From assembly GCF_002000055.1 (NCBI RefSeq), contig NZ_MVBD01000017.1, positions 1 through 60,761 on the forward strand: a DNA stretch of 60,761 nt, written 5' to 3'. Each line of letters starts with the position of its first letter. Within the stretch, counting starts at the first letter, position 1. Below the pieces are notes generated by a model, which was not told where the DNA came from, searched no databases, and was given only the letters and a program-made list of their open reading frames with translations. The DNA comes from Marinicella sediminis. Its GTDB lineage: Bacteria; Pseudomonadota; Gammaproteobacteria; Xanthomonadales; Marinicellaceae. A program made the translations under genes and the position numbers. Positions 1 through 60,761 of this stretch are shown here, in pieces.

Positions 1-1793
1 AGGGCTGTGACCATGATCGGCGATCGGTCAAGGCAAACTGCCACCAAGTCACCGGCGCCTATGCCCCTGGCTTGCAAATAAAGAGCCAACTGACGGCTGG
101 CCAGCTCCAACTCACCATAAGAGATGACCTTGCCTTCATGCAACAAAGCGGGGGCACCGGGGGTACTTTGAGCCTGACTTTCAAACAGTTGATGCAAACA
201 CCGATCTGCAGCCAATTCAACTCCGGTGTCGTTGAATGCAATCAACAACTGATCTTTTTCGATTTGACTGAAATAATCATAGGCATGAAGGGGTTTGTCT
301 GTGCTTGATAAGACGTTGTCCAACAACACACAAAAATGTCCATACAGTTGCTGAATGTAGGCTTCTGAAAAACAGTTCTTATTGTATTTCAGATTGATTT
401 GGTAATGATCGCTGTGCTCCAGCACCTCTAATTCCAGTTCCCGCTCACCCTGTTGCACAATGCCTTCAACTGGTTTGACACCCATGGTTGCATAAGTGTC
501 TTCGGCTAAACCCGCGTCTTGTATGAAATTCTGGAATACGAACGTCACTTGAAACAACGGTTCACTGTTTGCTTGATTGGGTTTGAGGTCTTTAATGATT
601 GCTGGCAATGGGTAATTGGCATGATAGAGCCCATCGACCATGGTAGCTTGAACCTGGCGAATGAAATCAATCAATGGTGCATTGGCATCAGCCGTCAGAC
701 GCAAAGGGATCACATTGACAAAGTAACCAAATTCCGTCTGGAATTTTGGGTCCGTGCGGCCCATTGAGGGCATCCCATAAATGATTTCATTTTGGCCTGA
801 ATAATGGCTTAATAAAACATGAAATGTGGTCAAAAAGAGTACAGACGGTTGGGTGGTGTGATCCTTGGTAAATTGTTTGATCAATGCAAACTGGTCTTGG
901 GACAATGTCTGGGTTAAAACACCTGCATCTACCTGACTGGTATTGAGGGCTTTTCTGTCCGGAATAATCGTCAAACCGGGTAAGGAACCTGACAGTTGCT
1001 TTTGCCAATAACTTTGATGAGACCGCCCTTCATCAGAAGCCAATAGCTGGCTTTCCCACTGGGCAAATTGGGCATATCCATTGACCACATCAATGGTGGG
1101 TTGGGATTGTCCGGAGCGGTGGGCCAAATAAAATTCAAACAGTGATTTGAGCAAGATCAACGAAGAAGTCCCATCAATGATGGCATGGTGAATCACCACC
1201 AGAAATACATCCGCGTCATCAAACCGATGCAAACTAGCCCGATAAAGCGGACCTGTGACCATGTCAAAAGTTTCTTGAAATGCGGCCTCTAATGTTTGCT
1301 GTTTTTGCTCAGCGGTCAAGCCTGGATGCTGCAGCACATTGATTGATTGTTTCAAGTTGGTTTTGTGGCTGAAAAACAATCGATTTTCTTGTTCCTCGAC
1401 ACAAGTACACAACAAAGGGTATTTTTCCAGGACTGACAACCACGCGCTGTGTAACGCATCAAGGTCAGGTTCGGCATTGAACTCAAAGCACAATGGCACA
1501 TTGTAAGCGGTCATTTCAGGTGCCCGTTGTTGTACCACAAACAAACCCTGCGCACCAATTGACATGGGGAAGTGTTGCACCACTTCACCAGTCAGTTCGG
1601 CATGGTCTGATGGTTGTGCCAAACCAGCAGAGCCGAGCAATTCCATCAGCTTGGGTTTGTATTTAATGATGTCCTCTTTGATGCTGGGCGTAATCGCCCC
1701 TTTTGCAGCAAAACAATTCAGTTGATCACCTTCAACTGACAACCTGATGCCTTTATTGACCAAAACAGTGAGAAAATCATGGAGTTCTTTCAT
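1..1793 (-). CDS. NRPS, 5' part: TubC-type docking domain, condensation domain, start of adenylation domain (runs off left edge)
   Basis: This open frame was read by hand from the ATG at 1793 to the window edge, about 597 codons without a stop. Residues 1-50 (MKELHDFLTV to KPKLMELLG) look like a TubC-type N-terminal docking domain, the small fold that joins NRPS proteins to an upstream synthase. Residues about 66-500 are a condensation domain: the HHxxxDG motif is intact as HHAIIDG (His202, His203, Asp207), followed by YGMPSMGR and FVNVIPLRL. From about residue 525 an adenylation domain begins (ISYGELE, then DLVAVCLDRSP), but the substrate-binding pocket lies outside the window, so the amino acid cannot be predicted. 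The gene starts 12 nt after the stop of PKS C, so the C domain should condense the polyketide from its last ACP with an amino acid. The upstream partner is clear; the subtype of C domain is not decided. Confidence 0.93.
   Translation of the reverse strand, partial: MKELHDFLTVLVNKGIRLSVEGDQLNCFAAKGAITPSIKEDIIKYKPKLMELLGSAGLAQPSDHAELTGEVVQHFPMSIGAQGLFVVQQRAPEMTAYNVPLCFEFNAEPDLDALHSAWLSVLEKYPLLCTCVEEQENRLFFSHKTNLKQSINVLQHPGLTAEQKQQTLEAAFQETFDMVTGPLYRASLHRFDDADVFLVVIHHAIIDGTSSLILLKSLFEFYLAHRSGQSQPTIDVVNGYAQFAQWESQLLASDEGRSHQSYWQKQLSGSLPGLTIIPDRKALNTSQVDAGVLTQTLSQDQFALIKQFTKDHTTQPSVLFLTTFHVLLSHYSGQNEIIYGMPSMGRTDPKFQTEFGYFVNVIPLRLTADANAPLIDFIRQVQATMVDGLYHANYPLPAIIKDLKPNQANSEPLFQVTFVFQNFIQDAGLAEDTYATMGVKPVEGIVQQGERELELEVLEHSDHYQINLKYNKNCFSEAYIQQLYGHFCVLLDNVLSSTDKPLHAYDYFSQIEKDQLLIAFNDTGVELAADRCLHQLFESQAQSTPGAPALLHEGKVISYGELELASRQLALYLQARGIGAGDLVAVCLDRSPIMVTA
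1644..1793 (-). other. TubC-type N-terminal docking domain of the NRPS
   Basis: Residues 1-50 of the NRPS match the TubC docking pattern: an amphipathic first helix, a short beta pair around GIRLSVEGDQLNCFA, then TPSIKEDIIK and an Lys-rich last helix. Such domains bind a short acidic linear motif at the C terminus of the preceding synthase. The preceding PKS ends in a flexible tail with acidic patches (LEDMLEMLKAGED), a plausible partner. The pairing is inferred. Confidence 0.75.
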
Positions 1794-1801
1794 TGCCTCA
1801 T

Positions 1802-1807
1802 CCCCTT
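1802..1807 (-). promoter_or_regulatory. Ribosome binding site of the NRPS gene, overlapping the PKS C stop codon
   Basis: On the minus strand AAGGGG lies 8 nt before the ATG at 1793 and shares two bases with the TAA stop of PKS C (1808-1806). This supports the chosen start and suggests translational coupling of PKS C and the NRPS. Confidence 0.6.
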
Positions 1808-4800
1808 AAAAAGTTAATTTTTGAGTTGAGTCTTGGTCAGTGTCTTCACCGGCCTTAAGCATTTCCAACATGTCTTCCAACTGTTGAGGATTGCTTTGCT
1901 CAGTTGTCTGGCTTTCTTGGTTTTGCATGTGATCACCTAAGTAAAATGGTCTTTTTGGTCGCGGCATGGGTTGTAGAACAAAGGCATCAGAAGGCGCTCC
2001 CCTGGTATCCGATGATTCTGGTATTTTGAACACCCGCAACTGTTCCAATTGTTTTTCAAATTGCGCACCCAAATGATTTGAGAATGCCTCAATCGTCACA
2101 TGTTCAAACAAGATACTTGGCAGAATATCAACGCCCAATAAATGATTGAGTTCTTTGATCAACGCAGCCAACCCCATTGAAGACACACCCAATTCAACAT
2201 AATTCAGGTTTGTGGCCACCTGTTCGGTGGGGGTTTTCAATAAACCTGCAATGAATTGTGTGACAAATACCCGGGCTTTTTCCTCAACGGTCATCACCAA
2301 CTCACTGCTTGCTTCAACCACTGAATCGTTGTGCTCTGGATGGTGAAAGATGTAGCCGGTGTTTTGAGGTTGTCGGTCTGCCTGTTTGAATTGCAGTTGT
2401 TCAATGACCATCAATATATGTCCCTGAGCATCAAGGATGTTGACATTCACAGCACCTGAATCAACGTGTTCAATCATCACATACTGTGGTGCACCTGCGG
2501 TCATCAGGAGGTGCAATGACGCAAAACCCACGGCAATTACCGCTGGGTAATCTTCAGTCGGTTTTTCGCGGAGCAACAATGCACGGGCAGGTATGACAAT
2601 GGCAGCTAAATCAATGGCTGCCAGGCCATCAATCACGTTGCTTTCATCAGACCGGCATAACTCAACAACAACCCGTTCCCCATGATGGTAAAAACTGTTT
2701 TCAAAGGCGATATGTTCAACAACAGCTTGTGCTTTGAATTCAGTCACATCAAAAGTCAATGGCTGAAGTTCCCCTGCGGCCAAATCAACATAACTTTGCA
2801 AACAGACTGCCACTTCATCGGTTGTTTTACGGCACAGTTCCACACCCATTTGGTTTTTGCTTAAGGGCAGCAAAGAGACTTCAAAGTGACTGCTGTCTTC
2901 CACAACCACAGGTTGCTGTGCCCAGGCAGTGTTGGTCAAGTGCAAAACAAAACTGGCTTGTTTATCAGGCATGGAGGCTTTGATTGCCAGCAACGCCATT
3001 GCCAGTTGTGTGCTGGGTAAAATAATCGCCTGATCACCTTGTTTTTGCACAAACCGATTTGATTGACTGATTTGGGATGTGAATCGCAATTGACTCAAAT
3101 CCGACTGGTTTTGTTGCAACAACGGATGAATGACTGATCTGCTGTCTGCCTGACCATTGTTTTTAGCGGCCAGTTGTGCTGCCTTGAGGGGCTCAGTTGC
3201 AACCCAAAAACGGCTCCGCTCAAATGGATAAGTCGGCAATGGAACCCGCCTGGCGGTGTTGCCATACAATCGGCTGTAATTCAGTTGATAGCCTTTGACA
3301 AACAAGTCACCAAGGGTGCTCAGTTGTTCCAGATAAACCCCTTCATCAGGCTCGCCAGGCTGCACCACATGGGCTTCGCATTGCTCAATACAGTAATTAC
3401 CAAAGTTCTTCAGGGCAACCTGCTCTTTAACGGTAAAGCCATCTACCACCCCTGCAAATACAAACCCTGACTCACGCGTGTCCAGCCAACCTTTCAGCTG
3501 TAACCTCAGTTCCTCTGCACTTCTGGACACACAGGCCAGTCGATGCTTGAATGTGCTTCGACCAGACAACAATGTATGGCCAATGTCCAGCAAGGAAAAA
3601 TCTTGACCAGTCTCAAGCCAGGCAATCATGTCAGTGATCTTTTGTTGCAACTGTTGCGCCGTTCTGGCACTGAACACAATCAGGTTACCAAGGGTTTGGT
3701 CAATGGTGCCTGGCCGCTTCCCGGGCTCTTCAAGGATGATGTGTGCATTGGTTCCACTGAAACCAAAAGCACTGGCAGCCGCACGACGAGGCTGGTCATT
3801 TTCCGTAGTCCATTCTTTGAGTTGGGTGTTCACATAGAATGGTGACAGGTCCTGGCCCTCGGTTTCGTAAGCCGGCTCTAGATGAGGTGTAGGTGGAAGT
3901 TGTTTGTTTTTCATGGCCAACAACAATTTCAGTACTCCGGCAACCCCAGCTGAACCCACCGTGTGACCAATGTTCATTTTGACTGAACCCAGCGCATGAG
4001 TTGGACCGTTTTGGGCCTTGTTGTCAAAAACGCGTTTCAATGCCAGGTGTTCAATGGAATCACCAAAAGCCGTACCTGTTCCGTGTGCTTCAAGGAGTTG
4101 CACTGAAGCCGGATCAATTTCAAATCGCTCATACACCGATTCAAGCAATTCGATCTGGGCTTTTGCGTTGGGCGCAATGATGCCATTGGAACTGCCGTCC
4201 TGGTTGATGCCACTGCCAATGATGGTGCCATGGATGTAATCACCATCTCGTTGTGCGTCAGACAGTCTTTTGAGGACCAGTACACCGGCGCCTTCACCCG
4301 GGACAAAACCATCACCCTGGGGGTCAAATGAGCGACACGAACCCGTCCCTGATAACATGCTGGCACGGTTAGCGACCTGGAAAAAGCGTGGCGTTGGTTG
4401 CAGGAAAATACCACCAGCCAGTGCCATTTCAGTTTCTCTGATCCACAAACCCTGACATGCCAGGTGGATGGTCACCAAAGAACTTGAACAAGCTGTGTCA
4501 ATTGCAATTGTGGGTCCACGCAGATCTAATTCATAAGCAATCCTGGTAGGAATCATCGATTCGGAATTGCCCCAAAATGATTGGGCAGGCGGTTCTGAAG
4601 TGATTAAACTGTCATAATGTGAACCACCACAACCCACATAGACACCGCATTGTTTACCACCGATTTTATCTGTGGCATATCCGGCATTTTCCAGGGCTTT
4701 CCAGGACTCCTCCAGGAAGATCCGTTGTTGAGGGTCCATGTAAGTGGCTTCTTCAGGTGATATCCTGAAGAACTCAGCATCAAATTGATCGATGCCATTA

Positions 4801-7800
4801 ATAAAACTGCCTCGTGTGCAATAATCTTCGGCATTGATCTGCGATCCCGCACACTCGGCCTGAGGCCATCTGGTCACTTCATCAACCAACTCCCTGCCTT
4901 GTTGTATGTGGTCCCAAAACTCATCCAGTGAATCGGCCTGAGAGAAACGGCCGCTCATTCCTATCACGGCAATCGGTTCAATTTCAGCCTGACTCAGCGT
5001 TGCGTGCTGCTCAGCTTGTACCTCCCTTTGACTGGGATTCCAGAAACGGGATTCCTGGTTCACAAGATCCAAGCGGGTTGAAGGTTCAACCGAATTGTTT
5101 TGTGGCTGCCCGACCAGGGCTGGTTGAGTACCCTCCGGTGCTTGTTGCCCAGAAACCACCGCGTGGTTTTTATTGATGTGTTGCGCCAATGACTCAACAT
5201 TGCTGTGTTCAAACAACACCACCGTTTCTAAATCAATGTGTAATGCTGAGTTGATGTCACGAATCAAGCTGACTCCAATGATTGAATCAACGCCATACTC
5301 TGCAAACGGTGTTTTGTTTTGGATGATTCCTGGTTCAATTTTCAAGGCGCTGGAAAGGCTTTGTTTGATCACATTCTGGATTTCTGACAAGCCCATTTGG
5401 CTGCTTTGTTGAGTCGTTCGCTGAGCGGTTTGTTCGACCACTTGCGCATCAACAGCTGCCGTTTCATCTGATGCCTGGTGTGCCAAGGTTCCAGCGTAAT
5501 TCTGCGTGACATACGCTGCCAGTGACTCAACGTTGCTGTGTTCAAACAACACCACCGTTTCTAATTCAATGTGCAACGCTTCATTGATGTCTCGAATCAA
5601 GCTGACACCAATGATTGAATCCACACCGTAGTCTGCAAACGGTGTTTTGTTTTGGATGATTCCTGGCTCAATTTTAAGCGCAGCTGATAGTTTTTGTTTG
5701 ATCACATCTTGGATCTGTGTGTTCATGATGTCCTCTGAATCGAATGAGGTTGTGTCTTGAGTTTGTTTGACAGTGGGTTGGCCTTCAACATGTTCAATCG
5801 GCTGGTTTTGCCGCGGTGCTTGCGACGGAATTGGGTATGGCTCAGACTCCTTTTCATTACCATTGACCTGGCGGGTCAGGCCATCGCTTTGTGCGACGAT
5901 GATTTGTTGACCCAATGAGTCGGCGATTTTGGCAGGGAATTGAACCGCATGAAAACCTTCATCAAACAATACATTTTGCCAGGTTTTTGAGTTCAGTCCT
6001 GGGTTGCCAGGGATGCGCAACTCACCATCTTCATACAACCACCAACCTTCAAGCAAACCAAAGGTAAGGTGACCAAACAGTGTCCAGGTACCTATTTCAT
6101 TGATCAGTAAAACCCCTTCTTTAGCCAGTATCGCTTTGCTGTTGCGGATGGTTTCCCGGATGTTTGGGGTCGCATGCAACACATTGGTTGCAATGACTAT
6201 GTCGTAATCTGCAAATTGAGTCGCTTGTTGATTCAATGGTTTTGAAACATCAAACATACTGGTTTTTAAGTATGGCATTTGAGGTGCATATTGCTGTTCT
6301 GCATACAGCAAAAATGCTTTGGAAATATCGGTGTAACAGTATTCATCAATGCGGTCTTTGTAGCCATCAAGCAATGGGATCAGCTGTGATGTGGTGCCAC
6401 CAGTTCCTGCGCCCACTTCGAGAATCCGGATTTTGTGCTGGGGCGCGGTTGTTTGTAAATGGTCCAGCTGAGCTTTGAGTGCTTCTTTCAGGACCCGGTT
6501 ATAAAAATCTGCCACCACGTTGTCTTTGTAGATCCCTTCAACCAATGCCATGGATGAACCAGGGAACATGACTTCTGTGGCCAGCTTACGTCCCTGTAAT
6601 ACCTCAGGCAATGATTTCAGGCAGGTTTCCAACAGGGTGATTTGGGCTTTTCTGTTGGGGTTTGTTGACCACCTGGCTGTGGCTGCATGCCACTGATTCC
6701 ACAGCGTTTCTGTTGAAATGGTCGCGTCAGCAGAAGTCAAATCGTGGTTGTGTAAATAAGTCAGCGTGCTGTGTAACCATTCACGATAGAATTCCGGGAC
6801 ATCAGCATCCATGTTTGCCTTGGTATCGGGCTGTTCAAGATCGACACCTGAGTGACGCAAAATCGACGCCAGTAACTGCCCGGCCAACTCATCCAGCTCA
6901 CTGCTGTTGTATTCGTTCTCCAACGCCTTCAGTTCATCGGGTGGCAGGTTCGCTGTTTCAAGTTGACTCATGTCAACCACTTGAGTCGAGGTAAATTGCC
7001 TGGCTGGCGCCAAAGTTTCTTTTACAGACAAGTTCTTCAATGCTTTTGTGCCCAGGGTTTTGATCAGTCCCAACTGATCAAACGGTCCTTCCATCAATTG
7101 TTGCAATGCCTCAAGGCCTTCCTCTGATTCGATGGAGCCAATACCCGCACCTTCCATGATTTTTCGATAACCCTCGTTACCCACAATACCAATGTTCCCC
7201 CAGTAGCCCCAATTGATGACTTTTGTGACCCATTTGTTTGATGCAGAAATGGCCGATGCGAAAGCATCTTTGAAGGTACAACCTGCTGAATAATTAGACT
7301 GGCCAGGCGTCTTAAAGAAAGAAATGATGGAAGAAAAGAACAACATGAAATCCAATTCACAATCCCGGAATACTGATTGCAGGTTTACGCTGGTATCAAC
7401 CTTGGCCCGCAAGGTTTTGGTAAACGCCTCATCGCTCATCTGGGCAATGCTTTGATCTTTCAAAACAATCGCAGAATGAACCACACCATTGATTTGGGGA
7501 TGAATTTTTTGCAATTCTGATGCCATTGATTTCAGCGAGTTCAAATCAGTTGCATCGGCTTGAAAATATAAGGGTTGATTGCCTTTTTCACCCAATAATT
7601 CACACTTGGCTTTGATTTCAGCATTGAATTCGCTTCTGCCAATCCACACTATTTTTGCATCGTATTGCTCAATCAAGTGACTGCTCAACAATTCGCCCAA
7701 GCCACCAGCACCACCCAGGATCACATAAACGCCGCCCGCTTTGTATACCGGCTTAAACTCTTTGCCCAGTTCAACCTGACCCAGACCCATGCGGTACCAT

Positions 7801-10800
7801 TGACCATTGCGGTGAGCCAGCGGATTGCCCATTGGGTCAAATGGTTGAGACAAACATGATTTGGCCTGGGTTGTGTGCAAAGACTCAATGTCCAACAACC
7901 TGATGTCCCAATGCGGGCACTCCTTGGCCAGGCTACCTACAAAGCCAATCACACCACTGTGGCAAGGATTGATAGATTGCCTTTGGGTGACGAGTACAGC
8001 TCCCTGGGTGATGATGGTTAATTTCAGCGGCTGGCTGCCTTTTTTGTCGTTGATCAATGCCCGGGTCAATTTAAACAAAGCAATGACACCGCGTTCCTGT
8101 TCCTCGATCATGGCCTGGAAATCTTCTGCGCTTTGGGCTTCCTGCTGGACATCAGGAGCCACCCAAACCAGTTCGTCAAATTTGGCGCTGGTGATCCTGT
8201 CAACTTCTTCACTCGTCGGCGCCGTCACCCACCGGGACTTTTGGATGTGCCCGAAGTCTTCACGCAACCACTGTTCCTGGTCTGCTGTGGAACAAACCAG
8301 GTATACACCCTCTGCAGGGGTGACCGCTGGTTGGCTTTCTGGTGATTGAGGCAGAACTTCCCATACTGGAGCCAATGCATTCAATTGCTCGCCAACCACG
8401 GTTGGCTCAACGGCGCCTGAAGGCAATGGTTTACCAAAAATTTTACCAAAATTACTCCGATCAAAAGGTTTTGATAAGAAGTTTTTCATCCTCACCAATA
8501 CGACCCCGTCGTGATCCAACAGCGTGACTGTCACCCGGTGATCACCTTGGCTTGATGACGCATTTTCATCTGACCAGGTGACATACCCATAATGCAGTTC
8601 AGTCAATGGACCATAAATTTGAATTTCTTCCACAGAAAATGGCAGGTTCAGTGCCTTATCGATTTGATTAAGTTTCAACAAACCCATCGAGGTATGTAAA
8701 GAACCGTCCATCAATGCAGGGTGCAGCAAATAATCGTCTGCCCCTTGCTGCAAATGAGCGGGTAATTGAAGGACTGATAAAGCCTCAGTTTGAGAGGCGT
8801 GAATGGTTTGAACAATCTGGAACCCTTTGTCCAATTCCAATCCTGAATTGTGAAGCAATGAGTACAAACCGGGTGCATCATAAGCCAATTCAGTACAGCG
8901 GGATTGAATCGCTTTGATATCAAGTTGCTGTCTGGGGTGGGCGTGTTGATCAAAAGACAGCGCGCCTTTGCTCAACACCGTGTTTTCACCCGCTTTGAAG
9001 TGTGTCACATCAAAACCAACCTGCATTTTTCCAGGGTGCATGGTGATTGCTAATTGACCACTGTCATTATCATCATGAATGTAGGGTTTAAACCAAACTA
9101 AATCGCGGATGGTCGTCACCTGAGAACCGACGGATAACTCACCCGCCTTACGGGCCATTTCCATGTAGGCGACACCTGGCAGGATTTTCTTCCCGTCAAC
9201 CACATGCTCAGTCAAGAAAAACTCCTGTCCATTCAACATGGTGGCAAATTTTTGTGCTGTAAGGGTTGATACATTCATGTGAACCAACGGGTGTATGGTA
9301 CTTAACTCCTCACCATGGTGACCGGCTTTGCCTTTTCCAGCATTGGACTCGTTGATGATCCAGTGTCGGTTGCGTTCAAATGGGTATGTGACCACTGAGA
9401 GTCGTTGTGGCTTTTTGGCTCCATACAATAGCGTCCAATCGATGGCCGAATCAGACACCCAAGCCGCGGCAATGGCAGACCAGTCCTGACTGGCCATTTT
9501 ATCAAGTTGAAATTCCCGGACTTCTGTTTTGTCTGGTCCCTGCAAAGCCGGTCCGCTGATGTTCGTGAATACGTCAGGGTGATCTGTGTTTCCTTGTGCC
9601 ACATCTCCCAATTTATCAACGAGATCAGTTTGATTGGTCGCCACCACACATAATTTATGAATCATGGTGTCTCGCCCGACTTGTAATGTGTATGCAAGAC
9701 CATTCATGTCAACGGTGTTCTTATGCAAAAATCGCAAGAGTTTATGCACATATGTCTTGAGGCTGGTTTCCGTTTTGGCTGACAGTGGGATGACAAACAG
9801 ATCATGCTCATTAGCCACTGGCATCACTTCAGGTGGCAAGTACTCTTCCAGTAAAATATGAGCATTGGCGCCACCGAACCCAAAAGAGCTCACCCCACCC
9901 CTTCTTGGTAAATCTTTACCGTTGCTGTCTTTTGCCGGAATCCAGGGCTGTGTTTCTTTGACAATATAAAAAGGTGTTCCAGTCAAATCTATGTATGGGT
10001 TCACTTCCTGCACATGCAAAGAGGCAGGTATTTGTTTGTTTTGGATGGACAAAACCAGCTTCAAAATCCCTGCAATGCCTGCCGCGGTTTCCAGGTGACC
10101 TATGTTGGTTTTCACCGAACCAATGCCACAATGCGGGGCTGCTGGTTGTTCAGTGCCAGCGCGCTTGTACAACTCATTGAAAGTCCGTTTCAATCCTTGG
10201 ATCTCAATGGGGTCACCCAAACTGGTGCCGGTGCCATGACACTCAATGTATCCGATGGTGGACGGATCCACGTGCGCTTTTTCATACACATCAATCAGCA
10301 ACTCTGATTGGGCATTGGGATTGGGGGCTGTCAAAGCGTTGGCCTTACCACCATGATTTTCACCGGTCGCTTTGATGACTGCATAGATTGGGTTGCCATC
10401 TGCTTCGGCCTGGCTCAATGGTTTCAGGAATATGGCTCCCACACCCTCGCCCCTCACATAACCATCTGCGCGGCTGTCAAATGTTTTGCATTTGCCATCA
10501 GGGCTGAGCATGCCTGCTTTACCAAACGTGATGAAGCCAGATGGTGAGGCCATGACCTGAACACCACCGGCAATGGCCATGTCACAACTGCCACAATGAA
10601 TGGACTCAAGGGCCCGGTGAATCGCCACCAATGAACTTGAGCAAGCAGTGTCCAAAGGCGCACTTGGCCCATGGACGTCTAACAAATAGGAAACCCGGTT
10701 TACCAACACGGAATGTGAATTCCCGGTTGATGTGTACGCCTCGATACCAATGTCATTGGTGGCCATGATGTCCACATAATCATTCGTGGCAACCCCCACA

Positions 10801-13800
10801 AACAAACCGGTTTTGGTACCGGAAAGGTCAGCAATTTTATGCCCGGAATCTTCAACCGCAGCCCACACGCATTCTAAAAACAGACGCTGTTGAGGATCCA
10901 TGAATTCGGCTTCATGAGGTGATATACCGAAAAACAAGGAATCAAACTTGTCAATTTCCTTCATGAATCCGCCCCATTTTGAGTTGGATTTATTGTCCTC
11001 TTTTAACGGGTCGCCATAATAATCTTCCCAGTTCCAGCGGTCTCTGGGAATCTCAGTAATCATGTTGACGGCATTGGCCAGGTTATCCCAGTATTCATCC
11101 AGATTTTCTGATTGTGGCATGGACCCGCTGATGCCGACGATGGCGATGGGTTGATCGGTGAAGCGATTGGCCAATGAAACAGTTTGTTGTTCACTGGTTG
11201 TTTCAACCCCTGCAGGCCATTTGCTTTGTATATCCAGTAACGTTGATGGATTTTGGACCTCTTGCAAAGGAATCGGTTTTGCCGCAGTGGCTTTTTCCCG
11301 GGATGAACTGGCACCACTTGTTGAGTGAACTTTACTGACGGCTTCCTGATGTTCTTCTGTCAAACATGTGGTCACATCATCAATAGATGGATATTCGAAA
11401 AACAGCACAGGGGTTACGTTCAATGCGTAATGCTCATTGATTAAATTGGCAAAACTGGTTAACCCGATCGAATCAAAACCAAGGTCAAGTAAAATGGCAT
11501 CTGATGAAATGTCACTTTCGTCTAATTTCAGGAAGTCCATCACCATTTGAGTGAGTTGTTTTTTGACCAACTGACTCAATTCTGAATTCGCTTCAGCAGG
11601 CTCTGCTGCCGCTGTTCGTTTGTCATTGGAGGATTCGGATTCCTCACTTAAAACGGGTGTTGTGTCTACCTGTTCAGTGAAACCAAAAACCTGTTCAACT
11701 TTTTCCCGCTCACCTTCCATGATTGCAATTTGCGGGTACCCCGAAGCAATGCCACCCAACAGGGCTGACAGCCCCGTTTTCACGGAAAGTGGCACAATGC
11801 CCAGGTTATTTTTGAAGAACACCGCAGTCGCTTCATCAATTTGCATACCACCTTCAGCCCAGATGGACCAATTGAAACTCAAGGTATTCCCACAGCGCAT
11901 GTCTGACTCGGTGAGCCGCTGGCGCTTGTGCGCAAAAGCATCCATGTAACTGTTTGCAAACGCATAATCGCATTGGCCCGCATTGCCGCCAACTGCAGAC
12001 ATGGAAGAGCACATCACAAAAAAGTTCAGGTTATCTTCCCGGGAATGTTGATCCAAGTGAACAGCACCCAACAACTTTGGTGCCAAAACAGCATAAAAAT
12101 CTTCGCTGTTTTTATCCCGAATATAAGCATCCCTCAGACAACCAGCGGCATGGATAATGCCATCAAAATGGCCAAACCGCTCCCTGCCACGGGCCAATGC
12201 ATTGGCCACTTCCTCACCATCGGTGATGTCTGTGCTGATGTATTCAACCTGACCACCCAAATGGGTCAATGCGGTCAGTTTTTCTTCCAATTGTGCTGAC
12301 ATGGATGAGCGACCCAATAGCACCAGATTGGCTTGGTATTCACGGGCCAGGTGTTCAGCAAATATCAATCCCAGACCGCCTGCTCCACCACTGATTAGAT
12401 ATGTACCTCGGTGTTTGATTGGTGCTGCCAAGCTGTCATCATTTCCGGCAAAAACCGGTTTGGTGGTTGCCAGGGTTCGTTTGATGTATCGGTCCTCGCC
12501 CTGGTAGCGCACCACTTCTACTTGGTGAGCATTGATGGCAAACTCCTGAAACATCAACTCCCAGGACCGGCCTGCGGTTTGTTGGTCGCCGATGAGCTCA
12601 ACCGTTTTACATGAAAATTTATGACCTTCTTGTTTTAAGGTATTGGCAAATCCGCTGACTGCAGCATGCAGTGGAAAATGGCCAGGTTCTGACGAATGAT
12701 ACGCATAAATGATTTGAACCTTATCCTTGATGTTACCCGCCAATAATGCCTGACTGAGGTGCATTAAGGCAAAGATTCCAGTGTTCAATGCCGGCTTGAG
12801 CAGAGCAGCGTCTGCCAATTGAGACTCATTTTTTGGTAATGAATGAGCACCCCAGGTGAAACAAATGTTTTGAATGGTGTGCCCTTTTTGCTGTAAATCA
12901 CCGACCAATTGCACAAAATCTGCAGGGTTTTCTGGGTTGAGGCCATACAACCCGTTGCTTTTCACCTCAAATTGTTCACTTTGATGGACACGAATTACCT
13001 GTTGATCAGATGCAGATATTCCTGAAAAGGGATGATCAACGTCCTCAAACAACAGTACCGTGTCGACGGTGTTAGGCAAATGCACAGGCAATGGCGTTGA
13101 TTCCCATTGAGGTGCATAAGACAATGGCACGACCCCTTTTTCGTTGGGCTTTTCATGGACTTCTGTCAATGGCACACCGACACATTCACGCACTTTCACC
13201 AACACTTTCCCAGTGCCGTCAGCAATCACAACGTTCATTTTCGACAGATTTGACTTGCTCTTTTTGGCTTCTTTCACTGCCGTGACGTAGCTGTAACACT
13301 CTTCAGTCAATGGATGTAGTACTTCCACTTCGCCAATGGTATAAGGGACAAACAGCTCATCCACATCATCACCAATGGCCGCTGCCATAGCGACTTGTAA
13401 TGAACCATCCATGAGCGAGGGGTGCAGAACAAAGGATTTCAAATCCAGGACGCGCGCAGCTGGCAATACCAGGCGGCCAAGTGCTTCGTCGTCATTTTTA
13501 TACACTTCTTGAAGGACTTGAAAACTTGGACCAAGATAAAGCCCAAGGTCTTTGAACAATGGGTAAGCATCTTTACCTTCAATGGTGAAGGTGGTTCTTT
13601 TTTTGATGGCCTGGATGTCAATGTACTCATCCTGAGCAGCTGTATCCTCGGGTGTTTGATAACTCACCCTACCCTGTGAATAGAGTTGCTTGTGATGGTC
13701 TTCTCCTTCGCTGAATGTTTCAAAATGAACCTGGCCATTTTGTATCTTCAATTCAGTTTTGGCGATGGTTGGCTGATGATCCTGTACAGTCAATGGGCTG

Positions 13801-16800
13801 ACCCAAAGGATGTTTTGAATCTTCTGTACTTTACGACCCAGTGCCAACTCGGCAGTGCTTCGGGCCAAGTCCAGATAAGCAACGCCAGGGAGCGTCGGGA
13901 TGGCAGAAACCAAATGATCGTAAATGTAAAATTGATCATCCATAAAGGTTTTCTTAAAAACCTGCCTTTCAAACGTAGACTCATTCACATCAATCATTGG
14001 ATGAATGAACGCACCTGCGCTGGCCGTTTGAGTGGGCTCTGCTTCTTCTGGCCAATGGCGTTTGTCAGCAAATGGATAGGTGGGCAGAGAGACGGTAATA
14101 CCCTTAATTAAATCACGAAACCCCTGCCAGTCCTGCAAGAATCCTTCCGCCCACAGTTGTGCCAACTTGAATGGGTCATACTTGTCGTAAAGCATCTGTG
14201 CAAAAGATTGTTGTTCGGTACCATCCAAAACTCCGGATATACCTTGCGTTGACTTAACCACACCGCTGATGATGAAAGGCGAGGCTTCATCTGCCAGTAA
14301 TAATCCAAGTCTTTCAGCCAACTCATTGATGTCTGATGCCAGTACCACTGCCCGGTGATCAAATGATTTTCGGCGCAGCTGCAAGGTGTAAGCCACGTTA
14401 TTGGGGTCTGTGCCGTTCTGATTCTCCACATGCTGTTTCAGGCGCCTGGCCACATCCTTGAGTTGTGGCTCACTCCTGGCAGAGATCGGGAACACGTACA
14501 AATCCCTGTCATCACTGAGATCCACTGGCAAGTCTGTTGCCTGGTAACTTTCTACAATGATGTGTGCATTGGCACCACCGGCACCAAAAGAACTGATGCC
14601 TGCCCTCAGGGGATATGTGATGCCATCTATTTCTTTGGGCAACCATGACTCAGCTTGTTGTTGAACAACAAAGGGCGTACTTTCAAATTCGATGAATTCA
14701 TTCAATGTTGATGAGTGCAGCGAAGGCACCAGGGTTTGGTGACGCATTTGTAGCAGCACTTTACAAACACCAACGATACCGGCGGCGGCTTCTAAATGGC
14801 CGATGTTGCTTTTAACTGAGCCGACAGAACAACTTTGTTGCTCCACATTGTAATCAGCAAATGCTTGAGTTAAACCGGTGATTTCTATGGGGTCACCCAA
14901 TTCTGTTCCCGTGCCATGAGCCTCAATGTAGCCGATGGTTCTGGCGTCCACACCACCCCTTTTTAAGGCATCCAGGACCAGTCCACTTTGCGCCTTGGGG
15001 TTAGGCACAGTATAGCCACCACTGCGCCCACCATGATTGACCACAACACTTTTGATCACGCCATGGATGTTGTCATTGTCTTGTTCAGCCTGGGCCAATG
15101 GTTTGAGATAGATGGCACCAATGCCTTCACCTGCCACATAACCATTGGCACCTTCACCAAAACTCCGGCAATAACCGTCTTCCGACATGGTGCCACCTGA
15201 CACCAGGATTTCTTGTTTGCTCTGATGTAAATCCAGGTTCACCCCACCAGCAATCGCACTGGTGCATTCTCCATTCAGGATGCCTTCCACAGCCAAATAA
15301 ATGGAAGTCAGACTTGATGAACAGGCCGTATCGATGGTCATGCTGGGACCAGAAAGGTTCATCCAATATGACACACGGTTAGCAATACTCCACAAAAAAG
15401 AGTTGGGGTTAACGGTGTTGTTGTGGGCTTTTTCATCAACTCCGATCATTTGGAACATGGCCCACACAGCCCCCACATACACACCCACCTTGTGAGGACC
15501 TTCTCCTTCACCCAGTATCTCAGGGTAGTAGCCCGCATCCTCAATGGCTTCGTATGCCACCTCAAGAAACAAACGCTCCTGAGGGTCCAGCATTTCCGCT
15601 TCTCTTGGAGAAATGTTGAAAAACAGAGAATCAAATTTGTCGATGTCGCTGACAAACCCACCGCGGTAATTTAATGGCCTGGCAGACTTTAACCTCTTTT
15701 TCACCCGCTCCATAGGCAGGTCAGTGATGCAGTCTTTTCCATTGAGTAAATTGTCCCAAAGTGCAGCCAGGTTATCTGCTTTCGGATACCTGCCAGCCAC
15801 CCCTACCACAGCGATGTCGTTGGAATTAGTGCCCCTATTATCGACCGGTCTCACCTCAATTGCCTGGCTGATGTTTTGGTTTGTTGTTTGCGGTTCTGGT
15901 CTTTGTTTGACCGGTTCTGATATAAGCTGATCCTCCCCAGAGCCGGCAACCTGATGATACTTAACCAGGAGGTATTGCTTATTCCCTGGCTGATACTCTG
16001 CGTTATGTTGCTCATTGAGCGTTATTTCCGGGATGGTGTCCAGCTGCTGAGAAAACTGCATCAAGGCATCAACAATTTGCTGCACCGAATCTGCCGACAG
16101 CCCCACAGGAATGGCCAAACGCACCAAGCCCTTCAAACGCGAATGTTTTTGCATGCCGACACTGTGGCTACCGGCGCGAATACCGGTCTTTAAAAACAAC
16201 CAGGCCAAGAATGACTCTACAGGGTAGGCAAAATTTTGTAATTCAGGTATCTGTTTGACATCCACGATAATGCAATGACCACCCGTGGTATGTTGAACTG
16301 GGAAATTGTGTTCTTTCAGGGCCGCTGAAATTTGTACAACCGCATCCATTCTGGCAGCCACAAGCGACTCAATTCTGGATCGACTGTGTAAGGCGGCGGC
16401 AATCAGTTTTTTGTCTATCACGTCCAAACCACAGCCTTTGGCATCTGTCAGTTTGGTCAATTGATGCCACAATGATTGATCATTGGTTGCAATCAGTCCA
16501 CCTGTATTGACCCCAAAATCTTTGGCCAAACTCACTGTGATGGCGTCGGCACAGCGCAATATTTCATGCACAGTGTTCCACAAATCAGTTTTTTCTCCTG
16601 CTTTTTGCGCGTCAACGAAAATTGCATTTTCAATGATTCGGGTGGCATCCATAACCAATGGCACCTCGTGTTCAGTTAAAAAGGCCTTCACCGTTTTCAA
16701 CTCGTCCAATGACACAGGTAAACCACCGGATGCGTTGTTGCTGACTTCGATGACCACAAAGGCAATGTCATCCTCAGCGTCCAACACCTGCGCTTTCAGT

Positions 16801-18719
16801 GCAGGTACATCCACACCGCCGGCAAACAACACATTGGAACCGGTTTCAAAAACATGTGGGTGAGGTATTTCAACTGGATTCAAACCATGTTGGATCTCTG
16901 AAAACACCCAGGTTGGGAACAATAAATTCTGTAAAACCTTCGCCGTACCCTGCCAGGCTTCACAAAGCACGGATTCTGCAGTCCGCCCTGACTCAGTCAA
17001 AACAAAATAAGAAAATGGAAATATTTTTTTCAGTGTTGCTGTCAGGTCATTCGACCGGTGCAGTTGCTGATAAAGTACTTGCATGTGGTCTTCAGTGACT
17101 GAAGGATCAAGCTGAGCCCAGGAATCTGTGCTCAAGTCAATGGGCACGTCTTTACTGTTCACGGCAAGGGGATTGAAGTGATGACATGAGAGCAATTCTG
17201 CCCGCCCATCAAAGGCACCCGATTGCAGGTGGTTCACGGCATTGATTTGTGGTGCTGTTTTTGGGGCACTTTGTATTGCCGGCTCTACCTGTGATGAACC
17301 CTCTTCATGACTGGCTTGTGATGTCGTCAAGGTTTGCATTCTTTTGGGGTCTGCAATCATCATTACAACATCGATGGCGCTTTCGCTGTTTTGGTTTGTG
17401 GCTTCTCTGCACAGGTATATGGTGTTGTTTTCCGGCCTGAATTTATTCTTAAACTGCAGATTTCCGATGTCATTGAAGATATTCTGTTCCCTGAGGTTAT
17501 CCAACAAACCATCAACATCATCGTCTTTGTTGTCTGGCTCTTCCAGCTTGGGTCCCAAGGTGGCGCCCAGGCTGAGTAAGTCACAACCTTCACCAATCAA
17601 GACGTCAATGATCTCAACGATGGTGTACTCCAATCCACCCAATGGCATGTCTTGTGGATAAAATTCCAAATCCATCAAGTAACCGTTCAGTTTTTTTGAA
17701 AGTGGTGAAATGATCACAACATTTTGTAAATCACCATTGATGCGGGTGGTGAAAATCCTGTGCTGTTTATCCAACGTGCCGTCCAATATTTCCTGCCTTG
17801 CTACGTGAACCAACGGATTAACTTGCGTTCTGGTCGAGCACCATTGATCTATCACATCAACAATTTGTTGGGCTATCTGCTCATTCGAGCCAACAATGAA
17901 CTCTTCGGTTTGACACTCACCGGCTTTTTCAAATTTATTGACCAAATACCGTAAACGGCGCATTTTTCCGCCTTGCAAAGAAAATTGTTGCAAGCCGTGT
18001 ACCCGTTGCAGGGCGCCAAAAGGTGTGGCTGTTACGTTGGTGCTACCAATCTGCCTCAGGTGTTGGTTCACCAACAGGTTGAATTCCAGGTTTTGCTTTC
18101 TGCTGTAAACAAGAAATTCGTTCACTATGGTCTCAAAGTAAGAGTCCGGACCTGTGTATGCATAAGCCAAAACAAGTTGTCCATACTGACTGAAGTGGAT
18201 GTAGCCCTGACGATCAGCACCAATGAACAGTTGCGGCGCAATGATTCGGGTGCCACGCGATACAGATGACTCACCCTTGTGTTCATCGTAGATCGATTGA
18301 ACCAATGGGCCCAGGTGTTCATCGGCAAGCGCCAAACGTTCTGAGATCACAATGGGTTGCATCAATTCAGATTGACGATTGATTGGCTTTGCAACGGATG
18401 ATGGTGCTTCACTGGATATTTTGGCTGCACTGTTTGCTGGCTTATTTGAAGCAAATTTTTCCAGCAAAACCGCTTCATGATTCTCCACAAAATACTGACT
18501 TAAATCATTGATGTCAAAATTTTCAAACAACAATGTTTTTGACAGTTTTCCAAAGACATCCTCTAACTTTTTGATGATTTTCAAAACATAAAAAGAATCA
18601 ATACCCAGTTCCAGAAAAGGTGTGCCAGAATCAAGCTGTTCAGTGGGAATTGAAGACACTTCCGAAATGATTGATTTCAAAAGATTGTCGGTGGCTGTGC
18701 GTAGTTTTTGCTTTTTCAT
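1806..18719 (-). CDS. Trans-AT PKS C: ACP-DUF2156-PLP lyase | KS-DH-KR-ACP | KS-DH-KR-cMT-ACP-ACP | KS-DH(degenerate)-ACP
   Basis: A 5637-residue PKS with no AT domain. Domains with rough residues: ACP 5-90 (Ser42); DUF2156/GNAT-like 124-460; PLP lyase 505-896 (Lys733); KS 962-1395 (Cys1133, EAHGTGT, KSNIGH); DH 1572-1856 (His1602, Asp1771); KR 2100-2280; ACP with Ser2417; KS 2520-2957 (Cys2693); DH 3143-3425 (His3172, Asp3338); KR 3655-3880 (Tyr3810, but Cys3814 where Asn is usual); C-methyltransferase core 4095-4280 (ILEVGAGTGG); tandem ACPs with Ser4368 and Ser4479; KS 4580-4993 (Cys4744, KMNIGH); degenerate DH 5192-5450; ACP with Ser5514; acidic tail. It starts with an ACP although PKS B ends with KS-DH, so the first module is split over two proteins. 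The methylating module should add an alpha-methyl group. The chain then passes to the adjacent NRPS. The SD before ATG 18719 is weak (GAG). Confidence 0.96.
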   Translation of the reverse strand: MKKQKLRTATDNLLKSIISEVSSIPTEQLDSGTPFLELGIDSFYVLKIIKKLEDVFGKLSKTLLFENFDINDLSQYFVENHEAVLLEKFASNKPANSAAKISSEAPSSVAKPINRQSELMQPIVISERLALADEHLGPLVQSIYDEHKGESSVSRGTRIIAPQLFIGADRQGYIHFSQYGQLVLAYAYTGPDSYFETIVNEFLVYSRKQNLEFNLLVNQHLRQIGSTNVTATPFGALQRVHGLQQFSLQGGKMRRLRYLVNKFEKAGECQTEEFIVGSNEQIAQQIVDVIDQWCSTRTQVNPLVHVARQEILDGTLDKQHRIFTTRINGDLQNVVIISPLSKKLNGYLMDLEFYPQDMPLGGLEYTIVEIIDVLIGEGCDLLSLGATLGPKLEEPDNKDDDVDGLLDNLREQNIFNDIGNLQFKNKFRPENNTIYLCREATNQNSESAIDVVMMIADPKRMQTLTTSQASHEEGSSQVEPAIQSAPKTAPQINAVNHLQSGAFDGRAELLSCHHFNPLAVNSKDVPIDLSTDSWAQLDPSVTEDHMQVLYQQLHRSNDLTATLKKIFPFSYFVLTESGRTAESVLCEAWQGTAKVLQNLLFPTWVFSEIQHGLNPVEIPHPHVFETGSNVLFAGGVDVPALKAQVLDAEDDIAFVVIEVSNNASGGLPVSLDELKTVKAFLTEHEVPLVMDATRIIENAIFVDAQKAGEKTDLWNTVHEILRCADAITVSLAKDFGVNTGGLIATNDQSLWHQLTKLTDAKGCGLDVIDKKLIAAALHSRSRIESLVAARMDAVVQISAALKEHNFPVQHTTGGHCIIVDVKQIPELQNFAYPVESFLAWLFLKTGIRAGSHSVGMQKHSRLKGLVRLAIPVGLSADSVQQIVDALMQFSQQLDTIPEITLNEQHNAEYQPGNKQYLLVKYHQVAGSGEDQLISEPVKQRPEPQTTNQNISQAIEVRPVDNRGTNSNDIAVVGVAGRYPKADNLAALWDNLLNGKDCITDLPMERVKKRLKSARPLNYRGGFVSDIDKFDSLFFNISPREAEMLDPQERLFLEVAYEAIEDAGYYPEILGEGEGPHKVGVYVGAVWAMFQMIGVDEKAHNNTVNPNSFLWSIANRVSYWMNLSGPSMTIDTACSSSLTSIYLAVEGILNGECTSAIAGGVNLDLHQSKQEILVSGGTMSEDGYCRSFGEGANGYVAGEGIGAIYLKPLAQAEQDNDNIHGVIKSVVVNHGGRSGGYTVPNPKAQSGLVLDALKRGGVDARTIGYIEAHGTGTELGDPIEITGLTQAFADYNVEQQSCSVGSVKSNIGHLEAAAGIVGVCKVLLQMRHQTLVPSLHSSTLNEFIEFESTPFVVQQQAESWLPKEIDGITYPLRAGISSFGAGGANAHIIVESYQATDLPVDLSDDRDLYVFPISARSEPQLKDVARRLKQHVENQNGTDPNNVAYTLQLRRKSFDHRAVVLASDINELAERLGLLLADEASPFIISGVVKSTQGISGVLDGTEQQSFAQMLYDKYDPFKLAQLWAEGFLQDWQGFRDLIKGITVSLPTYPFADKRHWPEEAEPTQTASAGAFIHPMIDVNESTFERQVFKKTFMDDQFYIYDHLVSAIPTLPGVAYLDLARSTAELALGRKVQKIQNILWVSPLTVQDHQPTIAKTELKIQNGQVHFETFSEGEDHHKQLYSQGRVSYQTPEDTAAQDEYIDIQAIKKRTTFTIEGKDAYPLFKDLGLYLGPSFQVLQEVYKNDDEALGRLVLPAARVLDLKSFVLHPSLMDGSLQVAMAAAIGDDVDELFVPYTIGEVEVLHPLTEECYSYVTAVKEAKKSKSNLSKMNVVIADGTGKVLVKVRECVGVPLTEVHEKPNEKGVVPLSYAPQWESTPLPVHLPNTVDTVLLFEDVDHPFSGISASDQQVIRVHQSEQFEVKSNGLYGLNPENPADFVQLVGDLQQKGHTIQNICFTWGAHSLPKNESQLADAALLKPALNTGIFALMHLSQALLAGNIKDKVQIIYAYHSSEPGHFPLHAAVSGFANTLKQEGHKFSCKTVELIGDQQTAGRSWELMFQEFAINAHQVEVVRYQGEDRYIKRTLATTKPVFAGNDDSLAAPIKHRGTYLISGGAGGLGLIFAEHLAREYQANLVLLGRSSMSAQLEEKLTALTHLGGQVEYISTDITDGEEVANALARGRERFGHFDGIIHAAGCLRDAYIRDKNSEDFYAVLAPKLLGAVHLDQHSREDNLNFFVMCSSMSAVGGNAGQCDYAFANSYMDAFAHKRQRLTESDMRCGNTLSFNWSIWAEGGMQIDEATAVFFKNNLGIVPLSVKTGLSALLGGIASGYPQIAIMEGEREKVEQVFGFTEQVDTTPVLSEESESSNDKRTAAAEPAEANSELSQLVKKQLTQMVMDFLKLDESDISSDAILLDLGFDSIGLTSFANLINEHYALNVTPVLFFEYPSIDDVTTCLTEEHQEAVSKVHSTSGASSSREKATAAKPIPLQEVQNPSTLLDIQSKWPAGVETTSEQQTVSLANRFTDQPIAIVGISGSMPQSENLDEYWDNLANAVNMITEIPRDRWNWEDYYGDPLKEDNKSNSKWGGFMKEIDKFDSLFFGISPHEAEFMDPQQRLFLECVWAAVEDSGHKIADLSGTKTGLFVGVATNDYVDIMATNDIGIEAYTSTGNSHSVLVNRVSYLLDVHGPSAPLDTACSSSLVAIHRALESIHCGSCDMAIAGGVQVMASPSGFITFGKAGMLSPDGKCKTFDSRADGYVRGEGVGAIFLKPLSQAEADGNPIYAVIKATGENHGGKANALTAPNPNAQSELLIDVYEKAHVDPSTIGYIECHGTGTSLGDPIEIQGLKRTFNELYKRAGTEQPAAPHCGIGSVKTNIGHLETAAGIAGILKLVLSIQNKQIPASLHVQEVNPYIDLTGTPFYIVKETQPWIPAKDSNGKDLPRRGGVSSFGFGGANAHILLEEYLPPEVMPVANEHDLFVIPLSAKTETSLKTYVHKLLRFLHKNTVDMNGLAYTLQVGRDTMIHKLCVVATNQTDLVDKLGDVAQGNTDHPDVFTNISGPALQGPDKTEVREFQLDKMASQDWSAIAAAWVSDSAIDWTLLYGAKKPQRLSVVTYPFERNRHWIINESNAGKGKAGHHGEELSTIHPLVHMNVSTLTAQKFATMLNGQEFFLTEHVVDGKKILPGVAYMEMARKAGELSVGSQVTTIRDLVWFKPYIHDDNDSGQLAITMHPGKMQVGFDVTHFKAGENTVLSKGALSFDQHAHPRQQLDIKAIQSRCTELAYDAPGLYSLLHNSGLELDKGFQIVQTIHASQTEALSVLQLPAHLQQGADDYLLHPALMDGSLHTSMGLLKLNQIDKALNLPFSVEEIQIYGPLTELHYGYVTWSDENASSSQGDHRVTVTLLDHDGVVLVRMKNFLSKPFDRSNFGKIFGKPLPSGAVEPTVVGEQLNALAPVWEVLPQSPESQPAVTPAEGVYLVCSTADQEQWLREDFGHIQKSRWVTAPTSEEVDRITSAKFDELVWVAPDVQQEAQSAEDFQAMIEEQERGVIALFKLTRALINDKKGSQPLKLTIITQGAVLVTQRQSINPCHSGVIGFVGSLAKECPHWDIRLLDIESLHTTQAKSCLSQPFDPMGNPLAHRNGQWYRMGLGQVELGKEFKPVYKAGGVYVILGGAGGLGELLSSHLIEQYDAKIVWIGRSEFNAEIKAKCELLGEKGNQPLYFQADATDLNSLKSMASELQKIHPQINGVVHSAIVLKDQSIAQMSDEAFTKTLRAKVDTSVNLQSVFRDCELDFMLFFSSIISFFKTPGQSNYSAGCTFKDAFASAISASNKWVTKVINWGYWGNIGIVGNEGYRKIMEGAGIGSIESEEGLEALQQLMEGPFDQLGLIKTLGTKALKNLSVKETLAPARQFTSTQVVDMSQLETANLPPDELKALENEYNSSELDELAGQLLASILRHSGVDLEQPDTKANMDADVPEFYREWLHSTLTYLHNHDLTSADATISTETLWNQWHAATARWSTNPNRKAQITLLETCLKSLPEVLQGRKLATEVMFPGSSMALVEGIYKDNVVADFYNRVLKEALKAQLDHLQTTAPQHKIRILEVGAGTGGTTSQLIPLLDGYKDRIDEYCYTDISKAFLLYAEQQYAPQMPYLKTSMFDVSKPLNQQATQFADYDIVIATNVLHATPNIRETIRNSKAILAKEGVLLINEIGTWTLFGHLTFGLLEGWWLYEDGELRIPGNPGLNSKTWQNVLFDEGFHAVQFPAKIADSLGQQIIVAQSDGLTRQVNGNEKESEPYPIPSQAPRQNQPIEHVEGQPTVKQTQDTTSFDSEDIMNTQIQDVIKQKLSAALKIEPGIIQNKTPFADYGVDSIIGVSLIRDINEALHIELETVVLFEHSNVESLAAYVTQNYAGTLAHQASDETAAVDAQVVEQTAQRTTQQSSQMGLSEIQNVIKQSLSSALKIEPGIIQNKTPFAEYGVDSIIGVSLIRDINSALHIDLETVVLFEHSNVESLAQHINKNHAVVSGQQAPEGTQPALVGQPQNNSVEPSTRLDLVNQESRFWNPSQREVQAEQHATLSQAEIEPIAVIGMSGRFSQADSLDEFWDHIQQGRELVDEVTRWPQAECAGSQINAEDYCTRGSFINGIDQFDAEFFRISPEEATYMDPQQRIFLEESWKALENAGYATDKIGGKQCGVYVGCGGSHYDSLITSEPPAQSFWGNSESMIPTRIAYELDLRGPTIAIDTACSSSLVTIHLACQGLWIRETEMALAGGIFLQPTPRFFQVANRASMLSGTGSCRSFDPQGDGFVPGEGAGVLVLKRLSDAQRDGDYIHGTIIGSGINQDGSSNGIIAPNAKAQIELLESVYERFEIDPASVQLLEAHGTGTAFGDSIEHLALKRVFDNKAQNGPTHALGSVKMNIGHTVGSAGVAGVLKLLLAMKNKQLPPTPHLEPAYETEGQDLSPFYVNTQLKEWTTENDQPRRAAASAFGFSGTNAHIILEEPGKRPGTIDQTLGNLIVFSARTAQQLQQKITDMIAWLETGQDFSLLDIGHTLLSGRSTFKHRLACVSRSAEELRLQLKGWLDTRESGFVFAGVVDGFTVKEQVALKNFGNYCIEQCEAHVVQPGEPDEGVYLEQLSTLGDLFVKGYQLNYSRLYGNTARRVPLPTYPFERSRFWVATEPLKAAQLAAKNNGQADSRSVIHPLLQQNQSDLSQLRFTSQISQSNRFVQKQGDQAIILPSTQLAMALLAIKASMPDKQASFVLHLTNTAWAQQPVVVEDSSHFEVSLLPLSKNQMGVELCRKTTDEVAVCLQSYVDLAAGELQPLTFDVTEFKAQAVVEHIAFENSFYHHGERVVVELCRSDESNVIDGLAAIDLAAIVIPARALLLREKPTEDYPAVIAVGFASLHLLMTAGAPQYVMIEHVDSGAVNVNILDAQGHILMVIEQLQFKQADRQPQNTGYIFHHPEHNDSVVEASSELVMTVEEKARVFVTQFIAGLLKTPTEQVATNLNYVELGVSSMGLAALIKELNHLLGVDILPSILFEHVTIEAFSNHLGAQFEKQLEQLRVFKIPESSDTRGAPSDAFVLQPMPRPKRPFYLGDHMQNQESQTTEQSNPQQLEDMLEMLKAGEDTDQDSTQKLTF
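2370..3140 (-). other. Degenerate dehydratase domain in last module of PKS C
   Basis: After the third KS of PKS C, residues about 5192-5450 align with DH domains by the entry segment (HPLLQQNQSDL) and the double hot-dog length. The catalytic His of HxxxGxxxxP is missing (GDQAIILPSTQLAMAL instead) and no DxxxQ/H motif is visible in the second half. It is most likely inactive and structural. Confidence 0.7.
5170..5730 (-). repeat. Tandem, nearly identical ACP domains (333-bp period)
   Basis: Two ACPs of PKS C (Ser4368 and Ser4479) share the motif YGVDSIIGVSLIRDIN and almost the same flanks, including IQNKTPFA and ETVVLFEHSNVESLA. At DNA level the two segments starting at 5191 and 5524 align with a constant offset of 333 bp and few changes, so this looks like a recent in-frame duplication or gene conversion. 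Tandem ACPs often occur in beta-branching modules, but both copies have Leu, not Trp, six residues after the serine, the position of the known beta-branching flag. Confidence 0.9.
16030..17205 (-). other. PLP-dependent beta-eliminating-lyase domain in PKS C (candidate cysteine lyase, 'SH'-type)
   Basis: Residues about 505-896 of PKS C resemble the tyrosine phenol-lyase/tryptophanase family (fold type I). Seen in the sequence: SNNASGGLPVSLDELK; Asp691 and Arg694 in MDATRIIENA; Lys733 in SLAKDFGVNTGG; Arg848 in TGIRAG; Arg867 in LVRLAIP. From memory of tyrosine phenol-lyase, these match the PLP-pyridine Asp, the nearby Arg, the Schiff-base Lys and the two C-terminal arginines that include the substrate-carboxylate ligand, with similar spacings (42, 115 and 19 residues). 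The catalytic set is therefore complete. By analogy with the cysteine lyase domain of leinamycin LnmJ, it may cleave the C-S bond of a cysteinyl-polyketide and leave a thiol on the ACP-bound chain. The fold is a solid call; cysteine as substrate is inference from architecture. Confidence 0.82.
17340..18350 (-). other. DUF2156 / GNAT-like domain in PKS C between ACP and PLP lyase
   Basis: Residues about 124-460 look like the C-terminal domain of phosphatidylglycerol lysyltransferases (DUF2156, GNAT-like fold). The telling pieces are KMRRLRYLVNKFEKAG near residues 252-268, a pattern that aligns with the RRLRxxxNKxxxxG element of that family, and later GYLMDLEFYP followed by EIIDVLIGEGCDLLSLG near residues 343-385. 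DUF2156 enzymes move aminoacyl groups. In leinamycin LnmJ a domain of unknown function stands at the same place, between the ACP and the cysteine lyase, and was proposed to help add cysteine to the enoyl chain. Whether that domain and this one are homologous cannot be judged here. Role in adding cysteine, or another amino donor, to the ACP-bound chain is inferred. Confidence 0.6.
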
Positions 18720-18886
18720 TGTAAGCTCTGAATATTGAGTATATGCTCCCAGTGCGTGGGGGCATGGCAGTAATGTATTTCACGTAAAAAACTGTGTGAA
18801 AGTATGGTTAAGGTCAACCTGTGATGTGTGGCTGCCTCGTGCTTTGACTGGCACTGGGTGACAACCACAACATGCATCACAAACCT
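18720..18886. other. Intergenic region between DoxX-like gene and PKS C
   Basis: This 167-bp stretch has no convincing gene. On the minus strand it holds a TTGACC element without a well-placed -10 box, and only a weak GAG ribosome site precedes the PKS C start. PKS C may be read through from the exporter genes. Confidence 0.4.
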
Positions 18887-19300
18887 TCAGTATTTTTCTG
18901 TCAAATGGCGGTAGCTTTTGGAATACAAATGGAAAAGTAATGACGAAGTAACCAACAGGAAGATCGCCATCAAATACCAATGCAGCTCAAATAAATAATA
19001 GAGGAACAGCACAGAAGTCACTGGTAACAGCAGAGCGAAACCCAATGCCGGTTTGTAGTTGAACAACAAACTGACCGCCCCAAGTAACTGGATAAACTTC
19101 ATCAAAGCCCAAAAATAGGTGGTTTGAATTAAGCCCGTAAAAAACGCATCATCTGGTTTGGGGGCCATTTCCATGTCTAAAAAGAGGTACATGCCCCCAT
19201 CAATGGCTCCAATCAAATAAAACAACCCCAATAAATACCTTGCAATAACTTGAAATACCTTTAGTTTCATAACCTCAACTTCCCAAATAAAAATTTTCAT
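18887..19300 (-). CDS. DoxX-like small integral membrane protein
   Basis: A 137-residue, mostly hydrophobic protein with about four membrane segments (near residues 18-34, 58-80, 85-105, 107-127) and the DoxX-type start KVFQVIARYLLGLFYLIGAIDG. The ATG at 19270 (residue 11, MKLKVFQ) fits the family start better and has GAGG just upstream, so the true protein may be 127 residues. It lies between the exporter permease and PKS C, 167 bp before PKS C. DoxX-family proteins include a subunit of thiosulfate:quinone oxidoreductase and a membrane partner in thiol and oxidative stress resistance. In this cluster it could handle redox stress from a sulfur-containing product, but this is a guess from context. 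Confidence 0.75.
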   Translation of the reverse strand: MKIFIWEVEVMKLKVFQVIARYLLGLFYLIGAIDGGMYLFLDMEMAPKPDDAFFTGLIQTTYFWALMKFIQLLGAVSLLFNYKPALGFALLLPVTSVLFLYYLFELHWYLMAIFLLVTSSLLFHLYSKSYRHLTEKY

Positions 19301-19409
19301 TCAAGTCAAAACAACCCTACTCAATGATTGCCGAAAGCAACAACAACCCCAACAAAAACTGATGGAGTTGTTTTGATCAATGGCTACTTGACCTATCCGA
19401 ATCTAACTG

Positions 19410-21839
19410 TTATTCACCACGCAAAATGTCTGCTGGCTCTAAGCGGACCACTTTTCGCGTAGGCCAGTAGGTGGCGAACATCACGGCTGTGCTGATGATC
19501 AGCACCAGACAGACTGCGATGATTAACAGCGATGACCCATCGATACCGAACAACTGCGACATCCCAAAACCCATGGCACAACCAACCAGCAAACCAGGAA
19601 TGCCACCCCATAACAGGTGCTTGAAACCTAACCAAAGCAGCTCCCTGGTGATGCGATCATCACTGGCTCCCAAAGCCTTCTTCACGCCAATTTCCTGCGC
19701 TTTGGCGTTGACCGTGTTGGACATCACACCATAAATTCCACTGGCAGAAAGCACCACAGCAGCAATTCCAAAAATAAGAAAAATGGCACTGCCGAAGCGC
19801 AAAGGTGCAATGTTCCGACTGACCGTCTCATCGTAGGTTTCAATGCTGAAAGCAGGCAGATCAGGATCCAGCGACAGCATCACCTGACGCAATGCATCTG
19901 TGACTTGTTTTTCCCCAGCCTGCATGCCCATCGCTATATTCAGTTGGGTTCCAGGATCTTGCGAATAGGGCCTGAACATGGTGGGCGGCTTGCCAACATC
20001 ATCCACTGGAGATCCTTGAATCGTGTGCTCTACCACACCAACAATCTGCAACCAGTTAGGCTGGGAGTCATCTGACTCAACCACCCTCACCCGCTGCCCC
20101 AAAGGATCTTCATCTTTGAAGTGTCGGGCAACAAAGCTTTCAGTCACAACGACACTGTTTTTGCCTAATCCTTTGTCACTGGAATCAAAATACCTGCCTT
20201 GCAGCAGAGAAACCCCTAAATTCTGCAGGGTGCCAACCGTCGCCGTGATGTAATTAACCCGCGGATACGACGTGTTGTCTGTATCACTGTATTCTCTGTT
20301 TTCCAGAGCGATGTTTTTCCTGTCACTGTAATTACCCGGCAACGCTGATGAAATCATCACCCCATCAATTTCGGGCCGGTTCTTTAAATTGGCTTCCAGG
20401 GATTGTACAAATTGAACTTTTTGCTCATCAGTGGCGTATTTCGACTCTGTCAGGATCAAATCACTGACCAACTTGCCAGAGGTATCCGCACCGTAGTCTG
20501 CTTCCGTGGCTTTGTAAGTGGCAAAAGAGATCACTGCTGCCGCAATCAACACAGCCATTGAGATAAAAATTTCACCAATGACCAGTAATTTATTTATCCT
20601 GCCGGTTTTTTTACTCGTGGCTCCCCTTGTTCCATCACGTAAAACGGCATTGAAGTCACCACCCGTGTTTTTGAGTGCAGGAATCAACCCGGTCAGTACA
20701 ACCGTGAGAACAACAAACATCACCAACAACAAGATGGTGAATCCATCTATGCCAAACACCCACCAAAATGGCGGTTTGTCAATTGAGAAAGATGCGGTTG
20801 CAGACTCGGTCAAACTCAAGCCCAGACTGATCAACCCAAGCGCCGCCAGCCCCGCCACCAGGCAAATCAGTACGCTTTCCAACATCAACTGTCCCACCAG
20901 GCGGTACTTAGGAGCTCCGAGTGCCACACGAATGGCCGTCTCTTTGCTGCGTTCGATGGCCCTGGCAAGCATTAAATTCGCCACATTCACTGAGGCCAGA
21001 ATCAAGATCAATATCGCCACAATGTGCATTGAATAAACAACCGTTAAACCATCACCAACCACTGCCATTTGAAAAGTGTCAACGTATGCACTGATTCCTG
21101 TGTTGGTCTTGGGATACCGCTCGCTCAATCTTTGCATCACAGTATTGATGTCAAGATTGATTTGTTCTACTGACGCAGAATCATCCAACCGTGCAAGTCC
21201 ATACACATGTTCTGCCTGGTTGCGATTGACCGTGCTGCGGTTTTGCTTCAATGGCAACCAGAGCTCAGCCCTGACTGGGAAAGAATAGCCTTTTGGCATC
21301 ACTCCTATGATTTGGTGTGGCGTGCCATTGATTTTCAGGCTTTCACCAATCACCGAATCGGCGCCAGCAAAGCGGTTTTCCCACAAATCATGGCTGATCA
21401 CTACAACGGCCTCAGAATTCGGCTGATTTTCAACATCATTGAATCCCCGACCCAAAGCTGGCTTAGTGCGGGTGACCTGAAATATGTTGGGTTCTGCCAA
21501 GGTGGCGCTGTATCTTCTGACCCCATCGCGGCCAGATACATTCACACTCTTGCTGGTGTAGCCACCAAACTCAGTCAACCCCTGTAGATTTGTACTGATT
21601 TCATGATAGTCACTGAGGTTTAGTTGATCACCCGTTTTGAAGCCGCCTTCCGAAGCACTGATCTGAACAATCTTGCTGCCATTTTCAAATGGCAAATCCT
21701 TGAATAACATGGTATTCAGGAATGAGAACATGTATACGCTCAAGCCAATTCCTGTGGCCATCACGAGGATGGTCAACAGGCTGAACCCTGGTTTCTTAAG
21801 CAGCAACCTTAAGGTGTATTTAATATCACTGAGAACCAT
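19410..21839 (-). CDS. ABC transporter permease, FtsX/MacB type with duplicated membrane core
   Basis: An 809-residue permease. It has a first membrane helix (about 17-38), a large periplasmic MacB_PCD-type domain, a three-helix FtsX core near residues 270-390, then a second copy: helix near 418-440, a second periplasmic domain, and a final FtsX core near residues 690-800. This doubled form makes one chain carry what is normally a permease dimer. It starts on a TGATG overlap with the ATPase stop (1 nt shared), so the two are co-translated. With the adaptor upstream it forms a MacAB-like pump that, with an outer-membrane TolC protein not present here, would export the product or its intermediates. 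Confidence 0.92.
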   Translation of the reverse strand: MVLSDIKYTLRLLLKKPGFSLLTILVMATGIGLSVYMFSFLNTMLFKDLPFENGSKIVQISASEGGFKTGDQLNLSDYHEISTNLQGLTEFGGYTSKSVNVSGRDGVRRYSATLAEPNIFQVTRTKPALGRGFNDVENQPNSEAVVVISHDLWENRFAGADSVIGESLKINGTPHQIIGVMPKGYSFPVRAELWLPLKQNRSTVNRNQAEHVYGLARLDDSASVEQINLDINTVMQRLSERYPKTNTGISAYVDTFQMAVVGDGLTVVYSMHIVAILILILASVNVANLMLARAIERSKETAIRVALGAPKYRLVGQLMLESVLICLVAGLAALGLISLGLSLTESATASFSIDKPPFWWVFGIDGFTILLLVMFVVLTVVLTGLIPALKNTGGDFNAVLRDGTRGATSKKTGRINKLLVIGEIFISMAVLIAAAVISFATYKATEADYGADTSGKLVSDLILTESKYATDEQKVQFVQSLEANLKNRPEIDGVMISSALPGNYSDRKNIALENREYSDTDNTSYPRVNYITATVGTLQNLGVSLLQGRYFDSSDKGLGKNSVVVTESFVARHFKDEDPLGQRVRVVESDDSQPNWLQIVGVVEHTIQGSPVDDVGKPPTMFRPYSQDPGTQLNIAMGMQAGEKQVTDALRQVMLSLDPDLPAFSIETYDETVSRNIAPLRFGSAIFLIFGIAAVVLSASGIYGVMSNTVNAKAQEIGVKKALGASDDRITRELLWLGFKHLLWGGIPGLLVGCAMGFGMSQLFGIDGSSLLIIAVCLVLIISTAVMFATYWPTRKVVRLEPADILRGE

Positions 21840-22564
21840 CAGCTTTGAGCCCTCTGTGGCATCGTCACAGTGTTGCTGGTTGGTTTATCGCCCACAACCT
21901 TGCCATCAAACAATTCGATGATTCTTTGGGCTTTGCTGGCTGACCTTGGATCGTGGGTCACCATACAGATGGTGGCACCATCTGCGTGTAACTTATCCAG
22001 CAAGTCCATCACCGCGTCGGCATTTTTTGAGTCCAGGTTACCGGTTGGCTCATCCGCCAACACGATGGCTGGCTTACCTGCAATGGCTCTGGCCACGGCA
22101 ACCCTTTGTTGCTGTCCACCTGACAGTTGTGAGGGGTAGTGTTTTGCCCTGGGTGTCATGTCCACTTTCGCCAAAGCTTCGGCCACCATTTGTTGACGCT
22201 GCTCTTTATTCAAGTCATCTCGGTAAGTGAGCGGCAATTCAACATTTTCTTCAACGCTCAAATCACTGATCAGGTTAAATGCCTGAAAGACAAAACCAAT
22301 TTTCTGATTACGAATGCGCGCACGATCTGCTTTTGAGATGCCTGTCACTTCATGACCAGCCAGCGTGTACTGACCTTCACTCATCACATCAAGCAAGCCC
22401 AATAAAGATAACAAGGTTGACTTACCACAACCGGAGGGGCCAGATATCGACACGTATTCACCCTCGTTGATGGTCAGGTCAATGTTGTTCAAGGCATAAG
22501 TTTCAACCTCATCCGTTCTGAAGACTTTTTTAACGCCTTGCAATTTAATTAAAGCTTTACTCAC
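21839..22564 (-). CDS. ABC transporter ATP-binding protein (MacB/LolD type)
   Basis: A 241-residue ATPase with a complete set of motifs: Walker A GPSGCGKST, signature LSGGQQQRVAVARAI, Walker B IVLADEPTGNLDS and the H-loop in MVTHD. The LolD/MacB-type signature and the adjacent FtsX-type permease mark it as the motor of a mechanotransmission-type exporter, not an importer. It follows the adaptor gene by 27 bp and overlaps the permease start by one base. Confidence 0.96.
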   Translation of the reverse strand: MSKALIKLQGVKKVFRTDEVETYALNNIDLTINEGEYVSISGPSGCGKSTLLSLLGLLDVMSEGQYTLAGHEVTGISKADRARIRNQKIGFVFQAFNLISDLSVEENVELPLTYRDDLNKEQRQQMVAEALAKVDMTPRAKHYPSQLSGGQQQRVAVARAIAGKPAIVLADEPTGNLDSKNADAVMDLLDKLHADGATICMVTHDPRSASKAQRIIELFDGKVVGDKPTSNTVTMPQRAQS

Positions 22565-22591
22565 AAATTAATACCTCATTATCTAAATCAT

Positions 22592-23839
22592 TTAATTGAT
22601 ACGAAACTTGTCATAACCATCAAAGCGTGACGGGTCGGACACGATGATTTTGTCACCTTGTCTGAGTCCGTTTTCAACCTGTATTTGATTCACAGAACCC
22701 AGGCCCCATTCCACCTGTATACGCTCAGCCAAACCGGACTCCATCAATTTATAAACGGATGAAGCACTGAGGCTTTGGGAAAACAAAGGGCGCTGGACAA
22801 ACAGCGTTTGTTCTATTTCAGCAATTTTAATTTCACCATCAACACTCATGTCAGGGCGAACATCAGATGGCAATGGGTCGGTGAAGCTGACATCAACTTT
22901 CACATTACCATTGATGACTGCTGGGTCAATTCTGGAAATGATGCCAAAAAACTCACTGTTCCTGGTGTCTATGAGAACTTTTTGCCCAATGACGACTTCT
23001 CTGATTTGTATTTCAGGTATTTGCAGCTCTGCAATCAAAGAATCTTGTTGAGCCAGCTTCGCTACGTTGGCTCCAACATTGACACGCTCACCGATTTCTA
23101 ATGGCACATCAAGAACAATGCTGTCAAAACTGGCCCTGACTTCAAGGTCCCTTACCTGTCTTTTGATGCGGTCAAGACGCTTCTTTGTTTGCTCAAGGTT
23201 GGCCAAGCGCATTTTGGCTTGCGCCTTATTGTTTTCACGCATTTTTTCGACCAGTTTAGTACTCGCCACCCAGCGCTGTTCTGCTTGTTCCATAACAACC
23301 CGGGAACGCTGAAAATCGAGCTCTGAAACAGCGCCTGTTTTGACCAGTTTCTTACGGGCTTCATACTCTGTGACCGTCCTTTCAAATTCCAGCTTGTTAT
23401 TGTCAGCGGTATTTTCTTGAGAGATCATGGCTGTTTCGTCAGCAATCTTACCGGCATTGACCTCTTCCATCATGGCTTCTAATTCCCATTCAGTTTCAGC
23501 CTGGAGATCCTTGATTTCCTGATTGTGTAACTCAATGATCAAGTCGCCTTTTTTAACCACATCTCCGGCTTTCACCAGGTTGCGCTCCACCTTTCCTTCT
23601 ACTCCTGCAGACAACCAACGAATGTTGTCGGGCACAAGCACGCCTGAACCGCGAACCATGACCGTAAATTTGCCTGATTTCACCTCAGCCACAGTCAGGC
23701 TTTCTTCATCTACAGAAAAATCAGACTGGCCTAAAAAGACCAGATATTTGACAATAAAGAACAAGATCACTGCTGATACAGCAACGTAAATGTACTTCTT
23801 GTAACTCGCCGATTTCTTCGGGCTTAACTCAATATCCAT
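22592..23839 (-). CDS. HlyD/MacA-type periplasmic adaptor subunit
   Basis: A 415-residue membrane fusion protein. It has an N-terminal membrane anchor (about residues 14-33), a split lipoyl domain (VKAGDVVKKGDLIIEL before and ASFDSIVLDVPLEIGERV after), a long helical hairpin rich in Glu, Lys and Gln between about residues 105 and 220, and a beta-barrel region. It starts the exporter group (adaptor, ATPase, permease) and should bridge the inner-membrane permease to an outer-membrane channel. No good Shine-Dalgarno site is visible before its ATG, and a 457-bp gap lies upstream, the largest in the window, so a promoter there is likely. Confidence 0.93.
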   Translation of the reverse strand: MDIELSPKKSASYKKYIYVAVSAVILFFIVKYLVFLGQSDFSVDEESLTVAEVKSGKFTVMVRGSGVLVPDNIRWLSAGVEGKVERNLVKAGDVVKKGDLIIELHNQEIKDLQAETEWELEAMMEEVNAGKIADETAMISQENTADNNKLEFERTVTEYEARKKLVKTGAVSELDFQRSRVVMEQAEQRWVASTKLVEKMRENNKAQAKMRLANLEQTKKRLDRIKRQVRDLEVRASFDSIVLDVPLEIGERVNVGANVAKLAQQDSLIAELQIPEIQIREVVIGQKVLIDTRNSEFFGIISRIDPAVINGNVKVDVSFTDPLPSDVRPDMSVDGEIKIAEIEQTLFVQRPLFSQSLSASSVYKLMESGLAERIQVEWGLGSVNQIQVENGLRQGDKIIVSDPSRFDGYDKFRIN

Positions 23840-24044
23840 GGTTTAGTAGTGTCAAAAATGAGTGGGTGTGATGAATCATAAAATTCGGTTAACTTTGTCT
23901 TGCACATGGTTTATATTTTTATATTACAATCATGTGTTTAGGCATGTTTTGTACCCTTTTTTTCGAATCCGCATAAGTAAAGCAAACATTGGCTCAGATA
24001 CCGCGGGAAAAGAAGGCCCTCTTGAACACAACTTGCGCATCAAT

Positions 24045-24179
24045 TTATCCTTTTACAGTACTGACTTCGAGGCTGATGTGCAGTGTTTTTGTGTAGTATA
24101 GTATAATATAGCATGGGTTTATACCACAAATATTATGCTGCAATCGCAACATCATTGGGATTTGCTTATCAGCCCTCAT
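24045..24179 (-). CDS. Possible small protein of 44 residues with strong ribosome site
   Basis: The ORF starts MRADKQIPMMLRLQ and ends LEVSTVKG. It is preceded by AGGAG at 24189-24185 with a 5-nt spacer, the best ribosome site in this gap. It begins 118 nt after the CHAT/STAND stop. The protein has a central hydrophobic segment (NPCYIILYY) and two cysteines and matches no family I know. It could be a real small protein, a leader peptide of the exporter operon or chance. Confidence 0.25.
   Translation of the reverse strand: MRADKQIPMMLRLQHNICGINPCYIILYYTKTLHISLEVSTVKG
24095..24129 (-). promoter_or_regulatory. Candidate sigma-70 promoter upstream of the exporter genes
   Basis: On the minus strand TTGTGG (24129-24124) is followed after 18 nt by TATACT (24105-24100), which is repeated at once (24100-24095). 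It would give a leader of about 250 nt before the adaptor gene. The -35 box is weak and the region AT-rich, so chance is possible. Confidence 0.3.
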
Positions 24180-24296
24180 TTTTTCTCCTCAATTACTGCA
24201 AATTGCTGATTTTTTCCTGACAAAAGCCTCTTCCGGCCTCCACTTAACACGACTGAGCTGAGGGTTTCATGTGATGATGCTGAAGCCTCGAATGAC

Positions 24297-27200
24297 TCAT
24301 TGAAACAGCTGTCGTGAAGGACGCGGCACATCATCTGGCAACCTGGACTCAAAATGTTCAATGTATGATTCTTCCCCAATGTCTTTTATGATCAGTCTCA
24401 ACTTATCCAACAATTGTCCGGTCACTTCAGTTTGTTGGTATTTGGCTGCTCTGATCCACATTTTCTGATAATGTGGCAATGCCTTGAGGTGCGCCCCGGA
24501 TCCCATATGGATATCGCACTGAATACCCTCTAAAATTCCTTGCATTTGACCACTGTCCTGATGTTTGCATAACTCGTCCAAAAGGGCTTGCGCTTTGGTT
24601 AATTCACCCCGTGCCACACGTTGCAACAAAACATCCAAACTTTGTCTGAATTGGAACCCGGCAGGTGAACCTTCATAAGGGATTTCCTCAATGATTTTAT
24701 CTTCATAGGCAGTGCTCTGATCGTTATCTCCCAATTCATGCCATGAATGCGCCAAAGCCCGCCATGTCCATATCAACCGATGCCATGCCTGGTGCTTAAG
24801 GTAGACCAATTCTGCCTTGTTCAACACCTTCACCCGCTGTGGCCAATGTTCACCAGACCTGTGATAAGCATCCAAAAATAATACCGATTGTTGAAAGAGT
24901 GGCAATGAATCATGAGGCACCTCACTGGAATTGGGATCCAGCCAGTCCGTCACCAAAGCCGCGGCAGTTTTGAAATCCACACCTTGGGGCGATTGCCCTT
25001 CATTCAAAGCACTTGTGGCCATGACCAACCAGGCGATTTTTCTTTGCTCATCATCAAGAGCATCAAATGGCTCAGTCCTGGAAAGTAAATCTGACTTCCA
25101 GGCCAAAAGGTCATTATCAATACCCGCTTGTTTGAGCAATAGAGTCAATCCAGACACAGCGGAAAAGAAGCCCTCATATTCACCACCAAACCACAGCCTT
25201 TCAAGATGCTTGGCCCAATGGCGACGATTGATGATCAAATTATTAGACAAGCTGCTGTTGGGTTGTTTAAGCACCACATCCACCAATGACCTGACACCTT
25301 CACAAATGACTTGACTGAACAGCAACCCGATACGATCATTGCTTTGTTCTTGCTCATGCAAAAACCCCAAACAATCAGCTGCTATGGTTCTGCCATGTGG
25401 GAATCGATCAATGAATCCTGCCTGTTCCATGACAGCCAGCCCCTCACTAACTTTGGCTTCAGAATCCCCCAAGGCTGTCAACAATTTTTTGGCTGGGGCA
25501 TAGGCCTGTTTCTGATCACAAACCATCATGATCATTTCCAGTAACAAACCAGGGGTGTTTTTGCACAACACCAGTAGTTTTTTCCATACCTCCGGCAATG
25601 ATTGCCATTGCCAGGCATAAAATGCCTTGATCAAAGGCTGATTGTCTGACAAAACCATGTCTTTCAATTGCTTATTCACTTCGTCCAAATCAACTTCAGC
25701 ACCCAACATGGGCAGGCACTTTTTGATCAGCCAGGGGTTGCCACAAAGGGCGCTCATCAAGCTTGCCGGAACCGCTTCAACTGAACCTGTATGCTGCCTC
25801 AATACATGCGAAGCGAGCAACCTTTGATCATGAGCATTCATCGGCTGCAGACTCAACCTGATGTTTGCATTTGACAATGGCCTGTCTTCCTGCTCTGTAA
25901 TCACGATCACTGATTGGCCGTTGTGCACCAGTGATTCAATCATGCTGACCCATTGTGCTGACAGGATTGTTTGATCGATTGCACTCAGATCAAATACAAA
26001 ACAACAAGCAAGTTTTGCGATGGCTTTGACATCGGTCTCAAGTGCTTCAATTTGCACCACTTCTTTGACCATACCAAGCATCTGCTCAGGATCCAGTGAG
26101 TCCTGTCCCAAAGCAAAGTAAAAACCATGATCGATGTGTTTTTTTAGGGCCAGATAGGCGCACACAATGTGGCTCAAATGAGTTTTACCCAACCCGGCTT
26201 TGCCCAGTATGACAGACAAACTACCTCGCTCTTCGCTGAAGCTTTGACGTATGTGCTTGATCAACGTCAATACCTGGCCATCGCTGCTGTTGAACAACAA
26301 TGGCGGCAACATTGAATTTAAAAAGCCAAATAACCGTTCATTCAATGGTCGAAGTTGGGACATCGTCTCAGCATCCGGCATATTTGGCCTGGCAAAAAAC
26401 ACCACTGGCCGATCACCATAATGGATCAACAGCGGGCCCACATACAAGGGTACAGGTTGCAATGCGCCGGTTTCATACCCATTGATCACCTGTAATGCCT
26501 TGCGGGTTTCAACCACAGCTTGTGCCAAATCATGTCCCTCTGCCAGTTTGTGCAAAAACGTTTCAAAAACATGGTTCGCAATTTGTGGCAAACTGGCCTG
26601 GGCTAATCCAATCACATGACAGACTCCACATGTCAGAGCCACTTCACTGATTCGACTCAGTTTCTGGCCATCACTCAGGTCATCATGGACAGGAACTGAC
26701 GGGGCGATGAACCACAATGGCACTCGGTGCTGGCCCAGTAGTTCTGCAACCAGCCTGACATCGGTCCATTCATCACCGATCAATATTTCAATGTGCTGCT
26801 CAATCGATCGGATGGGGCCATTGTAGTAAAAAACATGGGTATCAACCTGGCGGGTCATCAACTGCTCTTTGAGCTGTTCAAAGGTATTTGAAAAGTCACC
26901 ATCCAAAGCAAAGTGACCGCCTTGTGCGGTGACTTTAAACAGTAAGTTGATCAAATCGCCAGATACTCTTGAGAGCCCTCTTGCCGTCTCACCCTCCGGC
27001 GAGTGACACAGGATGCGCAATGGTTTATCTGCCGCATGTCCTTGACCAGTGGCTGGCGAGGTTTGCGGTGACAAAAGGGTGTTGATGTTTTGTTCCATTG
27101 CAGAAGCAACACCCAAATCAAAGATCAACGGCTCAGCCGGTTTCGTGTCTGGATAAACGCGAGAAAATGATTTCGTCACGCTTGAAAGCACAAAATCCGA

Positions 27201-27653
27201 ATCTGGCAACACCGTCAGTTCCCAGGGGGTATCTGACTGTTGATGGGTATCAGATTCTATTTTCACCGTTAAATGATGATAGCCGTTTTCTTCAATGATT
27301 TCTTTGATGTGCAACAGTTCATGGTTGTCACCCAACAATTCATCACCCAAGTTACGACCCACTTGAATGGCCCACTCAGCAACTTTTGATAACGCTGCGT
27401 TTTCTTCCGGAGCCAGTGGGAACTCAAACAAATACTTAACCAAAGATTGTTTGAACGATGATGTGGCAGGCGATTCAAAGCCATCCAACACAAACTGTTT
27501 GGTCAATTTTTCTGATTCGAATGAGACGGTCAGTTGGTGCGCATTTTGAACAGACCTGTCTGAAATGGTTAACAACATCATTGATTGCCTGGTTTCCTCG
27601 TTATCATCATTGCTGATGATGCCCTCTGAATGTGTATTCAACATTGGTTTCAC
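24297..27653 (-). CDS. CHAT-like / STAND ATPase fusion with apparently lost protease residues
   Basis: Up to 1118 residues. Residues about 80-405 follow a CHAT (caspase-like) layout, ending with the typical run HVIGLAQASLP, FLHKLAEGHDLAQAV, ETRKAL. The catalytic positions look lost: the His-containing segment (usually HxxGHG) reads VFYYNGPI near residue 278, and the Cys segment (usually ACxSG) reads WFIAPSVPVH near 316. Residues about 475-700 are a STAND/NB-ARC-type ATPase: P-loop GKAGLGKTH, Walker B CCFVFDLS, sensor VIVITEQE, GxP-like CGNPWLI, then a winged-helix-like part. The C-terminal 400 residues are helical, possibly TPR-like. The longest frame starts at GTG 27653 and overlaps the PPTase gene by 47 nt; ATG 27644 has a good AAAGG site, and ATG 27581 avoids the overlap. 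Its role in the cluster is unknown; a sensor or regulator is a guess. Confidence 0.8.
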   Translation of the reverse strand: MKPMLNTHSEGIISNDDNEETRQSMMLLTISDRSVQNAHQLTVSFESEKLTKQFVLDGFESPATSSFKQSLVKYLFEFPLAPEENAALSKVAEWAIQVGRNLGDELLGDNHELLHIKEIIEENGYHHLTVKIESDTHQQSDTPWELTVLPDSDFVLSSVTKSFSRVYPDTKPAEPLIFDLGVASAMEQNINTLLSPQTSPATGQGHAADKPLRILCHSPEGETARGLSRVSGDLINLLFKVTAQGGHFALDGDFSNTFEQLKEQLMTRQVDTHVFYYNGPIRSIEQHIEILIGDEWTDVRLVAELLGQHRVPLWFIAPSVPVHDDLSDGQKLSRISEVALTCGVCHVIGLAQASLPQIANHVFETFLHKLAEGHDLAQAVVETRKALQVINGYETGALQPVPLYVGPLLIHYGDRPVVFFARPNMPDAETMSQLRPLNERLFGFLNSMLPPLLFNSSDGQVLTLIKHIRQSFSEERGSLSVILGKAGLGKTHLSHIVCAYLALKKHIDHGFYFALGQDSLDPEQMLGMVKEVVQIEALETDVKAIAKLACCFVFDLSAIDQTILSAQWVSMIESLVHNGQSVIVITEQEDRPLSNANIRLSLQPMNAHDQRLLASHVLRQHTGSVEAVPASLMSALCGNPWLIKKCLPMLGAEVDLDEVNKQLKDMVLSDNQPLIKAFYAWQWQSLPEVWKKLLVLCKNTPGLLLEMIMMVCDQKQAYAPAKKLLTALGDSEAKVSEGLAVMEQAGFIDRFPHGRTIAADCLGFLHEQEQSNDRIGLLFSQVICEGVRSLVDVVLKQPNSSLSNNLIINRRHWAKHLERLWFGGEYEGFFSAVSGLTLLLKQAGIDNDLLAWKSDLLSRTEPFDALDDEQRKIAWLVMATSALNEGQSPQGVDFKTAAALVTDWLDPNSSEVPHDSLPLFQQSVLFLDAYHRSGEHWPQRVKVLNKAELVYLKHQAWHRLIWTWRALAHSWHELGDNDQSTAYEDKIIEEIPYEGSPAGFQFRQSLDVLLQRVARGELTKAQALLDELCKHQDSGQMQGILEGIQCDIHMGSGAHLKALPHYQKMWIRAAKYQQTEVTGQLLDKLRLIIKDIGEESYIEHFESRLPDDVPRPSRQLFQ

Positions 27654-28431
27654 CTTTCAGCGGCAACGCCGCTTTGATTTGAATGGCAATTTCCTCTGCA
27701 CCTTCACGCCTGATTGCCAGAGAAATGGCATGTTCATCACTCAACTCAATTCGCCAAAAACGCCACTTTTCCGGCACATCCTTTCGTCCCGTTTTGAACT
27801 GAATATTAAGCTCATCCTCATCATTAAAGATAAAACTGAAATCCGACAATGGAATACTCAAGCCCATGCCACAGGCTTTTACATAAGCTTCCTTTAAGGT
27901 CCAAAGGTCAAAATACCGTTGCTTTTTCTTTTCCAGATCCTCCAACGCCAATAACTGTTCGACCTCATCAGGCGAAAAAAAAGTGTCGGCGATGTCCAGC
28001 CAGTTACCTTTGCGCTCCAGGTATTCCACGTCAACACCCAGGTACTCATGCTGAGCTATGGCCAGCATCACCAGATTTTTTGCATGGGATATGTTGAAAT
28101 GAACCCTTGGTGCCTGGGTTTCATTGGCAATGTAAGGTCTTCCATAAGCATTTGTTTCAAATTGCCATTCCCTGGGTTCTACATCTTTGTGGTATTTCGA
28201 CAGCACCACCCGCAATAGTGAACGCGTCACCATGTATTGGTGGCGGTCTTTGGCAAAATAAAAACGCGACATCTGGGATTTTTCAGCAGCAGACAAGAGG
28301 CCATGGCAGTCTGACTTCACCTTCGCATCCACTATGGCCTCATCTTGCACATACCACAGATCGATTTGATTGCTTGCGATTGGCGGTGAATTCATTTTGA
28401 TCACTGCGTTTGCCATCAATCTGCCACCCAT
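27607..28431 (-). CDS. 4'-phosphopantetheinyl transferase, Sfp type
   Basis: A 274-residue protein with the Sfp-family motifs: GVDVEYLER (Mg-binding Asp and Glu), and WTLKEAYVKACGMGL. It moves phosphopantetheine from CoA to the active serine of each ACP and PCP, so it activates every carrier domain of the PKS and NRPS proteins. The length is normal for the Sfp class. The first ATG (28431) has no clear ribosome site; ATG 28416 (MANAVIK) and 28395 (MNSPP) are alternatives. It follows the second acyltransferase by 93 bp. Confidence 0.93.
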   Translation of the reverse strand: MGGRLMANAVIKMNSPPIASNQIDLWYVQDEAIVDAKVKSDCHGLLSAAEKSQMSRFYFAKDRHQYMVTRSLLRVVLSKYHKDVEPREWQFETNAYGRPYIANETQAPRVHFNISHAKNLVMLAIAQHEYLGVDVEYLERKGNWLDIADTFFSPDEVEQLLALEDLEKKKQRYFDLWTLKEAYVKACGMGLSIPLSDFSFIFNDEDELNIQFKTGRKDVPEKWRFWRIELSDEHAISLAIRREGAEEIAIQIKAALPLKGETNVEYTFRGHHQQ

Positions 28432-28524
28432 ACTGTTGGCTTGACGCCCTTCAAATCAAAGGACATCGCCAACTGGGTTGTTTTGTTTTTTGTGTACCGT
28501 TGCATGTCATTCAGCAAGCTATGG

Positions 28525-29508
28525 TTAAGCCGGTGTGGTTTGCATTGTTTGGCTTTTCAATGACCGACTCACAGCCTGATCAAGTGAATGCAGGTTTCGA
28601 CCAAATTGATTCATGGTGTCGATGGCCACAGATTGATGCTCTTCGGTCATGATGTATTTCACAAACGTCGCCAGGGTTCCACTTGGACCCAGGTCCATAA
28701 ACACGTGATCCCCCTTTTGCAGCAGCATCTCAATGGTTTGAGAAAACTCCACTTCTTTGGCAAGGATTTGCCACATGTGTTGTTCATTCAAATCAGTGAT
28801 GAGACTCGAATTCACCGCCGAGAAAACCGGCACCGAAGGCTCACTGAATGACAGGCTTTTGGCCATCTTCAAAATGTCACTTTGATGACGGTCCATCAAT
28901 GGTGAATGAAATGCATAGTGGATGGGTAATCGCTGCGTGACGATGCCCTTTTTTTTCAATTGACTTTGCAAGTCAGCGATGTCATCTGCGGTACCGCTGT
29001 AGACACTGTTTCCAGCAAAGTTGTGACCTGACAACCAACATTTCTGAAACAAATGCTCATATGCTTTGAGTGTTGTTTGAGTTTCCAGCACCGAAAGCAT
29101 GCCACCTTTGACGCCATCGGTTTCCAGGGTTTGTGCAGACTCTATGCAAAATTTCAATCCAGCTTCCAAACCAATCGCCCCACTGACCACCAGGGCCGCC
29201 ATTTCGCCCAGGCTATAGCCAACCATGATGTCAGGTTTTATCCCTTGCTCCATCAACACCTTGGACAAACTGAATTCAACACAAAGAATGGCCGGATTGG
29301 TAAAGAGTAATCGGTCGAAAGGATCACCCAGGTTTTTCTCCGGTCGAAGTATTTCATTGAGCAAAGAGGTGCCCAGGTAATGGTAGGCCAACTCATCACA
29401 ATGATTCATCCATGACCGAAAGCGAACATGCTGTTCATACAGTTCCCTGCCCATGTTGAAATACTGGGATCCCTGGCCTGAAAACATGAAAACGATGGGC
29501 TTACTCAT
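28525..29508 (-). CDS. Trans-acyltransferase homologue, probable acyl hydrolase (proofreading)
   Basis: A 327-residue FabD-fold protein with FSGQGSQ at the start, the serine motif GYSLGE (Ser99) and YAFHSPLMD around the catalytic His. Many trans-AT clusters encode two discrete AT-fold proteins, one malonyl-specific and one acting as an acyl hydrolase that clears stalled chains (PedC type). This one has the less malonyl-typical motifs (GYSLGE and YAFH in place of GHSLGE and GAFHSR), so hydrolase is my preferred call. It starts 4 nt after the stop of the other AT gene, so the two are surely co-translated. A second extender or loading AT is the alternative. Confidence 0.8.
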   Translation of the reverse strand: MSKPIVFMFSGQGSQYFNMGRELYEQHVRFRSWMNHCDELAYHYLGTSLLNEILRPEKNLGDPFDRLLFTNPAILCVEFSLSKVLMEQGIKPDIMVGYSLGEMAALVVSGAIGLEAGLKFCIESAQTLETDGVKGGMLSVLETQTTLKAYEHLFQKCWLSGHNFAGNSVYSGTADDIADLQSQLKKKGIVTQRLPIHYAFHSPLMDRHQSDILKMAKSLSFSEPSVPVFSAVNSSLITDLNEQHMWQILAKEVEFSQTIEMLLQKGDHVFMDLGPSGTLATFVKYIMTEEHQSVAIDTMNQFGRNLHSLDQAVSRSLKSQTMQTTPA

Positions 29509-29512
29509 GGTT

Positions 29513-30700
29513 TCAGATGACTTCTAACTCATCAATGTCAAAGTAACCTTTGTAGCCTTTCATATAGACGGCAGCCCTGTGACCAAACAAAACGGTGGCT
29601 TCAGAGCTTGTCTCTAAATCATCGTACGATGTGAAGCTTGATTTAACTTTGGTGCCCACGGGAAATCGCTCATTCCATAACGCCACCTTTTCATCCGCGT
29701 TCTTTCCTGACATGTCAGCGTGCAGATTGGTTTGAGTTTTCGGTTTGGATTTTGTTGCTTGCTGATCTTCTTTGTTTTCAGCCTGCGGCTTAGGGTTTGG
29801 ACTGGCAGTTTGTTTCGGAACAGACGATTGTGCCTCATCGGATTGACTGCTTTTTTCCACGTGTCGCTGAATGCTGGCGACCATTTTGGTCAAAACATCG
29901 CCATGTCCAAGTTCCGTGAACGTCACATCTCCTTTGCTCAACAACAACCCAACACCATCGGTCCAACGAACAGAACCTGTCAATTGAGATGCCAGGTTTT
30001 CAATCACCTCATCGTCTGAATAAGGTTCAGCAGTTACATTGGCAATAACTGGTATTTGCAAAGGTTTGAATTTGAACTTACGCAAGTAATTCTCAAATTT
30101 ACCCTTGATGTCCTGCATATAACGTGAATGAAAAGCCCCACTGGTATTGAGCGGGTAAAACAGCATGTTGTCCTTTTCAAACAAAGGCTGAATCTTGGCC
30201 ATATCATCTTTCTTACCTGACACAACGATTTGTGTTGGCGTATTGAAATTGGCCAAATCAACGCCGTCAAATCCATTGACTTTCAATATGCTTTCTATCT
30301 GTTCTTTGCTGGCATTCAATACTGCAGCCATGCCACCACCTTCAGCCTGGCTCATCAACTCACCACGTTTTTTCACAATTTTCAAACCAGACTCAAAACT
30401 GAAAGCACCTGCCGCTTGCAGTGCATTCAATTCGCCAAGGCTGTGACCCATCAAAAAGTCAGCGTGATCCCCTCCGTCGGCCATCTTCTTCATGAAAGAC
30501 AATGCACTGACCACATAGAGTGCCGGTTGGGTGAAACGCGTGTTAGCCAACTCTTTTCCTGGATCCTCAAGACAGAGTTCTTTGATCGAGTAGCCTAAAA
30601 TTTTGTCGGCTTTTTTGACCAATTCAGGGAATTCGTCGAAAAGTTCGCCGCCCATTCCTTTCGCTTGAGACCCTTGTCCCGGAAACATATAAACGTTCAT
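29513..30700 (-). CDS. Trans-acting malonyl-CoA:ACP acyltransferase with C-terminal extension
   Basis: A 395-residue protein. Residues 1-285 are a FabD-type acyltransferase: MFPGQGSQAKGMG, GHSLGE (Ser87), an Arg in ANTRFTQPAL that binds malonyl carboxylate, and GAFHSRYM, typical of malonyl-specific trans-ATs. It should load malonyl units on the ACPs, since none of the three PKS proteins has an AT domain. Residues about 290-335 form a Lys/Gln/Pro-rich linker. The last 60 residues (from WNERFPVGTKVKS to GYKGYFDIDELEVI) form a small separate domain that I recall from other trans-AT proteins but whose role is unknown. A GAGGA site precedes the start. Confidence 0.93.
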   Translation of the reverse strand: MNVYMFPGQGSQAKGMGGELFDEFPELVKKADKILGYSIKELCLEDPGKELANTRFTQPALYVVSALSFMKKMADGGDHADFLMGHSLGELNALQAAGAFSFESGLKIVKKRGELMSQAEGGGMAAVLNASKEQIESILKVNGFDGVDLANFNTPTQIVVSGKKDDMAKIQPLFEKDNMLFYPLNTSGAFHSRYMQDIKGKFENYLRKFKFKPLQIPVIANVTAEPYSDDEVIENLASQLTGSVRWTDGVGLLLSKGDVTFTELGHGDVLTKMVASIQRHVEKSSQSDEAQSSVPKQTASPNPKPQAENKEDQQATKSKPKTQTNLHADMSGKNADEKVALWNERFPVGTKVKSSFTSYDDLETSSEATVLFGHRAAVYMKGYKGYFDIDELEVI

Positions 30701-30751
30701 AGCTCATCTTCCTCAGTTGTGTTTAGTGTGTTCTGTAAAATTTACTTGGTT

Positions 30752-31996
30752 TCAAACCCTCGCCAGGCACAGGGCAGAATTAACGCCGCCAAAGCCAAAA
30801 CTCAGTGTCAGCGCATGTTTTATTGTGTGGTCCTCCGATTTGGCTGGCACGAAATGACATACCTCACAAATCGGTTCCTCTAAATTTCGGCATGGGTGCA
30901 ATGCTTTGGCTTTCATTTGAAGCAAAGTCAGAATACATTCAACGGTTCCTGCCGAACTCAGGCCATGCCCAATCAGAGACTTGCTGGTATTGATCCAGGC
31001 TTCATTCAACCCACAATGCCGGATGGTTGACAACTCCGTTTCATCACCCAAAGGTGAACCTGTTGCATGCGGGTTGATGTAGTCGACTTGTTGACGGTTC
31101 CATTGGGCGTGTTCAAGGGCTTGATTGATCGCGGTGATTTGGCCTTCGCTGGATGGGTTCGGATTGCGATTGCCGTCCAAACAAAAGCCCCAACCAGATA
31201 TCCGGGCGTAAGGGTCTTTGGCTAAGCGATTAACTTGATCTGACCGTTCAATCACGATGGCGCCACAATTCTCACCAAATATAAAGCCATCACGTTGTCG
31301 ATCAAATGGGCGGGCCGCCAGTTCAGCCTGTGCGGCAAATTGTAATGACCCCATTGCCCCCGCGGCCGTAAACCCCTGGCACTCCCAATAGGAAAGATCC
31401 ATGAGCGCGCCTACAACAATGCAGGCGTCAACCTGCCCTGATTGCACAGCTTGGGCTGCTTGGATGATTGCAATTTGGCCGCTGGCCGAAGCGCCACCCA
31501 GGGTGTATGCGAATCCTTTGATGCCGAATACTTCAGAACACAATGCACAGGTGTCACTGTCCATGAAGTTCATCGCATAAGCTGGCCGCAGGAATGCCTC
31601 TCGACCTGCGAACTTGTTTTGAACCAGTGCAATTTCCCGTTGTTGAAAATTCGAGCCACCAACAATCAAGCCAATCCGATGCCCCTCCAGACTGCTCAAA
31701 TCTGCATCTTGCCAGGCCTCATGCAGCGTTGCCAGCGCCACTGTTGATGACCATGAAGCCGTACGCAAATGTTTGGCTGGTAGTGACTCAGGCAAACACA
31801 AGTCTGTTATTTCGGCACCCAAGAAAGCACTTTGTTCGTTGCTTGCTGTGGCGTACTGGCGGCCTTCACGATTCATCACTGAAAACTCATGATTGCCATT
31901 GAGCATGGCCCTGGTGACTTCAGCAGCACCCTGCCCGATGGGAGTGGTGACGCCAAGACCAGAAATAATCAGGTCCGGCTGATCACTGTTTTTCAT
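30752..31996 (-). CDS. Decarboxylating ketosynthase of the beta-branching cassette (Cys to Ser)
   Basis: A ketosynthase of about 414 residues read from ATG 31996 (MKNSDQPDLIISGLGV); a longer frame to 32056 exists but its extra 20 residues are not KS-like and lie inside the ACP gene. The active-site Cys is replaced by Ser170 in the segment GGASASGQ, while the two histidines remain (INPHATGSPLGD and SLIGHGLSSAG). This Cys-to-Ser form is typical of the KS in HMG-CoA-synthase cassettes, which decarboxylates malonyl-ACP to acetyl-ACP. It overlaps the donor ACP gene by 14 nt, which fits that partnership. Confidence 0.93.
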   Translation of the reverse strand: MKNSDQPDLIISGLGVTTPIGQGAAEVTRAMLNGNHEFSVMNREGRQYATASNEQSAFLGAEITDLCLPESLPAKHLRTASWSSTVALATLHEAWQDADLSSLEGHRIGLIVGGSNFQQREIALVQNKFAGREAFLRPAYAMNFMDSDTCALCSEVFGIKGFAYTLGGASASGQIAIIQAAQAVQSGQVDACIVVGALMDLSYWECQGFTAAGAMGSLQFAAQAELAARPFDRQRDGFIFGENCGAIVIERSDQVNRLAKDPYARISGWGFCLDGNRNPNPSSEGQITAINQALEHAQWNRQQVDYINPHATGSPLGDETELSTIRHCGLNEAWINTSKSLIGHGLSSAGTVECILTLLQMKAKALHPCRNLEEPICEVCHFVPAKSEDHTIKHALTLSFGFGGVNSALCLARV

Positions 31997-32228
31997 ACAA
32001 CAAATCGACCAACTCTCCAATGTTGGTGGCACCTGCCAATTCAACCAGTGGCACATTCAATGACAACGATTCCAGGGTCATCATCACTATTTCAGAGCGG
32101 TCCATGGAGTTGGCCCCCAAGTCTTTCAGTGCATCGCTTGAATTGATTTCATGTGCAGTCAGCGAAGGCAACACTTCTGTGGTATTTTGTACGACTGCAT
32201 CAAATATTTCTTTTTTTTCCATTGTCAT
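31983..32228 (-). CDS. Discrete donor acyl carrier protein of the beta-branching cassette
   Basis: An 81-residue ACP with the phosphopantetheine serine at Ser41 in LGANSMDRSE. The GANS form, with Asn where most ACPs have Asp, is typical of the AcpK-type donor ACPs used with HMG-CoA synthase homologues. It carries malonyl, which the neighbouring KS turns into acetyl, and gives the acetyl unit to the HMG-CoA synthase homologue. ATG 32222 (MEKKEIF) is an alternative start; no strong ribosome site is visible for either. Confidence 0.94.
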   Translation of the reverse strand: MTMEKKEIFDAVVQNTTEVLPSLTAHEINSSDALKDLGANSMDRSEIVMMTLESLSLNVPLVELAGATNIGELVDLLYEKQ

Positions 32229-32302
32229 TTCTGAATTAAAATTGATTGGGGATAATCAGCCTGGTCCACAGAGAAGACACAGCAAACCAAATGATTTAAC
32301 CC

Positions 32303-33097
32303 TCATTGTTCCCAGGGAAATTGGCCAGTATCTACGTAAGTACTGATTTTATTGATGTTCTTGACATCACTGAATATATCTTGATTGGTCTTCAGCGCCA
32401 TGGCTTTGTCGCTGATCAATCCACCACTGAGTGAGTTCATGTAAGTCTTGTGCTTCATGATGGCGCTTTTATCTAACCTACGCAATCGCAACAGATGCTT
32501 GCGAAGCAGGTTGTCGACATTGTCATCCAGGGCGTCGGCCAGTCCCCATTGCACAGCTTGTTCCGCGGTAATTGATTGGGTCATCAGGGTCATGTAATTG
32601 GCCTTTGATTCACCCACTCGCCTGATCAAAAATGGAAGTACACATGCTGGAATGAGGCCAAATAACAATTCTGACAAACCAAAATCAGCGCCTCTTTCAC
32701 ACAAAACCACATCACAAGCGGCCACAAATCCCACACCTCCTGCATTGGTTTTACCTTTGACTTGAGCAATCGAAATATAAGGACCTGTCGCCAGGTTTAA
32801 CCAAATGTTGTACAAAGGTTCTGGATTATTGGGGGCTTGAAAAGCATTGGCCTTCATTTTTTGGGCAATCTGATTGAAGTCCGCCCCAAAACAAAACACC
32901 TCCGGCAACCCTTGTAAGACAACAACCTTGGCGTACTGCTTGGCTGCTTCCAGCAGCTCATCCATTTCTGCAATCAATTTATCATTGATGGCATTTTTTG
33001 CTTCCGGGCGATACATTTGAACATACAAAATGTCCTGTTCTTTTCTGATTCGCAGGGTTTCATAGCCCCCTGACTGTTCGTGTGCTAGCCTAACCAT
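32303..33097 (-). CDS. Enoyl-CoA hydratase homologue, ECH1-type dehydratase of beta-branching
   Basis: A 264-residue crotonase-fold protein. It matches the PksH/CurE-like ECH1 group as I remember it: VVLQGLPEVFCFGADF, KGKTNAGGVGFVAA, LSELLFGLIPACVLPFLIRR, KHLLRLRRLDKSAI and the C-terminal TGQFPWE. ECH1 removes water from the HMG-like intermediate on the acceptor ACP and gives a glutaconyl-type thioester. The usual partner ECH2, which then decarboxylates, is not in this window. The gene overlaps the HMG-CoA synthase homologue by 13 nt. Confidence 0.87.
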   Translation of the reverse strand: MVRLAHEQSGGYETLRIRKEQDILYVQMYRPEAKNAINDKLIAEMDELLEAAKQYAKVVVLQGLPEVFCFGADFNQIAQKMKANAFQAPNNPEPLYNIWLNLATGPYISIAQVKGKTNAGGVGFVAACDVVLCERGADFGLSELLFGLIPACVLPFLIRRVGESKANYMTLMTQSITAEQAVQWGLADALDDNVDNLLRKHLLRLRRLDKSAIMKHKTYMNSLSGGLISDKAMALKTNQDIFSDVKNINKISTYVDTGQFPWEQ

Positions 33098-34344
33098 ACG
33101 TACTCTCTGTGAAATTCTTTGATTTGTTTCAAAAACAAAGTGGGTTGTCCCAGGGTTTCCCTGGCTTCTGGAATGAAGTCTTCATCAAGAACCGTGTTTC
33201 GGGTGCCAAACTTGAGGGCTGTACTGCCAGTCAGAATACCGTCGTATTCCTCCATGCTCAACTCATGACGGGCATCTAACTTGTCATTAATGTTGAGTGC
33301 CCGCAATTTCTGCTGACCTTCTTTGGTGACCACCAAACTGAAGAACTCAGAGCAACAACCAGATCCATATGAAAACACACCAATGCGTTTGGGGTGTTCA
33401 AAATCCCCATTTTCTATGGTACTTGTCAATGCCAGAGCTGCGGTTGCCCCCATGATATTACCCACCCGTTGGCAGTAATCCAACCCAGGCAGCACCCGCA
33501 GTGAAAAATCAGCTTCAATGACATCTGGTTTGGCCTTCAACAGCTTGCGCATCATGTTTCGATGAGCCCCTTTTACCATCCCGCCAAACGGCGTGTGATA
33601 AGCAATGTAATCAAAGGTTTCATCGAATTTGACCCCTTCAACGCGTTTACAATATTCCAAAAAGGCATTTTCACAACAGTCAAGGTATGACAACAATGAC
33701 AAATCAGAATCACCCGCATCCGCGTCTGGTGATGGTCGGCAAGTGTCCATCACTTCATATCCATAATAACCATTGGCACCCACATCAATTTGAGCAATTT
33801 TCGGCTGGTCACTGATCAGCATGGCCACGGCGCCAGCGCCATTGCTGGGTTCGGCAAAAGACCAATCCGCAGTCAGGGCATCTCCACCTTCTTCCACCAT
33901 GAAGCGGGAAATATCTGTGGCAATCACCAGAACCTTGGCACCGGGTGAAACCTGAGACAGGACCATGTTTACAGCCATTTGTATGCCTGCAACGCCTGAA
34001 TAACAAGCGTTCTTTAGCTCAAACAGCCGACAGTTTCTGTTCAGTCCCAACAAATCATGGCAATACGTACTCATCGACTTACCAAAGTCAAATGATGACT
34101 CGGTACAGGTGATAACCATTTCGATGCGGTCTTTTTCTTCATCAGACAAGCTGTCAATCAATGGCTTGGCGGCATTGACACCAAAAGTGATTGGGTCCTC
34201 AAAAGGCAACGCCACCGTTTTTTCCTTCATCAACAGATTTGAAATTCGCGACATGTCAAGCCCTCTGTGCTTGGCCAATTTTTCAACATCCAAATAGACG
34301 GTGCCACCAAAGACATTGATGGCTTCGATTCCTACAATTTTCAT
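33085..34344 (-). CDS. HMG-CoA synthase homologue (HCS) for polyketide beta-branching
   Basis: A 419-residue protein of the 3-hydroxy-3-methylglutaryl-CoA synthase family, with the nucleophilic Cys114 in LKNACYSGVAG, MKIVGIEAINVFGG at the start, and FSYGSGCCSEFF near the C terminus. It condenses acetyl from the donor ACP with a beta-keto polyketide on a PKS ACP, so that the beta-carbon gains an alkyl branch. It opens the cassette HCS-ECH1-ACP-KS, all tightly packed. A 166-bp gap separates it from the MBL gene, and the region before its ATG has no good ribosome site. Confidence 0.95.
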   Translation of the reverse strand: MKIVGIEAINVFGGTVYLDVEKLAKHRGLDMSRISNLLMKEKTVALPFEDPITFGVNAAKPLIDSLSDEEKDRIEMVITCTESSFDFGKSMSTYCHDLLGLNRNCRLFELKNACYSGVAGIQMAVNMVLSQVSPGAKVLVIATDISRFMVEEGGDALTADWSFAEPSNGAGAVAMLISDQPKIAQIDVGANGYYGYEVMDTCRPSPDADAGDSDLSLLSYLDCCENAFLEYCKRVEGVKFDETFDYIAYHTPFGGMVKGAHRNMMRKLLKAKPDVIEADFSLRVLPGLDYCQRVGNIMGATAALALTSTIENGDFEHPKRIGVFSYGSGCCSEFFSLVVTKEGQQKLRALNINDKLDARHELSMEEYDGILTGSTALKFGTRNTVLDEDFIPEARETLGQPTLFLKQIKEFHREYVWLG

Positions 34345-34510
34345 ACGATGTATATTCTTAAATTATTATCAATCCCTCAACAGGGGAGATGGATTAGCAT
34401 TGCCATCCTGAGCCTGTCGCTTCATTCTTTGAAACCAGGCCTACAGGTCATTGTTTATTGCGCTGTTATTGAATGAGGCTCCTCTTTTGAAGATCTATCC
34501 AGATTAACTG
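34345..34510. other. Intergenic gap between MBL-fold gene and HCS gene
   Basis: This 166-bp stretch holds no convincing gene. It has only weak inverted repeats (CCTGT/ACAGG arms) and no promoter with good boxes at a fair distance from the HCS start. Confidence 0.4.
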
Positions 34511-35218
34511 TTATTTAAAGTCGAATAATTTCGCACGATTTTGCCCTTTTCTTAAGCGAAATGATGCAAATGTATTTTTATCTTTAAATTGTAAATAAAT
34601 ATTATTATAAAGTAAATCTGAAAAGTACTGTCCTGGTATCTTACCATAAGAATGTCCTGGAAAAATTTTTGTGCTTGGTTTTATATATTTTTTCAAAAAC
34701 TCCAGACTTTCAAACATTTCATAGGCCGCAGCAGTGTCTGGACAGGTTCCACACCCTTCCGCAAAAAGCACATCTCCCGTGAATAAATTGTTGCCCACCA
34801 TGTAACAAACACAACCCGGTGTGTGCCCTGGTGTGAACAAAGGACGGATGGACAATCCGCCAACCAACCAAGGCGTTTCTTCAAAGGTTTCCAAACGAGG
34901 ATGTTCAAATCCCGAAAAACCGGCCTCTGCTTGAGACATCCATATGGGACATTTGTAGCGGTCTGCCACCACCTTCGCCAAATTGATGTGATCTGCATGT
35001 GTATGGGTGATCAAAACACCTGCCAGCTTTGCTCCTGCTTGCTCAACGGCCAGATCCACTTTGTCCATTTCCCAAGCCGGATCAACAATAACTGCCAGCC
35101 TGGTGTCACGATCAATCAACAGGTAATTGTAGTTTTTCATGAACTGATAAAACATCTCCAGCACAACCACTTCCGGTTCACTGCCAAACACGCTGTTCAT
35201 GCCAACAAAACTTCTCAT
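34511..35218 (-). CDS. MBL-fold hydrolase (BaeB/PksB-like)
   Basis: A metallo-beta-lactamase-fold protein of 235 residues with the zinc motif THTHADH, then TPGHTPG, LFTGDVLFAEGCG and FPGHSYGKIPG. It belongs to the glyoxalase II-like group commonly found in trans-AT clusters next to the ER and AT genes, where it is thought to hydrolyse thioesters, either to free stalled acyl groups or to act on ACP-bound intermediates. The ATG at 35218 overlaps the stop of the enoyl reductase (ATGA); the conserved part begins at about residue 22 (MFYQFMKNYNYLLID), so a later start at 35155 is possible. Confidence 0.9.
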   Translation of the reverse strand: MRSFVGMNSVFGSEPEVVVLEMFYQFMKNYNYLLIDRDTRLAVIVDPAWEMDKVDLAVEQAGAKLAGVLITHTHADHINLAKVVADRYKCPIWMSQAEAGFSGFEHPRLETFEETPWLVGGLSIRPLFTPGHTPGCVCYMVGNNLFTGDVLFAEGCGTCPDTAAAYEMFESLEFLKKYIKPSTKIFPGHSYGKIPGQYFSDLLYNNIYLQFKDKNTFASFRLRKGQNRAKLFDFK

Positions 35219-36672
35219 GGCTGTTGATCCTGCTGGCGGCTGGCGGTCATAAGGCGATTGATCTCTTGGCTCATGAACCTGGCTGTTTCACACATGAGCT
35301 GCTCTGCAACCTCTGCCACCCGCCGGTTTCTCCAGTCAGCCAATGGCGTGTCCTTTACCCACTGATTAAAGGCGCCAAGGGCTGGGCCCGTGTGTACCTG
35401 AAAGTCTATTCTTTTTTCACTCATGCCTTGAAGCGCATACCTGGTAGTGAGGCTGAAATATTTTTTGAATACCAATGCGAGCTGATGTTTTTTACATTTA
35501 TGTGCTTTTTCAATGATTTTACTGTTCCCTTTTTGCAGGTGATACTGCTCTACTTCAGCCCAAACTGCGGCGAAACCCTGTTGAAAATATTTTTGCTCAA
35601 TTTGTTTTCTGGTGGCTTCGGGGATGTCATCCCACCCACGGTATTGTGAATACAAGTCATACAGTTTATTGGCTCGGGCTGCAAAAAAATTGCCCTTTTT
35701 AAGCACCTGTACCTTGGCTCCAATCTCAAACATGTCACCAGCCGGCGCATAGTCAGTGTCCTGAACATTGATGCTTTGCAACATGTCTTTCACCTCATCA
35801 CTGGTGGCCGCTTCCACAGTGCATTGATTGATTGAGCCTGTGAGGATGAAATCGGCCCCCATCATGAATGCCGATGCGGCAGATTGTGGCACACCAATAC
35901 CTCCCGCAAGCCCAACATGAATGGCATCTTGATAAGCGTATTTTTCCAGCACAGTTAACCTGAGGGACTGAATGGATGGCAACAACACGGAGGGTATTCC
36001 CCGGTCTGTGTGTCCCCCTGAATCAGCCTCCACACAAATGTCAGAACACATCGGAATTAATTGGCTCAATTCACTTTGTTCTTTACTGATCTTGTTTTCA
36101 GCCAACAACGTCTGAACCATTTTTAAGGGCGGTGGCGAAAGGAACTTCTCAGCCACTTCTGGTCGTGATAGCTTGGCAATAATTTTATGGGCGCATTGCA
36201 CCGTACCATCTGCCGCTCGTGATAAGCCACTGACCCGGTAATAAACCAAAGCCAATGTCATTTGCATATAAGCAGATGCTTCAACAATGTTTACGCCATG
36301 CTTGACGTACATGGCCACAGTGTTCAGCTCAGCCTCGGGATTTTCCATTTGGCTGATCAAATTAACACCAAAGACTTCATTGACAGCCAATTCAGCTTGT
36401 ATGGCAATGATGTCATTTTCAACGGCTTGTATATCCCTACCTCCGGTGCCCAAAAAACCCAGCAGCCCTTTTTGCGCCATGGCCACAACCAACTCTTTTG
36501 AAGCAATTCCCTGATACATGGCACCGGACAAATAAGCGTACTTGATTTGGTACCTGCTTTTGAACTCAGCTGACCCAAGTGATTCAGGTGTCAGCGAACA
36601 AAACCATTGGTCAGATTGCACAGGCTTTGACTGTTTCATTGCTGTTCTTCCATTGCTGTTTTTCATAGTCAT
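35215..36672 (-). CDS. Trans-acting enoyl reductase, PfaD family
   Basis: A 485-residue flavin enzyme of the PfaD/2-nitropropane dioxygenase-like family. Marks include GFLGTGGRD near the N terminus, VGLAGGIGVPQSAASAFM, ADFILTGSINQCTVEAATSD and APAGDMFEIGAKVQVLKKG. It reduces selected enoyl-ACP double bonds in trans, using NADPH and FMN. None of the PKS modules in this window has an ER domain, so any saturated bond should depend on it. Its ATG overlaps the TGA of PKS B (ATGA), so it is translationally coupled to the synthase. Unlike some homologues it has no fused AT domain. Confidence 0.95.
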   Translation of the reverse strand: MTMKNSNGRTAMKQSKPVQSDQWFCSLTPESLGSAEFKSRYQIKYAYLSGAMYQGIASKELVVAMAQKGLLGFLGTGGRDIQAVENDIIAIQAELAVNEVFGVNLISQMENPEAELNTVAMYVKHGVNIVEASAYMQMTLALVYYRVSGLSRAADGTVQCAHKIIAKLSRPEVAEKFLSPPPLKMVQTLLAENKISKEQSELSQLIPMCSDICVEADSGGHTDRGIPSVLLPSIQSLRLTVLEKYAYQDAIHVGLAGGIGVPQSAASAFMMGADFILTGSINQCTVEAATSDEVKDMLQSINVQDTDYAPAGDMFEIGAKVQVLKKGNFFAARANKLYDLYSQYRGWDDIPEATRKQIEQKYFQQGFAAVWAEVEQYHLQKGNSKIIEKAHKCKKHQLALVFKKYFSLTTRYALQGMSEKRIDFQVHTGPALGAFNQWVKDTPLADWRNRRVAEVAEQLMCETARFMSQEINRLMTASRQQDQQP

Positions 36673-39600
36673 TTTTCTTGCCCGCTGAGCACGGATTTCT
36701 TCACTGACGTTTTTCCATCCGTTGTTTTTTGATCAAGGGTCATAGCACGCAGGTAAAAATTCTTGATTTTCATCAGCACCTGTCCGGACTCACTTAAAAC
36801 GACCAGCTGGTAACGATTGAATTTACTGCTCCTGGCATTACCATCTTGTAAATAACTGACGTGTACATAACACGTTTTTGTCAATGGCCGGATCATTTCT
36901 ATTTCGTCCACTGCAAAAGGCACAAAAACCTCATCAATTTCATCGGTTGGAATGATTGCTGAAACGGTTTGCAATACGCCATCCAGTAAAGCCGGGTGCA
37001 TCAGGTATTTTTCAAACCCAGGCTCCAGGTGTTTGGGCAAAGTCAATTGACCCAGGCAAAAACCTGCCCCAACATAAACTTGCTGCACACTTTGGAAAGA
37101 CTTTTTATAGGTGAAACCAATCTTTGAGAATTGCTCATAAAAGGATTGTCCATCCACCATGTGATCACATGCTTCCTGAAGTTTTTTCAAATCATGAGTT
37201 TCATTTTGTGCGTGCAACACAGTATGGCCGAACACCATTTTGCCCTCAGCATGCAGCTGCGTTTCGTAGCCATCTGTTTGTGAAACAATCCGAAACTCGG
37301 TGTTGTCACCAGCGGCTCGCATGAACGTTTGCAATTCAGTGTCTGTCCCCAAAAACCTCAACGGGTGTGACCAAATGATGTCCTTGAGTTTAACCACTTT
37401 GCGCTGCCCGGCCAGGTTGCCTGCGACACAAGCCATTTCCAGGTAGGCAGCCCCTGGGAAAACACACGATCCATTCACCTGATGATCTGTGGCGTAATAG
37501 GCCGTTGATGACAATCGGGTAACAAAACTGATGTCACTCAAAGTTGAGGTGTTTTCAGTCACCAGCGGGTGCAAGCCAGGCGTTTCAACTGGCTGTTTCA
37601 AACTGAACTGACTCACCGGTGATTTGCTTTCATCGATGATCCAACAACGCTCACCTTTGAATGGGTATGTCGGCATGGCTATTTTCGGCGGCAAAGCATC
37701 GCCATAAATGGCGCGCCAATCAATGGGTAAACCAGCCAGCCAAGCGTCCATCAATTTGCTCCATTGTCGCTCTGTGGCAAGGTCATGCAACTGTTGCCTG
37801 AGGCTTTCATCGATTCGCTGATTACTTGCTTTGTGACTTGTCACTGATGTTGCAAGCTGGGCGTATTCCGCCCCACTGTTGCCAATCCACAGCGACAATT
37901 TTTCACTCAGATCTGCCACCGAATTGGACGGAATGGCCAGCCGGTGTTGCATGGCTTCCCGACCAACTTGCGATGTTAAACACAGCGCGTGTAAACAAGT
38001 CTCAGGATGGTTGGTTAAAAACGTTTTGATCAGGACGGCATACTTTTGAAGTTGAGTTGCCGAACCGGCTGACAAAACAAAGACATTGTCCGACAGCTGA
38101 TCGTATTGCTGTGGTCTTATGGACCGATATGCTTCCAAAACCACACACGCGTTGACTCCACCAGCACCGAATGAATTAACCAGTGCCCGGCGCTTATGCT
38201 CAGCGGCCGGCCAGTTTATCAGGTTTTGCTGCACGGTAAAGCCAGCAGCAGTGAAATCGATGTCTGGATTCAATTCGGTGCTGTGCAAACTGGGTGCCAC
38301 TTGTTGATGTTGCATTTGCAAAATGACTTTTGTGATGCCGGCAATTCCTGCCGCAGACTCTGCGTGACCCATGTTTGACTTCACCGAACCCAGCATGCGT
38401 TGCCTTACTTGGCCATTGCCATTCAATACTTGTGCCAATGCAGCGACTTCAAGCCCATCACCCAACTGGGTGCCGGTACCATGACCTTCCACATAATCAA
38501 TTGACTCAGGCGCACTTCCGGCAGCCACTAAAGCCTGGGCAATGACCCGGGCTTGTGAAACTGGATTGGGGGTTGAGTAACCATTTGAACGGCCACTGTG
38601 GTCATGAGCACCGCCCAAAATCAAACTGTGGATGTGATCACCATCCTCTTCGGCTTTTGACAGCGGCTTCAACAACAAACTCCCCACCCCTTCGGCTGGT
38701 ACAAAACCATTGTCGCCGGCACCAAAGCTGCGACATTTACCGTCTTGAGACAACATTCGCTTTTGACACATGGACAAGTATTTCGCAGGATGAAGGTACA
38801 AGTTAACACCACCGGCCAGTGCCATTTGGCATTCGCCACGCCTGAGGCTGTCACAAGCCAGATTCACTGCCACCAAAGAAGATGAGCATGCGGTGTCAAC
38901 GGGCATGCTTGGGCCATTCAAATTGAGCACATACGAGGTGCGGTTGGCAATCGACCAAGGCATGGCGCTGGGTGTCAGCAGATCACCCTTCTCCCAGGCC
39001 TCATGGGCAAGCAGGTTATAGGTATTGGTTGTCACACCCACAAACACGCCCACGTCCGCACTTTTGCCCTTAGGGGCAACCTTCATGAGCTCATCTTTGG
39101 TGTAACCGGCATCTTCAATCGCTGACCAGGCCGACATCAAAAACAGCCTTTCTTGCGGATCCATCAATTTAGCCTCATGATGAGAAATATTGAAAAACCC
39201 ATGCTCAAACAAATCGACATCTGCCAGGAAGCCGCCCCATTGGCAATAAATCTTACCTTCTTCTGCCATGGCTGGATTGGCATCAAACCACTGTTCATGA
39301 TTCCAGCGATTGTCTGGTACCTGCTCAATCAGATGTCGACCTGATTTAATGTTTTCCCAGAACGCATCCAAATCATCTGATCCGGGGTATCTGCCGTGCA
39401 TACCGATCACGGCAATGGCTTGAGTAGCATCTTGCTGCGCGCTGATGTGATCATCTTGACCAGCCCCAATGAGCAGACCATCGTTGGCCAGTGGCTTCAA
39501 TACCGCACCCTCTCTTTGCTTATGATCAACGGGTTGTCTGTCAGTTGCTTGCTTGTCCCTGATGGCAAACTTGTTCATCAGCTTATCTGGCACCAAGTCA

Positions 39601-42600
39601 ATCAATGTTTCGGTCAGCTCAGCAATATTGAGGTTGTCAAAAAACAAGGTTTTCGGCAACCCACCCAGGTCTTTTTCCAAGTTCGCATTGAGCTTGCCAA
39701 TCATCACAGAATCAATGCCGTAGTGTTCAAAGTGTTCGCTGACATCAACGCGGTTGGGCTCCAGGTTGATTTCCTCGCCAATCAACTGCTGCAAGTACCC
39801 CTCGGTGCTGAGTTGCAATGCAGCCGAATCCATGTGCTCTGTCAGGTGCTGTACATCACTGTCAGCTGCTGCAGAACCCGCTTGCATCAACGTTGAACGC
39901 AGTTGTTGTGCATCACCGTAAACGGGTAACGCGTAGTTGAACCCGGAATTTAAAATGCCCTCCATCAGTGCTAAGCCAGTTGTTGTCGGCAGTGGCGCCA
40001 AACCTGTTGCGCTTTGAATTTCCGCCTGTCTGTCTGGCGATATTTGCATGCCGCCATCGCGCCAATATGGCCAGGCAATAGAAACACTGTGACCTTGCCT
40101 TTGACCTTGTGCAACCAGGGCTTGACGGTTTTGAACGAAAACATCGGCAAAACGATTGGCAAAAGCATAATCACACTGGCCCACGTTACCCAACTCGCCA
40201 GCCAATGATGAAAACACCACAAACAGATCCAGCTGTAGGTTTGCTGTGGCTATGTCTGAATTTATGATGCCCGCCAATTTACTTTGCATGACCTGTTGGG
40301 CCTGCGCAGGTTCTTTGTGGATCAAATAGGCATCTTGGATGGCGCCGGCGCTGTTGATCACGCCGTTCAAACCACCTTCAAATTCATCCTGGCTCGTTGC
40401 AACCATTGCTTTGAATGCAGCAACATCACACACGTCAATTTGTCGATACATCACCTTGCTGCCATGGGCTTTGAGGTCCTGCAACTGTTGTTTCTGTCTG
40501 TTCCCGGGTTCAGAGCGACCCAACAAAATCAAGTTCGCCTGATATGTCTGAACCAAATACGCTGCAACCAGGTAGCCCAGCGAGCCAAGGCCCCCGGTGA
40601 TCAGATAATTACCACCTTGCTTGAATACACTGTCGCTTTGCTCAATGGAAGCCATGCCTGTGTCAGACAGCACACGCCTGAAGCGCTGTGTGGTGCTGGC
40701 TTGATTTGTTGCAGTAATTAAATGCCGTATCTCCTCAACAGCCATACTCATGTGCGACAACTCAGTGAAGCAAACAGGCATCCAATCGGCTTCATTCTGG
40801 TGGGCTTGTGCACTGCTCAGAGCAATCGTTTTTGCTTGTAACAATGGGTTTTCCATCGCCGCTGTTTTCAGGAATGCCCCCATCGCAGCCCCCATGGCTG
40901 AAGGCATGTTTGCTGATTCAAGGTAGGCACAAACCATCTGTATGGGTACATGACCTTTGCGTTTCGAAAGAGCCTGACAGAGGTTCAATAAAACCAGGAA
41001 AACCTCATCCGCTGCAGCTGAATCCGGATAAGCCTGAAGCGCATCATGAGTCACCGCTACATTCATCACATAAATGATTTTTATGGCTTGCGTACCTGCC
41101 TGGTAAATGGCGTCGAATAAACGCTCAAAGTCATTGCCATTCATGGTGTTAATGGACCATTTATTCGATGAGAGTTGTACGAAACCATCAGCAGCAATCA
41201 CTTGATGAAGCATCCGGTTTTCATCCACTGATGGCATGGGTTTTGTGGATATCAACACCGTTGGGGTATCATCCTCTCCTGCGTCGCCCTGGATGGTTGG
41301 TGCAGGTTCCCAGCCGGCAGTGAAACACAACCCTGTAAATGGTCTGGTTTTTTCGGTGACTTGTTCAATGGTTGCTGTTGATTCTACCGCCTGTGGCAGA
41401 CCAATCGGCAACCACGTACGTTCTTGATCGAAAGGATAAGTAGGCAATGATACTTTCCAAGGTCGCTGAGCTTGGTACAACCGAGACCAATTGACCATTG
41501 CGCCAGCGGTCCAAAGTTTGGCCAGTTTCCTGAAATCTTCGGTTTTGATGACGACATCCAGGTAAGCCTCACCTGCCTCGCCCTCCAACAATTCCGAGGT
41601 GCTTTCACCTTGTTCTTTGAGGTTTCTCTCAAACCAGGTTGCCTGGCTTGCCTGGTCACCCGATTTTTTGACCGCTACCCATTGTGACAGTTGTGTACAT
41701 AAATCTGCCCTGCCTTTGACCAGCAAGGCCAGCCTGACTTCCATGGCTGTTCGACCGACTTGGGCGGTATAAATGATGTCAGCAAATGATTCATCATCGG
41801 CCTTGGCAAGATAGGCTTGCATTTTTTCGGCATAATTGAGCAGTGCTTGCGGATTTTTTGCAGACAACACAAATACTTGCACATCGGCTTGCTTAAACCC
41901 AAACTGGTCTCTTGGTGGCTGTATGTACTCCTCTAACACAACATGTCCATTCGCTCCGCCGGCGCCAAAAGAACTGACACCAATGCGACGTGGGCGACCG
42001 TCTGTAACTGGCCAATCTGAATGTGTGGTTTGAACATAAAATGGAGAAGATTCAAAATCAATGTTTGGATTGGTGGTTGCCGCATGCAACGAAGGAACCA
42101 ACTGCCGGTGTTTCAGCTGCAACAGTGATTTGGTGATGGCCGCCACACCCGCCGCGGATTCCAGGTGACCAATGTTGGATTTGACCGATCCGATTGGACA
42201 GGATTGAGGCTTTTTGATGTGGTCTGCAAAGACCTTGTTCAAACCAGCCACTTCAATGGGGTCACCCAGGGCCGTACCGGTGCCATGGGTTTCAACATAC
42301 CCTATGGTGGCCGGATCAATGTTTGCTTTGTGCAGCGCTCGGGTGATCAACTCGGATTGTTGTGTCGGGTTGGGTACCGTGTAACCATGGGTTTTACCAC
42401 CGTGGTTAATGGAAGTGGCTTTGATGACACCATGGATTTGGTCATTGTCCTGTTCCGCTTGCACCAACGATTTAAGGATGACCACACCAACACCCTCACC
42501 CGGTACATAACCATCTCCGCCTTCACCGAAACTGCGACATTTACCATCGGTGGCAGCAAAATTTCCCTGGCTGAGAACCAAATATTTCTGCGGATGCAAT

Positions 42601-45600
42601 GACGCATTGACACCACCAGCAATGGCGGCATCAATGTGCCCATGGCGGATGTCTTCACAAGCCAGGTGAATGGCAGTTAACGACGATGAACACATGGTAT
42701 CCAATGCCATGCTGGGGCCATTTAAATCAAAGAAATAGGAGACCCTGTTGGCAATGGAGCCGAATGATGAGCTGGGAGCCACAGGCTGACCCGCCAATGC
42801 GGTATCATGGCCAAACAATTCATAGTGCCCCCACATCACTCCCACATAAACCCCAACGGTTTGTTGTTGGAATTTATCTTTGTCGTAACCAGCATCTTCG
42901 ACGGCACACCACGCATTTTGTAAGAACAAACGCTCTTGAGGGTCCATCAATGACGCTTCTTTGGGTGAAATGTTAAAAAACAGGGGATCAAACAAATCCA
43001 CCCCATCTAAAAAGCCACCCCACTTGCTGTAGGATTTGCCCGGGGTGTTTTTGCGCGGATCAAAATGGCTGCTTGCATCCCAGCGCGAAGCCGGTATTTC
43101 GGTCACACAGTCCTTGCCTTCTTTTAAATTTTCCCAAAATGTGTTGATGTCATCAGCCATTGGGTATTGGCCACTCATGCCAATGACCGCAATGTCATGG
43201 TTTTTGCCAGCGGCCCTTTTGGGCTGCGTGAGCATGGTTTCTCTGAGTTGTAAAGAACGCTTGCTTCTGGTCGGTGGGACCACCATTGCAGCCACCTTGG
43301 TTTCCTTCTCAGCAGTGATTTGAGCAAGTTTATCCGGGTATTTTTCAATGAAATATGCCACCAGATCCCGGGTGTTTTGGTGCTCAAAAAACAAAGTCTT
43401 TGGCAAAGGTCCAAATGTTTTTTGCAGTGTATTGGTCAAATCCATGGCCAATATAGAATCCATGCCATAGGTCTCAAAAGATGCCTTGGCTTTGATTTGA
43501 TGGGCAGGTAATTTCAAAACATCAGAAAGCACCTGAATGAAAAAGGCTGTGACTGCTTTTTCATCAACATGGACTTCGCAGGCCCCTTGATTGACCGTCA
43601 CAGGCATGGCAAGTTGTCGGCGGTTCACTGATGCCAATGATTGTGTCATCAAATTCACATCACCATGCATAACCAGGATTTGATGACCTTGCATCTGTAA
43701 ACCCTGATAGAATGCCTTCATTCCATCGCCCACTGGCATCGAAGCTATGCCGGCATTTTGCAACAGCAAGGATTCTTGTTGGTCAGAGAGTCGCATCCCG
43801 CCGGATTGCCAGTATGGCCAGTTGATGGACAAGGTTTTGCCCTGGCGCTCGCCCAGTTTGACCCTGTCTTGCCTTATCCGCGCATACTGATCCAGGTGAC
43901 CATTGGCTGCAGCATAATCTGCCTGCCCCGCATTGCCAAACACAGCGGCCAGGGATGAAAACATCACAAAGAAATCCAAATCACAGGCCGCCGATGCTTC
44001 ATCCAAATGGTGAACACCAGCCACTTTGGGGTGCAGGACATCCTTCACTTGGGTTGTGTTGTGCTTGATGATGAAGCTGTCTTTGACCATCCCAGCAGAA
44101 TGGAAGATGCCTTTGATCGGCCCCAATTGTTGTTCAATCTTTTGCAGCACCAATTTGGTTTCAGCCAATGATGCTAACTTCAACTGCCGATAGTTGATCC
44201 TGTCACCATGACCTACCAGTGAACCGGGTATTTCCGCTGTGGCCTGACGACCTGTGATCACCACGTTCGCCTGATTGGTGTACTTAAGCACTTCTTCGGC
44301 AAACAGTTGACCCAACCCCCCTAATCCTCCGGTAATGAGGTATGTACCATGGTCATGGAACACCTGGTTTTGCTCATTTACCGCAGGTTTAACAGTCTGC
44401 CAAAATGGGCTTCGTGTTTGGTCTCCAATGACTTCAATCAAGCCATGTGCCAATGAGTTTCTGCCTATTTCCAAAGCTTTGATCACGTCAGCGGCTTCAC
44501 TGTCTGAATCCACAAACACCAGCTGTGTGGTCAATTGTGGGTTTTCCGTTTCTGCCGTTCTCAACAGACCTTGCAAACCAGCCAAGACCTGATACGGATC
44601 GCTGTTGGCAACCGCAATTTGCAGGAAAACTGATTCACCTTCAACTTCATTCAACAGGTTTTTCAAATGACCAAGGGTTTGCACAACCACCTGTGTGTAC
44701 AGTTGATCGCTTGCACGCTTCAGGCGTTGACACTCACTGTTTTCAATCGCTGCATCAACGAGTGCACAATCAACCTTGGGTAAACCGACCAACAACACTT
44801 TTCGCAGGTCTGTCAGCAATGGCTGCAGGTTGGTCTTTTCCATGTCATCATGTGTTTCTGGTGCAATCCATTGTTGGGTTGCCAGCATGGTTTGGTGATC
44901 GGCTTGCTGGCTTTCTTTACCTGGTATCTCCTGCACCATGAACTCTTTCAGCTCAACACAAACCCGTCCGTCCTGATCACAGACAACCAGGTCAAACAAA
45001 TGTGGCTGATCCGGACCTTGGGCATAACGAACCCAGCAATACATGAGGGATTCAGTGGCACCCGTGATTTGGGTGTCATTGACCCAAAATGGAATGGTTG
45101 GTGACCGCCAGGATGTCTCAGACAGGTCAGTCATCATGCCTATCATGCTTTGTAGTGCACTGTCCATGATGCCCGGATGCAGCCAAAATCGGTTGTGTTC
45201 TTCACCATCCTGGACATGGTTTAAGTCAAGTTCAGCAAGCACTTGATCCTTGCCTTTGTGGATGGTCCTGATGCCACGGTTGGCACCACTGAGTTGCACA
45301 CCCATGTCAGCAAATCCGGCATAGATTTCATCACCACTGATCTGCCTGGCATTGATTTGTTGCTTCAACTCATCGATGTCAATGGTTTTTGCTTCACAAT
45401 CAACCATGCTCACAGCATGACCCACACAATGCACCTGCTCCTGCTCAGACTGGCATGTACTGACGACCTCAAAATCCAGGCCCTGGTTGTCAGCTGGGAA
45501 CAATTTCACTGTCACTGTATGGTCGGCCGTGGGCACACATGCAGATTCCCAGACCAAATCACTGATTTTCAATTTCAAATCGTGCTGTGATACACCATTG

Positions 45601-48600
45601 GCATCGGCCACAGCGAAGTGGATCATCTCCAAATACGCCGCCGCAGGCAGTACTTTTTGATCATTGATTTGGTGACCAAACAAATAAAACTCGTGTCCTG
45701 TGAACTGGCTTTGATAGGCCAGCTGAAACAGGTTAGACCGATTCTGCTGCACCAACGGATGCAAAGCCTTGCTGTTCACCATATGAACTTCAGCTTTGGC
45801 TTTTTGTGCTGCCCAGTGGCGCTCCCGGGCAAATGGGTAACCCGGTAAACTCATTCGCTGAACATGGCGATCTTCATATAAATCCGCCCAGTTCAATGTC
45901 AAACCCTTGACCCACAAAGAAACCAGCCTGGACCACTGACCACCTGCCATCCAACGCTTGACTGCATACTGCAAGTCATCATCTGAGCCAAACAAGGACA
46001 ACAACTCACCCGCTTCTTCAACATGACCAAGGATCACTGTTGTCTTGTCATTTTCTCCTGATACATGGTGACGCAAGGATTCACACACCTCAACAACATC
46101 TTTCGCAACCAGGCCCAATCGATGGTCCATGTGCTCACGCCCAACTTGTAATGTGTAACTCAATGAAGACAACTTAATGTCATCGTTTGACTCCAAAAAG
46201 GTCAACAAATCCATGGCTTTGGTTTTCAGCTGTTCTGCGGTCCGTGCCGATAACACAATGATCTGATCTTGAATGATCGGGTCATTTGCCATTTCCTGAA
46301 TTGGTGAACGGTGTTCTTGAATGATCACATGGGCATTGGCTCCACCCAGACCAAAAGATGACACCCCTGCGGTCCTGAGCCGTGATTTACTGACGGATTC
46401 TGCTGTGCTTTTCCAAGGAGATAATTGATGCTGTACCTGGAATGGCGTACTGGTAAAATCAATTTCTGCATTGGGTTTTTCAGCGTGCAATGATGGCGCC
46501 AACATGTTGTGCTTTAATTGCAACAATATCTTTGTCACACCTGCGATACCAGCGGCTGATTCACAATGACCGATGTTGGATTTAACTGAGCCAATGGCTA
46601 TTTTATGGTCCTGATCTGACAGCGTTGAGAAGACCTGGCTCAAACCGGCTATTTCAATTGGATCTCCCAATTCTGTTCCAGTGCCATGCGTCTCGATGTA
46701 ACTGATTTGATCGGCCTTGATTTGACTGTGATGCAAAACATCTTTGATCAAAGCTGCCTGCGCCCGCGGGCAAGGCACGGTGTAACCAGCGGTTTTACCA
46801 CCCGCATTCAAAGCGGTGCCTTTGATGACCCCATAAATGTGGTCTCCATCTGCTTCAGCTTGGTGAAGCGTTTTCAGCACCACAGCCCCAACACCTTCGG
46901 CATCTATGAAACCATCTGCGTTGGCGCCAAATGCTTTACATGCATTGCCGCTGGAAAGTGCCGACATCGCCGAAAGCCTCTGGTAATGATGATCGTCCAG
47001 GATCAAATTAACACCACCAGCAATCGCTGCTTCGGATTGCCCTGACTTGATGCTTTCTACAGCCAAATGGATGGCCGTCAGCGATGATGAACAGGCTGTA
47101 TCCACAGACATTGAAGGCCCATGAAAATCAAACAAATAGGAGGTTCTGTTGGCAATCGAAAAATGATCAGGTTCAACGTTGTACATTGAGTTCATCACCC
47201 CAACAAACACCCCTACTTTTTGTGTTGCTGATAATGTTTTTGGCGTGTGGCCGGCATCCTCTATGGCGTGATAAGCGGCCTCCAGGAAAATCCTTTCTTG
47301 CGGATCAATCCGCTCAGCTTCTGCTGGGGACAGTTTGAAAAACAATGGGTCAAATTTGTCCACATCATCAAGAAAACCGCCCCACCGGGTATAAATTGAG
47401 TCTTTTCTGCCCCGTTCAGGATTGTGGTTTTTTCTCCAGTCCCACCGATCTGAAGGCACTTCTGATATACAGTTAATTCCATCTCGCAGGTTTTCCCAGA
47501 ACGCATTGACATCAGCTGCATTGGGGTAGCGCCCGCTGAGTCCAACTATGGCAATGTCCTCATGCACCAAAGCACGGTCAGATGTTTGTCGTGAGAAAGC
47601 AAATCTTATGTCCCCTCCCTGCCTCATCATGGAAGGGGTATCAGGTGATTCAACCTGCTGGCTCACCATTGCATCTTCAGTCCGTTTTGGCTCATTTGCC
47701 TGACCAGTGATCGCTTGTAATTCTGCGGCATTATGGGTTGCCAAATGGTTTACCAAACCCCTGATGTTTTGTACTTCAAAAAACAAAGTGCTGGTGATGT
47801 TTGAAAAATGTTTTCTTAACCGGGCAGTGAATTGGGTGATTAAAATGGAGTCCAGACCGTGTTCAATGAATGATTTATTGATGTCAACCTGGGCCACCGG
47901 AATTTTCAAGTGCTCAGCCAGGATGTGCTTGATAAAGTTGATGGCTTGTGCAGACTCCTGAGCTCCCGAAGAGGCCGCTGTTGGCGCTGGCAAATGCCTG
48001 GTGGTGGCTTGAACCGGTGCCAGCGATCGCACGGAAAAGTGCTTCAACCCGATGATCACCCGGCCTTCATGGTCACAAACATCAATGTTGAATTTAACCA
48101 CCTCATCATCGAGCCTGCTGCCGTTGGCCAATCGGGTCCATGCAAGCATGGTAGGTCCGGGAGTGCCATTGATGACCACTTGTTCAACGGCAAAAGGCAG
48201 TGAAGCGACATCATGAACATTCGGTTCATTGAGCACCAACAATAAAGTTGATTGCAATGCACTGTCGAGCAAACCAGGGTTAATTATGATTTCCTTGGAA
48301 GTTTGATTGGCTGGCTGTTGCAGATAAGCCAACACCTCATGATCATTGCATTTGAGCGCCCCCAGACAACGGTGGGTGCGCCCATATGAGACCCCCATTT
48401 CAGCAAAACGGTCATACAAGTCTTCGCTTGAATACTGCGCCTTTTGCATGCGGGCTTGAATCTCGTCAAGGTCAATGTGTGTCGTCGATTCGGCTGATCC
48501 AATCCATGCAGACCCCTGACAATGAATGCGTGGTCCAGTTGCTTCATGGCTGGATATTTCAAACTTCACTGAAATGCCATCATGGGTCTGTGAGCGGGTA

Positions 48601-51600
48601 GGCAATAAGGCCGTTTTCAAAGCGTGTTGATCGGCCACGAAACAAGGCTGAGGCCAAACCACATCATTCAATTCAAGCCGGTTTTCTGCCTGTTTTTCGG
48701 GCAATGCTGCTTGAATGGCAGCCCTGACCATCTCCAGATAAACAACCGCTGGTAAAACTTTTTGGTTATCGACCTGATGGTCCACCAGGAATGGTTCATG
48801 GCCGGTAAACTTCGATAAATAGGCCTGCAGACTGAAATCAGATATATTCTGACTCAACAATGAATCAATTCTGTCCCCGCCAACATGCTCCGTCCTCTGG
48901 CCCGGCGTCAAATGGTAACGTTGTGTATCAAATTGATACCCTGGCAGGCGGCCAGGTTTTGCTGGCAAACCTGTGGGATATAAGGATCGCCAGTCCACCT
49001 GCTTACCTTGTAACCATTGATCTGCCTGATCCATCATCGAGGCTGCCACATTTGAGCCATCAATCGGGGCCGCCTCAAAATGATAAAGGCCCTGAGGTAT
49101 GTTGTCTCTGATCAGCTGCTCAGAGACTTGTGCGCGGAGGTATGTTTTGAGCCTGTCATGAAGTTTTACCCGCTGACTTGATGGGCTGCCTTTTTCCAAC
49201 ACAATCGCCACTTTGTGCTCGTGATGATCACGATGAAGCTGCATGGTGGCAAGGTACTCAACAATTGGAAATTGTTCAGCGTCGGTTTCAAGCCTGGAAC
49301 ACAAATACCTGATATTCTTTTGCAAAGCTTCAATGGTTTTGCCAGACATCAACAATACCCTGGTCATTTCCGGGTGCTCTGGCTGTTCTGGTGCCGTACG
49401 ATCAGGTTGTTCAAGGATCATGTGTACATTGGTGCCTGAAGCCCCAAATGAATTCAGACCGATGATCATTTTGGTCTGTGGTTCAACCGGCGTATGGCCA
49501 AGCAACAAGCCGGCACCTTGATGAGCCATCAGGTTACGATGAATGGTGTCTTTGGTCAGTGATGGGATGCCATACAGTGTTCTGTTTTTAAAGCTCAGCA
49601 TTGCTTTTAACATGGCAGCCAAACTGGAAACACATTCCATATGACCCAATATTGGTTTCACGGTGGTAATGGCCGGCAAAGCATCCATTTGGTGGTGGTT
49701 GATTTCTGCCTGTGACATTTCTTCATGGGCATCTGTAAAAACACTGTATTCCACCAGGTCAGATATGTTGTTGCCCATGCCCTGGGCTTCAAAGCTGGTC
49801 ACATCTGTAACAGCAATTCCAGATTCAGTGATACACTTTTTGAGCAATTCCTTTTGTGCATTTTTGCTCGGCGAGAACATGGAGTGTCCGTCTCGTCCGT
49901 TGTAATTGGTGGCCACTGCCCTGATGTTCGCGTAAACATGGTCGTTTTGTTCTTCAGCAATATGCTGCCTGGTCAATATCAGACTGACCACACCTTCAGA
50001 ACGAACATAACCATCTGAGTCTTGATGAAAAGAGTAACACTTTCCAGAACGGCTGGTGATGTTCAACTCTTCCAAAGCACCATAAATTGAACTCACAAAA
50101 TTGATTTTCACAGCACCCACTATGGCGTAATCAATGTCACCGCTTCGCAATGCCTCTACCGCATGGGCAACACCAACAGCACCACTGGAGCACATGGTGT
50201 TGATGACTTCGCTGGGACCTTGAAAGTCAAAATGGTGAGATATCCGATTAGCCAACGAAGGTCCGGACTGATGAAGGATGTAGTTACGGGCGAATGACTC
50301 ACTGCGATGAACGTCATTGTAGTCACTGCCCTCAGCCCCGATGTATACCCCAACGGTTTTGTCTGACAAACTTGAGGTGGTGTGACCTGCGTCCTCTATC
50401 GCTCTTTGAACAGACATCAGCATGTGTCTGAGTTGTGGGTCCATGATTTCAGCTTCTGCAACACTGATGTTAAAGAACAACGGATCAAAATCATAAGCCG
50501 TTTTCAACATGCCCCCAGATAAGTTCTTGGGTTGGTCGCTTTCACTGCGGGTCAACAGAAAGTCGGCGGCATAATCATCATAAAGCACCGTTTGCTTTTC
50601 AATGGCTGACCAGTACCCTTCTACGGTCAAGTCATTCGGAAACAATCCATCAATGCCAACAACTGAAATCACTGACGGTTGAACGGCATTGGGCTCCACC
50701 TGACGCAAGGCAGCAGGCTGCTTGATGCCTGACAATTGATAGTACTTCTCAGAATAGTCAACATGGTGATTGGGACTAACGATGGTTCTGTTGTCATCCG
50801 CCAGCTTTTGATACACCCGGAAACGCAAAACACTGTATTCGGGCACAAACCGGTATTGTCGATTGTTCTCAAAATAGGCAACCGCAGAACTCACTCCCGG
50901 GGCATGGCAGTCATCGAAAGCCATGAACCCGCCAACATCCAGTAACATGTCACTGTAAAAAAAATCCAATGTCACATAATCCTGCATGTGCAAGCCATCA
51001 ATGAAGATGAACTGATAGTGTTCCCTGGCCTCCAGGATCTTGGGGAAAATTTCGTAATCTTTGAATTCCAAATGCCTGAAGTACTGATTCAAATTGGCAC
51101 TTTCAATCTGGGCCAGGCCAATGGATTCAAACTCCACACTTTGACAGGGGTCGATGGCGGTGTGATGTCCTGACCCTTTCTTGTCATGCGCTTCACAAAT
51201 GAACAGCGCCGACAAACCAAATGCCAGACCCACTTCAAGGCTTCGTTCGATGTTGTTTTCAGCGATGATGTCATACAGTTTGGTACCGATGTCAGATGAA
51301 ATGGCCCAGGGAAAGATAAACCGCTCTGAACCTGTGAAGTTGGCGACTTTGCCCTCCTCATACAACCGATGTACCAGTTTGTCAGAAAAACGGTCTTTCA
51401 AAAAATGCATGTTGTAAGCACCAAATAAAATGTCCGATATGGGCCGAATCAATTCCATTGGTTTTTCATTTTTATCTTTGGCGATACCGATGTTGCTGAT
51501 CATCACTGAAATCAAATCTGTTTCAAAATCGGTCAAGGCTTTCAATTCATGCGAATGCATGGATAACTGATGATCAAAGGCCAGTCCGGTTGGGGATGGA

Positions 51601-51929
51601 TCTGCAATCAATTCAATGCAAATGCCACCTGATTCACACACCACATATACATCAATCAACACATCCACAAGGGCAATTTTAACCGTCCAGTCGCTGGCGC
51701 TTTCATTGGGTGGGTTGTAGCTGTTCAACACCTTCAAAAATTCATTTGCTACGGTGTTTACTTCAGCCAGGGACAATTTGTTTGCGGGCACCCGAACTTC
51801 GCCGGCCTCAACAGTGGCGTTTGCCCCCGACACCGGGTTGGCTTTTATTTCTGGGGCAGATACATGGCTCTTCTGGCTTTCGTTGATCCATGCTTTTATT
51901 CTCTCTAATCCTGGTCTTTCGCGTTTCAT
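36669..51929 (-). CDS. Trans-AT PKS B: O-MT-KS0-DH-ACP | KS-DH-KR-ACP | KS-KR-ACP | KS-DH (ends without ACP)
   Basis: A 5086-residue PKS with no AT domain. Domains with rough residues: N-terminal helix 5-18; unknown region 45-165; class I O-methyltransferase 170-400; non-elongating KS 416-843 (Cys580, Gln716, His763); DH 1023-1300; ACP with Ser1361; KS 1448-1880 (DTACSSSL, ETHGTGT, KSNIGH); DH 2050-2335; KR 2525-2720 with Ser, Tyr and Asn present; ACP with Ser2825; KS 2910-3335 (DTMCSSSL); KR 3765-3960; ACP with Ser4074; KS 4168-4600; DH 4787-5075 (His4816, Asp4983). The protein ends shortly after the last DH with no carrier domain, so this module must be completed by another protein, most simply the N-terminal ACP-DUF-lyase of PKS C. 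A good GAGG ribosome site precedes the start. Confidence 0.97.
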   Translation of the reverse strand: MKRERPGLERIKAWINESQKSHVSAPEIKANPVSGANATVEAGEVRVPANKLSLAEVNTVANEFLKVLNSYNPPNESASDWTVKIALVDVLIDVYVVCESGGICIELIADPSPTGLAFDHQLSMHSHELKALTDFETDLISVMISNIGIAKDKNEKPMELIRPISDILFGAYNMHFLKDRFSDKLVHRLYEEGKVANFTGSERFIFPWAISSDIGTKLYDIIAENNIERSLEVGLAFGLSALFICEAHDKKGSGHHTAIDPCQSVEFESIGLAQIESANLNQYFRHLEFKDYEIFPKILEAREHYQFIFIDGLHMQDYVTLDFFYSDMLLDVGGFMAFDDCHAPGVSSAVAYFENNRQYRFVPEYSVLRFRVYQKLADDNRTIVSPNHHVDYSEKYYQLSGIKQPAALRQVEPNAVQPSVISVVGIDGLFPNDLTVEGYWSAIEKQTVLYDDYAADFLLTRSESDQPKNLSGGMLKTAYDFDPLFFNISVAEAEIMDPQLRHMLMSVQRAIEDAGHTTSSLSDKTVGVYIGAEGSDYNDVHRSESFARNYILHQSGPSLANRISHHFDFQGPSEVINTMCSSGAVGVAHAVEALRSGDIDYAIVGAVKINFVSSIYGALEELNITSRSGKCYSFHQDSDGYVRSEGVVSLILTRQHIAEEQNDHVYANIRAVATNYNGRDGHSMFSPSKNAQKELLKKCITESGIAVTDVTSFEAQGMGNNISDLVEYSVFTDAHEEMSQAEINHHQMDALPAITTVKPILGHMECVSSLAAMLKAMLSFKNRTLYGIPSLTKDTIHRNLMAHQGAGLLLGHTPVEPQTKMIIGLNSFGASGTNVHMILEQPDRTAPEQPEHPEMTRVLLMSGKTIEALQKNIRYLCSRLETDAEQFPIVEYLATMQLHRDHHEHKVAIVLEKGSPSSQRVKLHDRLKTYLRAQVSEQLIRDNIPQGLYHFEAAPIDGSNVAASMMDQADQWLQGKQVDWRSLYPTGLPAKPGRLPGYQFDTQRYHLTPGQRTEHVGGDRIDSLLSQNISDFSLQAYLSKFTGHEPFLVDHQVDNQKVLPAVVYLEMVRAAIQAALPEKQAENRLELNDVVWPQPCFVADQHALKTALLPTRSQTHDGISVKFEISSHEATGPRIHCQGSAWIGSAESTTHIDLDEIQARMQKAQYSSEDLYDRFAEMGVSYGRTHRCLGALKCNDHEVLAYLQQPANQTSKEIIINPGLLDSALQSTLLLVLNEPNVHDVASLPFAVEQVVINGTPGPTMLAWTRLANGSRLDDEVVKFNIDVCDHEGRVIIGLKHFSVRSLAPVQATTRHLPAPTAASSGAQESAQAINFIKHILAEHLKIPVAQVDINKSFIEHGLDSILITQFTARLRKHFSNITSTLFFEVQNIRGLVNHLATHNAAELQAITGQANEPKRTEDAMVSQQVESPDTPSMMRQGGDIRFAFSRQTSDRALVHEDIAIVGLSGRYPNAADVNAFWENLRDGINCISEVPSDRWDWRKNHNPERGRKDSIYTRWGGFLDDVDKFDPLFFKLSPAEAERIDPQERIFLEAAYHAIEDAGHTPKTLSATQKVGVFVGVMNSMYNVEPDHFSIANRTSYLFDFHGPSMSVDTACSSSLTAIHLAVESIKSGQSEAAIAGGVNLILDDHHYQRLSAMSALSSGNACKAFGANADGFIDAEGVGAVVLKTLHQAEADGDHIYGVIKGTALNAGGKTAGYTVPCPRAQAALIKDVLHHSQIKADQISYIETHGTGTELGDPIEIAGLSQVFSTLSDQDHKIAIGSVKSNIGHCESAAGIAGVTKILLQLKHNMLAPSLHAEKPNAEIDFTSTPFQVQHQLSPWKSTAESVSKSRLRTAGVSSFGLGGANAHVIIQEHRSPIQEMANDPIIQDQIIVLSARTAEQLKTKAMDLLTFLESNDDIKLSSLSYTLQVGREHMDHRLGLVAKDVVEVCESLRHHVSGENDKTTVILGHVEEAGELLSLFGSDDDLQYAVKRWMAGGQWSRLVSLWVKGLTLNWADLYEDRHVQRMSLPGYPFARERHWAAQKAKAEVHMVNSKALHPLVQQNRSNLFQLAYQSQFTGHEFYLFGHQINDQKVLPAAAYLEMIHFAVADANGVSQHDLKLKISDLVWESACVPTADHTVTVKLFPADNQGLDFEVVSTCQSEQEQVHCVGHAVSMVDCEAKTIDIDELKQQINARQISGDEIYAGFADMGVQLSGANRGIRTIHKGKDQVLAELDLNHVQDGEEHNRFWLHPGIMDSALQSMIGMMTDLSETSWRSPTIPFWVNDTQITGATESLMYCWVRYAQGPDQPHLFDLVVCDQDGRVCVELKEFMVQEIPGKESQQADHQTMLATQQWIAPETHDDMEKTNLQPLLTDLRKVLLVGLPKVDCALVDAAIENSECQRLKRASDQLYTQVVVQTLGHLKNLLNEVEGESVFLQIAVANSDPYQVLAGLQGLLRTAETENPQLTTQLVFVDSDSEAADVIKALEIGRNSLAHGLIEVIGDQTRSPFWQTVKPAVNEQNQVFHDHGTYLITGGLGGLGQLFAEEVLKYTNQANVVITGRQATAEIPGSLVGHGDRINYRQLKLASLAETKLVLQKIEQQLGPIKGIFHSAGMVKDSFIIKHNTTQVKDVLHPKVAGVHHLDEASAACDLDFFVMFSSLAAVFGNAGQADYAAANGHLDQYARIRQDRVKLGERQGKTLSINWPYWQSGGMRLSDQQESLLLQNAGIASMPVGDGMKAFYQGLQMQGHQILVMHGDVNLMTQSLASVNRRQLAMPVTVNQGACEVHVDEKAVTAFFIQVLSDVLKLPAHQIKAKASFETYGMDSILAMDLTNTLQKTFGPLPKTLFFEHQNTRDLVAYFIEKYPDKLAQITAEKETKVAAMVVPPTRSKRSLQLRETMLTQPKRAAGKNHDIAVIGMSGQYPMADDINTFWENLKEGKDCVTEIPASRWDASSHFDPRKNTPGKSYSKWGGFLDGVDLFDPLFFNISPKEASLMDPQERLFLQNAWCAVEDAGYDKDKFQQQTVGVYVGVMWGHYELFGHDTALAGQPVAPSSSFGSIANRVSYFFDLNGPSMALDTMCSSSLTAIHLACEDIRHGHIDAAIAGGVNASLHPQKYLVLSQGNFAATDGKCRSFGEGGDGYVPGEGVGVVILKSLVQAEQDNDQIHGVIKATSINHGGKTHGYTVPNPTQQSELITRALHKANIDPATIGYVETHGTGTALGDPIEVAGLNKVFADHIKKPQSCPIGSVKSNIGHLESAAGVAAITKSLLQLKHRQLVPSLHAATTNPNIDFESSPFYVQTTHSDWPVTDGRPRRIGVSSFGAGGANGHVVLEEYIQPPRDQFGFKQADVQVFVLSAKNPQALLNYAEKMQAYLAKADDESFADIIYTAQVGRTAMEVRLALLVKGRADLCTQLSQWVAVKKSGDQASQATWFERNLKEQGESTSELLEGEAGEAYLDVVIKTEDFRKLAKLWTAGAMVNWSRLYQAQRPWKVSLPTYPFDQERTWLPIGLPQAVESTATIEQVTEKTRPFTGLCFTAGWEPAPTIQGDAGEDDTPTVLISTKPMPSVDENRMLHQVIAADGFVQLSSNKWSINTMNGNDFERLFDAIYQAGTQAIKIIYVMNVAVTHDALQAYPDSAAADEVFLVLLNLCQALSKRKGHVPIQMVCAYLESANMPSAMGAAMGAFLKTAAMENPLLQAKTIALSSAQAHQNEADWMPVCFTELSHMSMAVEEIRHLITATNQASTTQRFRRVLSDTGMASIEQSDSVFKQGGNYLITGGLGSLGYLVAAYLVQTYQANLILLGRSEPGNRQKQQLQDLKAHGSKVMYRQIDVCDVAAFKAMVATSQDEFEGGLNGVINSAGAIQDAYLIHKEPAQAQQVMQSKLAGIINSDIATANLQLDLFVVFSSLAGELGNVGQCDYAFANRFADVFVQNRQALVAQGQRQGHSVSIAWPYWRDGGMQISPDRQAEIQSATGLAPLPTTTGLALMEGILNSGFNYALPVYGDAQQLRSTLMQAGSAAADSDVQHLTEHMDSAALQLSTEGYLQQLIGEEINLEPNRVDVSEHFEHYGIDSVMIGKLNANLEKDLGGLPKTLFFDNLNIAELTETLIDLVPDKLMNKFAIRDKQATDRQPVDHKQREGAVLKPLANDGLLIGAGQDDHISAQQDATQAIAVIGMHGRYPGSDDLDAFWENIKSGRHLIEQVPDNRWNHEQWFDANPAMAEEGKIYCQWGGFLADVDLFEHGFFNISHHEAKLMDPQERLFLMSAWSAIEDAGYTKDELMKVAPKGKSADVGVFVGVTTNTYNLLAHEAWEKGDLLTPSAMPWSIANRTSYVLNLNGPSMPVDTACSSSLVAVNLACDSLRRGECQMALAGGVNLYLHPAKYLSMCQKRMLSQDGKCRSFGAGDNGFVPAEGVGSLLLKPLSKAEEDGDHIHSLILGGAHDHSGRSNGYSTPNPVSQARVIAQALVAAGSAPESIDYVEGHGTGTQLGDGLEVAALAQVLNGNGQVRQRMLGSVKSNMGHAESAAGIAGITKVILQMQHQQVAPSLHSTELNPDIDFTAAGFTVQQNLINWPAAEHKRRALVNSFGAGGVNACVVLEAYRSIRPQQYDQLSDNVFVLSAGSATQLQKYAVLIKTFLTNHPETCLHALCLTSQVGREAMQHRLAIPSNSVADLSEKLSLWIGNSGAEYAQLATSVTSHKASNQRIDESLRQQLHDLATERQWSKLMDAWLAGLPIDWRAIYGDALPPKIAMPTYPFKGERCWIIDESKSPVSQFSLKQPVETPGLHPLVTENTSTLSDISFVTRLSSTAYYATDHQVNGSCVFPGAAYLEMACVAGNLAGQRKVVKLKDIIWSHPLRFLGTDTELQTFMRAAGDNTEFRIVSQTDGYETQLHAEGKMVFGHTVLHAQNETHDLKKLQEACDHMVDGQSFYEQFSKIGFTYKKSFQSVQQVYVGAGFCLGQLTLPKHLEPGFEKYLMHPALLDGVLQTVSAIIPTDEIDEVFVPFAVDEIEMIRPLTKTCYVHVSYLQDGNARSSKFNRYQLVVLSESGQVLMKIKNFYLRAMTLDQKTTDGKTSVKKSVLSGQEK
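49400..50685 (-). other. Non-elongating ketosynthase (KS0) at the start of PKS B
   Basis: The first KS keeps the acyl-binding Cys580 (NTMCSSGAVG) and the third-motif His763 (VKPILGHM), but the HGTGT motif reads EAQGMGN, with Gln716 in place of the catalytic His. Without it the KS cannot decarboxylate malonyl and should only pass the chain on. The following DH keeps its His and Asp, so the module may complete dehydration of the beta-hydroxyl made by the last module of PKS A, as in known dehydrating bimodules. Confidence 0.87.
50730..51425 (-). other. N-terminal class I SAM O-methyltransferase-like domain of PKS B
   Basis: Residues about 170-400 match the Methyltransf_24 type: motif I SLEVGLAFGLSA, the acidic AIDPCQ, then FIFIDGLHMQDYV and LLDVGGFMAFDDCHAPG. 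It stands before the KS0, not between KS and ACP as is usual for PKS methyltransferases. Its substrate may be a hydroxyl on the chain delivered by PKS A. The 120 residues before it match nothing I know. Confidence 0.75.
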
Positions 51930-51935
51930 TGCGAA

Positions 51936-51940
51936 CCTCT
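51936..51940 (-). promoter_or_regulatory. Ribosome binding site of PKS B
   Basis: AGAGG lies 6 nt before the ATG at 51929 on the minus strand and confirms the start codon of this very long gene. Confidence 0.65.
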
Positions 51941-51985
51941 AAAGTTTGTGTGTGTGATTTAAAATGCAGAACAAGCGTGATGTTT

Positions 51986-53110
51986 TCAGAGTCCTTTGTT
52001 GTCCCTGACCAACTGTTCAAGGTTCCCAAGGGCACCAACAACAGCTTGGTAGTCAATGCCAAAATCTTGCAAAAAGGCGATTTCATTGACCCCCACACTG
52101 GCGGCTTTATCAATTTGCTTTTGACAGTCTTCGCGTGAACCGAAAATGCCGGCTGTATTGAAATAACGGGCATATGAATAATCAACCATTTTGGTGATTT
52201 CCTGTTCCGAAACATCCTTCCCAGCTGCCATCATGTGTGGTTTCAAGCTGCTTTTAATGTACTCTTTGAAGGGCTTTTCAACCACCGACTGAACCAACTC
52301 CAAATCCGGGTGAACAAAGGTGTGCATCATCAAGGAAATCGTTCCTTTCATTGGGTCCAGACCAGCTTCCTCCCTGGCTTTGCGATAAACAGCTGTTTTT
52401 TCCTCCAGGGCATCTAAATCAATGCCATAGAGCATGGTGAAAACGTTGTATCCCATTTTGCCGGCGTATTCAAAACCGGATTCAGATTGGGTGACATACC
52501 AAACGTTCAAATCTGCCTGAATGGGTTGGGGAAATGCCTGTACAGAGAACATTTCTCCACCTGGGCCTGGGTAATCAATGGCTTCTCCACGCCACAATTG
52601 TTGTACCATGGGGATTCGCTCATTGCGCAGATCAACCCGGTTTTCATAGGTGTCAGGAGACAAAATGAAATCTTTTTTAGCCCAACCATTGCCGAACCCC
52701 AGGTCAACCCGACCACCAGATAAAATATCCACCATTGCCCAATTTTCAACAATTTCAACTGGATGGTGCAGGGTGATGGTAACAGCCGCTGTCCGCAGTC
52801 TGATTCGTTCAGTCAAAGGGGCAAAATAGGCAGCCATTAAACTGTTGTTTGCATAGATTGATCCAAATTCACTGAAATGACGCTCCGGGAAATAGACCGC
52901 TTCGAATCCAGCCTGATCTGCGAATTCAACCAACTGTCTCGTGAACTGGTATTTTTCTTTGTTGCTGACTGTTTTTCTGACGTCCGAAAAAAACAAGAAG
53001 CTGAATGCCATATCAGGATTTAAACCCGGCTTGGTTTGTTCGTCTTTTTTCGGATCGACTTGCTTACCAGCCAAAAAATCCGTCAAGTTTTTATTGATTG
53101 TGGAATCCAT
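51986..53110 (-). CDS. Luciferase-like flavin-dependent monooxygenase
   Basis: A 374-residue protein of the bacterial luciferase-like family, in the natural-product subgroup often found in trans-AT PKS and siderophore clusters. Marks: AFSFLFFSDVR, AVYFPERHFSEFGSIYANNS, RTAAVTITLHHPVEIVENWAMVDILSGGRVDLGFG (in pieces), and NTAGIFGS near the C terminus. It would use FMNH2 and O2 to oxidise the growing chain or the finished product, for example by hydroxylation or Baeyer-Villiger insertion; the site cannot be told from sequence. It lies between PKS A and PKS B with gaps of 42 and 56 bp, so it belongs to the same operon. Its ribosome site is weak (GAGAT). Confidence 0.92.
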   Translation of the reverse strand: MDSTINKNLTDFLAGKQVDPKKDEQTKPGLNPDMAFSFLFFSDVRKTVSNKEKYQFTRQLVEFADQAGFEAVYFPERHFSEFGSIYANNSLMAAYFAPLTERIRLRTAAVTITLHHPVEIVENWAMVDILSGGRVDLGFGNGWAKKDFILSPDTYENRVDLRNERIPMVQQLWRGEAIDYPGPGGEMFSVQAFPQPIQADLNVWYVTQSESGFEYAGKMGYNVFTMLYGIDLDALEEKTAVYRKAREEAGLDPMKGTISLMMHTFVHPDLELVQSVVEKPFKEYIKSSLKPHMMAAGKDVSEQEITKMVDYSYARYFNTAGIFGSREDCQKQIDKAASVGVNEIAFLQDFGIDYQAVVGALGNLEQLVRDNKGL

Positions 53111-53152
53111 ATTTTTATCTCAGTTACACGGTGTTAATAAACTGCGGCTGTT

Positions 53153-56100
53153 TCAAGCCACTTTGTTTTGGGTCTTTTTTTCGTTCAGAATCTTTTCAGC
53201 CAATACGTTCACTGTTGAATATTCAATCAGCCAATTAGGCGGAATTTGCAGGCTGAAATGCTTTTCCAAAAGGTTAGTCATCTGAATCGCAGTGATTGAA
53301 TCCAAACCGTAACTCTGGAATGATTGATCAAATTCAATCACCGTTTTGTCAATGCCCAATGCCTGTTCCATGATTTGGATGATCAAACCGGTGTAAGACT
53401 TTTTGTCTGCACCGGGTTCCATTGCGTTGGCAGTGACCGAATGTTGTGACGTTTGTTTCACCAACCCCTGTTCTTTTACCGGAGGTGCGTCTTGCTCTGG
53501 CTTGGGCTGTTTAACGGGGGGACTTTGCAACTCCTGATTGGTTGTTTCCAATTGCCAGGCCGATGCAGCAGATGTCTGCTGTCGATGTTCACTGCGCTGG
53601 ATGGCGGCCAGAATTTCTGACTCCAAAGCAGGTGATATGTCTTGATCTTGCAATGAGTTCAAAAACTCACTGAATTTTTGACGCGTCATCTCACCCCGAT
53701 CAAAACTCAACAGATTTGCTCTGATTTCTCTGTTCACCGAACTCGCACTGTTTTCCAGACCCAACGAAGCCAGCACCTTGGTTTTGTTGGTGACCGGTAC
53801 ATAACCCACCACCTCGCGGTCTGACAACAGTGAAAGTTTCATCACCTCGAGGGCATCCGTTGCACTGATGCTGTCCACACCCGCTGCCGCGAACTGTTGC
53901 AGTCGGTTTGCCATGTCGGCCTCATCCACAGCACCATCCACATCCCATTGTCCCCAACAAATTGACAGGCATCGTCCTGTTCGTTGATGGTGATGGGCTA
54001 AGGCATTGCGGTGTCGGGCAAAGGCATTTTGAAAAGCCGTGGAATAGGCATAACTGGCCGCCCCCCTCAGGCCAAATGAAGCGATCGAAGAATACAGCAG
54101 GAAAAATTCAATGGGATGATCTTTGGTTGCCTCATCTATATTGATGGTGCCAGCCACCTTAACAGCTGCTATTTCACTGAAGGTGTTGACGCTTTTATTG
54201 ATAATTAAATCATCAGAAGACCGCCTGGCCATATGCAATACACCATTGATTTGTATGCCTTGTTCTGACAGGCTTTCAATGCATTGATCCACTGCATCAC
54301 GATTCAACACATCAACAGAATGATAGTGTACAGTCGCCCCTGCGGCCCGCAACTGATCCAGGCGATCACTCACTGCGGCTTCAGATCTGGTTGATAAGAT
54401 GATCAAGTTAGCGCGGTAATCCCGGGCCAAAACCCGACAAACCTGCTCTCCTGCGGCACCCAAACCACCCACCATCAGATAAGTGGCCCCTGTGCGAAAC
54501 TGGGGAACATCCGCGGCCAGGTTGATGATTTCTTCTTCTCTCACAGTGGCCACCAAACGCTGTCCGTTGTCATACCTGATCATCGGCACCGAAGCGGCTT
54601 GCAGGTTTTGAGTGTCATCACACAGCCACTCCTGTAAGACGTTCAACATCATCGCATCGCTTTGCTCACGGGAGATACCATTGAAGGCAATACAACGATG
54701 ACGATGCAGCGGATTTTCCAACATTGCTGTTTTGAACAATCCCGCTAATGACTGCCTGTAGACATCTGCCAAATCGCCACTTTCATGGTAAATGCAGTAG
54801 CCTTGTATGTGGTTGGACGCAACATGTTTTAACAACGCTTGAACGGTCAAATACACCTGTTCAATCTGGGCTTCGGCTTGCGACACCTGATTCACATCAG
54901 ACAAAAACAACATCAGCGCGACAGGGCGATCCACAGCAACAGCTTTCAACATAGCGTCCAGATCAATTCCCGAAGCGGTCAAAGGCACATGAGCCAAATT
55001 CCACAGCGACTCTTCTTCTCCGATGATTTCTGCGATCTGCTGACTCAAAGCAGTCAGTTGATCAGCATGCCCCTGCTGGTCACTGAGCACCAACAACTGC
55101 GCGCCTGATTGTGCTGTCAAACGATCATTCCAAGATTCAGACTCGAGATCCAAAGCAGCACTTTCCCAATTCTCAGCAATGGTCAGCCAGTCTTTGTTGG
55201 TCTTTTGCAATTGGTCATTGGCATTCAGTTCAGCAGCGCCTAACTCAAGCCCTTGCAGAACCAACAAACAGTTTCCGTCACCATCCATCATGGTCAGATC
55301 CACAGCACAGGTTTCCTGCCCCAGCTGGTTGCTCATGTTAAGTTGGACCGAGACGATCAAGTCACCGACATTGCCAGGCAACACCGATAAATGATTCATG
55401 GCGAATGGATACAAGTGCAGGTTTCTGGTGTGCCCTTGCTCACACAAAACACTGGCCAACATCTGTAGTGTTAAATCCAGGATGGAAGCCGGTAACACCA
55501 TGCCTTCATCCAGTTTCAAGCTTTGCCGATCCCTTTGGTATGTGAAAACCAGCTGGTCTTGCTTTTGAAACATCCCGGTCAAGCTGTCTATTGATGCATT
55601 CACTGTAAACCCGGCATCTGTCAGGGCTTTGCGGTGTTGTTCAACGTTCATCCCATGCGGTGCCAATTCAGCAAGCAACGCGGCCACATCGACCTGCCCC
55701 AAGTCAGTTTGGGCTGAATGGCAGGCCCTGCCCTGACATGCCGGCATGTTGGCTTCGGCTCCTTCATGTTGCCCATTGAACACTTCAAATTCGATGGCAT
55801 TTTTGTGATCCAATCCAAATTGGGCCGCACTGACCCGGGTCAACAAAGCCTTACTTTGGTCGGTGTATTCATGACCAACCCACAACACATTATCTAACTG
55901 CAGGCTGTGCTGCGAACCGGCTGGCAAGGCGTGTTGCAATGCCGCACAACCCAGTTCCAGATAAGTACTTGCTGAAACACAAGGGCGATCAAAACACGCA
56001 TGCTTTCTTAACCAACCGGGTCTGCGATCCAAATCAGTCAGGTATTTATGTTCAACCAAAGTTGATTGGTTGCTGTGCAACAGAGGATGACTTGAAAAGG

Positions 56101-59100
56101 ATTGTTCAACCGTTGTATACAAATCATTGTTGTCTGTTTCCAACCAGGTGAAATCTTCAGCAAATGGATAAGTGGGTAAATGTATGCGCCTGGGTTTGTT
56201 CGAACGATACAATTCGTTCCAGTCAAAGGCAAATCCCTTGACCCACAGAGCGGCCAATTTGTGGTGCTTGCCTTTGTTTATCCAGGTCTCAACGGTTTGT
56301 TGTAGGTCTTCATCAGCAGCAAAGTCGGCATACAAATCCTGCTTCACCTTGCCACCGCTGTACATCACTCCTTTGACATTTAACTCGTGGTTCCGGAAAG
56401 CAATCAATTGCTCCTTAAGCTCTTCAATGTCATGGACCATCAAGGCCAATCGAACGTCCATCGCATCCCGGCCGACTTGTGAGGTATAGGCTATCCTTTC
56501 CAATATCAGTGAGTTTGCTTCTGGTAAACCGTGCAGATAATCGAGTAAGTCAGTCACTTTCGCAGCCAGGGCATCCTTGGTTTTGGCCGACAACACAACC
56601 ACCTGTGGCAAACCATGGTCCCTTCCTGTGTGGCTCAATGCCGGTTCAATGTATTCTTCCAGGATCACATGGGCATTGACCCCGCCGAAACCGAATGAAC
56701 TCACCCCTGCCCGCCGTGGCAATGGGTTGCCTTGATCATCATTGATGATTGGCCAGTCATCATTTTCCTGCTGAATAAAGAATGGGCTGTTAGCCAACAA
56801 AATTTGTGGGTTCACAGTTTCACAATGCAGAGATTTCACCCGCGTGCCGTGTTTAAGTTGCAACATGACCTTGATGACTCCGGCAACCCCAGCTGCCAAC
56901 TCCAGGTGACCAATGTTACTTTTCACCGATCCCAAACCACAATGAGCCATCTCAGGTTGATCCAGGTCATGTTCTTCGTAAAGCGCTTTGAAAGTGTTTT
57001 TCAGTCCATTGATTTCAATGGGATCACCCAGTTGAGTACCGGTGCCGTGAGTTTCGATGAAACCGATGGTTCGGGGATCTATACCTGCTTTGCGATACGC
57101 CTTCAACAACAAACTGGATTGTGCTTTTGGATTCGGCGAAGTCAATGTGTTGGCCCGACCACCATGATTTTCAGCCGTGCCCCGAATGACTGCATAAACG
57201 TCATCACCATCCTCCTGTGCCGCTGATAAGCGCTTGAGGAACAACATCCCCATGCCCTCACCCCTCACATAACCATTGGCATTCTCTGAGAATGTCTTGC
57301 ATAAACCATCTTCACAGAGCATCCCCGCCTTACTGAATGCGATGTGTGCCCATGGTGTGATGATGATGTTGATACCGCCTGTTATGGCCGCTGAACATGC
57401 ACCAGATTGAATGGATTCCACAGCCCGATGGATCGCCACCAGTGAACTGGAACAAGCGGTCTCAATCGGCTCACTGGGCCCATGTAAGTCCAACAAATAA
57501 CTCATCCTGTTGGGTCCCACTGAAGGCACCAGGCTGGTTGAACTGTAGCCTTCAATACCGATTCCGGCATGGTTGATCAAATCGCTGTAACCGCTGTTTG
57601 ATGTACCCACAAATATGCCCGTATCGGAACCAGCCAGGGATGCTGAAGAATAACCGGCATCTTCTATCACTGACCAAATAAACATCATCATGATGCGTTG
57701 TTGAGGGTCCATCATTTTTGCTTCAGTTGGCGATATCCCAAAAAACAACGGGTCAAATGCCTCAACTCCATCCACAAAGCCACCCCATTTGATGTTGGTT
57801 TTGTTTTTTTCGGTCTTGGGGTCGCCAAAAAACGCTTTCCAATCCCAGCGCGACTCCGGAACTTCCCTGATGCTTGATTTACCTTCCAGCAGGTTGTCCC
57901 AAAACTCATCTAAATCATTGGCCCCGGGAAATTTCGCGCTGACGCCAATTACCGCCACTGGCTCCTGCTGGTTTTGCTGAAACACTTGTTGGGGGTTTGT
58001 TTGGCTGTGATTGGCCGTGAAAAAGCGATTGACACCGGTGGGCACAACCGTCAGTGACGATTGGTTCACCACTGCCACTTCTTGATGCGCAGCCTGATCT
58101 CCCGCCAACGCCCTGGGCTCATGGAGTGCCACTTCCTGATCCGTGTCTTCAACACCCAAAGTTTCAGCCAATTCTGTCGCATGGTTCTCAATCAAATAGG
58201 GAACAAATTCATTGAGTGTTTGGTATTCAAAGAAGAGGGTTGGGTTAATTTCAAGCTGGTAATGCTGATTCAAAACGTTGGACAGCTCAGAAAAAGCAAT
58301 TGAGTCCATTCCAAAATCACTCAGATTGGTATCTGTATCAAGGTCTTCCTCAGCAATGCTGAGCAACGTTGACAAGTGACCCAGCAAAGCCGCAGTGACC
58401 GCATTGGTCAACAAGTCATTGTTCCCGGCTTGGGTGGGCGTTGTGGCGGGCTTCTCCACCGCCGCAACCTGTGCTTTGATCATTGGTTTGGCAAAGAACG
58501 TGTTGTTGATTTTATCCCTGTCACCAAATAAAGGCATCACCCGCTGGGCTTTGCCTGCCAATGCCTGCCTGAACTGTCCAAGTGCCATCGCTTTGGGCAT
58601 GGCAACCATGCCGGTTTGTGATTCCATCAAACGAAGGTCCTGGATATGTAAACCAATACCACCATCTTGCCAAAGTGGCCAATTGATTGACAACGAAAAA
58701 CCCTTGCGTAACCCCGTGTCAACCAGTGCCTGACGGTAGGCCGCATATGAGTCCATGAAGCCATTGGCTGCGGCATAATCTGCTTGACCCGCATTTCCTA
58801 AACTGGCCGCCACCGATGAAAATAACACAAAAAAGTCAAGGTTTTCATAGCGCGTTTGTTCGCACAGGTTAACGGTCCCTTTGACTTTGGCAGCCATTAC
58901 CTCCTTAAACTCAGCTGCTGTCTTGTTCAAAATGTAGTTATCTCGATTGATTCCAGCACAGTGTAAAACACCTGTTATCTGATCATGGTTTGCCTTGATT
59001 TCAATGAACGTATCATGCATGCGATCACTGTCCGCCACATCCACCTGATGATAGGTGACTTTGGCACCTGCACCTTGCAACCGGTCAATGATTGTCCTTT

Positions 59101-60761
59101 TTTCATCATTCAATGCAGAGCGCCCTAATAAAACCAAATTCGAACGCTGTGTGTGACTGACAATTTCTTCAGCAAAAATCAAACCAATGCCGCCCAAACC
59201 ACCAGTGATGACATAGGTTCCGTTTTCCCGCCAAGGGGTATCCAACCCGGCTCGATTCAGGTTGATTTCTGAATAACTTTGAACATATTGTTTACCATTG
59301 ACACAGCGAATGGCTTCAGCGCCGATGTCCTCACTACCATCCTTGATCAAGCGGACAATTTCATCAGCCGATGAATGGCCTTCAACCGCAATGACCTGAC
59401 CATGGAATTGAGGAAATTCTGCATGGACCGTTTTTAACAAGGCCACCAATCCATCTTGTAAAATGGCGGCTTTATCACTGGGCAAGAACACCTGGATCAT
59501 TTGCTCATCAGCGGTTTTTTCTGCAAGCAGTTTTTGTATGTGTTCAAAAACAGCTGTTGCATATGCTTCAAACTGTTGGTCAATTTTTTTATCATCTGGA
59601 TCAAGACTCAACACCGAAACTTCTGGCAGCTGTGCCTCAATCGATCTGACGTCAACTGATAAACCAGCCAAAATCACGTGACATGGTTGCCCGTAAAGAC
59701 CTGCCGTATTGCCTGAATTGTGTTCTTTCCATTCAGGTATATAGACCATGTTTTCGTTGATCGCCTGAACACCCATCCTGGATTGCCGGTTAAGCATTCG
59801 GGAAGTCAAACCATGTAATTTCAGGCACAGTTCACCAGACGGTGTCAAAAGTTCGATGTCAATTTTCTGCACGTCTTTTGTTTGTGGGCCCACTGAAAAC
59901 GCAGCCCAGGCCCACACCTCCTCAGGACAGGGGCTGAACACATCCAAATAGTCTAATGCAAATGGCAACATCGGTTGTTCAGGCATTTCTGGGTACAACC
60001 CAATGGTTGCCTGAATGGCGCTGTCCAGCAAACTTGGGTGAATCACAAAATCACCCACTTGTTCAACGGCGGCAGATTGTGGCAATTTGATTTTAGCCAA
60101 CACCTCCCGATCACCAATAAGCACTTGCTCTAATCCCCTGAAGCCCGGTCCGTACTGCAACGCCATGTCATCAAACAAACGATAACAATCGTCAGCCATC
60201 AATGAGGGCGCTTCCATGCGTTTTTTCATGCCCTCAAGATCACGCGCCGGTGCCCCACTTGATTGTATCCACAGGGCTTTGCCGTTGCTGTGTGTCTGAC
60301 CAGCCGAAGTCTCATCACAACCGGTAAGAACCGCATATGAAATTTCATTGGTCGACAATGGAGTCAGAACCATATCAACACCCTGGTATTGCTCAGCAGC
60401 TGATATGGGTCTTGACCAAACCACTTGACTTAATCGCAAGTGGCTGTTTTCAGGTGGCACTTTCATGGCCTGATTCACTGCGGCCCGAGCCATTTCCAGA
60501 TAGGCCACCCCTGGCAGGACTTTAAGACCACCCACTTTGTGATCTGCCAGGAAGAACTCATCACCAGTGAACGATGATTGATAGCGCTGTTCATACAAGT
60601 CAGACACATTGCGATGTAACAACGGATGTAACTGGGTTGATACTTTGGCGGTGTCATTGGACACCCATTGCAAGGTACTGCCTGGGCTGGACCACCAGTA
60701 ACGCTCTTTGGCAAACGGATACAGTGGCAATGAAACCCGCCTTGGCACAGAGCCTGGGTAC
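53153..60761 (-). CDS. Trans-AT PKS A, 3' part: DH-KR-ACP | KS-DH-KR-ACP (5' end beyond right edge)
   Basis: The frame is open to the right edge and begins inside the post-KS linker (VSLPLYPFAKERY), so the upstream KS lies outside the window. Domains by position: DH about 60635-59790 (ADHKVGGLKVLPG and LLDSAIQ); KR about 59270-58740 (GGLGGIG; Ser, Tyr and Asn kept in SSVAASLG and YAAANGF); ACP about 58420-58180 (FGMDSIAF); KS about 57975-56650 (ETACSSSL, ETHGTGT, KSNIGH); DH about 56090-55230; KR about 54500-53900; ACP about 53400-53190 (YGLDSITA). The second DH keeps His (KHACFD) and Asp (DLTLQ) but lacks the Gly and Pro of HxxxGxxxxP. The second KR has Thr where the catalytic Asn is usual (YAYSTAF). 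The protein ends after the ACP with a Lys-rich tail and should hand the chain to PKS B. Confidence 0.95.
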   Translation of the reverse strand, partial: YPGSVPRRVSLPLYPFAKERYWWSSPGSTLQWVSNDTAKVSTQLHPLLHRNVSDLYEQRYQSSFTGDEFFLADHKVGGLKVLPGVAYLEMARAAVNQAMKVPPENSHLRLSQVVWSRPISAAEQYQGVDMVLTPLSTNEISYAVLTGCDETSAGQTHSNGKALWIQSSGAPARDLEGMKKRMEAPSLMADDCYRLFDDMALQYGPGFRGLEQVLIGDREVLAKIKLPQSAAVEQVGDFVIHPSLLDSAIQATIGLYPEMPEQPMLPFALDYLDVFSPCPEEVWAWAAFSVGPQTKDVQKIDIELLTPSGELCLKLHGLTSRMLNRQSRMGVQAINENMVYIPEWKEHNSGNTAGLYGQPCHVILAGLSVDVRSIEAQLPEVSVLSLDPDDKKIDQQFEAYATAVFEHIQKLLAEKTADEQMIQVFLPSDKAAILQDGLVALLKTVHAEFPQFHGQVIAVEGHSSADEIVRLIKDGSEDIGAEAIRCVNGKQYVQSYSEINLNRAGLDTPWRENGTYVITGGLGGIGLIFAEEIVSHTQRSNLVLLGRSALNDEKRTIIDRLQGAGAKVTYHQVDVADSDRMHDTFIEIKANHDQITGVLHCAGINRDNYILNKTAAEFKEVMAAKVKGTVNLCEQTRYENLDFFVLFSSVAASLGNAGQADYAAANGFMDSYAAYRQALVDTGLRKGFSLSINWPLWQDGGIGLHIQDLRLMESQTGMVAMPKAMALGQFRQALAGKAQRVMPLFGDRDKINNTFFAKPMIKAQVAAVEKPATTPTQAGNNDLLTNAVTAALLGHLSTLLSIAEEDLDTDTNLSDFGMDSIAFSELSNVLNQHYQLEINPTLFFEYQTLNEFVPYLIENHATELAETLGVEDTDQEVALHEPRALAGDQAAHQEVAVVNQSSLTVVPTGVNRFFTANHSQTNPQQVFQQNQQEPVAVIGVSAKFPGANDLDEFWDNLLEGKSSIREVPESRWDWKAFFGDPKTEKNKTNIKWGGFVDGVEAFDPLFFGISPTEAKMMDPQQRIMMMFIWSVIEDAGYSSASLAGSDTGIFVGTSNSGYSDLINHAGIGIEGYSSTSLVPSVGPNRMSYLLDLHGPSEPIETACSSSLVAIHRAVESIQSGACSAAITGGINIIITPWAHIAFSKAGMLCEDGLCKTFSENANGYVRGEGMGMLFLKRLSAAQEDGDDVYAVIRGTAENHGGRANTLTSPNPKAQSSLLLKAYRKAGIDPRTIGFIETHGTGTQLGDPIEINGLKNTFKALYEEHDLDQPEMAHCGLGSVKSNIGHLELAAGVAGVIKVMLQLKHGTRVKSLHCETVNPQILLANSPFFIQQENDDWPIINDDQGNPLPRRAGVSSFGFGGVNAHVILEEYIEPALSHTGRDHGLPQVVVLSAKTKDALAAKVTDLLDYLHGLPEANSLILERIAYTSQVGRDAMDVRLALMVHDIEELKEQLIAFRNHELNVKGVMYSGGKVKQDLYADFAADEDLQQTVETWINKGKHHKLAALWVKGFAFDWNELYRSNKPRRIHLPTYPFAEDFTWLETDNNDLYTTVEQSFSSHPLLHSNQSTLVEHKYLTDLDRRPGWLRKHACFDRPCVSASTYLELGCAALQHALPAGSQHSLQLDNVLWVGHEYTDQSKALLTRVSAAQFGLDHKNAIEFEVFNGQHEGAEANMPACQGRACHSAQTDLGQVDVAALLAELAPHGMNVEQHRKALTDAGFTVNASIDSLTGMFQKQDQLVFTYQRDRQSLKLDEGMVLPASILDLTLQMLASVLCEQGHTRNLHLYPFAMNHLSVLPGNVGDLIVSVQLNMSNQLGQETCAVDLTMMDGDGNCLLVLQGLELGAAELNANDQLQKTNKDWLTIAENWESAALDLESESWNDRLTAQSGAQLLVLSDQQGHADQLTALSQQIAEIIGEEESLWNLAHVPLTASGIDLDAMLKAVAVDRPVALMLFLSDVNQVSQAEAQIEQVYLTVQALLKHVASNHIQGYCIYHESGDLADVYRQSLAGLFKTAMLENPLHRHRCIAFNGISREQSDAMMLNVLQEWLCDDTQNLQAASVPMIRYDNGQRLVATVREEEIINLAADVPQFRTGATYLMVGGLGAAGEQVCRVLARDYRANLIILSTRSEAAVSDRLDQLRAAGATVHYHSVDVLNRDAVDQCIESLSEQGIQINGVLHMARRSSDDLIINKSVNTFSEIAAVKVAGTINIDEATKDHPIEFFLLYSSIASFGLRGAASYAYSTAFQNAFARHRNALAHHHQRTGRCLSICWGQWDVDGAVDEADMANRLQQFAAAGVDSISATDALEVMKLSLLSDREVVGYVPVTNKTKVLASLGLENSASSVNREIRANLLSFDRGEMTRQKFSEFLNSLQDQDISPALESEILAAIQRSEHRQQTSAASAWQLETTNQELQSPPVKQPKPEQDAPPVKEQGLVKQTSQHSVTANAMEPGADKKSYTGLIIQIMEQALGIDKTVIEFDQSFQSYGLDSITAIQMTNLLEKHFSLQIPPNWLIEYSTVNVLAEKILNEKKTQNKVA

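Follow-up and report, generated by a model that had tools for sequence, protein, structure and literature searches.

A split, internal DUF2156-SH module, probably for sulfur insertion, in a trans-AT polyketide synthase line of Marinicella sediminis

We analysed a 60,761-nucleotide stretch of Marinicella sediminis DNA (hereafter the window) and found that it probably encodes a sulfur-insertion module. This belongs to a trans-AT polyketide synthase (PKS) line that is incompletely assembled; it is split between the end of PKS B (KS*-DH) and the start of PKS C (ACP-DUF-SH) and lies internally in the line. The contig comprises 62,745 bases, a run of 10 N follows the window, and the line is incomplete at either end. 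The two halves are separated by 17,950 bases, with accessory genes in the gap, and every listed cluster gene lies on the minus strand. The features of the module and its neighbours are as follows, with PKS C residues numbered without the extra leading residues of the ORF:

36669-51929, minus strand: PKS B, 5086 aa
41934-43226, minus strand: KS of the preceding module (domain call)
40044-40631, minus strand: KR of the preceding module; patterns for nucleotide binding and Ser/Tyr/Asn detected
39615-39806, minus strand: ACP of the preceding KS-KR-ACP module (domain call)
38136-39446, minus strand: last KS of PKS B, of the KS* type, aa 4162-4598; VEGHGTGTQLGDGL and NACVVLEA, Cys-His-His intact
36711-37574, minus strand: DH at the C-terminus of PKS B, aa 4786-5073; carries His4816 and Asp4983, with no ACP behind
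1806-18719, minus strand: PKS C, 5637 aa
18501-18692, minus strand: ACP opening PKS C, aa 10-73; ELGIDSFYVLK, Phe behind Ser, no HMG-synthase acceptor residues
17340-18359, minus strand: DUF2156 / LPG_synthase_C domain, aa 121-460; predicted MprF/FemX-type fold
16035-17219, minus strand: SH (thiocysteine-lyase-like) domain, aa 501-895; Beta_elim_lyase
16521-16523, minus strand: codon of Lys733 (SLAKDFG), the presumed PLP lysine, found in all 23 SH domains aligned
14553-15851, minus strand: KS directly after SH, aa 957-1389, for onward chain transfer (domain call)

The initial annotation had described PKS B as ending in KS-DH without a carrier and PKS C as starting with ACP, a DUF2156-like domain and a PLP lyase, and the domain calls agree with both descriptions, as do the Pfam profiles for PKS C (PF09924 for the DUF2156 domain, E 1.4e-15; PF01212 for the PLP domain, E 1.1e-29). 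It had also stated that the joined module lacks a KR and that the chain continues with no TE, and this too was borne out, since no KR was called in the split module, the nearest one sitting in the preceding KS-KR-ACP, and the lyase is followed by three KS domains in PKS C and then the beginning of an NRPS ORF. The sulfur module is read as internal because the KS after SH takes the chain onward, and the two halves are read as one module because single ORFs with the order DH-ACP-DUF-SH-KS (locus L078) and KS-DH-ACP-DUF (L105) exist.

The nearest solved relative of the PLP domain by sequence was 9cen (E 1e-59 with the longer query); with a shorter SH query, 9cen gave an E-value of 8.1e-55 as compared with 5.3e-36 for tyrosine phenol-lyase. 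The SH model (pLDDT 90.7) likewise had 9cen, titled guangnanmycin thiocysteine lyase, as its first Foldseek match. All 22 PDB sequence matches at E ≤0.01 were 9cen, tyrosine phenol-lyase or tryptophanase, so that an aminotransferase or another non-lyase PLP enzyme was rejected and the lyase assignment proposed at the outset was retained; a chance or weak match of the SH or DUF domain was ruled out by the E-values and the fold. Among the 23 SH domains aligned, the lyase core had an invariant Lys, Asp, Arg and Asn, and Lys733, Asp691, Arg694, Asn698 and Arg867 are kept in the window, as in those domains, which makes a dead or repurposed PLP domain very improbable.

What the SH domain would leave on the chain is a separate matter. 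The earlier view of a cysteine lyase that leaves a thiol follows the original description of LnmJ-SH, and weaker cysteine lyase activity is retained in the three SH domains tested. However, PMC8479088 describes these three as thiocysteine lyases that leave -SSH, with a 50- to 106-fold preference for the thiocysteine adduct over the cysteine adduct. A plain cysteine lyase leaving a thiol is thus unlikely in the window, although no residue was found that distinguishes the two activities, and by analogy with the leinamycin family we infer that sulfur is installed as a persulfide.

The DUF model (pLDDT 95) matched MprF/lysyl-PG synthase domains in most of its top rows, with a TM-score of 0.65-0.71 over the query, followed by FemX (0.57-0.58) and the aminoacyl-tRNA-dependent peptide synthases Sbb17 and Sba18 (0.53-0.54), so that the domain is predicted to have an aminoacyl-tRNA-dependent transferase fold, a new observation here. 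Cysteinyl-tRNA synthetase makes cysteine persulfide. It is conceivable, as a long shot from the modelled fold, that the DUF transfers cysteine persulfide from a charged tRNA to a PKS-bound enone and that every DUF-SH system performs the sulfur step on its Phe-type ACP. If the tRNA-dependent reading were true, the assembly line would take sulfur from the translation machinery, and if the step were always on the Phe-type ACP, the 'pathway a or b' question of leinamycin would be decided for the second ACP.

In the sequence of events that we propose, the chain would be built on KS-KR-ACP, and KS* would hand it over to the N-terminal ACP of PKS C, on which it would be presented as an enone or unsaturated thioester. 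To this chain the DUF would couple L-thiocysteine (or cysteine) by conjugate addition, the PLP-dependent SH would cut the cysteinyl C-S bond to leave -SSH (or -SH), and the next KS would carry the sulfur-bearing chain onward. The preceding bimodule, through its KR and DH, might be the source of the acceptor double bond in place of the HCS cassette, and this would in turn decide which carbon bears the sulfur; a position on the beta-carbon is no more than a possibility.

Leinamycin is an antitumour compound, and its module 8 offers the closest comparison in the literature. The order KS-DH-ACP-DUF-SH-TE, attributed to LnmJ module 8 in the initial annotation, had to be corrected, as the leinamycin-type module is given as KS-ACP-ACP-DUF-SH-TE, with two ACPs and no DH, in PMC7618002. 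Module 8 of LnmJ, GnmT and WsmR shares with the window a DUF2156-SH beside a Phe-type ACP, the SH fold and its lysine, and HCS and ECH1 in the cluster. In contrast, the window has a single ACP where module 8 has two, lacks an HMG-acceptor ACP and includes a DH in its module, which is split over two proteins, is followed by a KS in place of a TE and belongs to a separate tree group. The ACP beside the DUF resembles, by its residues, the leinamycin carrier other than the beta-branching acceptor, a likeness reported here for the first time. The comparison bears on which ACP carries the sulfur step in leinamycin.

A DUF-SH at the start of a protein and running into a KS was the commonest form among 80 DUF-SH loci (51 of them, from Pseudomonadota, Bacteroidota and Acidobacteriota), and the split internal DUF-SH was found in at least three phyla; with the same layout in 51 of 80 loci, an assembly artefact is an unlikely source of the split. 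In a tree of 73 of the 78 recovered didomains, five rows being left out, 53 rows including the window formed one supported group (99) and the leinamycin-type rows another (100). The segment KS-KR-ACP-KS*-DH | ACP-DUF-SH-KS, with the bar marking the protein boundary, is conserved and is newly described here. It represents a natural cassette for sulfur within a chain rather than at its end, and the split DUF-SH modules, having one ACP and no TE, offer systems in which the acquisition of persulfides by polyketides can be tested. The internal, split, Gram-negative version singled out at the outset stands as a layout but is not rare, and two such proteins had already been tabulated in 2013: Table 2 of PMC3870968 gives CP-DUF2156-PLP3-KS-KR-CP-KS for Kordia algicida A9ECY5 and CP-DUF2156-PLP3-KS-KR-CP-KS-KR for Lysobacter sp. 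ATCC 53042 F8TUA6, and shows an internal PLP3 domain, but names no DUF, for Burkholderia gladioli F2LI38. The Kordia and Lysobacter proteins are Gram-negative and share with the window the start ACP-DUF2156-PLP lyase and the following KS, while the window line differs in that its last KS is preceded by an MT motif and tandem ACPs, and in that it runs on into an NRPS. The window and Kordia DUF-SH are 44% identical in the best segment, and the K. algicida locus is also among our DUF-SH loci (L040). Beyond leinamycin, the literature describes three further DUF-SH families among 109 BGCs (PMC8479088) and clusters with a single ACP and no TE (PMC7618002); the window resembles these in the single ACP and missing TE of its DUF-SH module and in the variable modules around DUF-SH.

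The KS*-DH end was compared with the type A dehydrating bimodule, which has the order KS-KR-ACP-KS-DH-ACP over two proteins. The window shows this order, split one domain later than usual. However, the second KS of the bimodule is non-elongating, its active-site His being lost, while KS* of the window keeps Cys-His-His, and a full type A bimodule was rejected. By pattern, Cys-His-His was kept in 40 of 43 KS* domains, one lacking the last pattern and two being unreadable at the fetch edge. KS* should therefore elongate, unlike the KS0 of the bimodule (PMC8456789), which would yield a beta-keto chain with a less obvious electrophile, and this counts against our main reading. The terminal DH matched both strict catalytic patterns in 19 of the 43 KS*-DH ends, including that of the window, so that the DH may be non-working in many relatives.

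The accessory genes comprise an HCS cassette, trans-acting enzymes and a transport set:

35215-36672, minus strand: PfaD-type trans enoyl reductase
34511-35218, minus strand: MBL-fold hydrolase, SolJ-like, below the SolJ model cut-off
33085-34344, minus strand: HMG-CoA-synthase-like beta-branching enzyme (HCS)
32303-33097, minus strand: ECH1 (PksH-type dehydratase)
31983-32228, minus strand: free-standing ACP of the HCS cassette
30752-32056, minus strand: free-standing KS of the HCS cassette (PRK07103)
28525-30700, minus strand: two trans-acting AT proteins (28525-29508 and 29513-30700)
19410-23839, minus strand: MacB-type permease and ABC ATPase (Pfam) with a MacA-like gene (labelled by eye), just upstream of PKS C

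In L029, L065 and L097, DUF-SH likewise adjoins homologues of two or all three of these transport genes.

The cassette raises the possibility of a leinamycin-like route, in which HCS and ECH1, with no ECH2, would build a carboxylated beta-branch on the ACP of PKS C and thiocysteine would add there. Each of the 51 split-class loci comes from a genome that encodes HCS at 70-79% identity, while HCS is missing or more distant with the fused, truncated or KR-bearing DUF-SH loci, and the window's ECH1 comes with no ECH2 match over the cut-off in the source genome, the make-up that leaves a carboxylated branch in leinamycin module 8 (PMC7618002). Against this, the ACP adjoining the DUF lacks the acceptor residues, with Arg at +3 and Asp/Glu at +5 each in 0 of 54 as compared with 11 of 11 for both in leinamycin first ACPs (two of the 11 from one strain), and in the acceptor network of WsmR ACP7 five of six single changes abolished HMG formation and the sixth weakened it. 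Moreover, DUF-SH occurs with no HCS (E up to 1e-20) in five genomes (L078, L085, L095, L103 and L105) and with only a 29% HCS homologue in L074 and L081, most of these being MAGs; ECH2 is over the cut-off in 43 of 44 genomes examined, as a free protein or within PKS ORFs, and HCS may serve ECH modules elsewhere in those clusters. We therefore regard the HCS route as possible but tentative. More doubtful still is the idea that PKS B and PKS C do not pair through their KS-DH and ACP termini and that PKS C follows another, unassembled protein such as DH-KR-ACP-KS. Both ends of the contig are truncated, and an extra protein of this kind occurs in L065 (genome G427), the sister closest to the window in the tree; it also intervenes in 8 of 38 stretches upstream of HCS by reading (7 by script) and in 4 further genomes. 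In addition, the ACP-DUF-SH gene lies ~65-110 kb from HCS in Kordia and Aliikangiella, so that gene order is no proof of which KS feeds it. On the other hand, PKS ORFs were found in 37 of the 38 stretches, all 37 including one that ends in KS-DH, and the extra protein is absent from 30 of these 37 (script); no DH-KR-ACP-KS protein was seen among the KS matches of the source genome off this contig, and DH-ACP-DUF-SH exists in a single ORF.

Many loci showed no PKS ORF within ~9.5 kb upstream, from which the idea of ACP-DUF-SH as a loading module arose, and whole clusters were then examined. The idea was rejected, as a KS or KS-DH end lies upstream on the same strand in Pseudomarimonas, L098 and the window, the gene order in Kordia and Aliikangiella being compatible either way. 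Contig C17 (KS with ECH domains) was rejected as a missing piece of the line (G+C 0.546 as compared with 0.473 in the window), while the end of contig C41 (G+C 0.474) may belong to it.

No paper on the window cluster was among the matches listed for Marinicella and PKS, and the papers searched tie no product to a split internal DUF-SH module, aside from one lead. Aquimarina sp. Aq78 (L037), A. muelleri (L032) and RhTr2 (L041) each have a split DUF-SH cluster, and the same three strains are named in the literature as carriers of the cuniculene BGC. In Aq78, all 10 PS-DH matches fall on three contigs, one of which bears the DUF-SH ORF and one HCS, suggesting that this strain probably makes cuniculene with a sister of the window cluster, a link proposed here for the first time; one further large KS-bearing ORF of Aq78 lies on another contig.

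The split of the sulfur-insertion module over two PKS proteins in an internal position, as proposed in the initial annotation, was seen correctly: PKS B ends in KS-DH and PKS C begins with ACP-DUF-SH-KS, where DUF is a DUF2156 domain and SH a PLP-dependent thiocysteine-lyase-like domain. Using profiles made from the window's own domains, PKS B was read as KS-DH-ACP-KS-DH-KR-ACP-KS-KR-ACP-KS-DH and PKS C as ACP-DUF-SH-KS-DH-KR-ACP-KS-DH-KR-(methyltransferase motif)-ACP-ACP-KS-(partial DH)-ACP. The source genome (3.99 Mb) is 98.3% complete, and the main genes of the window, all on the minus strand, are in reading order:

PKS A, 5' end missing
51986-53110 (-), stand-alone gene for a luciferase-like monooxygenase of the MupA/Atu3671 family
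PKS B, its first KS at 49413-50705 (-), residues 409-839
PfaD, then MBL hydrolase
HCS (HMG-CoA-synthase-like beta-branching enzyme), ECH1 (PksH-type dehydratase), ACP, KS, AT, AT, phosphopantetheinyl transferase
24297-27653 (-), 1118-aa protein
MacA-like gene (label by eye), then ABC ATPase and MacB-type permease
137-aa ORF
PKS C
start of NRPS

The contig has 62,745 bases with a run of 10 N at 60762-60771, and the assembly line is thus incomplete at both ends. Near-identical KS-linker-DH sequence lies on either side of this scaffold gap (G000:C9:60762-60771, L010), which is possibly a collapsed repeat, and the protein beyond it also has a KS-DH end (by eye). The 1118-aa protein carries a nucleotide-binding-like stretch, GKAGLGKTHL (by eye), and had no Pfam or NCBIfam match at 1e-3. 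The first KS of PKS B (NTMCSSG, EAQGMG, KPILGH), preceded by a methyltransferase-like stretch (by eye), is probably non-elongating, since the His of HGTGT is lost. Another contig of this genome (L027, G000:C17; 5,078 bases) gave KR-ACP-KS and ECH-like matches; its G+C is 0.546 versus 0.473 in the window, and it is either from another cluster or foreign.

The assignment of the PLP domain to a lyase family was borne out by sequence and fold searches. SH matched PF01212 (E 1.1e-29), and all 22 PDB sequence matches with E up to 0.01 were 9cen, tyrosine phenol-lyase or tryptophanase kinds, with 9cen best (8.1e-55), followed by tyrosine phenol-lyase (5.3e-36) and then tryptophanase. When the predicted SH structure (pLDDT 90.7) was searched with Foldseek, 9cen, entitled 'Structure of the thiocysteine lyase (SH) domain from guangnanmycin A biosynthetic pathway', again ranked first (TM-score 0.84 over the query); tyrosine phenol-lyase came next, with similar TM-scores and a higher rmsd. 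Lys733 and an Asp/Arg/Asn/Arg set were conserved in 23 of 23 aligned SH domains, namely the window and 22 picked from the 80 loci described below. The DUF domain matched PF09924 (E 1.4e-15), and its predicted structure (pLDDT 95.0) appears closest in overall fold to the DUF2156 domains of lysylphosphatidylglycerol synthases and MprF, and then to FemX and aminoacyl-tRNA-dependent peptide synthases. An SH relative of 34% identity (L022, G200:C5:149193-150344), in a genome of the window's class, lies outside any PKS because it occupies a 406-aa open frame.

The module is not the first of its kind. The ACP-DUF-PLP layout of Kordia and Lysobacter was tabulated in 2013 (PMC3870968), DUF-SH outside leinamycin was reported in 2021 (PMC8479088), and in 2024 non-leinamycin DUF-SH was described as having a single ACP and lacking a TE (PMC7618002). 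A scan of genome contigs gave 159 stretches, 90 relatives and 80 retained loci. DUF-SH starts the protein, with a KS later in the same ORF, in 51 of the 80 (the split class, by script), and an ACP was called ahead of DUF in 46 of these 51 (by eye). In three further loci DUF-SH is again at the protein start, but the protein then breaks off or shifts frame. In 15 loci DUF is preceded by KS-ACP or KS-ACP-ACP and no KS comes after (three more partial loci are similar); fusions, truncations and KR-bearing forms make up the remaining eight. When 369 genomes of the window's taxonomic class, chosen by even sampling, were searched, three matched at E up to 1e-40: the source genome of the window, a second with both DUF and SH, and a third whose SH-like protein stands free. 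Of 31 genomes comprising the window's own and those of relatives, eight matched at E up to 0.001, and three of these, the window's own included, have DUF plus SH. These counts indicate that DUF-SH is broad in range and sparse within each group.

From 78 recovered didomains, the window included, five were dropped, leaving 73 rows for a tree made by 'quick' search without bootstrap and rooted at the midpoint. The leinamycin-type rows formed one group (starred value 100) and 53 rows, including the window, another (starred 99). The window paired with a Kangiellaceae MAG (L065; starred 96) on a long branch of its own (0.91), and the pair was next joined by Aliikangiella (L029) and a second Kangiellaceae MAG (L097; starred 96); export genes adjoin DUF-SH in all three, as in the window. 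By plain identity the nearest was L029 (50%). Leinamycin-type KS-ACP(-ACP)-DUF-SH without a KS after also occurs in two Gammaproteobacteria, Pseudomonas sp. H3(2019) (L077, 10001-12148) and Endozoicomonas sp. G2_1 (L087, 10001-12277), which branch together within the leinamycin group. DUF-SH modules with KR ahead of ACP (L074, L081, L091, L095) are labelled Myxococcota, Acidobacteriota, Spirochaetota and one unplaced MAG, and a Lachnospiraceae MAG (Bacillota) has a DUF-SH PKS (L103, 10001-12151) on a very long branch.

The surroundings of the module were surveyed in five whole clusters and in one contig from the genome of L065; in 38 further genomes the stretch reaching 10 kb upstream of HCS was covered. 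A sixth cluster set, the Spirochaetales contig C154, turned out not to be the contig that carries DUF-SH. PKS ORFs were present in 37 of the 38 stretches, and an ORF with a KS-DH end in all 37. The last KS of PKS B carries an EGHGTGT signature (a KS with it is written KS* below), shared by 34 of the 59 full KS in these stretches, always with only a terminal DH after it and with KR-ACP called ahead in 32 of the 34. The signature occurred in 5 of 83 KS of the fetched clusters (C154 included) and in one of the four KS on the L065 contig; each of these six lies in a KS-KR-ACP-KS*-DH end. This recurrence shows that the two-protein segment KS-KR-ACP-KS*-DH | ACP-DUF-SH-KS is of old origin and is shared among these assembly lines. 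An extra DH-KR-ACP-KS protein after the KS-DH end is a minority feature (8 of 38 by eye, 7 by script), found also in four genomes among the fetched clusters and the L065 contig.

In the most likely mechanism, an unsaturated chain carried by the ACP of PKS C would receive thiocysteine through DUF, and SH would cleave the adduct to leave a persulfide on the chain. The intact triad of the last KS of PKS B suggests that it elongates, in which case the substrate could be a 3-oxo-4-enoyl chain, its hydroxyl coming from the KR module and its water being removed by DH, and sulfur would end up on the carbon that had borne the hydroxyl instead of on the beta-carbon. If this KS only transfers, the substrate would be a 2-enoyl chain and sulfur would go to the beta-carbon. 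The DH catalytic patterns are complete in the window; read strictly, they are complete in only 19 of 43 KS*-DH ends, and this speaks against DH having a general role.

Alternatively, the HCS route might feed the sulfur step. The association of HCS, found at 70-79% identity in the genomes of all 51 split-class loci (both sets combined), counts for this. HCS was present in 44 of 44 genomes (43 split-class, one KR-type), and ECH2 above cut-off, free or within PKS ORFs, in 43 of them; in a second set HCS was present in 14 of 19 genomes (one overlapping the first set, two with a 29% homologue only) and absent from those of L078, L085, L095, L103 and L105. In the window's genome ECH2 (NF005496) was not found at cut-off (best 104.7 bits versus 215). 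The window's ECH is a PksH orthologue (E 1.5e-88), and by our own reading of the alignment its FGADF and SELLFG stretches contain Asp68 and Glu137, residues tested in PMC7501309. The residues of the ACP beside DUF count against the HCS route. For 62 non-leinamycin loci and the window, 54 ACPs were obtained by pattern (nine gave none or were dropped); none has Arg at +3 or Asp/Glu at +5, both present in 11 of 11 leinamycin first ACPs found. Phe follows the active Ser in all 54. Of the leinamycin-type ACPs that lie closest to DUF, 14 of 17 have it as well (in the three exceptions the pattern probably picked the first ACP), compared with 11 of 160 other ACPs. For weishanmycin, the HMG branch was accepted in vitro by the first ACP alone, and the authors left undecided which of the two ACPs holds the chain when sulfur is added (PMC7618002). 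By this comparison of residues, a carrier of the second type is favoured for sulfur addition, and the sulfur ACP of the window appears a less likely target of HCS.

Among the matches listed in the open-licence literature, no paper assigned a proven product to an internal DUF-SH module. In work on Aquimarina and its relatives (PMC9323603, PMC9860996), Aq78, Aq349, EL33, A. muelleri and RhTr2 are given as carriers of the cuniculene BGC; Aq78, A. muelleri and RhTr2 are among the split DUF-SH loci, and Aq349 and EL33 lay outside the set sampled. In Aq78 all 10 PS-DH matches fell on C15 (with the DUF-SH ORF), C21 (with HCS) and C32, and one large ORF with a KS is on another contig, C4. The carrier status of Aq78, together with PS-DH on its DUF-SH and HCS contigs, suggests that cuniculene is likely an already known product of the split class.
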